DNA of 64,000 nt from Patiria pectinifera (lineage: Eukaryota > Echinodermata > Asteroidea > Valvatida > Asterinidae), in assembly GCA_029964075.1 (NCBI GenBank), contig CM057129.1, positions 10,841,430 to 10,905,429 on the forward strand, written 5' to 3'. Positions 1 through 64,000 of the stretch are shown here, one piece after another (the first letter of the stretch is position 1; each line of letters starts with the position of its first letter). Under the pieces are notes generated by a model. That model was not told the DNA's origin, ran no database searches, and worked only from the letters and a program-made list of their open reading frames with translations. Position numbers and translations under genes: made by a program.

Positions 1-303
1 CCGGGTACAAGTTTCGATCTCGAGACCGGCGCTTTCACATGTAGTGTGCCGGGCACCTACGTATTTACGTTTTCTGTTCTGAAGTATAGCAACAGCGGTT
101 ATCTTTACATCCATCTTGTTAAAAACGACTACAAGGTGATCAGTACCAATGGTCAAGCAAATCAGCGTGGTCAGTTGTCTGGTAGCGCGGTGCTGGTTCT
201 GCATCGAGGAGACACGGTGTATCTTACGATGGCCGGTAGGGTGCATAGTGGTTCCACCCATCACTGGACCTCATTCAGTGGCTTTCTCCTTTTCTCCGAA
301 TAA
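1..303 (+). CDS. C1q/collagen protein, copy 1 (3' end only)
   Basis: The window opens inside the coding exon, so only the last 100 codons are visible, open from base 1 to the TAA at 301-303. They are the C-terminal two thirds of a C1q domain: the [13 protein letters not shown] strand, a loop segment, [16 protein letters not shown] and the closing SFSGFLLF strand. The collagen stalk and signal peptide seen in the other copies must lie upstream. It ends FLLFSE like copies 4 and 5, and its 3' flank is nearly the same as that of copy 4, so those two are the closest pair here. The conserved cysteine before the VPG turn is kept. A poly(A) hexamer AATAAA overlaps the stop codon (299-304). Confidence 0.9.
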   Translation, partial: PGTSFDLETGAFTCSVPGTYVFTFSVLKYSNSGYLYIHLVKNDYKVISTNGQANQRGQLSGSAVLVLHRGDTVYLTMAGRVHSGSTHHWTSFSGFLLFSE

Positions 304-579
304 ATAAATAAATAATAAATAAAATTAAATCACAACGCACAAATATACAGGAGTAGTGCTGCAGTTTTTTTGTTTTCGCTTTCCATTTTGCCAAAAAAGT
401 AACCAATGAATTAAAAGAAAAATGTTCAATGTCATGATAATAAGAAAGATGATTGATTCTTAATACAAAGCATTTTACATTCAAGTATCTAAACTGCGTA
501 AAAACAGTTCATTAAAAAGAAGTTAAATGACTTTTGAAAAAGAAGGTTTTAGCTGCGATTGAAAAAACATTCAAATTCG

Positions 580-760
580 TTATTTTTTGCTCAAATAACG
601 TGGAATCTGCACGGTCACCGTATGCCTTGCCAGGCTTTGGACGAACTTTAGGAAGGTTGAACTGAACCCCATCACAGCTTTTAGTGCGAATGTTAAACGC
701 ATGAACTGATAAGTTTGTACCGAAGAATCTTGAATTCATTCTGCACCGTAACCGACATCC
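580..760 (-). mobile_element. LINE relic (reverse transcriptase C-terminal tail)
   Basis: On the minus strand the residues KAYGDRA are readable, preceded by FNLPKVRP. In the better preserved copy at 63170-63480 the same sequence continues in another frame as LWNRLP and RNLR. The order P-x-[T/R]...YGDRAF...LWNxLPxxLR is the usual tail of CR1/jockey-type LINE reverse transcriptases. This copy lacks the LWNRLP stretch and is not functional. Confidence 0.4.
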
Positions 761-2554
761 AACTTAGTTCCTGAATTATGGGCGTACGACCCTTCCTTCT
801 GCATATATGTTATTATTTTTAAACTGGTAATCGTATGAAAAGACATAAACCGTTACAATAGTCTGTCTGGGAAGTAACAAATGCATGTATTAAAATATAT
901 TGTTATTGTTTTTTTTTTCATTTGCATTTCGCATACCGTATACAGCCAGCGATTAAATGAAGTATGGTGATATCATTAATTTATTCATCCTCGGAAACTT
1001 TTTTTTCTTGAAAATACAAGAGTTTCAAAAAGCGCCACAGTGAACCAAGAACTCTCAACTTTTGTTAAACACTTTATTGTATCCCAGGTTAAACATGTAC
1101 AATTGAGTTTTTGTTTCATGTTAAAAGTTGAGATTTAGAGCTTTCACTTTGATGAAATTGTTTACGATTTAATGTAAGTTTAGTTGATAATGTGACACTA
1201 TATCAGAAGATTACGCAATTATGATTCTATAGTATCAATTTGATTGTAAGAATTTTTTCTCTAAGTATATATTTGAGGATGTGCTCTTGTAAGCAGCTAA
1301 ACCAATTAAAGCACAGAAATTAATCCTATTAAACATGTGATCAGTATCGAATATAAATACTCATAAACTGTGTTTGAACATTACTTTAACTGAACATTTA
1401 GCTTTAAACAATATGGAAAACCTTGTCCCACTCGTAATACATTCCGTCGAATTCCTCTCAAGAAAGTACAATTACAGAGTAAATTACAGAGTAACATTGT
1501 CGTTGAAATGAACGAGCAAATCCCAGTCTGACTTTTACAAACAAATTAATTTCTTATTAAGTACTTAAATCTGTGATTATAGATAACAATTCTAATCCCT
1601 TTGATATTACAAATTATTGCAAACAGAGTCAGTTAATGACCTGTATTTTTGTCCATATTTGTTTGTTTTGACTTGTAGATTTGGGGATCGGTGTTAATGA
1701 AAGGCCGGGTTAACATTGGTTGAGGATGGATGGGGTGGAGGATGAATGATTAGTGGTGTCGAGAGGGTTAGAAATTGAGGACGAAGGGCGGGGGAAACAA
1801 TGAATGGCACTAAGACGATGGTGTAGTCTACTTATCCCATTCACCCCACGGATTCTTAAAATGCTAAAACATGTAGACAGAACAAAATGAAAAATGAAAA
1901 ATGCTGGATGTCAGGCCCATGTATCTTTGCCCCCCCCCCTTCCCTCCCCCAACACAACCGGAAGCCCACCGACATTGTTGTTCTGCATCCGCCTGTGAAG
2001 GGCAGGGTGTTCAGGTTGGCTTGGGTTTGAAGGGTGATAGAGATATAAAGGTGGGTGCGTTTCGCAGATTAATGGGAGATGGGTGAGAATGAGAGCATTG
2101 GTGAGAGAGGCTGAATAGGGTGAAAGCTGTACGATTTCCTCACACGCTCATCTTACAAACGCCGGGTATGTTAGGGCCAGGGTCATCGCCACGTGCATGG
2201 GGGAGGTGGGTGTGCAGGGGCGGATCCAGGAATTTTTGCAGGGGGAGGGGTTCATCGGCAAAACAAATCTGACATGCAGACAGGTTTTTTTTCTCCGGAC
2301 ACTTGGCCGCCAAAAGGCGGACATTATTATTCTTACCAGTAAAACATGTTCTTCCGCAATTTTTAAATATCCGTTGGCAGATTTATTTCAGTAACAATAG
2401 CTTTGCTGTACGTTCCCATGGTGGTAAACCATGGCCCCGGATGCAAATTTTCTTTTCCTAAACTACACCCACATACATGGTTGTTTAGCGCCCTCTACGA
2501 TACTTTTATGATACGTACGCAGGTATATAATTATATTTTCCCCCACATTTCGGC

Positions 2555-2700
2555 TAGCAGTGCGATAGCTTAGTCGATAGGGTTGTGATTTTGCATTGCA
2601 AAGTTGCAGGTTCGATTCACCGTTGTTTTGTCCCCGATTATTTTTTTTCTTTTCTAACCTTTAGGCTTCAGAGGATATTTTGTTACAGGGAAATAAAGTC
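2555..2700 (+). mobile_element. tRNA-derived SINE, copy A
   Basis: An A-box-like TAGCTTAGTCG (about 2566-2577) and a B-box GGTTCGATTCA (2609-2619) lie about 40 bp apart, as in an RNA polymerase III internal promoter. A T-rich tail follows. A second copy with changes in both boxes lies at about 54770-54900 in the equivalent place of unit D, so the insertion is older than that duplication. It has no good tRNA cloverleaf and is read as a SINE head, not a tRNA gene. Confidence 0.55.
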
Positions 2701-4451
2701 CGAATTTCATTACGTTCAAATTCATTTCTATTTTTCTAATTTATATTTTCTTCTCACGTAAAAAAAAAAAAATCGCGCCCATGCAGGATGGTAAAGGGTA
2801 CACACCGGTAAATAGGCCTAAACCCATCCGCCGAGTGCATGAAAGAAAGTGAACCACTCAAAATATTCTATATTAGAGAGTTCTGAGAGCCATAAAATTG
2901 GGGATTTAAAGAGATAAGGCAATGAACCTCTGGCCCGGACTTGGGGCTTCCAATTCTGAGCATTTTGGATGTAATTGGAATCGAAAGTGGCGCTATTGTG
3001 TCATGTTGTGGAGGGATCGTTTTTGAAGATGGCTACTGTTCCACTTTGGAAAAAACTAGTAGGGGTCGCCTTTTTGGGGTGAGAATATCTCGAAAAGTCA
3101 ATAGTCAACCCACAAAAAAAATGAAAATAAAATAACAGATGACATGTTGATTATCTTTTTTTCTGTGGAGCTATACCCGTGAGAATTCTGAGTATTTTTA
3201 CAAGAATTTTGAAGTATGGGCATTTAGCACTGGTGTCTATGGGAATTATAATACAGGGCTGCACCCCAAGACCTGTAAATCTACTCCCAAAGACATAAGT
3301 AATAACTACACGTACTTCCCGATTTCTGTTAGTAATACTCATGATTGTAGGTCTCCAACGCATGGTGTTTGAAATTTTAATTGAATACATGAAGTATTTC
3401 TTAAGTTGTTACCCCCAAAACGAGTTAATACTGTATTTCAAAATTAGAATTTCGTCCAGTGATTTGTCATGATGACTGCGTAACATTATGAGATTTAATA
3501 TTATGGGGAAACTGTCAAACAATGAAACAATAATACATGTCTGACCGAAACAAATATAGTATCTTAAACGCGAAAAATACAAGCCGAATGAAAACAGAAA
3601 GTCAACGTCCAAGAAATATGACACACTCGTTTTTTGGGGGCCGGGCAATAACCCGAGCCTACCAGGCCCAGATGTGTTAGGTTGTAACTTCGGCCAGTAA
3701 TCGGTCTTGATGTATTACTCATAAGGATATTCTATTTCGCGAGAAACCGTCAAACAACTAATGAAAGTTTTTTTCGAGAAAGGGCGCGCTAAATAAAACT
3801 AGTGTTAAGTTTTCATCAATAGAGGGGGCGCCTCATAAATAGTGGTCTCCATAAAGCGAGCAACTGCCAAGCCCCCATTGGCAAAAACCATAAACGTAAA
3901 ACATTATCTGCAATTGTGTGTTTTCTTGTGGTGTCCCCCCCCCCCAGCTGGTAATGTGGCTCCTCCCCCCTCCCCCATGCCCAGAGCTGGCAAAGGTGCT
4001 GCTCCTCAGACGCTCAGGTTAATACTGATTCCCAATAAATTTCTCTCATCCAAACTTCATTTAAGAAAAAAAAAAGGCTTGTTTCCGCTGTCATATGAAA
4101 ATCAGACTCCTGTGAAAACTTATAACACATTTACCCTAGTATTGGTTGAACATGTCTTACTTCGGTAAACGTATTTACCAAATTGAATTCAATGTACAAG
4201 TTACCTAGATTGCACACTTGTTATGCGGGTAATGAAGATACCCTGAAACATTTCTTATATATTTTCGCTCAACTCAACCGAGTGCGAAAACGCTTGCCCG
4301 TGTTTAAGTGCATTTGAAAGAAAGTTTTGCATTTTTGAATGAGCGAGGGTGAGAAATTGGACTAAAATTTGAATGAAGATGCTGCTTTAAAACTCACATA
4401 ATTTTGTCTTCTACAAACATTAATGTGATTGACTTACTAGCACCCTATTAT

Positions 4452-5119
4452 TGGTTAAACTCTCTCGCGTGAGCGGTCACTCTGCTAATTATCACCAGCT
4501 AGACACGCACTATAATATTAATGAGTCTGTATTTCATAGGGTCCTAAATTCACGCTACCCCGGATAAGAGACACCCCGGCGAAGACAGGCCCAATGCAGT
4601 ATCATTTATTAATCTTCGGAAGGATTTGTTTTCTTTCTAAAAAAAAACCCCAAAACAAACAAAGAAATGATAAGATATAGAATATAAATTCTAAAAAAAC
4701 AAGGTCTTGAAAACACCAGTTTTTGATTAAAAGAAAATGAAAAGGAAGAGTGAAATCGAATTCTACGGAAAGTAGAATTGCAAAGACATTTTGGATATTT
4801 ACCCAAAAAAATTAAGAAATCGTTTGTCGTCGAAATGAACGAGCAAATACCAATCTGGCTCTTGTGAACAAATGTATTACTAAGTACTTAAATCAGTGAT
4901 TATTATTAACAATTGTAGTCAATTTGATATTAAAAATATTTGCACCAATTCAGTGAATTACTTTGTTTTTTGTAAACTGTTATTTTGCTGTTTTGTCGTC
5001 TTCAATTTGGGGTTTGTGTTCAAGGCCCGATACAGATGTGTGTCGAGGGGGTTAGGGGTTGAAAATGGGAGGGGCAACACAACCGATACCAATAGTTATT
5101 TACCTTTCAATAATTGAAC
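4452..5119. repeat. Beta block start, copy A
   Basis: Begins with TTGGTTAAACTCTCTCGCG-like sequence that is also found just right of the Ngaro element in unit B (26161 on) and in unit C (about 45034 on). It is AT-rich, with no coding signal. It marks the boundary between the 3'-flank block and the block that leads to the next promoter. Confidence 0.65.
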
Positions 5120-5127
5120 AAGAGCAG

Positions 5128-6755
5128 CAGTGTTGTAGTACTCGTACTGAAGTACTACTCGAGTACTTTTTTTGAGTATTCGTACTCGAATGTCAAAGTA
5201 CTCATTCTCGATACGACGGTACTTGTACTCGAGCAACAAAGTACTCGTACTCGCACATTTCGAAATTGTACTCAATCATCATAGTACTCGTACTTGAATA
5301 ACAGCACACGATAAAATAAAGTACTCGTACTCGAATAGCAGTCCTCGATAAAAAAAAAAAAATGGCATAGCACATACGTTACCACGGCCTTATTTTATCG
5401 ATACTTTTGAGTTTCAAAATGATCGATTGCGGAGAAATCGAAATGTTCTCTACTCTACGCACGTCAATCCGTACAAACACAATTAACAGCTAGCCGTGAC
5501 TGGGTCTGTATATATGTCTGACTGGGCCTGGGCCAATTACCCACAATGACCCATTTGCCGTATGTGGGCACAATGGGCGATCATTGTACACATTGTACGC
5601 TGAGGTGTTCCTCAAGATTGGCGTACGATTAACTTGGGTGATTGGAGCAAAGCCGTTATCTGAACCCCGGTTTCGGTCCTTTAATTAATACGGGTCAAGC
5701 CCCATTGTGAATGTGCATGAATGGAAAAAGAGACAAAGTCGAAGCCGAAGTTTGAAAAACGGCCCCTAGTCTGGTTACGGCAGCAGGTCCACAACGGCCT
5801 AGCCTTAAACAGAGGCCTATGAATGGGAAGCAGTCTAAATGCGTACTGCAAAAAAACCACGCGAATCTGCCGGGGGTTTTGCATGCACGTTGCATGTACT
5901 TTTGTACGTGTACGCTTACGCTTGCCTGTGTGGCACTTCAGTCACTGTTTTGTACCCAAATTGTATACGTTGTTCGTGCAAAGAACCCCAAAATACATGT
6001 GTCATGTCGTCTGTGTCCTCTGTTGTGAAGTTTGGGTAAAAAGATCACAGGGAGTTTGTCCAAAATGGTGTGAAACGCCACAGTGCAGCGTGCATGTTTT
6101 GTGCTGTTCGCATATCAGAAACATAATGGGACAACTTCGAACTCATATCTTCGAACTTCATCAAGCATATGCGGAACTTCATCAGGCATTTTGCGGAAGA
6201 AACAGCCTGCTTTTGTAAAAACACTTAGAACAGAGGTTGAAACTAAGTAGAAATAAAGAATCGTTTTCTCGGCCATTTGAATGCTTGTGGTGCTTGCGGG
6301 TTTTTTTTTTTTCAGTCTGAGAAATCTAAGGACCCGAAAATACATGAATAATAATAATACAAATTAAATGCAAAACACGGTATAGATTAATTCTAATAAA
6401 TGACAGTGGACCTAAACGTTCATGTCTGTATCTCATCTGTGCAGCATTTCCTTGGAAAATACATTTACATTGATTTGAGACTGCTGTTGCTGATTTAAAA
6501 ACAGAAACAAATTAACTTTAAAAAAATTGAAAAAGCTTACAAAGACGAACTCTATCACAAGTGATTAACAGTACACATAATGTTAGGCTTCAAGTACAAT
6601 ATACCCGGTGTCGTATTCAGTTATACAAGTACTCGTACTCGTACTCGGAATACAAGTGCTCGTACTCGTACTCGGAAGTACTCGTACTCGTACTCGGCAA
6701 CCTAGGTACTCGGCAGTACACGGTACTTGGAAAAAAGTACTCGACTTCAACACTG
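5128..6755. mobile_element. hAT-like non-autonomous DNA transposon
   Basis: The element begins CAGTGTTG and ends CAACACTG, a terminal inverted repeat of the hAT type. It is flanked by 8-bp near-identical direct repeats AAGAGCAG (5120-5127) and AAGACCAG (6756-6763). Unit B has the empty site at about 27180-27203, with a single copy of this octamer region. The subterminal 200 bp at each end are full of TACTCG/GTACTCGTACTCG repeats in opposite orientation. No transposase is recognisable in the middle, and the small ORFs there have no domain I can name, so I call it non-autonomous. Confidence 0.75.
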
Positions 6756-6842
6756 AAGACCAGTAAATATTACTAAGACGATGGCGTAGTCCACTCGTTT
6801 CATTTCCCCCAAGGATTCTTGAAATATAATGATTAATAATGT

Positions 6843-7144
6843 ACTCGCAGCTGGGATGCTGAATTGCGAAGGACTCGGCTACAACGTGGTCGGGCCGCTG
6901 GCACGTAAAGGTGCCTATGGCTGCCGACCACATCGACCCATATATGACCACGGAGCACAGCCTGAGATCGAAAGTGTTTGATTTTGCCGGAGGGAGGAAA
7001 ACCGGAGGGCACAGGGAAAACCCCCATTGCACAGGAGAGAACCAAAGCACAACTCTACTTACATGTGATCCGCGGCCAGGATTCGTTTAGGTGGTCACCT
7101 TGTTTAGAGGCGAGCGCTTTACGCACAAGCCACCCACGCCACCC
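6843..7144 (-). mobile_element. tRNA-derived SINE (second family), copy A
   Basis: A minus-strand SINE whose head is at the right end. The family is best read at 27270-27588, where the B box is GGTTCGAATCC; here the B box is damaged. The body contains GCTGCCGACCACATCGACCC-like sequence and a CCGGAGGGAGGAAAACCGG stretch. Copies occupy equivalent places in units B, C (short) and D (short), so insertion preceded duplication of the units. Confidence 0.6.
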
Positions 7145-8601
7145 AAAATGCTAGTATAATGTATTCAGGAAAAATAATAAAGGAAAAATGAAACGCATCC
7201 CCACGCTTTTCGATTCTGTAACGGCCAGCTTGAAGAGTATCAGGCCCTTTTACCTGCCCCTCCCCTCCTAGTCCGTGGGACGAGAGCCCGAAAACGCTTT
7301 AGTTTTCGAGATAGCGATCTGGTTCACCGAATTTTATAAAACTTGCCAGATATGTAGATTATGGTGTACTATATCAGAAAAACGTTGTTCCCCGGTCCAC
7401 GAATTGTTTGGGAATGAGAAATTCTACGACAAAAACACGCACGAATTGTGCATGAGAAAAAAGAAAGAAATGGCGCCCTCTTTTGACATAGCAAATATAC
7501 ATTTTACACGCAATGCATGCACGCGCGAGGCGGGTTCGCCCGTCTTGCTGAACATTTGTTTAATGTTAGATTCTAGCCTTTTTATTTGTAATTATTACTA
7601 AAGCAAGATGCTTATTACAGTTAAGTTCAATTTGAAATAACCAGGGTGTTCCTTATATTATAAAATATCTTGTAAATGACAAGCCTTTATGAAAGAATAA
7701 TGTGTAAAACCCATGAGCCCCAGAACTTGCAAGTTGCTTCGTTATGATATCCCACAAAAACTGTAAATCAGTCAATCTTCTCTAAATGGCTGCTAGTTAG
7801 CTGAAACGCATGATCATCATTAATATGGGGCAGGTGTCATACTTAAATTGATTTAAATTTAGATTATATTTGATAAGAACGATTTGAAACAATAAATAAC
7901 AAATACGATCCAAATACTGTTTCTATAACTTTTTTATTCCAACTTTGATGTGCTGTACATGACATACTGCATTCAGCCAAAAGAAATACACAGATGGAAA
8001 AATCTTAATCAGTTAGTGTTGTTTTCTTGAATGAACAATTTGAGTAAAGACGGCAGGTACCTCAAACAGGATGAGTTCATGTATTCCAAATTAAATGACA
8101 AAGATCCTCCCCAGAAGAAAGAGCCCCAAAAGAACAGCTTCCAGTAGCAAATAACTTTACAAAAGTTGTTTAAGGTATGCAGGCATTCCACTTTAAGTAA
8201 AAACTTGGATTCAAAACCATCTAGTATACATTTGTTTCTTGAACTTCTGTTTTAAACGACGATACAACCAATTATTTCCTTTTGGGCCCTATTCATTTCC
8301 CAAATCCCAATATACACCACATCAAACATTCATAAGGGTTTAATACAACTTCAAACACACCTTATGCAGTGTTACATGTATCTTTTTGCCGATTTGGTTA
8401 ACAGCCTTCATGAAAAAGAAATTAAAACAAAAATAAGTTTTCTAAATGCCAGTTTGTAAACAAACACAAATGTGTTTTCACAGATATCAATTATTCTGAC
8501 CACAACAATGCAATGGCACTTCCTCAGTTGAATTTCTGCAATTACAGTACATGTATAAGTGTCAAATACAAGAAACAATAAGAGCAATTACACAAATGCA
8601 C

Positions 8602-11043
8602 CTAAACAATTCTGAGCACATCCATTTTGGATTTGACAATGTGCATAAGAAGTTCTTCATTGTTGTTGTCTTCCGCCGCCTGTAGCAATCTTTCAGCCTG
8701 TAGGGTAGTACATGTGACCAGGGGTTTTTGCCTCCTCTTCCTTGTGACTCGGCAGGTCACACACTTCTCCTTCCTGCAAAGGATGCACTGTTTGGGAAAA
8801 ACATGTTGTGATCTTGCTGCAGTCTTGGAAACCGTTTGCGTGGCTGGACGGAGTCTTCTCTTTTTTTCACAGGGGGGTGGGGAACCTTTTTGGCTGTTTC
8901 AGTTTCTAGAATACAGTAGAGAAACATAAAATACAATCTTATTCAACTGTTTACATGTAATTAACATTTATTTGGTTGTATTTATTAAAATAAGGCCATT
9001 TTTTTCAAGGAAAATGCTGTGTTGCTCTCAAATAAACAAAATCAGGAGGGTACATGTCATGTTTCTTCCTTAAATTTGTGATATTATCTTTTTTTTGGGG
9101 GGGGGTTGTCGGATGGGGAGGGTAAACAACAATATACATTAAAACCTTCCCCTTCTTCCAAATTACAAATAAATGGAAAGAAAGTGATCAGTTCTTGGGC
9201 CTAATACTGGTATACACATGTGCATGTACATGGCCATGTATATATTTGTGGATGGTACACTAGCCCAGGTGGACTCCCTTTCCTCCCTACGTTGCACGTA
9301 CATTGCGTTTTTATGGCTAAAAGTAAAAGTTTCAAAAGATACATTAAACTCTTTGGACTGTCTTTTCATAAACAAAATATATTTCACATGGACACTGGGT
9401 GAACTGAACTATTTGACAACAGTTTTCCAGTGTAACTTAGTTACAGACATCAGATAAATACTGGGGGGAGGGAGACGGGGTCAGACAAGTCGACCGTTGA
9501 GACAACTCGACTATATCGGGACAGGTCGACCGTTGAGACAACTTGACCGCTGAGACAACTGGACCAACTGTGCGATAAATGGAAAGACAAGTCGACCGTT
9601 GAGACAAGTCGCCTCGCAAGTTTTGGGCCTAGTTTCGGGGATAGTACCGGGGATTTTGACGGCGGCTGATCGCCGTTTGGGAGTGATGACACATGAGGTG
9701 TTTTTTTGCATATAACAGAGCCGATATAGCGCAGCGTGATTGTCCGTGCACATCGTTTGTTTTTCTCAAGGCCACGTGCGCGCATCCCCGGTCAACGTGG
9801 TCGTACCGTGCACGGTGGCATCGTTTTTGCCGGGACTGTACGCCCATTTGCCTGGCCGGTCAACGTGCCCGCGTGCCGGGCCCGGCCCGGTCCTCTCGGG
9901 CGGGCGGGGCGCACCGTACCGACGCTACGCCCTCTGTACATCGAGTATGCCTGCGCCGCACCCGTGATAGGTCTTGCCACAGATTTGTGCAACTTTTTCT
10001 GCTCCACGTGTATTCATGTCCATTAAGTCGAGCAGTCTCAACGGTCGACTTGTCCCGAGTCGAGTTGTCTCAACGGTCGACTTGTCTGACATTCAGGGAG
10101 ATTATCAACAGCACCTCACAAATATACTTGTATAAGTTTATCACCCCATCATCTCCCTGCAGGTTTTTTTTCATGAAGGTTACCAAATTTGTTAATGAAT
10201 AAAAATGGAAGCAACAGTTTCTATACAAATAAAATGTACCTGCAACCTTTAGACTTCTCTTTTTGCTGGGCTTGAACTGCTCTCTTCACCTTGGACTTGT
10301 CAGTGTACAGAATGTAGCATGACCTATACAGAAAAAAAAATGTGGAGGTTTACATTTACATAGTACCAACATGACCAATAGGCCTACCATGACTACACAA
10401 TTGCAAGGCACTAACATCAGAACATGTTGACTAACGTTTATACACAATATTGACTGCATTTAAGTAGTTTTAGGAAGGCATAAAAATCTATATGTACTGC
10501 ATTCAGGCCCCCCTATGTCATGAATTTTCAGAGCCCCCCCCCCCCCCTTAATGCCCTTGCCCTTATTTTATCTCGATCATCATGATCATAAAATAGTCAA
10601 GTCTCTGGTCATGGACATGATGGTAGGTTACTAGATATTACACAATCTCGAAGTGAAGGGAAGTGTATGATTTGTATCTCACCGATGATGACCGGCATTC
10701 TCTAGGATCGTGAGATTGCAACCGCATACTGACGGGCTGATCATGCTGATCCGTAGCAACACTTGCGCCGGCTGACGTGGCGCATGTTTAGGCGATGAAC
10801 TGCCTTGGCCCTGGCCCTTCATGCCCTTGCTATCTCGGCTTGCGGTCCTTTTATGAAGGCCTTCCAGACGTCGGTATACTCGAGGAAACGTGACCAGCTG
10901 TGCTCCGTAAATAACTGCACTTCACCCTTTCCAGTCGGAAAGTGCATGAGACACTGAACTGATGATTTTGGAGCATTTTCTTCACCTGTCTCCGCTGCGG
11001 TCTCGGACTCGGTACTTCCTTCCGACGACATGGACGACGCCAT
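8602..11043 (-). CDS. Spliced gene of unknown function inside the transposon
   Basis: I read three coding exons. Exon 1 (11043-10683) starts MASSMSSEGS, is acidic and serine-rich, and contains FTEHSWSRFLEYTDVWKAF. It ends at a good donor (CG|gtgaga) with the codons GHHR. Exon 2 (10323-10240) continues in phase as SCYILYTDKSKVKRAVQAQQ, so the joint reads HHRSCY. Exon 3 (8893-8602) gives SQHVFPKQCILCRKEK, then LQAERLLQAAEDNNNEELL and a stop. Spaced Cys and H-R-x-C-Y motifs of this kind resemble large uncharacterised repetitive proteins of invertebrates, possibly zinc-binding; that family link is from memory. The frame changes by one base inside exon 1 near 10845, so the gene is probably decayed or the base is an error. 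The exon 3 acceptor is the second AG, because the first gives an immediate stop. The usual C-terminal half of such proteins is not visible. Confidence 0.4.
9480..10090. mobile_element. GC-rich foldback MITE with perfect 32-bp TIRs
   Basis: The first 32 bp (9480-9511, starting GTCAGACAAGTCGACCGTTG) and the last 32 bp (10059-10090) are exact reverse complements. The match continues for about 23 bp more after a 4-base offset. Inside the left arm the motif GTCGACCGTTGAGACAA recurs at about 9525 and 9594, with a degenerate copy near 9546. The core (about 9770-9960) is extremely GC-rich compared with everything around it. It sits in the 10239-8894 intron of the transposon-borne gene, so it is nested. 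No ORF has domain content. Confidence 0.75.
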
Positions 11044-11357
11044 GTTGGACTCGCCTCTTGTCGACGTATATAGAACGTGCAATTTGATTGGTTCTTTGGC
11101 GACGCAACACAAACCTTGCACGTTATTGGTTGATTTTTATCCTCTCTCGGGCGATTTATTTGTCTAACGATTTTTTGGCTGTAACCTCGAATTTGATGTT
11201 AATTAAAATTCATTTGTGAAGTCCCAAACCACCCACGAATGCGGGAACGTGGTTTGTTAGCGCTTTCTATTTTTGATCAATGGAATGAGAAATATTAGAA
11301 AAAATTCGGAAACCAGATCGCGTAACGAGCGAAAAAAAGGCCTCGTCCCACGGACTA

Positions 11358-13060
11358 TCCCCACTCATAGCCTAACATAACTGGAAGCACATCGACAATT
11401 TGGTTCTGTATCCGCCGTTGAGGGGCAAGGTAGGCCGTTTGGGTCTGAAGGTGGTAAAACATTAATTAGGTGTTGCGTCCTGCAGATTGATGGGAGATGG
11501 GTGAGATGGGGGGAGGTGGCCAAGCCTTGGTGAGAAAGGCTTGATAGGGTGAAAGTTGAACCCACGTCAGCTTACGGGCAGGTATGTTTGGGGCAGGGTC
11601 GTTGCCAAGTGCAGCGGTGAGGTCTGAGTACCCGATTTAGTAAACATGGTCTGCGCATTAAACAAGCGGCCAGCTCCTCATGCCAGACGGCGTAGTACGG
11701 AGGTCCTGTCCTCTTTGCCACTGGTTATAGCTGTCCCAACACCCCCACGTGATTTTTAAATATCCGATGGCAGATTTATTTCAGTTAAAATGTTATTGCT
11801 GTACGTTCCAATCGTATTCAAAATCATGGTCCCGGCCGGATGTTAAGATAGATACGATACGTCACTTCAAAGTCAGTGGCGTAACCCGGAAAGCTAGGGA
11901 GGGCGTGCCTCACCACTCAGCCTGCTTGGGATTCGGGGGAGGCGCTTAACTCTTTTGAATGCTTCTTCCAGACAATGAGGAATCTTAATTAAGGTCCTTT
12001 TAATAAACCACACCAATGAGTAATACTTTGCGACGTAATATCTCTCGAAAATACTAGGTACTCGACACTCGACACACCCGAGATAGGTACTGTCTGGAAT
12101 TGTTGGCAGTATTGTTCTGCTAGAAATCAGGCGCACTCAGTGGCACACTTAGCGATTATTTTGGACTTTCGTTAGAATATGGGCTACCGTCTTTTCAAAT
12201 TCTCTCAGTATGTATTCTTATAGGCCAGCCTATTTTAGCGGGAAAAACTGTTGGTTGTAATAGGCAGAAAATTGATGAGTGAATTACTAAAAACAGTGGC
12301 ACTCGATAGGTAATACCCAACGAAAAACAAATGTCACTACCCGACTGTTTATGTTGTAAAAATAGATTTACTCTTCCTCTTCCTGTCGACGAAACTATTA
12401 TTAGAAAGGGGAGCAACAACACTCTAGCATTAAATAAGCACCCCTTTCTCCGCCTCAGCATAATTGGTTCGGGATCCGCCGTTGGCTGCCCAGGGGTGGT
12501 TAGGAGGAGAAATGATGGTGGGGGCAGGGGCTCAATATGGGGATTCGTGCTTGGCTTGGAGATCAGGCTATTGAAGGCTAGCGTTTCCTAAGGAAAGAAG
12601 TTTGTTGCACATGGTAGGATCCAAACAGTTGGGATAAGTTTGGGATTAGGTTTGATTAGGCGAGGGTCAAGATCAGAGTTGGCATAATTATGTGTTTGGT
12701 TTTAGGTATAGGTTGGGCTCAATAAGCAGAGATGGGAGTGCCTCAATAAGCGGGCTGGGGGTTCTGCAGGTGCATGGTCGATTGCATGACGAGAAGTTGG
12801 CCGGGCCGAGCGCAAGTTTGACTAGTGGATGGGGATAGACATGGTTGTAATTAAGTTGCCTTTGGGAACGGCTGGGTTCTGCAAAATAAGTAAACTTCAT
12901 CGTAAGAGGGCGGCAACTGTACATGGACCTGATATTATGCACGCAATATATTGAAGTACTTATTACTTTTTTCTTTTCAAGCTATATTATTACGCCTTCG
13001 TTTTTCTATCAAAAATGTAGACTGCATAACCTGACTACAAAATACTAGCCACCAAATGCG
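11358..13060. repeat. Beta block middle, copy A
   Basis: Non-coding DNA repeated at about 27720-29440 (unit B), 45680-47330 (C) and 56360-58010 (D). It runs from the sequence interrupted by the 4.1-kb transposon to the promoter. Recognisable stretches include GATACGTCACTTCAAA near 11858 and a G-rich piece near 12590-12780; part of the latter is also found alone at about 39515-39670. I see no coding signal. Confidence 0.7.
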
Positions 13061-13474
13061 TGGCTCCGTTAAATAACACGAAGCGCAAAACAAACACTGA
13101 TTGAATCACGTAAGGCCGGTGTACGTCATTATTCTATCCACCAATCGGAGTTAGTCAGCCAACAAGTCGGTGACCACAAGTGAGTGGTCTGTGATTGACA
13201 AGTGCCAATCACAATTCACGTGTTTGAATGTGTCACCGACATCCATACAATCATTCCACCAATTAGATGCGTCTATTTGAGTGTCGGTGATACAAGCTTC
13301 GGGTTTAACGTGTGTCAATGTAACATTGACATCATTTCCGTCTCAAAAATATGGAGCGAGTCAGTAATGTGTGATTGACAGCGCGCAGGGGGCCAATCAC
13401 AAACCGGGCATGCAAGTTCCTCAGTCACTGCTCGGGAACTCGACGTCAATATTTAAGTCACTAGCTACCGGCTC
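13061..13474 (+). promoter_or_regulatory. Distal promoter of copy 2
   Basis: This block is conserved in four places, each 3.6-6.9 kb upstream of a C1q coding exon. It has two GTGATTGACA sites (13191-13200 and 13371-13380), the core of a PBX-MEIS (TALE homeodomain) composite site. Each is followed by an inverted CCAATCAC (13205-13212 and 13393-13400) that also reads as a CCAAT box. An inverted pair GTCACCGACA / TGTCGGTGA lies between them. TATTTAAG at 13450-13457 is a TATA-like box, and TCACTCC about 25 bp downstream is an initiator-like start. Assignment as a promoter is inferred from motif order and conservation. Confidence 0.6.
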
Positions 13475-13558
13475 ACTCCTCACAACGACCGCAGCTCATG
13501 TCCACGTCCAGACGACAACCCGAGAGAACTGTATGCAAGATTGAACAAGAATTGCACG
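13475..13558 (+). other. Leader exon 1 of copy 2 (5' UTR)
   Basis: About 84 bp from the presumed start to a strong splice donor CACG|gtgagtgt at 13559. The exon and the donor are conserved upstream of copies 3 (to 30050), 4 (to 47843) and 5 (to 58517). It holds a short upstream ATG frame beginning MSTSRRQPE. If joined to leader exon 2 that frame reaches a TGA before the main ATG, so it would be a short uORF. Confidence 0.55.
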
Positions 13559-15371
13559 GTGAGTGTTTGAAACAATCTTTTACGATAATTCTGCAAACTC
13601 TGGGATAGATCTTTTGTGATATATGATATTAACACAATGTGCTTATAGCCAAAACAGTGCGCTGCAAATATTTCCGACCACGATGATTCCATTTCCATAC
13701 GGTTATTCGATAACTTGTTATGTAATGTTGGTGCTTGAATCATAACCAGGTATTATGTTGCAGAGACTACAGCTGAATTAGCTCTTAGTCTGAACAGTTG
13801 TTGCGGATACAGACCAACATTTTGTGAGGCCAAAATCAGGCAATAATAATAGCTAAGAGCAAATAGTCTCGAGTTTTTTATTTGTTCGGAATAAAGGATT
13901 CCTGTCTGACAATATTCCAGCTGCTACTTACATAGTGCACTCTCGACGCATTTTAATTGCCCTAAATACTGAATAGTGAAACACAACACTATAAATTCCT
14001 GGAAGTTTTATAGTTTTTATTGCAATTCAGATTCGCCGGTTTTCCAGTCAAACATGGCTGTAGCTTTTGCAAGAGTGTATTACATCAAGTTCCTTATTGT
14101 TATTGAAGTTCATGCACTTTCACAATTTTGTCAGATGATAAATTTAAACCTTATCGTGTTTAACGAAAGAAATCTTGTGAAAGCTCGACCGCCCATAATA
14201 TCAGTATGATCAATCACCTCCTATATTTTCTTGCTAGTTTTCCCTGTTTATTGTCAAACCTGAAATCCCGATACGATGCGCTCACCTTTTCCCCCCGGAA
14301 ATCACTCTAGCTAATACAGGATAAAAGGTTATGTGGAAGTTGACCACGGAAAAACGTTTAAAGGAAATCGTGACATCTGAAACATCCTGTCCTATGTTGT
14401 GTTATTGAAAATTGGGATAATCTCAATACCTTTTGCGTAATGTAATGTTTTTTTTTTTTTAAACTGTATTTTTTAAACCACTTCTGTTTATGGGTGCAGG
14501 CCAGCAAATCAGTCCGAAATTGTCAAAACACGAACTGCATGCCCTCATATTCTTCAGAATTAGAGCATTTTGAAGGCTGTGAAAAAGGTTTGAAGCCGTA
14601 CAGAGGACTGCTAGCTCGTATTTCTGTGAAATGTGGATGATGATTCGGCCCTAAAATGCCTTTATTTTGCAATGGACAGTTGGCGTCCATTTTCAAAATG
14701 GCGATGGGCTTCAGGACTGCTTTTAGGGGTGATCATCTTTGATCACCTAGATGATTGAACCCCAGAAAATTGAACAGAAAATGAAGGATGATGAAATAAT
14801 CTTTAATTTGATGTACGTCTTGAACAGTCCTCAAAATGTTATGTGTATTTTACCTGAATTTCTGAAGTGGGGACATAAAACTTTTAACATTGGGGTCGAT
14901 TGGAATATATTACTGGTCTGCAACGATAGGTCTAAGCGTTACTTTCAAGCGTTGCAGGATAAAAGTGTCAATTGTCAGAATATACTTTAGGGCGCAACGA
15001 ATAAATCGGATCATGATCACACACGTTTTATTCATGTTTAAATTGCCCCCGTACATGCAAACAAAACAGAAACAGGAGGAAAAAAGGGATAAAAAGAAAA
15101 AGAAGAAAGAGGTGCGAATATCATATTTGTGTTAATTTAATTGGTTGTGGTGCAAATGTCCCTAGGCACCCTCAAAAAATTATCAATCGGGAAAATGATA
15201 TTGGGGGGGGGGTGTGCTTTGTCCTCCTCTACACAAACAAAAATCCTGGCGACGCCCATGCCTGTCTACATTTGTAGAATCTTGTTAAGAGTTGAGGTTT
15301 GCACAAATTATTCGAGCGTCAATTTAGATTTTGCATCTTTCCTTAAAAAACAAACACTTTCTTGTCCTATT
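13559..15371. other. Leader intron of copy 2, first part
   Basis: Intron-like, AT-rich sequence whose copies lie at about 30051-31080, 47844-49640 and 58518-60120. Landmarks are CAAAACAGTGCG near 13649 and a GATTCGCCGGTTTTCCAGTC stretch near 14031. Polypurine and G runs occur near 15070-15210. No coding signal. Confidence 0.55.
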
Positions 15372-16918
15372 ACACTCAGACACGAATACATGTACAATCA
15401 AAACATCATTAACCAATATATTGGATTTGCCGCAGCCTGAATGTGTTTATTAAATCTTCATGCCAAATCAAAGCATGTTTTGTTTTCCGTTTCACCATAC
15501 GCACCACCAACATACATAGACGGCCAGATACCAGTCTTTCATTGCTGAAATCCTTTGGGCAAACTGGCTCTTACAAACCATTGGGTTGATCAGGCCCACC
15601 GAACCTGGGGTACATAACCGGGCCCCCACTCCGGATCCACTTTAAACCTTACCTGGGGTAATAACGGTCACCCACTCCGAAAACCACCTGTGGTATATCC
15701 ACGCCCCTTCCAAATTGTTCCGAAATTGATAGGACACTTGTAAAAACTTTTAAAGTAATTTCCTTAATTGAAACACAAAGTTCGCTGGCATAAATAACTG
15801 GAATGCTTCGCGGTCGGAACCGACTTCGTGGAAGCAAACCCTAGCCGGCACAGGCTGGGTTATTGTTGTAAAAGTTTGGAATTAAACAATTATAAATCAA
15901 TGTCAGCACATTTCACTGGACAGGCTCAGCGACCCTGGAATATGGCTTGCCGAACCCTGTCCCACGACCACAGTCGGCGCCACCCGCGCACTAGGGCGCA
16001 GCCCAAGGGACGAAGGACAGCCACCCCAAAGCGAGCAGTCCAGGGAAATGAAAATGTAGTCATATTTAATAATACAAACTACGCAAAACACCATTTATGC
16101 AAGACTGCAGGTTGTCTCTAAATAACTGAGTACCTTCCGGGGACAAATGAACCCCATCAAAGGGGAAAAGCTGAGAAGGACACGACTCAAATTGATGATG
16201 ATGTAAAATGTACGCATTCAATCTGTAAGCCATAGCCCTGGCCCATTTATTCAATGTGAGTCGTTTTTTATTGATACTGGCATTGGACTGTGCGCCTTAA
16301 TAAAAGAGCCTTGGTAGAATATCGGACCAAACCAGGCAGACAGATGGATAACGAGTCCTGAACTCTTCCATGAGTAACCTAATACGCTGGCGCATACAAA
16401 AATAATCAATGGAAACAAGGTCATTAGTACCTAGGTGCATTATTACGACCGTAGGAGCCATGCCATGAGCCATAGCGTCAAGGCGACGTAACAATGGCAG
16501 CAAATTGCCTATCCCTACCCCACCTTTTCCCATCCAGTGTATTTGTGCCTCGCAATCCATGTTCTTCTGAGCTCTGCGAATAATAGAATCACCCACGATC
16601 CATACTGTACCTGTACATAGTGATAAAATTGAAATAGACATTTTCGCGGCATGACCATGCAGTTACTCCAGGAAAATGACACTGCGGGATTGTTGTACAT
16701 GTATAGGTGTTAACCGCATCCGAACGCTAACGACCGATATTTTGAAATTGCAGTAAGGGGCCCTGAAAGTTGGGGTCGTAATGCAATAAACTTGTGCAAT
16801 GCCCGCACGGGACAGATACAAGAAATCTGTAGTTGGGTCTGGAAATTATTTACTTTGGAAAATAGCCCACAACTGACTGATAAGTTGCTATAGTAGAAGA
16901 GACTAGACCCAGTAATGA
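15372..16918 (-). mobile_element. Ngaro-related fragment (older, incomplete)
   Basis: Read on the minus strand, it carries a small piece like a tyrosine recombinase (CPVRALHKF, near 16800). This is followed by an SGNH-hydrolase-like region (about 16640-16070) with the landmarks GDSI, GTND and DGVHLSPEG, then about 700 bp of non-coding tail. That order matches the 3' half of Ngaro elements. Unit C lacks it at the corresponding place (about 49640-49800), which shows insertion. It is broken, without its 5' half, and clearly older than, and a different lineage from, the element at 19322-26160. The tail (15372-15975) is shared with the fragment at 40534-41521. Confidence 0.6.
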
Positions 16919-17959
16919 AATAACCATTTATCGTGTTAGCGATAACAAAATAAATTTGATTGATTTTGAGTATCTTTTTAATCAACAATTAACAAACTGG
17001 TTAATATATTCTAAATATGAAAAAAGTATATTTTTGCGCAATAAACCTCATGCATTTTGGGCGAGTGCTCAAAATGTCATTCTTCTGTAATCTAGCCACC
17101 TAACAATGTTCCTGTCATGTTTCCTTCCCTGACAATTAAAACAAAAATGTGTACATTGCTTCATGAAATTTTATCAAACGTCATGTCATTTTATCATTTG
17201 TTTTAACACTGCCACATAATATTTTCGAGGGCGCCACTGATCTGGCTAAACTGCCGAATTTTATTAAACATGAATGACTTTTGTGAACGTAAGAATGAAA
17301 TTGAATTCCCGAATTGGACTGAAATCCAAAGTAAAATAAATTCAATGCAAATACGTCAATTGCCTACTTCTTTAAGCGTATAGTGCAGATACCCTTAAAT
17401 AATTTGATCGTTCGCTAAATTCAACTGGGTTTGAGAATGCTTGCGCGTTTGTATGCGAATTTGAAAAAAGTGTTTACACATTGAATGAGCAATGTGTGAA
17501 ATTGAACATGAAAAAACATATTAAAAATAAGAATATGCTGTTTTAAAAACTCAGATAATTATGCTTTCAAAAATGATTCAATGCCTTACTAGTGCCTCAA
17601 AAATACACAGGTTTTTTTTGTATAATGAATTTGAATAAATTGTATAATGAATTTGAATAAAGGCTTTCATGACAGCATTTGAATCAATTTATTGTTGATT
17701 TCAGGGAGCATTCAGGTTCCAGAGAAAAATGTCACAAAGCGTCATGAAAACATGTTGCTTTTTCTGGGCGTATCCGGTCACGAAAATGCAAATAATATTT
17801 AACCATTGTTTTTATTTGTGAATAATTGTTCCTTTTTTCGAATGATTATTGATCACAGTGAAAAAAACCCTTAAAGTTGTATTAAAATCAATGATTAAAG
17901 TGTTTCTTTCTTTACTCAAGCATAAACGTTACCAGATGTCTTTGTTTATTATTTTTCAG
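16919..17959. other. Leader intron of copy 2, second part
   Basis: AT-rich sequence repeated at about 49800-51426 (unit C), partly at 31260-32880 (unit B, in two rounds) and partly at 61240-61636 (unit D). It contains a short tandem duplication TGTATAATGAATTTGAATAA at about 17618-17662. It ends in a strong acceptor tract TTATTATTTTTCAG. Confidence 0.55.
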
Positions 17960-18027
17960 CCTCCAGTGAACTCCTTTTGATCTCTTCTTGGACCTGATCT
18001 TCAAGACATTAAGACCGAACCATCGAG
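17960..18027 (+). other. Leader exon 2 of copy 2 (5' UTR)
   Basis: A 68-bp segment between TTTTTCAG and GAG|gtcggt. The same 68-bp length and borders recur before copy 4 (51427-51494) and copy 5 (61637-61704), with few changes, while the adjoining intron is less conserved. It contains an in-frame TGA, so it is non-coding. The donor gtcggt is weak, so the exon call is tentative. Confidence 0.45.
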
Positions 18028-18171
18028 GTCGGTGTGATGATGTTTAATTGATTCTATCATGACCTTGGAAAGGGCGTGCCGTCACATAAGAAACAAAATG
18101 TAATTCGGTCTCCTTTACAAACTTTTATCGTCGGGCAAAACAATAATACTAACAAGTGTGGATTGCCCGTA

Positions 18172-18185
18172 GTTGCCATGACAAC
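18172..18185 (+). promoter_or_regulatory. RFX X-box-like palindrome upstream of copy 2
   Basis: GTTGCCATGACAAC matches the RFX X-box pattern (GTTRCCATGGYAAC) at 13 of 14 positions. TTTAAAAA follows 5 bp later (about 18190), a possible TATA-like box. The same place in copy 4 has the perfect palindrome GTTGCCATGGCAAC, and copy 5 has a weaker version. It could belong to a proximal alternative promoter. Confidence 0.4.
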
Positions 18186-18360
18186 AGATTTAAAAAGAAC
18201 CCTCCTTTTTACCTACATGTTATCCCCTTGCTCTCGGATAGGCCACTGCTGACACATTCTCTGAATAATGATTCTTCCAAATTATGTCTCGTATACAAAT
18301 TCTTCAGTTTATGTAGTGATTTTGTTTGTAATTTTAGGCCCTGTACTGTTTTCCTTTCAG

Positions 18361-19197
18361 ATGAAGATCTGCGTGGCCACCATTCTGTCAATCGCCCTCC
18401 TTCTGGGTAACTCTGTTAAGCTCCGAGCTTCCGTTACTGGGCCGGTTCCCTCGGATGGCGATGGTCCTGCGACTCAGGTGTGTCAGCAGTGCTGCCAGGG
18501 ACCTGCTGCAATACCCGGCATACCAGGTCTGCCTGGGCCAGTAGGACCGATGGGGCCGCACGGTCAGCCGGGGTCAAAGGGCGATGCTGGTCAGCAAGGT
18601 GACATTGGCCCTATTGGACCTATGGGTGAGCGGGGAGCACCTGGGAACACTGGGTCTAAAGGTGATGATGGGATTGGTCTGCCCGGCAAGATAGGTCCGA
18701 GAGGGCTACCTGGTTTTGTTGGAGGAACTGGGGAAACTGGTGTCAAAGGTCAGAAGGGCGAGCCAGGGGAGACACCAGAAGACTCCAAACAGCGGGTGGC
18801 ATTCACCGTGGTGAGGACAAGCAGCTCGGATACCTCTACGAGTCACGACACCCGTTTGCCCTTCCAGCAGACCGAGACGCTTCTGCCAGGTACCATCTTC
18901 GATCTCGAGACCGGCACGTTCACCTGTAGTGTGCCGGGCACCTACGTATTTACGTTCTCTGTTCTTAAGCATAGCAACAGCGATTACCTTCACGTCCATC
19001 TTGGTAAAAACGACTACAAGGTGATCACTACCCATGGTATATCAAATCAACGAGGTCAGTTTTCTGGAAGCGCAGTGCTGGTTCTGCAGCGTGGAGACAC
19101 GGTGTATGTTACCATGCGCGGTAGGGCGTTTAGTAGTCCCACCAGTCACTACACCTCATTCAGTGGCTTCCTCCTTTACCCGGAATCATTTAATTAA
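18361..19197 (+). CDS. Secreted collagen-like C1q-domain protein, copy 2
   Basis: 278 residues, intact. Residues 1-23 form a signal peptide ([18 protein letters not shown]). A cysteine cluster VCQQCC (40-45) probably makes inter-chain disulfides. The collagen stalk runs 53-138: 17 Gly-X-Y triplets, a two-residue break GI (104-105), then 11 triplets. Two residues before the stalk, GPAAIP has Ala where a Gly would extend the repeat. The C1q domain is 145-275 with [16 protein letters not shown] (Cys189), [13 protein letters not shown] and SFSGFLLY. The start is the ATG right after the acceptor TTTCCTTTCAG. An in-frame upstream ATG-less extension exists but is intron-like. By family (C1q, CTRP, other sC1q proteins) it should form trimers or higher oligomers and bind ligands outside the cell; the ligand is unknown. 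Confidence 0.93.
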
Positions 19198-19321
19198 TTA
19201 ACTAATCTTCACCTCGCATAAATATGCAAGAGCAGTGCCCCCCCCCCCAAAAAAAAAAAAAAAATTTCGCTTTCCATTTTGCCGATACAATAACCAATAA
19301 TTAAATATAAATTAAATACGC
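19198..19321. other. 3' flank of copy 2 (short remnant)
   Basis: Only about 120 bp of the usual 3' flank remain, ending at the Ngaro element. It includes a C run followed by an A run (about 19239-19264). The next approximately 4 kb of alpha block found after copy 1 is missing here. Confidence 0.6.
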
Positions 19322-19839
19322 ATGTTTTAATCAACCTTCTTCAACCGGAATACCAAAGATTAAGGGCAAACCGGATACATAGAGCACATTAACATTAACA
19401 TTAAACATTAGGAGGTACCCATGACCACCTCACGTAGTTTGATGCTCACAAGAAAACTGATTGTGATACCCAAGACCACAATGACGATAGTGATACCCAG
19501 TGACCACTACCCACCAACAACGGCCGTTGTGAAAGCCTGTTAAATCAAGCGATGAAACCAGTTAACAGGTAAGGTGCTATAACTTCAGCACTTAATTAAA
19601 AACACATTCCCCACAGCAGGCACATGTAGTGGGGGTATAGCCATTGTGGTAAATCATAGGCTATACATGTACATGTAGATTCGAGATTAACATGTTACTG
19701 GATCAGCCCATGAGGCACATCACGGGCCACAATGAATTTAGTTACCAAGTTGAATTTAGTTAAGTACACTGTAGTCAAATGTTCACTCAAAACCAGCATT
19801 ATGGGGCTCGTTCTCTTCTGGGGCACCAATAAAAATGCC
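19322..19839. repeat. Ngaro repeat B2
   Basis: 518-bp direct repeat, outermost at the element's 3' end, near-identical to B1 at 20358-20875. The shared part starts ATGTTTTAATCAACC and ends AATAAAAATGCC on the + strand. Confidence 0.9.
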
Positions 19840-19937
19840 CAGAAATAACCACTGTTGTGCCCCAAACAATAGTGCTGTACTAAATACAGAATATCCCCCT
19901 CTCTTCCACCATGGAGGAATGTAGGGGAGGAGGTGGG

Positions 19938-20294
19938 AAAAGTTTTCAATCGAGCGTTGATGTTTCTAGATTGAAGCCGTGACTAAAAGTGAATCCGCGC
20001 ACTCCCGATAGAAAACAATGCGCTGATTGGCTGCCGCGCAATCCTAGCGCGGCAAAATAAAGGGAGAGTGCATACAACGTCCGCAATGAAGTTTGCGCAC
20101 GTCCCGCAAGCGATGTTCTGCTTTTATTGGTTGCCCAGGGGTGTTCAGAATCCCAATTTGCATACAACCTTCCTTAATCAGGATACTCATGCACACTGTA
20201 TGCTGTACAATTATTGAACTCCCACAAGTACGACCAAATTGGATTTTGCGCTGAGTATAATAAATTTTACCAGTTATATGGTAAAATGTGTTAT
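19938..20294. repeat. Ngaro repeat A2
   Basis: 357-bp direct repeat matching A1 at 25804-26160, lying between B1 and B2. The B1-A2-B2 order at the 3' end and A1 alone at the 5' end is the diagnostic Ngaro/DIRS-order arrangement. Confidence 0.9.
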
Positions 20295-20357
20295 ACTCAT
20301 ACTACAAAAAGGAATCACGCAGGAGAAAAGTTTGTTGTGTCTCTCGCCACAGCTTCA

Positions 20358-20875
20358 ATGTTTTAATCAACCTTCTTCAACCGGAATACCAAAGATTAAG
20401 GGCAAACCGGATACATAGAGCACATTAACATTAACATTAAACATTAGGAGGTACCCATGACCACCTCACGTAGTTTGATGCTCACAAGAAAACTGATTGT
20501 GATACCCAAGACCACAATGACGATAGTGATACCCAGTGACCACTACCCACCAACAACGGCCGTTGTGAAAGCCTGTTAAATCAAGCGATAAAACCAGTTA
20601 ACAGGTAAGGTGCTATAACTTCAGCACTTAATTAAAAACACATTCCCCACAGCAGGCACATGTAGTGGGGGTATAGCCATTGTGGTAAATCATAGGCTAT
20701 ACATGTACATGTAGATTCGAGATTAACATGTTACTGGATCAGCCCATGAGGCACATCACGGGCCACAATGAATTTAGTTACCAAGTTGAATTTAGTTAAG
20801 TACACTGTAGTCAAATGTTCACTCCAAACCAGCATTATGGGGCTCGTTCTCTTCTGGGGCACCAATAAAAATGCC
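20358..20875. repeat. Ngaro repeat B1
   Basis: Inner copy of the 518-bp repeat, directly downstream (in element sense) of the SGNH hydrolase part. Confidence 0.9.
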
Positions 20876-20924
20876 AAACGCGAAAAGCGACCACATAAGA
20901 AACAAGCACCATCACTGCGGGAAC

Positions 20925-21416
20925 TTACATTAGCGACAAAAAGCAGGAGCGCAAATTTTCTCGAAAGGCTGCATTACCCTCCGGAGAGAGGTGAACCCCA
21001 TCTCTCCGGTAGAGGTGAGCGGCAGACCAATGAAATTGGGGGTGATCAAGTACACTGATTCCCAGCCTGCGACATTGTGACCTAGCCCAGCGGTTAGTCG
21101 CTCGCCGTATGTGTTCCATGGATTTTTGGGATTGGGCACCATAGTAAAATAGCCGGGGTAATATACATGACCAAACAAGGTTGGTGTTAGGAAATCTCTC
21201 CCGACATTCTGCCAGCATGAAGGCTAGAGTATGCCGAATCGCATAGAAGTTGAGCTGCACTAAGTCATTAGTACCAACATGCATTACTATAATGTCAACA
21301 TCACCAATGCCGTCCAACAAATATGCTAATTGATTCAAGCGTGCTCCACTTCGCCCATTCCATTGCACAGGGATACCCATATCATATGCTGCCCATCGAA
21401 CCAGTGAATCCCCCAC
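20925..21416 (-). mobile_element. Ngaro part: SGNH/GDSL hydrolase
   Basis: A 163-residue frame with the SGNH blocks: GDSLV near the start, MHVGTNDLV in the middle, and DGVHLSPEG near the end carrying the D-x-H pair. This hydrolase is a known accessory gene of Ngaro elements; its role in their cycle is not settled. Its conservation next to the recombinase part supports the family call. A diverged homologue is in the fragment at 15372-16918. Confidence 0.8.
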
Positions 21417-21458
21417 TATCCCAGCACAGCGTTGCTCATGTGGATGAACACCTACAAA

Positions 21459-22400
21459 TCAAATAAAATTATTTGCTAAAACCCTGTGAAAATTGACTAT
21501 GGGGTAGGGGCGGAGGTAACTGGCTAGCGCGTCTGACCGCCATCGACCCATACGCTGTATGTCTGTTAAGGGAAGGCCCAATGCATATGCAGTAGATGCT
21601 GCCCCCATACGAAATGAGTGGGATCTATAATGTGAATTCGTGATGCCACAGCCTGACAACGCAGACTGCAAAACTCTATTGAACTGGTAACGAGTAAGTG
21701 GTTGACTATCAATGTGACAAAAGAGGGGGCCTTGTGTTCTTGGGCGATTTTGAACAGATTGTTGAAGCGCTGCAACAGGGCAGAGAGTGGCATCAGCCCA
21801 CCGACCTACAAGAACAATTTGAGGTGGGCCACGCTGATTTGTCTTAGACTGGCGCAGTGCCAACGTTACTGACTCGCAGCCGTTGGAGAAGCGTATGTCT
21901 GAAATGTGCAAAACTGCAGGCTGCACATCCCCCCGCTAATTTGCCGTGAACTCACTAACTCGTAAGAAACCGAAAAATGCAAGAAGCATAGCAGAGCGAA
22001 ACAATGTCACTTCAAAATGTGATGAACAAACTTCAGGCAAAATTGCCATAATGCGCGAAAGCAGCGCCAGCGATATTGGTGACCTGCGGTCTCTTCGCGA
22101 AACCCCACGCCTACAACCTTCGAGTAATTTTGTAACCATATACGAATCAGTTGGGTCTGGTCTGCCCGTTAACTTGTACTTACAACTTACCCCCGCGACG
22201 TATGTTGCAATTGTTGATGGGGAATATCGCCGGATGGAAAGCCAGGCGATGAACTCACCTATGCACTGCGGATTCACGACCCGACTACTGTGTGTGGATT
22301 GAAGGAAACCACAAAAAGTATTCCACCCCGAATTGTATGCCTTGTGTGTATTTCGCGCAAAATCCAACTGTAGCAACCTATGTATTTCCTGATCTACCAT
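21459..22400 (-). mobile_element. Ngaro part: tyrosine recombinase
   Basis: Region with tyrosine recombinase character. It has an N-terminal SAM-like core-binding segment, LCPVAALQQ, the H-x-x-R signature as HSFRMG, a GRW element, and a terminal tyrosine in SYLRPY. In Ngaro elements this enzyme inserts the circular DNA copy, in place of a DDE integrase. Confidence 0.8.
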
Positions 22401-22428
22401 ACTTGGGGAAGAATTGGAAGCAGAGTCA

Positions 22429-23950
22429 TCACTGGCTCGGCCTGGGGGGGGCTAAGGCAAAGAAGCGCTGCATCTGAAAACGAGATAATGCATCAGCTTT
22501 GTCATTAAATACACCTGGAATGTTAGCTGCCTTGAAGATGATATTGAACTTCAAACACTCTAACACAAGTAAACGAATTAAGTGCATGCACTTTTCACAT
22601 TGAGCAGATTGTCCGTTAATCATGTGGACCACTGCCATGTTATCAGAGTGAAACTGAACTCTGTGATTGGCTAAGATAGGCCCCAACACAAGGATGGCTA
22701 CAACTACAGGATACAATTCCAAGAGGGCAATGGAGGGTGTATATGATGTTCCTTGCCGCCAACGGCCTTGCAACCATTTCCCTTGAAAATAAGACCCAAA
22801 ACCAATTGAAGCCGCTGCATCTGTGAAAAACTCAAGTGTTGCCGAAGATTCCCATTCATGCTTCAGCAGTGGGGTGACACCATTGTAATCTCGCAAAAAT
22901 GTCAACCACATCAATAAATCAAGTTTTGCGCCATTTGTTATCCGCACCCTATGCCATGGTCGCTTTAACCCCTTTGACAAAGCAATAAGCCGCCTAATAA
23001 ACGCCCGACCCGGCGACACAGCCTTGCACACGAAATTAAGAGAACCGACAAGGGACTGGATTTGCACTAACTCTGCTTTTGGCTTAGCAAGCATAGCCCG
23101 CACTTTATTGGTGAGCATTGCTACTTTGTCGGGCGGGACCCTTACCTGCCACTGATTCACATCAATTTCAAGCCCCAAGTATGTGAGAACCTGCGACGGA
23201 CCTTCTGTTTTTTCCGTAGCAATGGGAACACAAAGTTCCCCACATAATGCTTGAAAATTGTCTAGGCGTGTCTGACATGACTGTCTCGATGGGCCAACAA
23301 ACAAAAAATCATCTAGATAATGTGTTACATCACCCTCTTTGGCCATCTTGCGAACACTAAATTCTAGAAAAGAGCTAAACTTCTCAAATAGCGCACACGA
23401 CATGGCACACCCCATGGGAAGACATTTGTCAAAGTAAAACTGATTTTCAAACTTGAAACCGAGCAAGTCATAATCGAGCGGGGTGATTGGTAACAGGCGG
23501 AAAGCCGATTTGATATCTGATTTTGCTAGCCACGCCCCCTTTCCTGCTTGAACAACTAAATCTACAGCCTCGTCAAACAATGCATACCGTACTTTGCACT
23601 GTTCTTCATCTATAAAATCATTAATTGAACCCCGTATGGGAACGAGAGATGATGTATCAACCGAAAAGTGCCCTGTTCCTTCTTGGGTACTAACCCGATG
23701 GGTGAACATTGCAAATTTTCAAAGGGGGGGGGGGGTGCGCGAAAGGCCCGGCAATCCTGCCTGCTTGAATTTCTTTTTCCAATTTCAGTTTGACCATATC
23801 CGGGTTCGATGAAGCTGATTGAAGGCAGTCTGAATCGTTACGAAACCAGGGCCACTGTATCCAATTGAAAAACCCTTGGAAAACCCTTCCAACAAAATTG
23901 CTTTGTCAAAAATGTTGTCATAATCGCAAAGCAGTGAGTGCAGCACCGAC
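22429..23950 (-). mobile_element. Ngaro part: reverse transcriptase and RNase H
   Basis: The reverse transcriptase motif YLDD is present within THYLDDFLFVGPS, with a preceding LPMGCAMSCALFEKF block. It is followed by an RNase H-like domain (FFTDAAASIGFGSYF, then HSDNMAVVHMING and KADALSRF). The domain order and the recombinase that follows fit DIRS/Ngaro rather than LTR elements. Confidence 0.8.
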
Positions 23951-23953
23951 AAT

Positions 23954-25726
23954 TTAATTGGGGTTGGGAGCACGAAAATTAGCTTTCCCAGTCACCAAAG
24001 CATGTGCATTTTTCTTTGTTCCAGCTGAATCTACCTGACTGCCGGCCAAGGCTGTTTGTTGAACAGAGTGTGCATAGCCTTTCCCCGAAAACCCCCTTGC
24101 CCCCCCTGTTTGGAGGCGCGTGTGTACGCCAGGAAATCTGCATGTTGGCGAACCGTGTCCGTGACGACCACATGCAGCGCATTTGTGCTGATATTTACAG
24201 TTGACGAACTTACAGCCGTTCGGACTGTTGAACGCAAAGCATATGCGAGTGACCGTGTGCGGTGCAGCCCGCGGTGCCCCTCCGAATGCGGCAGGGGCCG
24301 CTTCGTAAGACGCGACCGTCTGCCACAATTCGACATCAAGCTCACCCCAAGATTTGTGGGGCTGGGCTTCAAGCCGGAGACGAAACTGTTCGTCATATAA
24401 TCGCCAACTGCGGCCAGGGAACTGAACCGATGCCGTGCGGACAATCTCAGTGTATTTCAGTAGTTCGTTAACCCGAGAAGGAAACTTAACCAGGTATATT
24501 GCCATAAAAGTATGAAAAGCTGACACCCACTTGTCCCATGTGTCCATTTTCTTTTGACGGTTTGTTTTGGCCTGATTTGAACGCAAAAACATCTTGTCAT
24601 ATTCAATGACTAGCGCGACTTCTTCCGCTTTGTTAGACCGCGCAAGTACCTCCGAAGCGCTATCCGCGAACAACAGTAACATGTCTACATACTCATTCCG
24701 CCATATTTTGTCTTTTAATGACTGAGAAACATGCCCCCCAATCAATGATGTGGACTGAACGCGAGGGATAGGTTTCGGATTTCCAGAAACCCCATCGATT
24801 GCAATCCCCGGTAGGTTATTAACCAAGGGTGCCGACAAACCACTACCTACGTTACTGGTTACATTGTTACCCATGCCCCACGGAACCGTATACAAATGTG
24901 TGTCATTTGTCGCAGTGATTGGACAGGGGGGCGACGCAACTGAATATATAGGTATACCACTAGCACTATTATATAACGGTGCCTCAGCTATTCGTCCCCC
25001 CACTTGGCTTGGAGGAAAACCCACTGTTTGCCCACTTGAAATGCAAGATGTAATGCTTGGAGGAGATGTAAATATTGGCCTAGGCCTACTTGGAATTTCC
25101 CCCATCATGCCCATGGTAGAAATTAAGCTTGCAGCAGATGGGAATGACCTACTATTTCCCATGACCCCACGGAACTCACCCGGCCCTTGGCCTTGGGGAG
25201 TAGAGGCAAAAACCGCTGGCTGATTCCCGACTAGGCCTAGTGGCTGTACCACCGGAGGCATAGCCGCCGAAGAGCTGGCCGCAATCCCACCAGTTGCTCC
25301 ATAAGCCGCGGCTAACATCGTGGATGCAACGGGCCTCGCTGCGTCTATCACGGGTGCCGACTGCGCTGCTTGATCCAACGGTGCCGACTGCGCTGCCTGA
25401 TCCAACGGTGCCCACTGGGTCAAAGGTGAAGGCTGACCATATCCATAATGACTTGGCATACCCATCGATGCCTGGTGCTCTGTTGTAAACTGGACTGAAG
25501 CCGCCGTCTGACGTGGCTCATCAGGCATGGACAGCGCCGATATACCTGTAGCAGGCTGACCTGTTGCCCTGACGACACTTGGCCCACCGTGAATCTCGGC
25601 GACATGGACTGCGGCCTGACGTGCCGAGCTTCTCTGTGGCGCTGACGAAGATCTGCAAGCTCTCTTTCGTGGCCCCTGTGACGGCCGTACGGACTCTGGC
25701 CTGCGTTTGGGCCTACCTCTTGGCAT
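23954..25726 (-). mobile_element. Ngaro part: gag-like protein
   Basis: A 590-residue frame. It has a basic N-terminus (MPRGRPKRRPE), a long low-complexity Ala/Pro/Ser/Gly stretch with a small internal repeat (SAPLDQAAQ), a helical middle domain, and a C-terminal Cys/His cluster (CFAFNSPNGCKF, CAACGRHGH) like the zinc knuckles of gag-type proteins. The position at the 5' end supports a gag role; sequence similarity alone would not settle it. Confidence 0.65.
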
Positions 25727-25803
25727 GTCCTTGTCCTTGCAGACTCCTCACGCGCCAATTGCTTGTAATTCAAATTCTAATTAAACCCGAAATTCGGGTG
25801 TAA

Positions 25804-26160
25804 AAAAGTTTTCAATCGAGCGTTGATGTTTCTAGATTGAAGCCGTGACTAAAAGTGAATCTGCGCACTCCCGATAGAAAACAATGCGCTGATTGGCTGC
25901 TGCGCAATCCTAGCGCGGCAAAATAAAGGGAGAGTGCATACAACGTCCGCAATGAAGTTTGCGCACGTCCCGCAAGCGATGTTCTGTTTTTATTGGTTGC
26001 CCAGGGGCGTTCAGAATCCCAATTTCCATACAACCTTCCTTAATCAGGATACTCATGCACACTGTATGCTGTACAATTATTGAACTCCCACAAGTACGAT
26101 CAAATTGGATTTTGCGCTGATTATAATAAATTTTACCAGTTATATGGTAAAATGTGTTAT
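25804..26160. repeat. Ngaro repeat A1 (5' end)
   Basis: 357-bp repeat at the element's 5' end, matching A2. The element ends ...ATGTGTTAT, and host sequence TGGTTAAACTCTCTCGCG resumes directly, in register with 4452 of unit A. Confidence 0.9.
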
Positions 26161-27269
26161 TGGTTAAACTCTCTCGCGTGATTGGTCACTCTACTAATTA
26201 TCACCAGCTAGACACGCACTATAATATTAATGAGTCTGTATATCATAGGGTCCTAAATTCACGCTACTTCGGATAAGAGACACCCCAGCGGACACACGCC
26301 TGCAGTATCATATATTAATCCTCAGAAGGATTTGTTTTCTTTCAAAAAAAACCCAACAAACAAACAAACAAACAAAGAAATGAGTTTGAATTGCACCATA
26401 GTTGACCAATGACTCTTAAGTGTCATTATTGTTTTTTCTTTCTTGTGTGCCAAATTATTTTCATTGGATGTTTAACGTGTTAAAAGTTCCGTCTTAGAGT
26501 TTAATTCCGATGAAATGATTGTTTACGATTTAATGCCTTTTTTCGTTGTTAATGTGATACTATCAGGGCATTGTTAGAACGTAGTTATAATTCTATTGCA
26601 AATGATTATTTTATTGTACACAAGGTGTTGTTTATTTTCAAGTGCATTTACATTTCATAGTATCTCTTTGTTTAACTGCTTATCTAATTTAGTAATATCA
26701 TGTGATAAAATGTAGAATATAAATTCTAAAAAAAACAAGGTTTTGAAAACACTAGTTTTTGATAATGTGGGACATACATGCCCCTTGTAATACACTCTGG
26801 AAGAATGAAATCGAATTGTCCAGAAAGTAGAATTACAAAGACATTTTGAATATTTACTTAAAAAAAATGAAAAAAAAATCGTTTGTCGTCGAAATGAACG
26901 AGCAAATATCAATCTGACTCTTGTGTACAAATGTCCTATTAAGTACTTAAATCAGTGATTATTATTAACAATTCTAGTCAATTTGATATTAAAAATATTT
27001 GCACTAATTCAGTGGTGAAGTACTTTGTATTTCTGTATAGTTATTTTGCTGTTTTGTCGTCTTGAATTTGGGGTTCGTGTTCAAGGCCACGTACAGATGT
27101 GTGTCGAGGGGGTAAGGGGTTGAAAATGGGAGGGGGCAACAAAACTGATACCAATAGTTATTTATCTTTCAATAATTGAACAAGAGCAGTAATTATTACT
27201 AAGACGATGGTGTAGTCCACTCGTTTCATTTCCCCCACGGATTCTTGAAATATAATAATTAATAATTTG
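26161..27269. repeat. Beta block start, copy B
   Basis: Matches 4452-5127 and 6764-6842 of unit A and 45034-45410 of unit C. It contains the empty site of the hAT-like element (about 27180-27203). AT-rich, with no coding signal. Confidence 0.7.
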
Positions 27270-27588
27270 GGAGGCTAATCATCCTTACTCGCAGCTGGGA
27301 TGCTGAATTGCAAAGAAGGCGGCTACAACGTGGTCGGGTCGCTGGCACGTAAAGGCGCCTATGGCTGCCGACCACATCGACCCATTTTTGACCACGGAGC
27401 ACAGCCTGAGATCGAAAGTGTTTGATTTTGCCGGAGGGAGGAAAACCGGAGGCCACGGACAAAAACCTTCTAGGCACTGGAGAGAACCGACGTTCAACTC
27501 TAATCACACGTGATCCGCGGCCAGGATTCGAACCGTGGTCACCTTGGTGAGAGGCGAGCACTTTACGCACAAGCCACCCAGGCCACCC
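27270..27588 (-). mobile_element. tRNA-derived SINE (second family), copy B, best preserved
   Basis: On the minus strand the head starts GGGTGGCCTGGGTGGCTTGT. It has an A-box-like GTGGCTTGTGCGTAAAG and a perfect B-box consensus GGTTCGAATCC, followed by a body of about 230 bp. Copies at 6843-7144, 45411-45544 and 56084-56230. Confidence 0.65.
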
Positions 27589-29440
27589 AAAATGCTAGTA
27601 CAATGTAGTCAGGAAAAATAATGAAGGAAAAATGAAACGCACCCCACGCCTTTTGATGCTGTAACGGCCAGCTTGCCGGGTATCAGGCCCTTTTACCTGC
27701 CCCCTTCCCTCCACTCACAGCCTAACATAACTGGAAGCACATGGACAGTTTGGTTCTGTATCCGCCGTGAAGGGGCAGGGTGTTCAGGCCGTTTGGGTCT
27801 GAAGGTTGTAAGACATTAATTAGGTGGTTGCGTCCCACAGATTGATGGGAGATGGGTGAGAAGGGGGTGGGGGGTAGGGGTGGGGGTGGAAATGCCTAGT
27901 TGAGAGAGGCTGGATTGGGTGAAAGTTGAACCCATGTCAGCTTACGGGCAGGTATGTTAGGGACAGGGTCGTTGCCAAGTGCAGCGGTGAGGTCTGAGTA
28001 CCCGATTTAGTAAAATTGATCTGCGCATTAAACAGGCGGCCAGTTCCTCAGGCTAGACGGCGTAGTACGGACGTCCTGTCCTCTTTGCCCCTAATTATAG
28101 CTGTCCCAACGTCCCCGTGATTTTTTAATTTCCGATAGCAGATTTATTTCAGTAAAAATATTATTGCTGTACGTTCCCATCGTGTTTAAACTCATGGTCC
28201 CGGCCGGATGTTGAGATACGATACGTCACTTCAAACTCAGTGGCTTAACCCGAAAAGCTAGGGAGGGCGTGCCTCACCACTCAGCCTGCCTAGGATTCGG
28301 GGGAGGCGCTTAACTCTTTTGAATGATTCCTCCAGAAAATGAGGAGTCTTATTTAAGGTCCTTTTAATGAACCACGCCATTGAGTAATACTTCGCAGCGT
28401 AATATCTCTCGAAAATACAAGGTTTAAAGACGACACAACCTAGATAGGTATAAGAATAGGAACTGTTTGGAATTGTGGGTAGTATTGTTCCGCTAGAAAT
28501 CAGGCACACTCAGGGGCACACTTCGTGATTATTTTGGACTTTCGGTGGAATATGGGCCACCGTCTTCTCAAATTTTCTGGATAGGTATTCTTATATAGGC
28601 CGGTCTATTTTAGCAGGGAAAACTGTTGGTTGTCATAAGCAGAAAATTGATGAGTGAATTAAAACCAGTGGCACTCGATAGGTAATACCCAACGAAAAAC
28701 AAGTGTCACCAAACGACTGTTAATGCTGTAAAAATAGATTTACTCTTCCTCTTCCTGTCGATGAAACTTTTATTAAAAAGGGGAACAACAGCACTCTAGC
28801 ATTAAATAAGCACCCCTTTCTCCGCCTCAGCATATTGGTTCGGGATCCGCCGTTGGCTGCCCAGGGTGGTTAGGAGGGGGAAGGGATGGTGGGGGCAGGG
28901 GTTCAATATAGGGATTCGTGCTTGGCTTGGAGATCAGGCTATTGAAGGCTAGTGTTTCCTAAGAAAAGAAGCTTGTTGCACATGGTAGGATCCAAACAAT
29001 TGGGGTAAGTTTGGGATTAGGTTTGATTAGGCGAGGGTCAAGATCGGGGTTGGCCTAATTATGTGTTTGGTTTTTGATATAAGTTGGGATCAATAAGCGG
29101 AGGTGGGAGGGCCTCAATTAGGGGGGGGGGGAGGGGGTCTGCAGGTGCAAGGTCGATTGCATGCCAAGAAGTTGCCAAGCCGAGCGCACGTTTGGCTGGT
29201 GGATGGGGAAAGGTGAATGGTTATAATTAAGTTGCATTTGGGAACTACTGGGTTCTGCAAAACAATATACTTCACCGTAAGAGGGCGGCAAGTGAACATG
29301 GACTGGATATGATACACACAATATATTGAAGTTCTTATTACTTTTTCTTTTCAAGCTAAATTATTACGCCTTTGTTTTTCTAAAAAAAAGAAAATGTAGA
29401 CTGCATAACCTGACTACAAAATACTAGCCACCAAATGCGT
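27589..29440. repeat. Beta block middle, copy B
   Basis: Uninterrupted version of the block that in unit A carries the 4.1-kb transposon. It leads to the copy 3 promoter. Contains G runs near 29120. No coding signal. Confidence 0.7.
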
Positions 29441-29966
29441 GGCTCTATTAAATAACACGAAGCTCAAAACAAACACTGATTAAATCACGTATGGCCAGTG
29501 TACCACATTATTCTATTCACCAATCACAGTTAGTCACCCAACAAGTCGGTGACCATAAGTGAGTGGTCTGTGATTGACATGTGCCAAATGATTAAATCAC
29601 GTATGGCCAGTGTACGTCATTATTCTATCCACCAATCACAGTTAGTCACCCAACAAGTAGGTGACCATAAGTGAGTGGTCTGTGATTGACAGGTGCCAAT
29701 CACAATCCACGCGTTTGCATGTGTCACTGACATCCCTACGCTCATTCCACCAATCAGATGCGGCTATATCAGTGTCAGTGATACAGGCTTTGTGTTTAAC
29801 GTGTGACAATGCAAAATTAACATAATTTCCATCTTATTAATAACGGAGCGAGTCGGTGATATGTGATTGACAGCGCGCACGGGGCCAATCACAAACCGGG
29901 CTTGCAAGTTCCTCAGTCACTGCTCAGGAAATCGACGTCAATATTTAAGTCACAAGCTGCCGGCTC
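29441..29966 (+). promoter_or_regulatory. Distal promoter of copy 3, with internal duplication
   Basis: Same module as at 13061-13474, but a 112-bp segment is duplicated in tandem (29477-29588 and 29589-29700). This adds an extra GTGATTGACA site, while the second copy keeps the paired CCAATCAC. The downstream GTGATTGACAG/CCAATCAC pair is at about 29862-29893. The TATA-like TATTTAAG begins at 29942. Confidence 0.55.
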
Positions 29967-30050
29967 ATTCCTCACAACGACCGCAGCTCACGTTCAGGTT
30001 CAGACGACAACCCGAGAGAACTGTTTGCAAGATCGAACAAGAGTCGCAAT
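29967..30050 (+). other. Leader exon 1 of copy 3 (5' UTR)
   Basis: Conserved non-coding exon ending CGCAAT|gtgagtgt. The last exon bases differ from the CACG of the other copies, but the donor is intact. Confidence 0.5.
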
Positions 30051-31829
30051 GTGAGTGTTTAAAACAATCTTTTGCGATTTATGTTCTGCTAAACTTTGGG
30101 ATTGATATTTTGTGATATATAATATTGACACAAATTTGCTTATGGTCAAAACAGCGAGATATAAATATTTCTGACCATGATGATGACTCGATATATTTTC
30201 AATATCGGTGCTTGAATTATAGCCAGGTATTATGTTGTATGTACTGTAGCTGAATTAGCTCTTAGTCTGAACAGTTAATGCTGATTCCGACCAATATTTT
30301 GTGATGCCAAATTTTTAGGTAATAAAAGCTCAGAGCAAATAATCTGTTTTTTATATGTTCGGAATAAGGAATTCCTGTCTGACAATATTTCTGCTACTAC
30401 TTACATGATGCACTCTCGAAGCACAATAATTGCCCAAATACTGAATAGTGAAAAACAACACTATAAATTCATGGAAGTGTTATAGTTTTTATTGTCATTC
30501 AGATTCGCCAGTTTTCCAGTCAAACCTGGCTGTAGGTTTTTCAAGAGTGTATTACATCAAGTTCCTTATTGTTATTGAAGTTCACGCACATACGCAATTA
30601 TTCAGATGAAAACTTTTAACCTCTTGTGTTCAAAGAAAGAAATCTTGCGGAAGCTCGACACTTGACCCATAATATCAGTATGATCAATCACCCGCGTTGT
30701 TTTCTTGCTAGTTTTTTCTTGTTTATTGTATCGGACATAAAATCCCGATGCGATGCGATCACAATTTCCGGCAATCACTGTAACCAATTCAGGATAAAAG
30801 GTTATGCGGAAGTTGGCCACGGAAGAACGTATAAAGGAAATCGGGACATCTCATAACATCCTGCCCTATGCTGTGTTATTGAAAGTTGGGATAATCTCAT
30901 TACCTTTTGCATTTTGTTTTTAAACTGTGTCATTTCACTAGATCAAAAATGCGTCATTCCGGTTTGATCACTATATAGGCCTAAACGGTTATACTTTCAA
31001 GCATTGCACGATAAAAATGTCACTGGTTAGAAGAGACTAGAGGGCGCAAATACAAACGGACTGGATTATTAATACACACACAGTTTTATTCAAGTTCAAA
31101 TTGCATTAGCTGGCTGGATTCATTTCTCGAAATCATGTTAAGAGTTGATGTTTGTACAAATTATTCGGGCCATCTGGTGAGCTGTCCGACTTCCAAGTTT
31201 GAAGCACCAGCTTTCATGGGCTTGCAACACTGCCCGATTTTCTTGAAAATGTGTAACATTTTGTAAACGTATGCATGAAGTTGAATTCCCGAGCGGGACT
31301 GAAATCCAAAGCACATGTGATTTCGATGCAAAGTAACGTCAATTGCCTACTTTTGTAACCGTATATTGAAGACACCCTTAAATATTTTGATCGTTCGCTA
31401 AATTCAACTGGGTGAGAAAATGTTTGCCCGTTTTATGCAAATTTGAAGGAAAGTGTTGCATTCTTGAACGAGTAAGGTGTGAAATTGGACGGAAAAAAAA
31501 GCTATTTGAATGAAGAATTTGCTGTTTTAAAACTCACATTAGTATGCTTCCAAAAACATTTCAATGACTTAGGCTACTAGTACCTCAAATAAAATGCAGA
31601 CATTTTTGTAATTGTAAAACGAATTTGAATAAAAGTTTTAATGAGAGCGTTTGAATACATTGAATGCTAATTTCAGGCAATATTTACTTTCCCGAGAAAT
31701 TTCATATAGCCACATTAAAACATGTTGCTATTTCTGGACGTATTCGACCAGGAAAATATCCGTCAAATAATAATTTGTCCATTATTAATTAATGTCAATT
31801 TTCCCGTTTTCGAAAGATGATTTATCATA

Positions 31830-31965
31830 TGTCCATGATAGGTTGCTCTATAAATGTACTGTCACTCAATGGCCGATATCTTATGGGGGGCGGAATTTGC
31901 CCCCACCCCCACCCCCGGCTGAGAGATGGTCAAAATAACCCGGCCCTTTTAGGGTTAGCATTGTT
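31830..31965 (-). mobile_element. Fragment of TTAA MITE, inverted orientation
   Basis: GGCCGATATCTTATGGGGGG-like sequence and an end reading AACCCGGCCCTTTTAGGGTTA match, in reverse complement, one half of the element at 50107-50553. Only the outer part is present. Confidence 0.5.
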
Positions 31966-32062
31966 AAGTTCTGATATGCATGTTGTTGTTTTTTTTTGTA
32001 CATTCCTTCATCGAAAGTCATGTCATGTTGTACTTTGTTTCAACACTATCACACAATATCTT

Positions 32063-32217
32063 CAAGGGCAAATCCAGAGGGTTTCCTGCCTGGGGTGGAG
32101 GTTGTGCCGGGAACAGGGGGTGGAAGGGCTCTTTCAAGTGAAATGTGGCCTGATTTGATAAAACTTCGGTCACTGCTGGGGGGAGGGCGCCCCCTATGCA
32201 CCCCTGGATCCGCCACT
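32063..32217. mobile_element. Short MITE-like repeat (GGATCCGCCACT end), copy B
   Basis: Starts GGCAAATCCAGAGGG and ends CCCCTGGATCCGCCACTG, an imperfect inverted repeat. Unit A has a shorter sequence here (17225-17245), and unit C a related copy (about 50580-50733). Ends of this type also start the repeats at 2219 and 54439. Confidence 0.45.
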
Positions 32218-34376
32218 GATCTTGCTAAACCTCCCAATTTCATTGAACATGTGTTACTTTGGCAAACGTATGCATGAAGTTCAATTCCCGAGCGGGACTG
32301 AAATCCAAAGCACAATAATTCACTGCAAAGTAACGTCAATTTCAATTGCCCACTTTTAAGGCATATAATGAATATTTCCCTAAATATTTTGATTATTCGC
32401 CAAAATCAACTTGGTTTGAAACTGATTGCCCGTTTTTATGCCAATTTGAAAGAAAGTGTTCATCACTGATTAAGCAAGGTGTAAAATTGGACCCAAAAAA
32501 AGCTATTTGAATGAAGAATTTGCTGTTTTTAAATTCACACAATTATGCTTTCAAAACCATTTCAACAACTTACTAATGGCTTAAATATACATAAGATTTT
32601 TTTGGTATAATGAATTTGAAAAAAAGTGTAATGAAAGCGTTTGACTAAATTTAATGTTGATCTCAGGGAACATTCAGTTTTCCGAGAAATTTCACAAAGC
32701 AAGATTAAAACATGTTGCTTTTTCTGGACGTATTCCGATCAGGAAACTACAAATAATCGTTTGACCGTTGTTTTTATTAGTGAATAATTGTTCCTGGTTT
32801 CGAATGACCATTTATCAAATTGGAAAAAACCTCATAATTGAATTAAATCGATGAATTATTTTTTTTTCTTTCCATACTTAAGGTTTTGAGGCAGTTCAAT
32901 CAAACTTAGTGCCATTAATGTTCTGTTCGGAAAACGGAATTCCTGTCTGACCATATTTACGCCACTGCTTTCATTCTGCACTTTTGAAAACAAAATTGTC
33001 CAAACTGCCCGATGGTTTCTCTAGTTCCTGAAAAACAAATTTTGATTTTTGTCGCTAGAAATAGCACACCATAGATTCATGGAAGTGTTTATTGTCAATA
33101 AACATGGCTTTTCACGTTCGACTGGTGTCTAGGCAAATCAGGCTGTACTTTTTTTTCAAGAGTGTATGTGCTACATCAAGTTCCATGCTGTTATTAACAT
33201 TCACGCGCTTTCAATATTTCAGACAAATTAATCTGTCTCCTTCTTGTTTACATTTTAGCTAAAAGAAAAACAAATCTTGCGAAAGCTTTTCCCATTATAC
33301 CCTGACCCATAATATCAATAACTCCCAATATTTTCTTGCTGGTTTCCCCTTTTATTGTATCACTTTAATTTTCAAACATGAAATCCCTGGGCGATGCACT
33401 CACAAGTTTTCCCGGCATTCACTCAAACTAATATAACTCTGCGGAAATTGGTCACGGAAGAACGTATCAGGAAATCCTGACAACGCAAACATGCCTGTCT
33501 TATTTGTGTTATTAGTAAAGTGGATATTCTCAGTACCTTTGAACTCGTTAAACCGTGTCAATCTGCTAGTTCACAGGTGCGCCATTCCGGTTTGATCATT
33601 AAGTTACTTTCAAGCGTTGCTGGTTAAAAGTGTCACTGGTTGGAATGAACTAGAGGGCGCAAATACAAACGCACCGGATCGATCATGATGATGCACACAA
33701 TTTTCTTCAAGTTCAAATTGCTTTATCGAGCATGATTCATTTGTATAACTGATAAATACATACAGTTGTTGTTTGTAGAAATTATTCGGCCCTTTAGCTC
33801 TGCTGTCCGCATATTTCTTAGAAAATTATATATGTCAGGGAAGGAAATATGCATATCAGAACTTTTAAAATGGTGAAGTGCGGAAGTGACAGCATGTTCA
33901 TTTCATTAGGTCGCAGTTAGAGCATTTACGATTTCGTTTAATGTTTCACAACAGCTTGTACTGGTCGAATTGTTTTCTACATTTTCATTTGTTTACTTCC
34001 GATTTTGCACCAAGTAGGAATATATGCGAATTTGATTTCATTTTTGACGAAAGTACAATGAACTCTATTTGTACACAGTATTAAATGGGTGAGTGTTCCA
34101 AATTTATTTATCTACATGTATCAGTTTGAAACTTTGCAAGTTTTCGTATGCATATTTCCTTCCTTGGCATTATAAATGGCTGTAAATTCCTTGATACGGC
34201 TTTCTCAAAAGTCCTGCCATTTTTACCTGTTTTAACACTATAACAAAACATCTTGTTAATGCAACTACCCAATTTTATTGAACATTAATGATGCTGCTTT
34301 TACATAATCTAGAACAGTCCTGTGATCAAATTGAATGCCCAAGCTGGAGTGACATCGAAAGCTCAAAAAATTAATG

Positions 34377-34704
34377 CATTTATAAGTTTTTTCATGTTTT
34401 TCACGCGAGTTCGAAGAATTTAAAAGTAAGTTTTGCATTGTTGAATAAGCATGGTGTGAAGTTGCACGGAAAAAAAGCTATTTGAAATAAAAGTGTACTG
34501 CTGTAAAACTCACATAATTTACTTTCTAAAAGAAAAACACATTTATAAGTTTTTTTCATGCTTATTACGCGAGTTCAAAGAATTTGAAAGTAAGTTTTGC
34601 ATTGTTGAATGAGCATGGTGTGAAGTTGCACGGAAAAAAAGCTATTTGAAATAAAAGTGTACTGCTGTAAAACTCACATAATTTACTTTCTAAAAGAAAA
34701 ACAC
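34377..34704. repeat. Tandem duplication of about 163 bp
   Basis: The segment containing AGTAAGTTTTGCATTGTTGA and AAAGCTATTTGAAATAAAAG occurs twice head to tail with a few differences. It is confined to the copy 3 leader intron. Confidence 0.75.
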
Positions 34705-36936
34705 CGACCGCCGCATCCCCCAACCCCCCACCCCCCGAAAGTTCGGTCCCCTCCCGAACTTGTATCGGCGGGCAAAATAATAACAAACTCATCAAGAGGG
34801 TGCACACCGGTAAATAGGCCTCAATCCATCCGCCGAGCTCATGAATAAAAGTTATACCCGCAAAATATTCTTTATTAGAGAGTTTTGAGAGCCATACATT
34901 GGGGAATTGAAGAGATATGGCAATGAATCTTTGGCCCGGACTTGGGCTTCCAGTTGAGAGCATTTTGGATGCATTTTGCGCTCGAAAGTGGCGCTATTTT
35001 GCCATGTTGATCGTTTTTACAAAATGGATACCTTTCCGCTTTGGGGAAAATGGGGTCGTCTTCTTTGGGTGAGAATTTCTCGAAAAGTCAATGGTCAACC
35101 CATCAAAAAATGAATATAAAATGAAAGATCACATGTTGATCATCATTTCTCTGTGCAGCTAAAATACCTGGAAGGTTTTTAGTATTTTTTAAATGAATTT
35201 TGAAGTATTGGCATTTAGCACTTTTAGGAATTCTTTGGGAATTTTAATGCAGGGTTGCACCAGTAAGGTTTTGGGCTTTTTTGCAAATTGCATTTTGCCC
35301 ACAGCATTTTCTTCCAAAAGAGGGCGCACTACTCAAATAGCGGTCACTGTGAACGCGGAGATCTGTCCAACTGATGTCGGCGATAATTTAACACAAATAA
35401 AACACTCATTGTGGAGAAGATAACTCCAGAAAAACACATTGTGTTGAATTGAAATTTCGTCTGATGATTGGTCGTGAATTATGAAACAACAGAAGTGAAA
35501 ATGGACTGGAAGCGTTGAAGCAAAATGAAGTATGAGTACAAATATACAGTGTATTATATGCCAAAAAAATCCGAACTCGAGTCAATTTTAATTGCACAAA
35601 AATAAAAACATTCATCGTAGAGAAGATAAATCAAGACCAAAACATTGCATTGAATTGAAATTTCGTTCGGTAATTGGTCGTGATATGTAGCACTCACAAA
35701 ATGTAAATCGATGGGAACCGATGTCGAAAACACTGCATCGAAAACAAATGATGCAGTGTGTAAGGGTGCACACCGGTATATAGGCCTCAATCCATCCATC
35801 GAGCTCATGAATAAAAGTGATAACCTCAAAATATTCTTTCTGAGAGAGTTCTGAGAGCCATAACATTTGGGAATTGAAGAGATTATAAGCAATAACCTCT
35901 GGCGCTATTTTGCCATGTTGTGGTGGGAACGTTTTTTCAAGATGGCTACCTTTCCGGTTTGGGGGAAAATAGGGGTCGTCTTCTTTGGGTGAGAATTTCT
36001 CGAAAAGTCAATGGTCAATCCACCTAAAATTGAAAATAAAATGAAAGATGACATGTTGATCAACTTTTTTTCCTGTGCAGCTAAAATACCTGTGAGAGTT
36101 TCGAGTATTTTTAGAAGAATTTTGAAGCATGGACATTTAGCACTTATGTCTTTGGGAATTTGAATGCATGGTTGCACCCGTAAGGCCTTGGGCACTCCCG
36201 TAAATTTGGTCAAAAGCATTTTCGTTCAAAAGAGGGCGCGCTATACAAAATAGCGGTCACTGTAAACATGGAGCTATGCTGTAAACGGGGAGATCTGGGC
36301 ATTTAGCAATATAGTGTTTGGGAATTTTAATGCAGAGTTGCACCCATAGAGCCTAAAAGTACGCGCGCCATTTGTCTTTGAGCGCCTGGACCCCCCCCCC
36401 CCCCACACACACACACACACGACCTTCCTATGGGCATTTTACATTGGGTTGCCCTTTCTCTTTTTGGAAGTTAGATGTCATTTTTTGGCACGATTTTTCT
36501 CTTTCACGTCATGCGGATCAGTTTCTATTTGAGATGCACGTAACAATTTTACGGAGGGTGATTATCTTAAGAATCAATGTCCCAATGATCCAAATGTTTA
36601 AACTCCGACTTTTACACGCTATATTTTTCGTATTTTGAGGGGTCCGGAAGCGCGCCACCAGGTGTCAGCTTCCAGGTTCTATTCTAAGGGTTGACCCCAA
36701 AAACTACGCTTTTCATACATTTTGAGCCCCTTGGCCTCAGCAAGGCCGCTGTCAAAATAGAGTCGAACGCATTCTCTTATTTATTGTTTCTCAAAGTCAG
36801 AAATATCTTTTAGACAAATTCTTCAGTTTATCTTACCTCAATATTTTTCTCTACTCTTTCCTATTGATGGATTTATTTTTGTTTTGGCCATTCTCGATTG
36901 GTTTATTTTTAGTTTAATGTATTGGTTTCTTTACAG

Positions 36937-37764
36937 ATGAAGATCAGCGTGGCCACCATTCTGTCAATCGCCCTCCTTCTGGGTAACTCTGTCAAGCTCC
37001 GAGCTTCCGTTACTGGGCCGGTTCCCTCGGACGGTGATGGTCCTGCGTCTCAGGTGTGTCAGCAGTGCTGCCAGGGACCTGCTGCAATACCCGGCATACC
37101 AGGTCTGCCTGGGCCAGGAGGACCGATGGGGCCGTACGGTCAGCCGGGGTCAAAGGGCGATGCAGGTCAGCAAGGTGAGATTGGCCCTATTGGGCCTATG
37201 GGTGATCGGGGAGCACCTGGGAACACTGGGTCTAAAGGTGATGATGGGATTGGCCTGCCTGGCAAAATAGGTCCCAGAGGTATACCTGGTATCGTTGGAA
37301 GACTCGGAGAAACTGGTGTCAAAGGTCAGAAGGGTGAGCAAGGGGAGACACCAGACGATTCCAACCAGCGGGTAGCATTCACCGCGGCGAGGACGAGCAC
37401 CTCGGATACCTCTACGAGTCACGACACCCGTTTGCCCTTCCAGCACACCGAGACGCTTCTGCCGGGTACCAGTTTCGATCCCGAGACCGGCACGTTCACA
37501 GGTAGTGTGCCGGGCACCTACGTATTTACATTTTCTGTTCTTAAGTATAGCAACAGCGGTGAACTTTACATTAATCTTGTTAAAAACAATGACAAGGTGA
37601 TTTCCACCTATGGTGCAGCAAATCAACGTGGTCAGTTGTCTGGTAGCGCGGTGCTGATTCTCCAGCGTGGAGACACGGTGTATCTTACCATGTACGGTAG
37701 GGCGAATGGTGGTAACTACACCTCATTCAGCGGCTTCCTCCTTTTCCCGGAGTCAATTAATTAA
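36937..37764 (+). CDS. Secreted collagen-like C1q-domain protein, copy 3
   Basis: 275 residues, intact. The layout is as in copy 2: signal peptide 1-23 (Cys4 is Ser here), VCQQCC cluster, a stalk with the same 17+GI+11 triplet pattern, then the C1q domain. Two points are odd. The conserved Cys189 before the VPG turn is Gly (FTGSVPG). The C-terminal loop is three residues shorter (GRANGGNYTSF). It ends FPESIN, closer to copy 2 than to copies 1, 4 and 5. The start is the ATG directly after the acceptor TTTCTTTACAG. Its upstream region lacks leader exon 2 and the X-box, so its transcription may differ from that of the other copies. Confidence 0.93.
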   Translation: MKISVATILSIALLLGNSVKLRASVTGPVPSDGDGPASQVCQQCCQGPAAIPGIPGLPGPGGPMGPYGQPGSKGDAGQQGEIGPIGPMGDRGAPGNTGSKGDDGIGLPGKIGPRGIPGIVGRLGETGVKGQKGEQGETPDDSNQRVAFTAARTSTSDTSTSHDTRLPFQHTETLLPGTSFDPETGTFTGSVPGTYVFTFSVLKYSNSGELYINLVKNNDKVISTYGAANQRGQLSGSAVLILQRGDTVYLTMYGRANGGNYTSFSGFLLFPESIN

Positions 37765-39670
37765 TTGATAAATAATCGCCCCGCATAAATATGCAGGAGT
37801 AGTGGTGCCCCCCTCCCCCCCCAAAAAAAAAATCGCTTTCTATTTTGCCGAAACAATAACCAATGAATTAACAGAAATAATGTTCAATGTAATAATAGTT
37901 ATACTTGATGACGACAAAATGTCTCCTATGGGTACCATTAACAGGTATGATAAAAATGATTAATTTTAACTACATGTTTAGCATTGATATATGAAAATGG
38001 TTTACAAAAATCAAAACTACTTTAAAAAAAAATCATTAGAAAAAAGGTAAAATTAATAGTTTCGGTTTTAGAAGAAAATATTTTAAGCCGTGATTGAAAA
38101 ATTCCAAACTCAGAAATATTTATCGGATGAACCAAAAATAAGAAAGAAACTGTTCCAATAATCTAAATCTAGAATTAACAAATGCACGTATTATAAAATA
38201 ATGTATAAATGGACTTGCGTAACGCGAACTCAAAATGATTGCTAATCTAACTGAAGCAACCAATCTCCCTTTGGGTTCAGGAGTCCTTGATATTTTATTT
38301 AAAATTGAGCACATTGTATATTATTTATACATGTATTTTATATTTAATTTTGTATTTGCAGTTCAATGTACATTAATAAATACATTGCAACAAAATGTTC
38401 ATTGGAATATTTAAGTTGTTTCCATGGCAATTTTACATTTTTTTTAAGTAAAGTATAGTTGCCATAAAACATTAACCAGTAATATGACTTCCCACTCAGA
38501 TTCAAGACGTTTGGGATGTAAGTAGTCACATACATATAATTTCCTTATACTTTACCAACAATTAAAAAAACTCCTTTGAAGTACCAGAAAAAAACTACAA
38601 TATTAATATAACATATTTAAACATAACCTTGTTAACCATTCAGAACACAATATAAAACTGTTTGATAGAATCATATTTCATTTCGAGGAACAAGTTGAGA
38701 TAATTGCGGTAATAGACAGATAGAACCAGTGTTTGTGTGAAAAAAGAACAGCTATTAACACTTTCTAATCAAACACACGAATGATGCGTTGAGCATGTCG
38801 AGAAAACTGTTTAATGCAGTTCAAGAAATATAATTTTGAATCAAATAGGGATTGTCGTGCGTCATTTGTGAATTCTGCATCGTTCCTAACAGTTCCTTGT
38901 CTATTTGGCAAATTGCCAGTTGAAAACAATATCATAATTTAAAAACAATAGCATAAGCCAAGGAAATGTTTTGTGTCAATGACACACATGTCCATTATTT
39001 ACTGAGTTAGTATATCTTAACCTGAAGCACAGTGTAGCCCTTGCCAATTCTGGCTCGGCAGACTGACGTGAATACGAGTTAACAGTTATTTACCACATTA
39101 ATATTTTGTGAAGAAAAAAAATCAATCGTTTTAACACCATAAAGTATTATCCAGCCTTATCTACACTGGCAGACTAGTAATTTAAAAAAATATAAAGAAA
39201 AACAAGTTTAGGTCAATAGTGAGCTTGCTAAGAACTTGGCCATACAGATGCCTTCAAATGGGAAACCAGGGTTGCTCACAGCTTCTCACAGTTGTGTTTT
39301 ATGATAAATAATTAATTCGTTCACAATAAACAGGTAGTCCGGGATCCTAATTTTTCCCAGGAGCTAGAACAAATGCAAGCGGCCACCAAGAAACAAACAT
39401 CCCATATTACATTTAGGAGATCAATTTCTTTCGAGATCAAGCGTCGGGAAAAAAAGACAATTCAGTTATAAGTACACTATCATGGGCAACAAGAAAGTGA
39501 CGCCCTCCTAAGGTTGTAATTGCTAAGGAAAGAAGTCTGTGGTACACGGATGGATCGAAACAGTTGGGTGAGTTTGGGATTGGGTTTGGTTGGGCGAGGG
39601 TCATGATTTGGGTTTGCATATTTCTGTGTTTGGTTTTGGTATAGGCTGGGTGCAATAAGCGGAGGTGGGA
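37765..39670. other. 3' flank of copy 3 and unique AT-rich DNA
   Basis: The first approximately 130 bp resemble the 3' flank of the other copies. From about 37900 to 39480 the DNA is not seen elsewhere in the window and is very AT-rich; I find no gene, repeat border or RNA in it. From about 39515 to 39670 there is an isolated copy of the G-rich repeat found at 12585-12745. Confidence 0.5.
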
Positions 39671-39900
39671 GGCCTCAATATTTTTGGCTCAAATAACGTG
39701 GAAGTCTGCACGGTCACCGTATGCCTTGCCAGGCTTTGGACGAACTTTAGGAAGGTTAAACTGAACCCCATCACAGCTTTTAGTGCGAATGTTAAACGCA
39801 TGAACTGATAATTACTCTGAGAAGTACCGTAGCGCTGCCTCACCATGGCGGATAAGTTTGAAAAGTACCGAAGAATCTTGAATTCAACCCGCACCGTAAC
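39661..39900 (-). mobile_element. LINE relic, unit C
   Basis: Minus-strand remnant of the same LINE tail as at 580-760. It is longer here, covering the segment upstream of the YGDRA-like motif (LRLTFALKAV region). Frames are disrupted. Confidence 0.35.
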
Positions 39901-40533
39901 CGAGAGCCAACGTAGTTCCTGAAGTATGGGCGTACGACCCTTCCTTCTGCATATATGTTGTTATTTCTTAAACTGGTAATCGTATGAAAAAAAAACATAA
40001 ACCGTTACAATAGTCTGTCTGGCAAGTTACAAAAGCATGTATTAAAATATATTCATTTGCATTTCGCATACCGTATATATTACAGCCAGAGATTAAATGA
40101 AGTCTGGTGATATCATTTATTTATCCTCGGAAACTTTTTTCTTGAAAAAACAAGAGTTTAAAATTGCGCCACATTGAACCAAGAACTTTCAACTTTTGTT
40201 AGACACTTTATTTTGTATCCCATGTTATACATGTGTAATTGAGTTTTGTTTCATGTCAAAAGTTGAGTTTTAGAGCTGTCACTATGATGAAATTGTTTAC
40301 GATTTAATGTAATTTCAGATGATAATGTGACACTATATCAGTAGATTACGCAATTATGATTCTAGTATATATTTGATTGTAAGACATCTTTTTTTTTCCG
40401 AGAATACATTTGAGGGTGTGCTCTGTTAAGCAGCTAAACCAATTTAAGCACAGACATTAATCATATAACATGTGATCAGTATCAAACATAAATACTCAAA
40501 AACTGTATTTGAATATTACTTTAATTGAACATT

Positions 40534-41521
40534 ACACTCAGACACGAATACAATCAAAACATCATTAACCAATATATTGGATTTGCCGCAGCCTGAATGT
40601 GTTTATTAAATCTCATGCCAAATCAAAGCATGTTTTGTTTTCCTTTTCACCATACGCACCACCAACATAAATAGACGGCCAGATACCAGTCTTTCATTGC
40701 TGAAATCCTTTGGGCAAACTGACTCTTACAAACCATTGGGTTGATCAGGCCCACCGAACCTGGGGTACATAACCGGGCCCCCACTCCGGATCCAATTTAA
40801 ACCGTACCTGGGGTAATAACGGTCCCCCACTCCGAAAACCACCTGTTGTATATCCACGCCCCTTCTAAATTGCTCCGAAATTGATAGGACACTTGTAAAA
40901 ACTTTTTAAGTAATTTCCTTAATTGAAACACAAAGTACGGTCGGAACCGACTTCGTGGAAGCAAACCCTAGCCGGCACAGGCTGGGTTATTGTTGTAAAG
41001 GTTTGGAATTAAACAATTATCAATCAATGTCAGCACATTTCACTGGACAGGCTCAGCGACCCTGGAATATGGCTTGCCGAACACTGTCCCACGACCACAG
41101 TCGGCGCTTTCCCACACTTTTTGCGGAGTGAAAAAACCCTCAAGGTAAACCCACTCTTCTTGTTTGCCAAAATGAAGAGTCAAAATCCCGTTGGCAAAAA
41201 ACCCGCAAAGAAGCGCCGAGAAACCGCTAAGTGGCAGCAAAAACTTTCAGAGCACTTACTTCCGAATACTTCGGATAAATAATAATTAAAGGCGGCGAAG
41301 GAGAGGAGGCGGGATAACGATGGTCCCACATTCAGTTACTGCAACGAAGTGGTCTTCTCCACGTGACAACAGCCCACACCTTGCCTCTGTCTAACCACGT
41401 TGCTGCTGGGCTAGCCAATCCGCTCATTAATGCATTATTCATGATCTCCAATCAATTCTTAAACATAAAACCCATTCGTGCTGCGTGTAAGATATTTTAT
41501 CGTTCAGTCGATAAAATTGAT
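40534..41521 (-). mobile_element. Ngaro-related short fragment with flanking 26-bp repeat
   Basis: The left about 570 bp match the tail of the fragment at 15372-15975; the rest is different. It is bounded by 26-bp direct repeats (40508-40533 and 41522-41547, one difference). Units A (near 1372) and D (near 53559) have the single-copy empty site. It is broken and short. A flanking duplication is unexpected for tyrosine-recombinase elements, so the way it moved is open. Confidence 0.55.
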
Positions 41522-42245
41522 TTTGAACATTACTTTAATTGAACATTTAGCTTTTAACAATGTGGAAAACCTTGTCCACTCGTAATACATTCCATCAAAT
41601 TCCTCTCAAGAAAGTAAAATTACAGAGAAATTGTGTCGTTGAAATGAACGAGCAAATCACAGTCTGACTCTTGAGAACAAAATAATTTCTTATTAAGCAC
41701 TTAAATCTGTGATTATAGATAACATTTCTTATCACTTTGACGTTACAAATTATTGCAAACAAAGTCAGTTAATTACCTGCATTTTTGACCATTTTTGTTT
41801 GTTTTGACTTCTAGATTTGGGGATCGTGTTAATGAAAGGCCGGGTTAACATTGGTAGAGGACGGATGGGGTGGAGGATGAATGATTAGTGGTGTCGAGGG
41901 GGTTAGGGATTGAAGATGAGGGGCGGGGAGCAAAATATGATGCCGATTGTTACTTATCTTTCAATAATTCATCAAGAACAATGAATGGCACTAAGACGAT
42001 GGTGTAGTTTACTTATCCCATTTACCTCACGGATTCTTAAAAAGCTAAAACATGTAGACAACAAAATGAGAAATGAAAAATGCTGGATGTCAGGCCCATC
42101 TTTACCCCCCCCCCCCCACAACCGGAAGCCCACCGACAGTGTTGTTCTGCATCCGCCTGTGAAGGGCAGGGTGTTCAGGTTGGCTTTGGTTTGAAGGTAA
42201 TAGAGATAAGGTGGTTGCGTTTCGCAGATTAATGGGGGATCATAG

Positions 42246-42756
42246 GCGTATCCAGCGTGGGGGGGGGGGGGGGTAAGTGGGGTTATTTACCCCCCCCCCC
42301 CAATATTTTGTAAAGACTGTCTTTTTCCATTCAAATGCCCTTTTTTTCAACGGGCTTAACCCCCCCCGCCCCCCCCCCAAAATAATTTGTTAAGAGTGCC
42401 CTTTTTTTTTGAAGAAGAAGTGCCTTTTTTCTGATCAAGTGCCCTTTCTTAAAAAGAAGTGGTGCCCTTTTTTGTGGGACATGCCGTTTTGGCTGCCTTT
42501 TTCAGAATTTGGCACATGTATTGCGTAAAAAGCACCATATATTGGCCGTTTGTGCTTATAATCGTCAGTTTTACACAGCGCCCCCATCGACAGATGGTAC
42601 CAGCCCCCCGCCCCCCCCCCCCTAACCTTTTTGATTTTACGGAGGCCAAGTGTCCGGACAAAAAAAACCTGTCTACATTTCACCACGGATGTTCAAGAGC
42701 TCTTTTCAAATTTTTTTAACCCCCCCGAATAAAAATGACCGTGCTACGCCCCTGGA
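42246..42756. mobile_element. C/G-run-rich MITE-like insertion
   Basis: Absent at the corresponding place in unit D (about 54296). It starts AGGCGTATCCAGCG and ends CGTGCTACGCCCCTGG, an imperfect inverted end. The interior has several C or G runs of ten or more and repeated TGCCCTTTTTT-like phrases. A stretch GGCCAAGTGTCCGGACAAAA near 42645 is the reverse complement of part of the repeat at 2280-2320. Confidence 0.5.
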
Positions 42757-44394
42757 AATGGATGAGAATGAGAGAGAGAGAGAGCATTGGTGAGAGAGGC
42801 TGATAGGGTGAAAGCTGTACGATTTCCTCACACGCTCATCTTACAAACGCCGGGTATGTTAGGGCCAGGGACATCGCCACGTGCAGGGGGGGGGTTGGAT
42901 GTTTGCAAGTGCGGAATTTTCGCGGAAGGGTTCATCGGCAAAACAAAGCTAAAGGGAAATAAAGTCCGGATTTCATTACGTTCGAATGAATTTCTTTTCT
43001 TTTTTTCTAATTTATATTTTCTTCTCACGTTTTTAGAAAAGTAAATTCCAAAACGCCCACCGTACATCAATTATGCGGATGACGTTTGGGAGAAAAAAAA
43101 TCCCGCCCATGCAGGATGGTAAAGGGTGCACACCGGTAAATAGTCTTAAACTCATCCGCCAAGTGCATGAAAGAAAGTTAAAGCCTCAAAATATTCTATA
43201 TTAGAGAGTTCTGAGAGCCATAAAATCCGGGATTTGAAGGGATAAGGCAATGAACCCTCTGGCCCGGACTTGGGGCTTCCAATTCTGAGCATTTTGGATG
43301 CAATTGGGCTTGAAAGTGGCGCTATATTGTGTCATGTTGTGGAGGGCTCGTTTTTAAAGATGGCTACTGTTCCACTTTGGGGAAAAATAGGGGTCGTCTT
43401 CTTAGGGTGAGAATATCTCGAAAAGTCAATGGTCAACCCACAAAAACATAAAAATAAAATAAAAGATGACCCGTGAGAGTTTTGAGAATTTTTCCAGGAA
43501 TTTTGAAGTATGGGCATTTAGCACTGGTGTCTATGGGAATTTTTATACAGGGCTGCACCCCAAGACCTGTAAATCGGCTCCAAGAGACAAAAGTGATAAC
43601 TACACGTACTTTTTTTTAAATTTTTTTTAGTAATACTCATGACTGTAGATCTCCAACGCATGGTGTTTGAAATTTTAATTGTCTATGAATACATGTAGTA
43701 TTTCTTGAGTTGTTGCCCCAAACACGAGTTAATTCTGTATTTCAAAATTAGAGTTTCGTCCTGTGATTTGTCATGATGACTGCGTAACATTATGAGATTT
43801 AATATTATGGGGGAACTGTCAAACAATGAAACAATAATACATGTTTGACCGAAACAAGTATAGTATCTTAAACGCGAAAAATACAAACCGAATGAAAACA
43901 GAAAGTCAACGTCCAAGAAATATGACACACTCGTTTTTTGGGGCCGGGCAATAACCCGAGCCTACCGGGCCAAGATGTTTTAAGTTGTAAGTTCGGCCAG
44001 TAATCGGTCTTGATGTATTACTCATCAGGAGATACTATTTCGCGAGCAACCGTCAAACAACTAATGAAAGTTTCTTTCGAGAAAGAGCGCGCTAAATAAA
44101 AGTTTCCATCAATAGAGGGGGCGCCTCATAAATAGTGGTCTCCACAAAGCCAGCATCTGCCAAGCCCCCATCAGCAAAAACCATAGGCTAAGCCTAAAAA
44201 CATTATCCTCAATTGTGTGTTTTCTGGTGATGTGCCCCCAAACTGGTAATGTGCCCCCCTCCCCCCCCCCTCCCCCATGCCCGAAGCTGCCAATGGTGCT
44301 GCACCTCAGACACTCCTTTTGAGACTGATTCCAGATAAATAATTCTCTCATCCAAACTTCATTTAAGAAAAAAAAAGGCTCTGGTTTCACCTAA

Positions 44395-44755
44395 ACGACA
44401 CCTGGCTACCACTACCCCAGACTGACGGGTCTCCTATACCCTAGGTCCTCGGCTACACCTAGACTGATGGGTCTCCTATACTCTAGGTCCTTCCTCTACT
44501 GAGACTGCAACCTAACTGTTCCACTTCATTGGGCACACCAAGGTTGCTCTAGGATCCTACCTACTTGGCATCCACACAGGATGCAACTTCACACTTCATC
44601 GATTTGGCTTTTGCTATACTGAAGTGTTTACTTTCTTACTGAGCATACTGACCGGAATGTCGAGTTTATACGTCTGGTTCTTTTCAGAACCATTTACTTA
44701 GTTGAGAAATTATTCGCCCACGGTGTTTCCGCAAACCTTTCATTATTTGTTAAAC
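44395..44755. mobile_element. Insertion with Penelope-like end sequence, unit C
   Basis: Absent from unit A at the same place. Near 44640-44740 it shares AGCATACTGACCGGAA, TGGTTCTTTTCAGA and TTGAGAAATTATTCGC with the 187-bp insertion at 55003-55189. The left part has repeated TGGGTCTCCTATAC phrases (about 44430 and 44467). It is a remnant; the Penelope link is tentative. Confidence 0.35.
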
Positions 44756-45410
44756 GTATTTACGAAATTGAATTCAATGTACAAGTTACCTAGATTGCAC
44801 ACTTGTTATGCGGGTAATGAAGATACCCTGAAACCTTTTTATATTTTCGCTAAACTCAACCGGGTGTGAAAACGCTTGCCGGTATTTAAGACATTTGAAA
44901 GAAAGTTTTGCCATTTTGAATGAGCGAGGGTGAGAAATTGGACTAATATTTAAATGAAGACTTTGCTGCTTTAAAACTCACATAATTATGTCTTCTACAA
45001 ACATTAATGTGATTGACTTACTAGCACCCTATTATTGGTTAAACTCTCTCGTGTGAGCGGTCACTCTACTAATTATCACCACCTAGACACGCACGATTCT
45101 ATCAATGAGTCTGTATTTCATAGGGTCCTAAATTCACGCTACCCCGGATAAGAGACATCCCGGCGGAGACATGCCCAATGCGGTGTCATTTATTAATCCT
45201 CGGAAAGATTTGTTTTCCTCCTGGAAAAAAAAAACCAAACAACCAAAGAAATGAGTCTGAATTGCACCATAGTGGACCAATGACTCTTAAATGTCATTAT
45301 TGTTTTTTCTTTTTTGTGTGCCAAATTATTTTTAACGTGTTAAAAGTTTGGTCTTAGAGTTTAATTCTGATGAAATGATTGTTTACGATTTCATGCAATT
45401 GTAGTTGGGC
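44756..45410. repeat. Alpha/beta junction, copy C
   Basis: Continues the unit A sequence from about 4165 through the beta start (about 45034) up to the SINE. No coding signal. Confidence 0.6.
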
Positions 45411-45544
45411 GCGGAGAAGAACCCTCGTGGCACAGGAGAAAACCAACGCACAACTCTGCTCACATGTGATCCGCGGCCAGGATTCGAACCGTGGTCACCT
45501 TGGTGAGAGGCGAGCGCTTTACGCACAAGCCAACCACGCCACCC
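45411..45544 (-). mobile_element. tRNA-derived SINE (second family), copy C, short
   Basis: Head region only, with an intact B box GGTTCGAATCC on the minus strand (about 45479-45490). The body seen in copy B is missing. Confidence 0.55.
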
Positions 45545-47330
45545 AAAATGCTTGTATACTTTAGTCAGGAAAAATAATGAGGGAAAAATGAAACGCATTC
45601 CACACGCCTATCGATTTTGTAACGGCCAGCTTGCCGGGTATCAGGCCCTTTTGCCTGCCCCCTTCCCCTCCACTCACAGCCTGACATAACTGGAAGCACA
45701 TCGACAATTTGGTTCTGTATCCGCCGTTGAGGGGCAGGGTGTTCAGGCCGTTTGGGTCTGAAAGTTATAAGACATTATTTAGGTGATTGCGTCTCGCAGA
45801 TTGATGGGAAATGGTGAGATGAAGTTGGGAGTGGCAAAGCCTTGGTGAGAGAGGCTGGATAGGTAAAAGTTGAACCCACGTCAGCTTACGGGCAGGTATG
45901 ATAGGGGCAGGGTCGTTGCCAAGTGCAGCGGTGAGGTCTGAGTACCCGATTTAGTAAACATGGTCTGCGCATTAAACAGGCGGCCAGCTCCTAATGCCAG
46001 ACGGCGTAGTACAGACGTCTTGTCCCCTTTGCCACTGGTTATAGCTGTCCCAACACCCCCCCCCCCCGATATTTTCAAATATCCGATGGCAGATTTATTT
46101 CAGTTAAAATATTATTGCTGTACGTTCCCATCGTGGTCAAACTCATAGTCCCGGCTGGATGATGAAAAACGATACGTCACTTCAAACTCAGTGGCGTAAC
46201 CCGGCAAGCTAGAGAGGGCGTGCCTCACCACTCAGCCTGCCTGGGATTCGGGGGAGGCGCTAAACTCTTTGAATGCTTCCTCCAGAAAATGAGGAGTCTT
46301 AATTAAGGTCCCTTTAATGAACCACGCCAATGAGTAATACTTGGCAGCGTAATATCTCTCGAAAATACTAGGTTTGAAAACGAAACACCCTGGATAGGTA
46401 TAGGAATAGATACTGTTTGGAATTGTGGGCAGTATTGTTCTGCTGGAAATCAGGGGCACACTTTGTGATTATTTTGGACTTTTGGTAGACTATGGGCCAC
46501 CGTATTTTCAAATTTTCTCAGTAGGTATTCTTATAGTCCGGTCTATTTTAGCACGGAAAACTGTTAGTTGTCATCAGCAGAAAATTGATGAGTGAATAAC
46601 TAAAAACCGTGGCACTCGATGGGTTACCCAACGAAAACAACTGTCACGACTCGACTGTTAATGCTGTAAAAATAGATTTACTCTTCCTCTTCCTGTCGAC
46701 GAAACTATTAATAGAAAGGGGAACAACAACACTCTAGCATTAAATAAGCAGCCCTTTCTCCTGGCTGCCCAGGCTTGTTAGGAGGGGGAAGGGATGGTGG
46801 GGGCAGGGGTTCAATATGGGGATTCGTACTTAGCTTGGAGATCAGGCTATTGAAGGCTAGTGTTTCCTAAGGAAAGAAGTTTGTTGCACATGGTTGGATC
46901 AAAACAGTTGGGTAAGTTTGGGATTAGGTTTGATTAGGCGAGGGTCAAGATCGGAGTTGGAGTAATCATGTGTTTGGTATTAGGTATAGTTTGGGCTCAA
47001 TAAGCGGATGTGGGAGGGCCTCAATTAGCGAGGAGGGGGTTCTGCAGGTGCAAGGTCGGTTGCATGCCGAGAAGTTGCAGAGCCGAGCGCACGTTTGACT
47101 AGTGGATGGGGATAGAAGAATGGTTGTGATTATAAAAAAAAGTTGCCTTTGGGAACGGCTGGGTTCTGCAAAATAAGTATACTACACCGTAAGAGGGCGG
47201 CAACTGTACAGGGACCTGATATAATGCACACAGTATATTGAAGTTCTTATTACTTTTTACTTTCAAGCTAAATGATTACGCCTTCGTTTTTCTATCAAAA
47301 ATGTAGACTGCATGACCTGACTACACAATA
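45545..47330. repeat. Beta block middle, copy C
   Basis: Matches 11358-13060 and 27600-29440. No coding signal. It has a C run near 46055. Confidence 0.7.
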
Positions 47331-47759
47331 CTAGCCACCAAATGCGTGGCTCCATTAAATAACACGAAGCGCAAAACAAACACTGATTGAATCATGTATG
47401 GCCGGTGCACGTCATTATTCTATCCACCAATCAGAGTTAGTCAGCCAACAAGTCGGTGACCACAAGTGAGTGGTCTGTGATTGACTGGTGCCAATCACAA
47501 TCCACGTGTTTGATTGGGTCACCGACATCCATACAATCATTCCACCAATTAGATGCGTCTATTTGAGTGTCGGTGATACAAGCTTCGGGTTTAACGTGTG
47601 GCAATGTAACATTAACATCATTTCCGTCTCACAAATGTGGAGCGAGTCAGTGATGTGTGATTGACAGCGCGCAGGGGCCAATCACAAACCGGGCTTGCAA
47701 GTTCCTCAGTCACCGCTCGGGAAATCGACGTCAATATTTAAGTCACAAGCTGCCGGCTC
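47331..47759 (+). promoter_or_regulatory. Distal promoter of copy 4
   Basis: Same module as upstream of copy 2: GTGATTGAC with inverted CCAATCAC (about 47476-47499), a second pair at about 47657-47686, and TATTTAAG at 47735-47742. It is intact although the gene it serves is broken. Confidence 0.55.
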
Positions 47760-47843
47760 ACTCCTCACAACGACCGCAGCTCATGTCCACGTCCAGACGA
47801 CAACCCGAGAGAACTGTTTGCAAGATCGAACCAGAATTGCACG
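47760..47843 (+). other. Leader exon 1 of copy 4 (5' UTR)
   Basis: Conserved exon ending CACG|gtgagtgt, almost identical to the copy 2 exon. Confidence 0.5.
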
Positions 47844-50106
47844 GTGAGTGTTTGAAACAGTCTTTGACGATAATTCTGCAAACTTTGGGACAGATCTTTT
47901 GTGATATATGATATTGACACAATGTGCTTATAGCCAAAACAGTGCGTTGTAAATATTTCCGACCATGATGATCCCATTTCCATACGGTTATTCGATAACT
48001 TATTATGCGATATTGGTGCTTGAATCATAAGCAGGTATTATGATGCATAGACTACAGCTGAATTAGCTCTAGTCTGAAAAGTTGATGCGGATTCAGACCA
48101 AAATTTTGTGAGGCCAAAATCAGGCAATAATATAGCTAAGAGCAAATACATGTATATAGTCACGATTTTTTTTGTTTGTTTGGGATTCCTGTCTGACAAT
48201 ACTTCAGCTCCTACTTACATAGTGCACCCTCGACGCATTTTAATTGCCCTAAATACTGAATAGTGAAAAACAACACTATAAATTCCTGGAAGTTTTATAG
48301 TTTGTATTGCCATTCAGATTCGACGGTTTTCCAGTCAAACATGGCTGTAGGTTTTTCAAGAGTGTATTACATCAAGTTCCTTATTGTTATTGAAGTTCAT
48401 GCACTTTCACAATTTTGTCAGATGATAAATTTAAACCTTTTCGTGTTTAACGAAAGAAATCTTGCGAAAGCTCGACCGCCCATAATATTAGTATGATCAA
48501 TCACCTCCTTTATTTACTCGCTAGTTTTCCCTATTTATTGTCAAACCTGAAATCCAGATGCGATGCGCTCACCTTTTTCCCCCGGAAATCACTCTAGCTA
48601 ATACAGGATAACAGGAAATTGGCTACGGAAAAACGTTTAAAGGAAATCGGGACATCTGAAACATCCTGTCTTATGTTGTGTTATGGAAAATTGGAATAAT
48701 CTCAATACCTTTTGCGTAATGTGTTTTTTAAACTGTGTCTTTAAACCATTTCTGTTTATGGGTGCAGGCCAGCAAATCAGGCCGAAATTGCCTTCGCCGG
48801 CAAAATCACGAACTGCATGCCCTCAAATTCTTCAGAATTAGAGCATTTTGAAGGCCGTGAACTTGATTTAGAAAAAAAAGGTTAGAAGCCGTGCAGAGGA
48901 CTGCGAGCTCGTATTTCTGTAAAATGTGGATAATGATTCGGCCCTTATGGCTCTATTTTGCAGTGGAGCGTAGGCGTATATTTTCAAAATGGCGATTGGC
49001 TTCAGGCCTTTTTTTAGCGGTGATCATCTTTGATCACCTAGATGATTGAACCCCAGAAAACTGAACAGAAAATTCAAAAAGATGATGAAATAATCTTTAA
49101 TTTGATGTGTGTTTCACCTGAACTCTTGAAGTGGGGACATAAACCTTTAACATTGGGGTCTATTGAAATGCATTACTGGTCTGCAACGATAGGTCTAAGC
49201 GTTACTTTCAAGCGTTGCAGGATAAAAGTGTCATTTTTGTCAGAATAGACTTGAGGGCGCAACGAACAAATTGGATCATGATCACACACATTTTATTTAT
49301 GTTTAAATTGCCCCCTGGGCATGCAAACAAAACAGAAACAGGAGAAAAAAAGGGATAAAAAGAAAAAGAAGAAGGAGGTGCGAATATCATATTGTTGTTA
49401 ATTTAATTGGTTGGGTGCAAATGTTCCTGGACACCCTCAAAAAATTATCAATCGGAAAAATGATATTTGCGGTGGGGGGGGGGGGTGTGCTTTGTCCTCC
49501 TCTACACAAAAAAAAATCCAGGCGACGCCTACGGCTGGATGCATTTGTAGAAATCATGTTAAAAGATGAGGTTTGCACAAATTATTTGAGCGTCAATTTA
49601 GATTTTGCATCTTCACTTTATAAAAAGCAGATTTCTTGTCCTAATTTTACCAGGTTCATCATATTGGTTAATGACGAAACACGCACGAGTTTTTTTTCTT
49701 TCATGTTTACGTGAATACCATCAGTTTCGTAAAAGAAACCAAAAAAAAATAAGAGAACGAAAAGAACTAAAAATGAGATATGCATGCAGACTAGAAAAAA
49801 ATTAACCAATTATCGTGTAAGCGATAAAAAAAGACATTTGATTGATTTTGAGTATCTTTTTAATTATCTTTTTATTTCCACACAGTGATTTCAACAAATT
49901 ACAAACTGGTTAATATGGTCTAAATATTAAATATATTTGCGCAATAAACCTCATTTTGGGCAGGTGCTCAAAATGTCATTCTTTCTATAATCTAGCCACC
50001 GAACAATGTTCCTGTCATGTTTCCTTCCCTGACAATCAAAACAAAAGTGTGTAAATTGCTTCATGAAATTTTATCAAAAGTCATGTCGTTTTATCATTTG
50101 TTTTAA

Positions 50107-50553
50107 CCCTAAAGGGGCCGGGCTATTTTGGCCATCTATCAGCCGGAAGGGGGGGGGGGGGCGGATTCCCCCTAAGATCTCGGCCATCGAGTAACGAACA
50201 ATTTTGAAACTCGGTGCATGCATAGAGCAACTCTTCATGAACATACTCAAGAAATGTCATGACTGAAGGTCAAAGGGTTTGGGAATTATGGCTAATTAAT
50301 TATTCATATGTATAAATGGTAATTCTGGTCCGTGTACACGACGTAAATGGAAAAATTCAGTTTTCACGGCGCGTAGCGCCGGAAAATTTTTCGCTGCGCG
50401 AAACCCCTCGTCAGATTTTTATGGTTTTGGTGTCAAGAGATGCGCGAGGCTCGACGCTAAAACGTCATAAAAGCTCGGGTCGCGAAACAAAATTAAAGGC
50501 TATCGCGGAAAAAAATCGAGTGGGGATTCCGCCCCCCTCCGGCCCCCTTAGGG
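50107..50553. mobile_element. piggyBac-like MITE at a TTAA site
   Basis: 447 bp flanked on both sides by TTAA (50103-50106 and 50554-50557). The ends are CCCTAAAGGGGCCGG and CCGGCCCCCTTAGGG. Unit A has a single TTAA at the empty site (TTTGTTTTAACACTGCC, about 17198-17214). TTAA duplication with CCC...GGG ends is the piggyBac signature. It has no coding capacity. Confidence 0.8.
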
Positions 50554-50579
50554 TTAACACTGCTAACTAGTATTTTTAA

Positions 50580-50733
50580 TGGCGGATCCAGAGAGTGTAT
50601 TGCCGGGCGAAGTTTGTGCCGGGAGAATGGGTGAGGGTGCAAGGGATCTCTCAATCGAGATTTGCCTTTTTTGATAAATATTCGGTCACTGCCGGGGGAG
50701 GGCGCCCCCTTCGCACCCCTAAAGCCGCCACTC
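50580..50733. mobile_element. Short MITE-like repeat (GGATCC end), copy C
   Basis: Starts TGGCGGATCCAGAGAG and ends AAGCCGCCACTC, related to 32063-32217. A third, shortened copy starts at about 61423. Confidence 0.45.
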
Positions 50734-51426
50734 ATCTGGCTAAACTGCCGAATTGTATTAAACATGTATGACTTTTGTGAACGTAAGCATGAAGTTGAAT
50801 TCCCGAGCTGGACTGAAATCCAAAGCTAAATAAATTCAATGCAAATACGTCAATTGTCTACTTTTTTATGCGTATAGTGGAGATACCCTTAAGTGATTTG
50901 ATCGTTCACTAAATTCAACTGGGTTTGAGCATGCTTGCGCGTTTGTATGCGAATTTGAAAGAAAGTGTTCACACATTGAATGAGCAAGGTGTAAAATTGG
51001 ACGGGAAAAACATATTTAAATGAAGAATATGCTGTTTTAAATGATTCAATGACTTACTAGTGCCTCAAAAATACACAATTTTTTTTGTATAATGAATTTG
51101 AATGAATTGTATAATGAATTTGAATAATGGCTTTCATGAAAGCGTTTGAATCAATTTAATGTTGATTTCAGGGAACATTCAGGTTCCAGAGAAAAATGTC
51201 ACAAAGCGTCATTAAAACATGTTGCTTTTTCTGGGCGTATTTCGGTCACGAAAATGCAAATAATCTTTGACCATTGTTTGTTTTGTGAATAATCGTTCCT
51301 GGTTTCGAATGATTATTAATCAAAGTGAAAAAAACCCTCAAAATTGTATTAAAATCAATGATTAAAGTATTTCTTTCTTTACTCAAGCATAAACGTTACC
51401 AGTTTTCTTTGTTTATTATTTTTCAG

Positions 51427-51494
51427 CGTACTGTGAACTCCTTTTGATCTCTTCTTGGACCTGATCTTCAAGACTTCAAGAGCGAACCATCGAG
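51427..51494 (+). other. Leader exon 2 of copy 4 (5' UTR)
   Basis: 68 bp with the same acceptor (TTTTTCAG) and GAG|gtcggt border as before copies 2 and 5. Confidence 0.45.
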
Positions 51495-51639
51495 GTCGGT
51501 GTGATGATGTTTAAGTGATTCTATCATGACCGTGGAAAGGGCGTGCCGTCACATAAGAACAATTATGTAATTCAGTCTCCTTTCCAAACTTTTATCGGCG
51601 GGCAAAACAATAACACTAACAACCGTTGGATTGCCCGTA

Positions 51640-51653
51640 GTTGCCATGGCAAC
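51640..51653 (+). promoter_or_regulatory. Perfect RFX X-box palindrome upstream of copy 4
   Basis: GTTGCCATGGCAAC is a perfect 14-bp palindrome and fits the RFX X-box consensus at every position. TTTAAAAA follows 5 bp downstream. Confidence 0.5.
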
Positions 51654-51828
51654 GGATTTAAAAAGAACCCTCCTTTTTATTTACATGTTATCCCCTTGCT
51701 CTCGGATAGGCCATTGCCGACACATTCTCTGAATAATGATTCTTCCAAATTATGTCTCGTATACAAATTCATCAGTTTATGTAGTGATTTTGTTTGTAAT
51801 TTTAGGCCCTGTATTGTTTTCCTTTCAG

Positions 51829-52634
51829 ATGAAGAACTGCGTGGCCACCATTCTGTCAATCGCCCTCCTTCTGGGTAACTCTGTCAAGCTCCGAGCTTCC
51901 GTTACTGGGCCGGTTCCCTCGGACGGTGATGCTGCCAGGGACCTGCTGCAATACCCGGCATACCAGGTCTGCCTGGTCCAGTAGGACCGATGGGGCCGTA
52001 CGGTCAGCCGGGGTCAAAGGGCGATGCAGGTCAGCAAGGTGAGATTGGCCCTAATGGACCTATGGGTGAGCGGGGAGCACCTGGGAACACTGGGTCTAAA
52101 GGTGACGATGGGATTGGTCTGCCCGGAAAGATAGGTCCGAGAGGCCCACCGGGTCTTGTTGGAGCAGCCGGTCAGGCTGGTGTCAAAGGTCAGAAAGGTG
52201 AGCCAGGGGAGACACCAGACGACTCCAACCAGCGGGTGGCATTCACTGTGGTGAGGACGAGCAGCTCGGATACCTCTACGAGTGACGACACCCGTTTGCT
52301 CTTCCAGCAGACCGAAACCCTTCTGCCGGGTACCAACTTCGATCTCGAGACCGGCACGTTCACATGTAGTGTGCCGGGCACCTACGTATTTACGTTCTCT
52401 GTTCTTAAGTATGGCAACAGCGGTAGCCTTACCATCAATCTTGTAAAAAACAACTACAAGGTGATCACTACCTATGATACATCAAATCAACAAGGTCAGT
52501 TGTCTGGTAGCGCAGTGCTGGTCCTGCAGCGAGGAGACACGGTGTATCTTACAATGGCAATGGCTGGTAGGGTGCATAGTGATTCCATCTATCACTGGAC
52601 CTCATTCAGTGGCTTTCTCCTTTTCTCCGAATAA
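51829..52634 (+). pseudogene. C1q/collagen gene copy 4, frameshifted
   Basis: The signal peptide ([15 protein letters not shown]) and the following 30 or so residues are readable. Then 28 bp present in copies 2, 3 and 5 are missing (after about 51930, between GGTGATG and CTGCCAGGG). The frame changes and stops at 51982-51984. The lost bases encode the VCQQC part of the cysteine cluster. Downstream the stalk and C1q domain are open from 51990 to 52634, with Cys kept and a 6-bp tandem duplication giving MAMAGRV. The long open downstream frame and the close match to copy 1 say the deletion is recent. A shorter protein from an internal ATG would lack a signal peptide. Confidence 0.88.
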
Positions 52635-52909
52635 ATAAATAAATAATAAATAAAATTCAATCACAACTCATAAATATACAGGAGTAGTGCTGCATTTTTT
52701 GGTTTCGCTTTCCATTTTGCCAAAACAGTAACCAATGAATTAAAAGAAAAATGTTCAATGTCATGATAATAAGAAAGATAATTGATTCTTAATACAAAGC
52801 ATTTTACATTCAAGTATCAAAACTGCGTAAAAACAGTTCATTAAAAAGAAGTTAAATGACTTTTGAAAAAGAAGGTTTTAGCTGCGATTGAAAAAACATT
52901 CAAATTCGT

Positions 52910-53110
52910 GATTTTTTGCTCAAATAACGCGGAATCTGCACGGTCACCGAATGCCTTGCCAGGCTTTGGACGAACTTTAGGAAGGTTGAACTGAACCCCA
53001 TTGCAGCTTTTAGTGCGAATGTTAAACGCATGAACTGATAAGTTTGTACCGAAGAATCTTGAATTCATTCTGCACCGTAACCGACATCCAACGTAGTTCC
53101 TGAAGTATGG
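52910..53110 (-). mobile_element. LINE relic, unit D
   Basis: Same remnant as at 580-760 (FNLPKVRP, KAFGDRA), also lacking the LWNRLP stretch, so the loss is older than the A/D duplication. Confidence 0.4.
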
Positions 53111-54769
53111 GCGTACGACCCTTCCTTCTGCATATATGTTATTATTTCTTACACATGTAATCGTATGAAAAGACATAAACCGTTACAATAGTCTGTCTGG
53201 GAAGTAAAAAATGCATGTATTAAAATATATTGTTGTTGTTGTTGTTTTTCATTTGTATTTCGCATACCGTATACAGCCAGAGATTAAATGAAGTATGGTG
53301 ATGTTAAAAGTTGAGATTTAGAGCTTTCACTTTGATGAAATTGTTTACGATTTGATGTAAGTTTAGTTGATAATGTGACACTATGTCAGAAGATTACGCA
53401 ATTATGATTCTATAGTATATGTTTGATTGTAAGAATTTTTTCTCTAAGTATATATTTGAGGATGTGCTCTTGTAAGCAGCTAAACCAATTAAAGCACATA
53501 AATTAATCATATTAAACATGTGATCAGTATCGAATATAAATACTCAAAAACTGTGTTTGAACATTACTTTAACTGAACATTTAGCTTTAAACAATGTGAA
53601 AAACCTTGTCCCACTCGTAATACATTCCATCGAATTCCACTCAAGAAAGTAAAATTACAGAGTAAATTACAGAGTAACATTGTCGTTGAAATGAACGAGC
53701 AAATCCCAGTCTGACTTTTACAAAGAAAATAATTTCTTATTAAGTACTTAAATCTGTGATTATTGATAACAATTCTAATCCTTTGATATTACAAATTATT
53801 GCAAACAAAGTCAGTTAATGACCTGTATTTTTGTCCATTTTTGTTTGTTTTGACTTCTAGATTTGGGGATTGGTGTTAATGAAAGGCCGGGTTAACATTG
53901 GTTGAGGATGGATGGGGTGGAGGATGAATGATTAGTGGTGTCGAGGGGGTTAGGGATTGAAGATGAGGGGCGGGGAGCAAAATATGATGCCGATTGTTAC
54001 TTCATCAAGAACAATGAATGGCACTAAAACGATGGTGTAGTCTACTTATCCCATTTACCCCACGGATTCTTAAAATGCTAAAACATGTAGACAGAACAAA
54101 ATGAGAAATGAAAAATGCTGGATGTCAGGCCCATGAATCTTTGCCCCCCCCCCCTCCCTCCTCCCCAACACAACCGGAAGCCCACCGACAGTGTTGTTCT
54201 GCATCCGCCAGTGAAGGGCACGGTGTTCAGGTTGGCTTGGGTTTGAAGGGTGATAGAGATAAGGTGGTTGCGTTTCGCAGATTAATGGGAGATGGGAGAG
54301 AATGAGAGAGAGAGCATTGGTGAGAGAGGCTGAATAGGGTGAAAGCTGTACGATTTCCTCACACGCTCATCTTACAAATGCCGGGTATGTTATGGCCAGG
54401 GACATCGCCACGTGCATGGGGGAGGCGGGTGTGTGCAGGGGCGGATCCAAGAATTTTCCCGGGGGGGGGGGTTCATCGCCAAAACAAATCTGACATGCAG
54501 ACAGGTATTTTTCTCTGGACACTTGACCGCAAAAGGCGGACATTATTATTGTTACCAGTAAAACATGTTCTTCCGCAATTTTTGCATATCTGTTGGCAGA
54601 TTTATTTCAGTAAATATAGCTTTGCTGTACGTTCCCATCGTAGTAAACCATGGCCCAGGACGCAAATTTTCTTTTCCTAAACTACACCAACATATAGGGT
54701 TGTTTAGCGCCCTCTACGATCCTTTTATAATACGTACGCAGGTATATAATTATATTTTCCACCACATTA

Positions 54770-54900
54770 TGGCGAGCAGTGCGATAGCTCAGTCGACAGG
54801 GTTGTGATTTTGCATTGCGAGGTTGCAGGTTCCACTCACCGTTGTTTTGTCCCCGATTTTTTTCTTCTAACCTTCGACTTCAGAGGATATTTTGTTAAAG
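54770..54900 (+). mobile_element. tRNA-derived SINE, copy D
   Basis: A-box-like TAGCTCAGTCGACAGG and B-box-like GGTTCCACTCA. The A box is closer to the tRNA consensus than in copy A, the B box less so. Confidence 0.5.
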
Positions 54901-55002
54901 GGAAATAAAGTCCGAATTTCATTACGTTCGAATTCATTTCTTTTTTTCTAATTTATATTTTGTTCTCACGTTTTTAGAAAAGTAAATTCCAAAACGCCAT
55001 AG

Positions 55003-55189
55003 TCAGATTTGAGGCTTTGAATGGTGGAGATACTAAATAATGAGAGATTTGCGGACATACTATGTGTCTTCTCTCCTGAAGACGGTTAGAGCATACTGAC
55101 CGGAACGTCGAGTTTATACCTCTGGTTCTTTTCAGAGCCATTCTCTTAGTTGAGAAATTATTCGCACATGGTGTGTCCGCAAACCTCTC
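55003..55189. mobile_element. 187-bp retroelement end with 12-bp target duplication
   Basis: Flanked by AAAACGCCATAG on both sides (54991-55002 and 55190-55201). Unit C has the empty site (about 43050), with related sequence in single copy. The insert holds CTGAAGA (55076-55082), a stem CGGTTAG/CTGACCG (55083-55089 with 55096-55102) and GAAC, arranged like a hammerhead ribozyme core. It also has the TGGTTCTTTTCAGAGCC stretch shared with unit C. Penelope-like elements carry hammerhead motifs, which is the basis of the tentative family call. Confidence 0.45.
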
Positions 55190-56083
55190 AAAACGCCATA
55201 GCGTACACGCATTACGCGGATGACGTTTAGGAGAAAAAAAATCGCGCCCATGCAGGATGGTAAAGGGTGCACACCTGTAAATAGGCTTAAACCCATCCGC
55301 CGAGTGCATGAAAGAAAGTTAAACCCTCAAAATATACTATATTAGAGAGTTCTGAGAGCCATGAAATTGGGGATTTGAAGAGTTAAGGCAATGAACCCTC
55401 TGGCCTGGACTTGGGGCTTCCAATTCTGAGCATTTGGAATGCAATTGGGCTCGAAAGTGGCGCTATTGTGTCATGTAGTGGAGGGATCGTTTTTGAAGAT
55501 GGCTACTGTTTCACCTATGGAAGAAACAGGGGTCGCCTTCTTTGGGTGAGAATATCTCGAAAAGTCAATGGTCAACCCACAAAAAAATTAAAATTTAATG
55601 AAAGATGACATGTTGATTACCTTTCTTTCTGTGCAGCTATACCCGTGAGAGTTCTGAGTATTTTTTTTTCAGGTATTTTGAAGCATGTGCATTTAGCACT
55701 GGTGTCTATAGGAATTTTAATACAGGGCTGCACCGCAAGACCTGTAAATCGACTCCCAAAGACTTAAGTGATAACTACACGTACTTCCCATTTTTGTTAA
55801 GTAATACTCATGACTGTAGATCTCCAATGCATGGTGTTTCAAATTGTAATTGAATACATGTAGTATTTCTTGCGTTGTTGCCACCAAAACGAGTTATTAC
55901 TGTATTTCAAAGTTAGAGTTTCGTCCAGGGATTTGTCATGATGACTGCGTAACATTATGAGATATAATATTATGGGGAAACTGTCAAACAATGAAATAAT
56001 AATACATGTTTGACCGAAACAAATATAGTATCTTAAACGCGAAAAATACAAAGCAAATGAAAACAGAAAGTCAACGTTCAAGA

Positions 56084-56230
56084 AAAACCGGAGGGCCCGG
56101 AGAAAAACCCTCGTAGCCCTGGAGAGACCCAACACACAACTCTACCCACACGTGATCCGCGGCCAGGATTCGAACCGTAGTCACCTTGGTGAGAGGCAAG
56201 CCCTTTACGCACAAGCCACCCACGCCACCC
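56084..56230 (-). mobile_element. tRNA-derived SINE (second family), copy D
   Basis: Head and part of the body, B box GGTTCGAATCC changed at one position. It sits at the point where the alpha block is cut short, so the unit probably lost DNA between alpha and this SINE. Confidence 0.55.
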
Positions 56231-58010
56231 AAAATGCTAGTATAATGTAGTCAGGAAAAATAATGAAGGAAAAATGAAAGGCATCCCCATGCCTTTCGTT
56301 TCTGTAACGGCCAGCTTACCGGGTTTCAGGCCCTTTTACCTGCCCCCTTCCCCTCCACTCACCGCCCAACATAACAGGAAGCACATGGACAATTTGGTTC
56401 TGTATCCGCCGTGAAGGGGCAAGGTGTGTAGGCCGTTTCGGTCTGAAGATTGTAAAGCATTAATTAGGTGGTTGCGTCCCGAAGATTGATGGTAGATGGG
56501 CGAGATGGGGGTGGGGGTGGCAAAGCCTTTGTGAGAGAGGCTGGATAGGGTGAAAGTTGAACCCACGTCAGCTTACGGGCAGGTATGTTAGGAGCAGGGT
56601 CGTTGCAAAGTGCAGCGGTGAGGGCTGAGTGCCCGATTTAGGAAACATGGTCTGCGCATTAAACAGGCGGCCAGCTCCACAGGCCAGACGACGTAGTGCG
56701 GACGTCCTGTCCTCTTTGCCCTGGTTATAGCTGTTCCAACAATCCCACCCGTGATTTTCAAATATCCGATGGCAGATTCATTTCAGTTAAAATATTAGTG
56801 TTGTTCGTTCCCATCGTGGTCAAACTCATGGTCCAAGCCGGATGTTGAGATACGATACGTCACTTCAAACTCAGTGGTGCAACCCGGAAAGCTAGGGTGG
56901 GCGTGCCTCACCACTCGGCCAGCCTGGGATTCGGGGGAGGCGCTTAACTCTTTGAATGCTTCCTCCCGAAAATGAGGAGTCTTAATTAAGGTCCCTTTAA
57001 ATGAACACGCCAATGAGTAATACTTCGCGGCGTAATATCTCTCGGAAATACTAGGTTTGAAAACTACACACCCTAAATAGGCATAAGTATAAGTGCTGTT
57101 TGGATTGTGGGCAGTATTGTTCCGCTAGAAATCAGGCACACTCAGGGGCACACTTATTGATTATTTTGGACTTTCGGTAGAATATGGGCCATCGTCTTTT
57201 TAAATTTTCTCAGTAGGTATTCTTATAGGCCGGCCTATTTGAGCGGGGACAACTGTAAGTTGTCATCAGCAGAAAATTGATGATTGAATTACCAAAAAGA
57301 GTGGCACTCGATAGGTTACCCAACGAAAAACAAATGTCACGACACGACTGTTAATGCTGAAAAAAGTAGATTTATTCTTCCTCTTCCTGTCGACGAAACT
57401 ATTAATAGAAAGGGGAACAACAGCACTGTAGCATTAAATAAGCACACCCCCCCCCTTCTCCACTTCAGCATATTGGTTAGGGGTCCGCCGTTAGCTGCCC
57501 AGGGTGGTTAGGAGGGGGAAGGGATGATCGGGGCAGGGGTGCAACATGGGGATTCGTGCTTGGCTTGGAGATCAGGCTATTAAAGGCTTAGTGTTTTCTA
57601 AGAAAAGAAGTTTGTTGCACATGGTAGGATCCAAACAGTTGGGGTAAGTTTGGGATAAGGTTTGATGAGGCGAGGGTCAAGATCGGGGTTGACCTAATTA
57701 TGTGTTTGGTTTTTGGTATAGGTTGGGCTCAATAAGCGGAGGTGGGAGGGCCTCAATTAGCGAGGAGGGGGTTCTGCAGGTGCAAGGTCGATTGCATGCC
57801 GAGAAGTTGGCCGGGCCCACAAGTTTGACAAGTGGATGGGGATAGATGAATGGTTATAATTAAGTTGCCTTTGGAAACGGCTGCAATCTGCAAAATAAGT
57901 ATACTTCATCGTAAGAGGGCGGCAACTGTACATGCACCTGATAAATTACTACGCTTTCGTTTTTCCATCTAAAAAGTAGACTGCATAACCTGACTACAAA
58001 ATATCAGCCA
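56231..58010. repeat. Beta block middle, copy D
   Basis: Matches 11358-13060, 27600-29440 and 45680-47330. A C run lies near 57445. No coding signal. Confidence 0.7.
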
Positions 58011-58433
58011 CCAAATGCGTGGCTCCATTAAATAACACGAAGCGCAAAACAAGCACTAATTGAAACACGTATGGCCGATGTACGTCATTATTTTATCCAC
58101 CAATCGGAGTTAGTCAGACAACAAGTCGGTGACCACAAGTGAGTGGTCTGTGATTGACAGGTGCCAATCACAATCCACGTGTTTGATTGTGTCACCGACA
58201 TCCATAAAGTCATTCCACCAATTAGATGCGTCTGTTGAAGTGTCGGTGATACAAGCTTCAGGGTTTAACGTGTGGCAATGTAACATCAACATCATTTCCC
58301 TCTCATCAATATGAAGCGAGTCGGTGATGTGTGATTGACAGCACGCAAGGGGCCAATCACAAAACAGGCTCGCAAGTTCCTCAGTCACTGCTCGGGAAAT
58401 CGACTTCAATATTTAAGTCACAAGCTGCCGGCT
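58011..58433 (+). promoter_or_regulatory. Distal promoter of copy 5
   Basis: Same module: GTGATTGACAG with inverted CCAATCAC at about 58151-58172, a second pair at about 58331-58360, and TATTTAAG at about 58409-58416. Confidence 0.55.
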
Positions 58434-58517
58434 CACTCCTCACAACGACTGCAGCTCATGTTCATGTCCAGACGACAACCCGAGGTACTGTTTGCAAGAG
58501 CGAACAAGAATTGCACG
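58434..58517 (+). other. Leader exon 1 of copy 5 (5' UTR)
   Basis: Conserved exon ending CACG|gtgagttt. Its middle reads CGAGGTACTG where the others have CGAGAGAACTG, which creates a second possible donor (GAG|gtactg). Confidence 0.45.
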
Positions 58518-61500
58518 GTGAGTTTTTGATACAATCTTTTACGATAATTCTTCCAACTTTGGGATTGATCTTTGATTTATGATATTGACAAAAATGTGCT
58601 TATAGCCAAAACAGTGCGCTGTAAATATTTCCGACCATGATGATCCCGTTTCCATACGATAACTCGATAACTTATCGATAGGTGTTTGAATAATCACCAG
58701 ATATTATAATGTATATAAGGCCCCCAAAAAAGTCTCGGGTTTCTGGTATGGAGCTTGCCCAAAAAGTGATGCGGCGAGTTTTGTTTTTGTTTTTTTGTTA
58801 CCGGTTTGTTTTTTTGCTTCAAATGTCGGCTGATGACTGCAAATGGTGCCCGACTAAACTTAGTGCAAATATTATGGGAGACTAGAGAGGCCACATAAAG
58901 CTTTTTCTCGATCATAACCCCATCTAAGAACACGTTTAATTGTGCAGCAGCAGGATTCTAGTCGAACCAGTGAATTTGGCGGTTTTGAGACATCATCTTT
59001 CATTGAAAAAAAAATATCATTTTGCCGACGCGCATGGCTACAGCGACGCGAGCGCATACCAGAAACCGGAGACTTTTTTTGGGGGGGGGGGGGCTAATGT
59101 AGCTGAATTAGTTCTTAGTCTGAACAGTTGCTGCAGATTCATACCAACATATTGAGAGGCCAAAGTGTCAGGCAATAACAGCTAAGAGCAAACTAATCAG
59201 GGTTTTTATTTTATTTGTTCGGAATAAGAAATTCCTGTCTGACGATATTATCGCTGCTACTTCCAAGGTGCACTCTCAACAAACAATTGTTCACAATTCT
59301 GACTGATTTCTCTAGGTCTTAGAAACTTACTTGAATTCTTGTCGCTACCGATAGCTCACCAAAAAATTCATGGAAGTTTTATAGTTTTTATTGCCATTTA
59401 GGTTCGCCAGTTTTCCAGTCAAACCTGGCTGAAGGTTTTCAATAGCGTATTACATGAAGTTCCATATATATTGTTATTGAGGTTCACGCACTTGCACAAT
59501 ATTTCAGATGATAAATTAAAACCTTTTTTTCTTGTTAAAAGAAAGAAATCTTGCAAAAGTTCGACACTTGACCCATAATATCGGTATGACCATTCACCCC
59601 CTTGATTTCTTGCTAGTTTTCCCTGTTTATTGTATCAAACATATAATCCCGATGCTATGCGCTCATCTTTTTTTCCGGCAATCACTCTGACTTATTCAGG
59701 ATAAAAGGTTATGCGGAAGTTGACCACGGAAGAACGTATAAAGGAAATCGGGACATCTCAAACATCCTGTTCTATGTTGTGTTATTGAAAACTGGGATAA
59801 TCTCAATACCTTTTGGACTTTGTTTTTAAACTGTGTCATTTCAATAGTTCACAGTGCGCCATTCCGGTTTGATCACTTTGCACGTATAGGCCTGAGCGTT
59901 ACTTTTCAGCATTGCGTGATAAAAGTGTCACTGGTCAGAATAGATTCGAGGGCGCACATACGAAAGGACCGGATCATGATCACACATTTTATTTAAGTTC
60001 AAATTGCTTTATTTAGCTGGATTCATTTCTAGGAATCATGTAAATAGTTGATGTTTGTATAAATTATTCGGGCCGTCTGTTCTGCTGTCCGACTTCAACG
60101 TTTGAAGCTCCAGCTTTCAGAATAATTCACTTTGCATTTAGGGTTCCACTGATTCTGTTAAATATCTTTTTGAAAAAGCAATCTTTTTAATGTTTAAGGT
60201 GTGCAATAATAGTACAGATTTTCGAAAACCCTCAAGATTTTCAGAGACACAGTCATGGTTGACAAACAGATGGTGGTTGATGCTAATAGCCAAACAGGTG
60301 CGCTGATTTCCCACCATCAGGGAAACAATTCTTTTTGTAACGACTGTAACTTAACTGCGGTGGCCCACCTGTAATATTTCCGCCACTATACTTCACTGGT
60401 ATGAGATCGGTTTTCCATTTCAATGCAGAAAATAACTCAATAACTCATATTTAAAAGCCAGCAATCTGCTCACGTGTTGATGAAATCTTTCGTGATAAAA
60501 TTCAAGAACATTATATCAAGTGAGTAGTTCTTATTGTACATTTTCTCTCAATTTAGCGTTACAATAGCATAGTATTTTGGTGGAAGACTGTTTTTGTTTA
60601 TGCACCGATAACGTTTTGGTCACTATTACAAACAGGAAACGTCGTTCGATTCAAAACAAAAGTGCAAAAGTGATATTAAAAGAAGTGAGTGATCCCCCTC
60701 CCCTACAACCACCGTCAAACCGTGACAAATGGCCAATCGTTGCTTAGAAATCCTGCTTGAAGCATCAATATTATTAAAAGACCATCATGTAGTATTTCCG
60801 GCTGAATTCGTTCAATTCAAATTTAATTGTGTTCATAAAAACAGTTTTGCTAATTCCTAAATCACTCAATGTCGTTCTCAGACATGCAATTTTAATATGA
60901 AGCCTGTCAATTTAGATTTTGCATCTTTCTCTTTAGAAAGGCAGATTACTCGTCATATCGTCACCATGTTCTCCGGGGAAAAAAATAGTTTCATTTTTGT
61001 GTAAGCCTACATACAATTTTCAAACTAAAAAAAATAAATATCAAAAATCAGAGAACTAAAAGAAATAAAAGAAAGATACAGATATCAAAGGTTGCATACT
61101 TCATTAACCGTCAATCGTATTGGCGAAAGAAATTGGATTGACTTTCAGTATTTTTTTTCTATTATCTTTTTACTTCCACATGGTGATTAAAAATATTTAA
61201 CAGGTCAATAAAATAAAAAAAATTCTGTCCTTTTTCGTGAGAGGCCGATTTTTGGGCGAGTGCTAAAAAGTTCATTCTTTCTGTCACTTAATAGACACTT
61301 AACAATAAATTGTTACTGATATGCACGTTTCATGATTTCTTCCCTGACATTTAAAAAAAAACACGTTTCAAAACATCATGTCATTTTATACCTTGTTTTA
61401 ACACTGCCACATAATATCTTCAAGGGCGGATCCAGAGAGTTTATTGCCGGGCAAAGTTTGTGCCGGGAGAATGGGTGAAGATGGAAGGGCTCTCTCAATC

Positions 61501-61636
61501 GCCATTTGCCCTTTTTAATAAATATTCGGTCAAAGTGAAAAAAACACCTCAAAATTATATTAAAATCAATGAATAAAGTATTTCTTTCTTAAATCAAGCA
61601 TAAACGTTACCGGTTTTTTTGTTTATTATTTTTCAG
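58518..61636. other. Leader intron of copy 5
   Basis: Shares blocks with the other leader introns but has its own foldback insertion (58719-59093) and a stretch from about 60120 to 60900 with no match elsewhere in the window, in which I see nothing recognisable. The part just before exon 2 is shortened relative to units A and C. Confidence 0.5.
58719..59093. mobile_element. Foldback DNA element with about 35-bp TIRs
   Basis: The left end (CCCCCAAAAAAGTCTC then GGTTTCTGGTATG) and the right end (CATACCAGAAACC then GAGACTTTTTTT and a 13-base G run) are inverted repeats with few mismatches. Unit A lacks it (13745-13790). The interior has no gene. Confidence 0.65.
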
Positions 61637-61704
61637 CCTACAGTGAATTCCTTCTGATCTCTTCTTGGACCTGATCTTCAAGACTTCAAGAGCGAACCAT
61701 CGAG
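61637..61704 (+). other. Leader exon 2 of copy 5 (5' UTR)
   Basis: 68 bp, same borders as before copies 2 and 4. Confidence 0.45.
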
Positions 61705-61855
61705 GTCGGTGTGGTGATGTTTATTAATTGATTCTGTCATGACAGTGGAAAGGGCGCGCCGTCCCCATAAAAAACCTAATATAATTCGGTCTCCTTTCCT
61801 AATTTATATCAGCGGGCAAAAATAATGACAAGCCCGATAATGTGGATTGCCCGCA

Positions 61856-61869
61856 GTTGCCGTGGAAAC
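61856..61869 (+). promoter_or_regulatory. Degenerate X-box upstream of copy 5
   Basis: GTTGCCGTGGAAAC, two changes from the perfect palindrome of copy 4, followed by GATTAAAAAA. Confidence 0.3.
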
Positions 61870-62098
61870 CGATTAAAAAACACCTTTTCATATAATGTTA
61901 GCCCCTTGCCCCCGGATAGGCCACTGTCATCACGCCGAACACATTCTCTGAATAATGATTCCTCCAAAATTATTATGAAGTCACACGTGTCTCTAAGACA
62001 ACCTCTTCAGTGTATGTAACATCATAATGCCTATTTCTTATTGCTTATTGACTTTGTTTTTAGTGCTATATATAGGCTCTGTGTTGTTTACTTTACAG

Positions 62099-62935
62099 AT
62101 GAAGATCTGTGTTGCGTTCATTCTGTCAATCGCCCTCCTTCTTGGTAACTCTGTCAAGCTCCGAGCTTCCGTTACTGGGCCGGTTCCCTCGGACGGTGAT
62201 GGTCCTGCGTCTCAGGTGTGTAAGCAGTGCTGCCAGGGACCTGCTGCAACACCCGGCATACCAGGTCTGCCTGGACCAGCAGGACCGATGGGGCCGTACG
62301 GTCAGCCGGGGTCAAAGGGCGATGCAGGTCAGCAAGGTCAAAAAGGTGATATTGGACAAATTGGACCAATGGGTGAGCGGGGAGCACCTGGGAACACTGG
62401 GTCTAAAGGTGATGATGGGATTGGTCTGCCCGGAAAGATAGGTCCGAGAGGCCCACCTGGTCCTGTTGGAGCAATCGGTCAGGTTGGTGTCAAAGGTCAG
62501 AAGGGTGAGCCAGGGGAGACACCAGACGACTCCAACCAGCGAGTGGCATTCACCGTGGTGAGGACGAGCCACTCGGATACCTCTACGAGTCACGACACCC
62601 GTTTGCCCTTCCAGCAGACCGAGACGCTTCTGCCGGGTACCAGTTTCGATCTCGAGACCGGTACGTTCACCTGTGGCGTGTCGGGTACCTACGTGTTTAC
62701 GTTTTCTGTCCTTGAGTATGGCAACACCGGTAGGCTTGACATCCATCTGGTTAAAAACAACTACCATGTGATCAGTACCCATAGTACATCAAATCACCGT
62801 GGTCAGGTATCTGGGAGTGCGGTGCTGGTTCTGCAGCGAGGAGACACGGTGTATCTTACCGTGTACGGTCGAGCGTATGGTTCTTCGACCTATCACTACA
62901 CCTCATTCAGCGGCTTCCTCCTTTTCTCCGAATAA
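62099..62935 (+). CDS. Secreted collagen-like C1q-domain protein, copy 5
   Basis: 278 residues, intact. Signal peptide [15 protein letters not shown]; cluster VCKQCC. The stalk has one extra triplet (GQK, in [10 protein letters not shown]), giving 18+GI+11. In the C1q domain Cys192 is kept in [13 protein letters not shown], but the VPG turn is VSG. Loop residues differ strongly from the other copies ([38 protein letters not shown]). It ends FLLFSE with AATAAA overlapping the stop. The start is the ATG after the acceptor TTTACTTTACAG. An in-frame ATG at 62027 would add 24 hydrophobic residues, but this lies in sequence I read as intron. Confidence 0.93.
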
Positions 62936-64000
62936 ATAAATAATCACATTGCATGAATTTACAGGAGCAGTGCTGCAAGTATTTGTTACGCTTTCAATTT
63001 TGCCAAAACATTAACCAATGAAATAAAAGAAGAAAAAAAGTTCAATGTCATCATAAGAAAGATAATCGACTCTTAATACATGTATAAATAAAAGTATCAA
63101 CACTACATAAAGAAACAGTATATTAAAGATAAGTTTAAAATATAACTTTTTAAAATAATTGTTTTTAGTTGCGGTGAAATACCCCTCCAAATTCATTATT
63201 TTTTCTCAAATTACGTGGAAGTCTGTTCCACAGATGCATAGATGGTAAAAGCACGGTCACCGTATGCCTTGCCAGGCGTTGGTACGAACTTTAGGAAGGT
63301 TGAACTTAACCCCGTCACAGCTTTTAGTGCAAATGTTACACGCAATGATAGTTGCTTTATGAGGTACTGCAGTGCTGACTCGCCAGGGCGGATAATTTTG
63401 AAAGTAACACAGAATCTTGACTTCAATCCGCCCGGTAACCGAGAGCCAATGTTGTTCCTGAAGTATGGGTGTCATGTCTGCATGATGACCCTTCCTTCTG
63501 AATATATGTTGTGATTTCTTAAACTGGTAATCTTATGAAAACAAAGTAAACTGTTACAATAATCTGTCTGGGAAGAAACATTTACATGTATTAACAAAAT
63601 AATGTGGTTTTTTTTTCATTTGCATTGCGCATACCGTATACAGCAATAGATCAAATGAAATCGGGTGATATCATTTATTTATCCTCCGAAAGATTTTTGT
63701 GCTTCTTCTTCAAAAAAACCCAAGAGTTCCAATTGCACCACAGTGAACCAAGAACTCTCCACTTTCGTTAAACAGTTTATTTTGTATCCCACGGTATACA
63801 TGTGTAATTTGGTTTTTGTTTTACGTTGGAAGTTGAGTTTTAGAGCTTTCACTATGATGAAATTGTTTACGATTTAATGGAATTTGAGTTTATAATGTGA
63901 CACTATAATCAGCAAATTACGCAGTTATGTTTCTATGATTATATGTGATTAAAGAAACGTTTTTTCAAGTATACATTTGAGGATATTGCTCTGTTTAACA
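62936..64000. repeat. Alpha block, copy E (3' flank of copy 5)
   Basis: Matches the start of the 3' flank of copies 1 and 4 (for example CAGGAGCAGTGCTGC near 62962 and TTTCACTATGATGAAATTG near 63845). It runs off the window end, so the array very likely continues to the right. Confidence 0.65.
63170..63480 (-). mobile_element. LINE relic, unit E (best preserved)
   Basis: Minus strand: FVPTPGKAYGDRAFTIYAS in one frame, then LWNRLPRNLRK in another. This is the classic C-terminal tail of CR1/jockey-type LINE reverse transcriptases. A frameshift separates the two halves, and nothing of the catalytic domain is present. Confidence 0.5.

Follow-up and report, generated by a model that had tools for sequence, protein, structure and literature searches.

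A cluster of genes for collagens with C1q heads in the starfish Patiria pectinifera raises the question of whether its members form a diversifying set of recognition proteins, in which a common stalk carries variable head loops. We examined a window of 64,000 nucleotides (the whole stretch of DNA analysed) together with related copies from the same genome, and asked why the stalk varies so little, what it might bind, and whether changes in the head loops are selected.

A tandem array of C1q-like collagen genes

The original prediction described five related C1q/collagen genes. The array is present, including the loops quoted in that prediction, with all five copies on the + strand; only three of them are intact in the window, one being cut by the window edge and one frameshifted. 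The heads bearing YVFTFSVL lie at 58-321, 18943-19206, 37519-37782, 52383-52646 and 62690-62953. Residue and codon numbers throughout are those of copy 5.

1..300, + strand: copy 1, C-terminal part of the C1q head; gene start upstream of the window
18361..19194, + strand: copy 2, intact, 278 aa, with a signal-peptide-like start, Cys cluster, collagen and C1q head
36937..37761, + strand: copy 3, intact, 275 aa
51829..52631, + strand: copy 4, frameshifted, with 28 nt missing near codon 36 (manual count)
62099..62932, + strand: copy 5, intact, 278 aa, reference for residue numbering

Copy 1, of which the window includes the head only, is intact in the genome (L009, full gene at G000:C1:10840905-10841729). 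The 28-nt loss in copy 4 places two parts of the gene in different frames, and this copy is probably a pseudogene; its open piece, from 51930, gave collagen and C1q matches in Pfam. Within the window, a 26-base word from the 5' block occurred four times (0.00 expected). Ten further ORFs neighbouring the genes in the array units were scanned with Pfam and yielded one weak GDSL fragment and nothing more, and the window contained no tRNA and no Rfam match reaching the gathering score.

The coding exon runs from a signal-peptide-like start (by eye, a hydrophobic stretch of 24 residues) through a Cys-x-x-Cys-Cys cluster and Gly-X-Y collagen to a C1q jelly-roll head. All four window copies scanned (copies 2-5) matched PF00386 (C1q) at 80-89 bits, against a cut-off of 23.7, and, ahead of the head, PF01391 (collagen) at 48-54 bits, against a cut-off of 27.2. 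In eight copies counted, the collagen comprised about 22-29 Gly-X-Y triplets with one Gly-X-Gly break. An acceptor-like CAG immediately before the ATG of copy 2 suggests that each gene consists of an upstream exon and one coding exon. The proteins are probably secreted and soluble.

An AlphaFold2 model of the head (pLDDT 73.2, pTM 0.72) listed nine strands of at least 3 residues and fits the ten-strand C1q/TNF jelly roll, with C1q-family heads as the best PDB matches (E about 1e-10); the AA' loop had a pLDDT below 50. From the strand order of the fold, the CD, EF and GH loops would lie at the pole opposite the stalk. N-glycosylation sequons were rare in the heads (none in 57 of 69 copies), and glycan shielding was therefore dropped from consideration.

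Searching the genome with a window protein scored 139 loci out of 482 candidates, and about 131 of the 139 were open over nearly the whole protein (manual count from the table). A 23-base signal-peptide word, allowing at most 2 mismatches, was found at 198 places, compared with 0 for the reversed control. The C1q-like gene is thus present in well over 100 copies, arranged in tandem clusters of near paralogues. The same genome also contains 30 thioester-domain matches of the C3/TEP/A2M type and a RAG1-like gene piece (L081), which scored 294 bits with amphioxus RAG1L (6b40) and 154 bits with vertebrate RAG1, a difference that points to an invertebrate and, judging by the score, probably not to Branchiostoma itself. 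A COX1 search gave no match, although 8 of 14 control genomes did, so that the mitochondrion is presumably absent from the assembly; a GFP-family search gave no match in this genome or in any control.

We collected 77 sequences, namely 72 loci (L009-L080), L003 and four window copies, the loci being fetched roughly by descending rank of search score. Eight were excluded because they were broken or had no readable start (L003, L028, L043, L048, L067, L068, L069 and copy 4). The 69 copies analysed cover part of the 139 scored loci, mainly those at the top of the ranking. The 36 copies closest to those of the window are the intact ones among L009-L043 with copies 2, 3 and 5; a second clade, used for Fst, consists of the 22 intact copies among L044-L066. 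Codon analyses used the alignment columns present in copy 5.

Silent homogeneity of the 5' block

The stalk had been predicted to be nearly constant. It is constant, but the description was incomplete: silent sites are homogeneous too, and their variants are shared between clades.

62126..62398, + strand: 5' block of copy 5 (codons about 10-100), homogeneous, with low silent divergence and sharing between clades

Third-position divergence over codons 1-100 was 0.07-0.11 in the 36 copies, compared with a p-distance of 0.13-0.24 over the upstream 600 bp, and in 58 copies it was 0.11-0.18 compared with 0.32-0.45. The intron just upstream has thus diverged while the silent sites of the 5' block stay alike.

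Selection on the protein and RNA sequence alone, through codon or splicing constraint and with no conversion between copies, might also keep the stalk constant; we regard this as rather unlikely. Purifying selection on the collagen was strong, with a posterior above 0.9 at 50 of 93 sites in all copies and 24 of 93 in the 36 copies, and codons 10-26 varied little even at silent sites (16 copies displayed). The AU test of the 5' block, run with a comparison group of 32 other copies (L070 omitted), did not reject a single clade (p 0.12). Under constraint alone, however, the remaining silent variation should keep the clade structure of the head. Instead, the four-fold-site Fst between the two clades (36 vs 22 copies) fell from 0.35 (0.214-0.467) in the head to 0.094 (95% 0.046-0.143) in codons 13-100, and the difference, head minus 5' block, was zero or less in 0 of 2000 bootstraps. 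For the upstream region, p-distance gave 0.32-0.43. The two clades were also mixed in the 5' tree, which showed 10 changes where the head tree showed 2.

Tests of recombination disagreed in part. Over the whole gene, distance matrices of segments agreed less than column-shuffled ones, with 0 of 300 shuffles as low. In the 36 copies, PHI supported recombination for the whole gene (1/500) and the head (2/500) and was weak for the stalk alone (30/500). In all 69 copies it pointed in the opposite direction for the whole gene and the head (500/500), perhaps owing to rate variation along the gene. Taken together, the silent homogeneity and the sharing of silent variants between clades suggest that gene conversion acts in addition to purifying selection.

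A stalk break followed by a protease-docking-type motif

62417..62446, + strand: Gly-Ile-Gly break and PGKIGP motif of copy 5, residues 107-116

In 58 of the 69 copies a Gly-X-Gly break stood directly before Pro-Gly-Lys-(aliphatic)-Gly-Pro; PGKxGP occurred in 64 with any residue at x and in 60 with an aliphatic one. K113 was under purifying selection (posterior 1.0). When triplets were shuffled, PGK[aliphatic]GP alone arose in about 5-7% of shuffles (7 of 8 copies), so that the motif alone is modest evidence; the motif with a break directly before it arose in 0.15-0.5%. Passages of PMC2592599 and PMC5902488 describe PGK(aliphatic)GP as a docking motif for complement proteases. The motif thus points to a stalk that may be able to dock a MASP-like protease.

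The genes might instead encode C1q-like collagens with a structural or developmental role, such as shell, egg-coat, mucus, gamete or allorecognition proteins, whose loops vary through reproductive or self-recognition conflict. C1q-like proteins do include matrix and signalling proteins, and the PDB relatives include cerebellin, caprin-2 and collagens VIII and X. Gamete and allorecognition proteins also show rapid loop evolution. A break followed by PGK[IV]GP is, however, the stalk pattern of defence collagens, and the copy number and pattern of selection resemble those of the oyster C1q arrays, for which an immune role is proposed (PMC6835236). We consider a structural or developmental role unlikely, while giving it some weight.

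Replacement excess in four head loops

We applied a site-wise codon test, scoring a site as selected when the posterior for beta>alpha exceeded 0.9. In the 36 copies, 12 of 135 head sites showed a replacement excess compared with 1 of 140 signal and stalk sites. Eight of the 12 exceeded 0.99, whereas none did so in 12 null simulations, in which the largest count above 0.9 was 5. Ten of the 12 lay within the AA', CD, EF and GH loops and none in BC, DE or FG.

62570..62611, + strand: AA' loop of copy 5, residues 158-171; selected 158 and 161, and 165 in the local-tree repeat and in all 69 copies
62717..62734, + strand: CD loop of copy 5, residues 207-212; selected 212, with 214, just outside, also selected
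62783..62803, + strand: EF loop of copy 5, residues 229-235; selected 230 and 231
62864..62899, + strand: GH loop of copy 5, residues 256-267; selected 256, 260, 262 and 265, and 267 only without local trees

Repeating the test with local trees picked out 10 of the 135 head sites, nine of them in the four loops and none among 13 BC, DE and FG positions, together with 1 of the 140 stalk sites. In all 69 copies, 20 of 135 head sites were selected, 16 of them inside the four loops. Selected sites outside the drawn loops were 214 and 253 in the 36 copies (253 being a conservative L/V site) and 214, 223, 226 and 228 in all 69, of which 223 adjoins DE. Each analysis also picked out one stalk site, residue 37 with the 36 copies and residue 125 with the full 69. 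The loop limits were drawn by hand from the model strands and widened by a few residues after the site-wise results were known, so that the Fisher p of 5e-5 for the local-tree repeat is optimistic.

The non-synonymous/synonymous ratio in the 36 copies was 1.88 for residues 157-168, 0.91 for 205-216, 0.57 for 229-240 and 1.33 for 253-264. Of the twelve 12-residue windows covering residues 1-144, eight had ratios of 0.10-0.39 and four had ratios of 0.40-0.66. Since two loop windows fall below 1, the excess is a property of individual sites and does not hold for each loop in its entirety. Silent divergence also differs between head and stalk, and part of the clustering noticed by eye is therefore not selection.

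These results indicate that the predicted clustering of changes in the head loops is real and that replacements are unevenly spread between head and stalk. The expectation of dN/dS above 1 at loop sites held for single sites and failed for the CD and EF windows as wholes. The site-wise excess supports a diversifying set; that its members are soluble and recognise ligands may be expected from what is known of the family. Relaxed constraint, in which redundant copies decay and loops merely tolerate change, would accommodate the tolerance of loops in any fold, the broken copies among those collected and the two windows below 1, but it brings beta up to alpha and not above it, and the eight sites above 0.99, the mostly open loci and the lack of selected sites in BC, DE and FG in the 36 copies make it improbable.

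Discussion

The closest known case is that of the oyster C1q arrays, and PMC6835236 reports 476 C1q-domain-containing genes in Crassostrea virginica. As described there, the oyster clusters likewise combine a huge tandem expansion and recent duplicates with positive selection at 4-11 head sites per cluster, most other sites being under purifying selection. The gene types of C. virginica differ, being coiled-coil, head-only, multi-head and SUEL types with no collagen type, and the term "gene conversion" occurs 0 times in the paper. The present family is distinguished by a collagen stalk with a break and docking-type motif and by selected sites that fall mostly in four loops.

Complement C1q has N-terminal cysteines, as does the present family. 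Its head has the same fold, and the collagen stalk of mannose-binding lectin (MBL), which like C1q and the ficolins is a defence collagen, likewise has a bend or Gly-X-Gly-type break, according to passages of PMC2592599, PMC5902488 and PMC9898670. In vertebrates C1q forms a single heterotrimer from three chains, whereas here well over 100 similar chains have variable head loops and a putative docking site. Sea urchin Sp185/333 and similar families are large germline immune families with diversified products, but the protein is unrelated and is not known to have a C1q head or collagen. Collagen-type C1q-like proteins of other invertebrates (echinoderms, hemichordates, amphioxus, annelids and some bivalves) share the signal peptide, collagen and C1q head, and this arrangement of domains is thus already known; the relevant sections of PMC11312191 and PMC10672478 report single or few genes per species and describe no array with constant stalk and variable loops. 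Other non-chordate deuterostomes also show C1qDC expansions, with far fewer genes: 59 in Acanthaster planci, 14 in the sea urchin and 6 in the sea cucumber, as given in part of PMC6409975.

We favour, with some reserve, the explanation that these genes encode germline, tandemly amplified, C1q-like defence collagens with selected head loops and one shared stalk. New copies would come from the duplication of units of 10-19 kb, probably via unequal exchange. Judging from silent sites, ectopic gene conversion may keep the signal-peptide and stalk segment alike between clades and may shuffle short tracts elsewhere in the gene. Positive selection would alter a few residues, mostly in the AA', CD, EF and GH loops, through which trimers most likely bind varied surface ligands, and signalling could pass through the one shared stalk by docking of a MASP-like protease, as the motif suggests. 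Starting from the observed copy number, architecture, loop-focused replacement excess, 5' silent homogeneity and motif conservation, we infer the conversion, trimer geometry, ligands, protease coupling and immune role.

More tentatively, and with doubt prevailing, the family may be an antibody-like germline system, in which one complement-docking stalk is homogenised by conversion in well over 100 genes and conversion fades toward the head. Positive selection and short-tract shuffling would then supply a loop repertoire linking many specificities to one effector. The silent homogeneity, which starts inside the exon, also offers a clear system in which to study how a single gene is split between conversion and diversification. 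For the oyster arrays, the part of PMC6835236 on selected head sites leaves their three-dimensional meaning open; here most variable sites lie in alternate loops of one fold. With a docking motif on the constant part, a complement-coupled invertebrate repertoire therefore becomes testable with modest means, namely a few recombinant heads and a single protease fragment.

Gene copies in the window and across the genome

All five heads quoted in the original prediction were found within the window, every one on the plus strand. Three genes are intact there, namely copy 2 (278 aa), copy 3 (275 aa) and copy 5 (278 aa). The window holds only the C-terminal part of copy 1, whose whole gene is intact in the genome, and copy 4 carries a 28-nt loss that produces a frameshift. 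Inspection of 66 copies revealed an acceptor-like AG directly before the ATG or one base away, which makes a single coding exon preceded by an intron probable. Homologous blocks between copies within the window (for example, 11361-15369 and 45670-49643, 87.9%) show that duplication took in whole units. Two-copy tandem repeats, 95% alike, also lie between the genes (112 bases at 29477-29699 and 164 bases at 34377-34704).

We then searched the 613.5-Mb genome, in which the window occupies C1:10841430-10905429, with a window protein. The search scored 139 loci out of 482 candidates (142 rows, with three loci split in two pieces); by a count from the table, approximately 131 of the 139 are open across nearly the whole protein, and the other 8 start late or contain a stop. 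A 23-base word from the signal-peptide region occurred at 198 genome places with at most two mismatches, and its reversed control at 0. The majority of scored loci lie on C1, from its first kilobase to 11.7 Mb, and strand blocks alternate near the window (9.98-10.18 Mb minus, 10.29-10.90 plus, 10.99-11.08 minus, 11.37-11.44 plus). Of 292 candidates from a search for the C1q family, 150 were scored, and C1q domains were located also on C2, C4, C6, C10, C11, C14, C20 and C22. Two loci on opposite strands, L068 (C1:10116110-10116742) and L069 (10295118-10295750), have an identical out-of-frame 5' part, indicating that a broken copy was itself duplicated or spread via conversion.

Replacement changes concentrate in loops of the head

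We collected 77 coding sequences and extracted the 69 intact ones. In the 36 copies nearest to those of the window, the signal peptide had a silent/replacement divergence of 0.088/0.039, the collagen one of 0.166/0.051 and the head one of 0.210/0.109. Within the head, pN/pS was 0.137/0.140 for loop AA', 0.202/0.276 for CD, 0.230/0.186 for EF and 0.251/0.147 for GH; the other parts gave 0.041/0.096 (BC), 0.101/0.232 (DE), 0.016/0.191 (FG) and 0.056/0.192 (framework). As a site-wise codon test we wrote a FUBAR-type grid model and set the posterior threshold at >0.9. The results bore out the loop-focused variation proposed originally: 12 of 135 head sites exceeded the threshold in the 36 copies, compared with 1 of 140 signal/stalk sites, and 10 of the 12 fell inside AA', CD, EF or GH (the others being 214 and 253). 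With all 69 copies the counts were 20/135 and 1/140, 16 of the 20 lying in the four loops and the remainder at 214, 223, 226 and 228. When separate trees were used for six segments as a guard against recombination, 10 head sites (9 in the four loops) and 1 stalk site remained. Twelve simulations without positive selection yielded 0-5 sites >0.9 and none >0.99, compared with 12 and 8 observed. The printed head proteins of loci L051 and L059 are identical from about residue 192 on and differ in the AA' region, a boundary that is likely a recent conversion breakpoint within the head.

An AlphaFold2 model of the copy-5 head, built from the 5 window sequences, had a pLDDT of 73.2 (<50 at model residues 19-29, within the AA' loop) and a pTM of 0.72. 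Its strand order fits C1q, and the best 50 Foldseek rows were all C1q-family heads. In the C1q head, both chain ends lie at the stalk side. Strand alternation from there would put CD, EF and GH at the far pole and BC, DE and FG near the stalk, a placement that agrees with the presence and absence of change, by an argument that does not place AA'.

Gene conversion may homogenise the 5' part

Among the 36 copies, third-position divergence was 0.07-0.11 in codons 1-100, and all-site differences were 0.13-0.24 across the 600 bases upstream and 0.18-0.31 across the 600 bases downstream; for 58 copies, codons 1-100 gave 0.11-0.18 versus 0.32-0.45 upstream. The homogeneous part has a sharp left edge at about codon 10. 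In the 16 copies displayed, nearly every base of codons 10-26 is alike, silent positions included, and this holds in L049, L050, L056, L066 and L071 despite their strongly diverged first nine codons and intron; L077 (C14) and L080 (C1:2.0 Mb) show a few differences. Between the two clades (36 and 22 copies), divergence falls from 0.30 in codons 5-8 to 0.04 in codons 17-20. Four-fold-site Fst between them was 0.53 for codons 1-12 (95% -0.05 to 0.72), 0.094 for 13-100, 0.18 for 101-140 and 0.35 for the head, and the upstream region gave 0.32-0.43 from p-distance. Constraint alone would reduce variation yet not mix clades, and we therefore favour ectopic gene conversion as the process that may homogenise the 5' part. 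Gene conversion is supported by the 5' tree, with 10 changes of clade as against 2 in the head tree, and by segment distance matrices that agree less than column shuffles (0/300 as low for the whole gene and the stalk, 2/300 for the head). However, the AU test on the 5' block (p 0.12), a weak PHI result when the stalk was tested in the 36 copies (30/500) and a reversed PHI result for the whole gene and head of all 69 (500/500) count against it.

The stalk carries a break followed by PGKxGP

The collagen of 8 parsed copies contains a single break each (Gly-Ile-Gly in 6), directly followed in most copies by Leu-Pro-Gly-Lys-Ile/Val-Gly-Pro. PGKxGP occurs in 64/69 copies, with aliphatic x in 60/69 and directly behind the break in 58/69. 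Lys113 is kept in 66 of the 67 copies having that column, with both lysine codons used, and purifying selection acts on it (posterior 1.0). Triplet shuffles produced the motif in about 5-7% for 7 of 8 copies and 0 in L063, whose x is lysine; break and motif together arose in 0.15-0.5%. PGKxGP with an aliphatic x has been published as the docking motif for complement proteases (PMC2592599). A PGKxGP-type site is present in all three C1q chains, its lysine being critical in ficolin A (PMC5902488), and work on MBL peptides attributes a bend of the stalk to the break (PMC9898670). The PGKxGP of the array stalks is a putative docking-type site. The same genome contains 30 thioester-domain matches of the C3/TEP/A2M type.

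Other elements in the window and genome

Window 19322-26160, minus strand: retrotransposon of the tyrosine-recombinase type that has ORFs and split direct repeats
Window 16297-16662, minus strand: a further GDSL/SGNH fragment of 121 aa, scoring under the cut-off in Pfam
C7:13017885-13019549, minus strand: RAG1-like gene (L081), two adjoining open pieces of 262 and 329 aa with one stop between

The retrotransposon, which we take to be Ngaro/PAT-like, has the repeat order A1 - ORFs - B1 A2 B2 and carries a reverse transcriptase, a GDSL/SGNH hydrolase ORF and a recombinase region that is broken into two pieces and has one stop. Its 597-aa ORF had no Pfam match and is gag-like by position. Its nearly identical repeat pairs (A 98.0%, B 99.6%) mark it as a young insertion inside the array. 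The second GDSL/SGNH fragment is probably left over from an element of this kind. The longer RAG1-like piece resembles RAG1L of amphioxus more than it does vertebrate RAG1.

Relation to known C1q arrays

Many invertebrate phyla are known to have C1q proteins of the collagen type (PMC11312191, PMC10672478). A homogenised stalk combined with variable C1q heads was not described in the titles and abstract openings listed by searches of openly accessible literature. Oysters are known to have C1q genes in tandem arrays that evolve under diversifying selection; the Crassostrea virginica arrays are without the collagen type (PMC6835236), whereas the array of P. pectinifera carries a collagen stalk.
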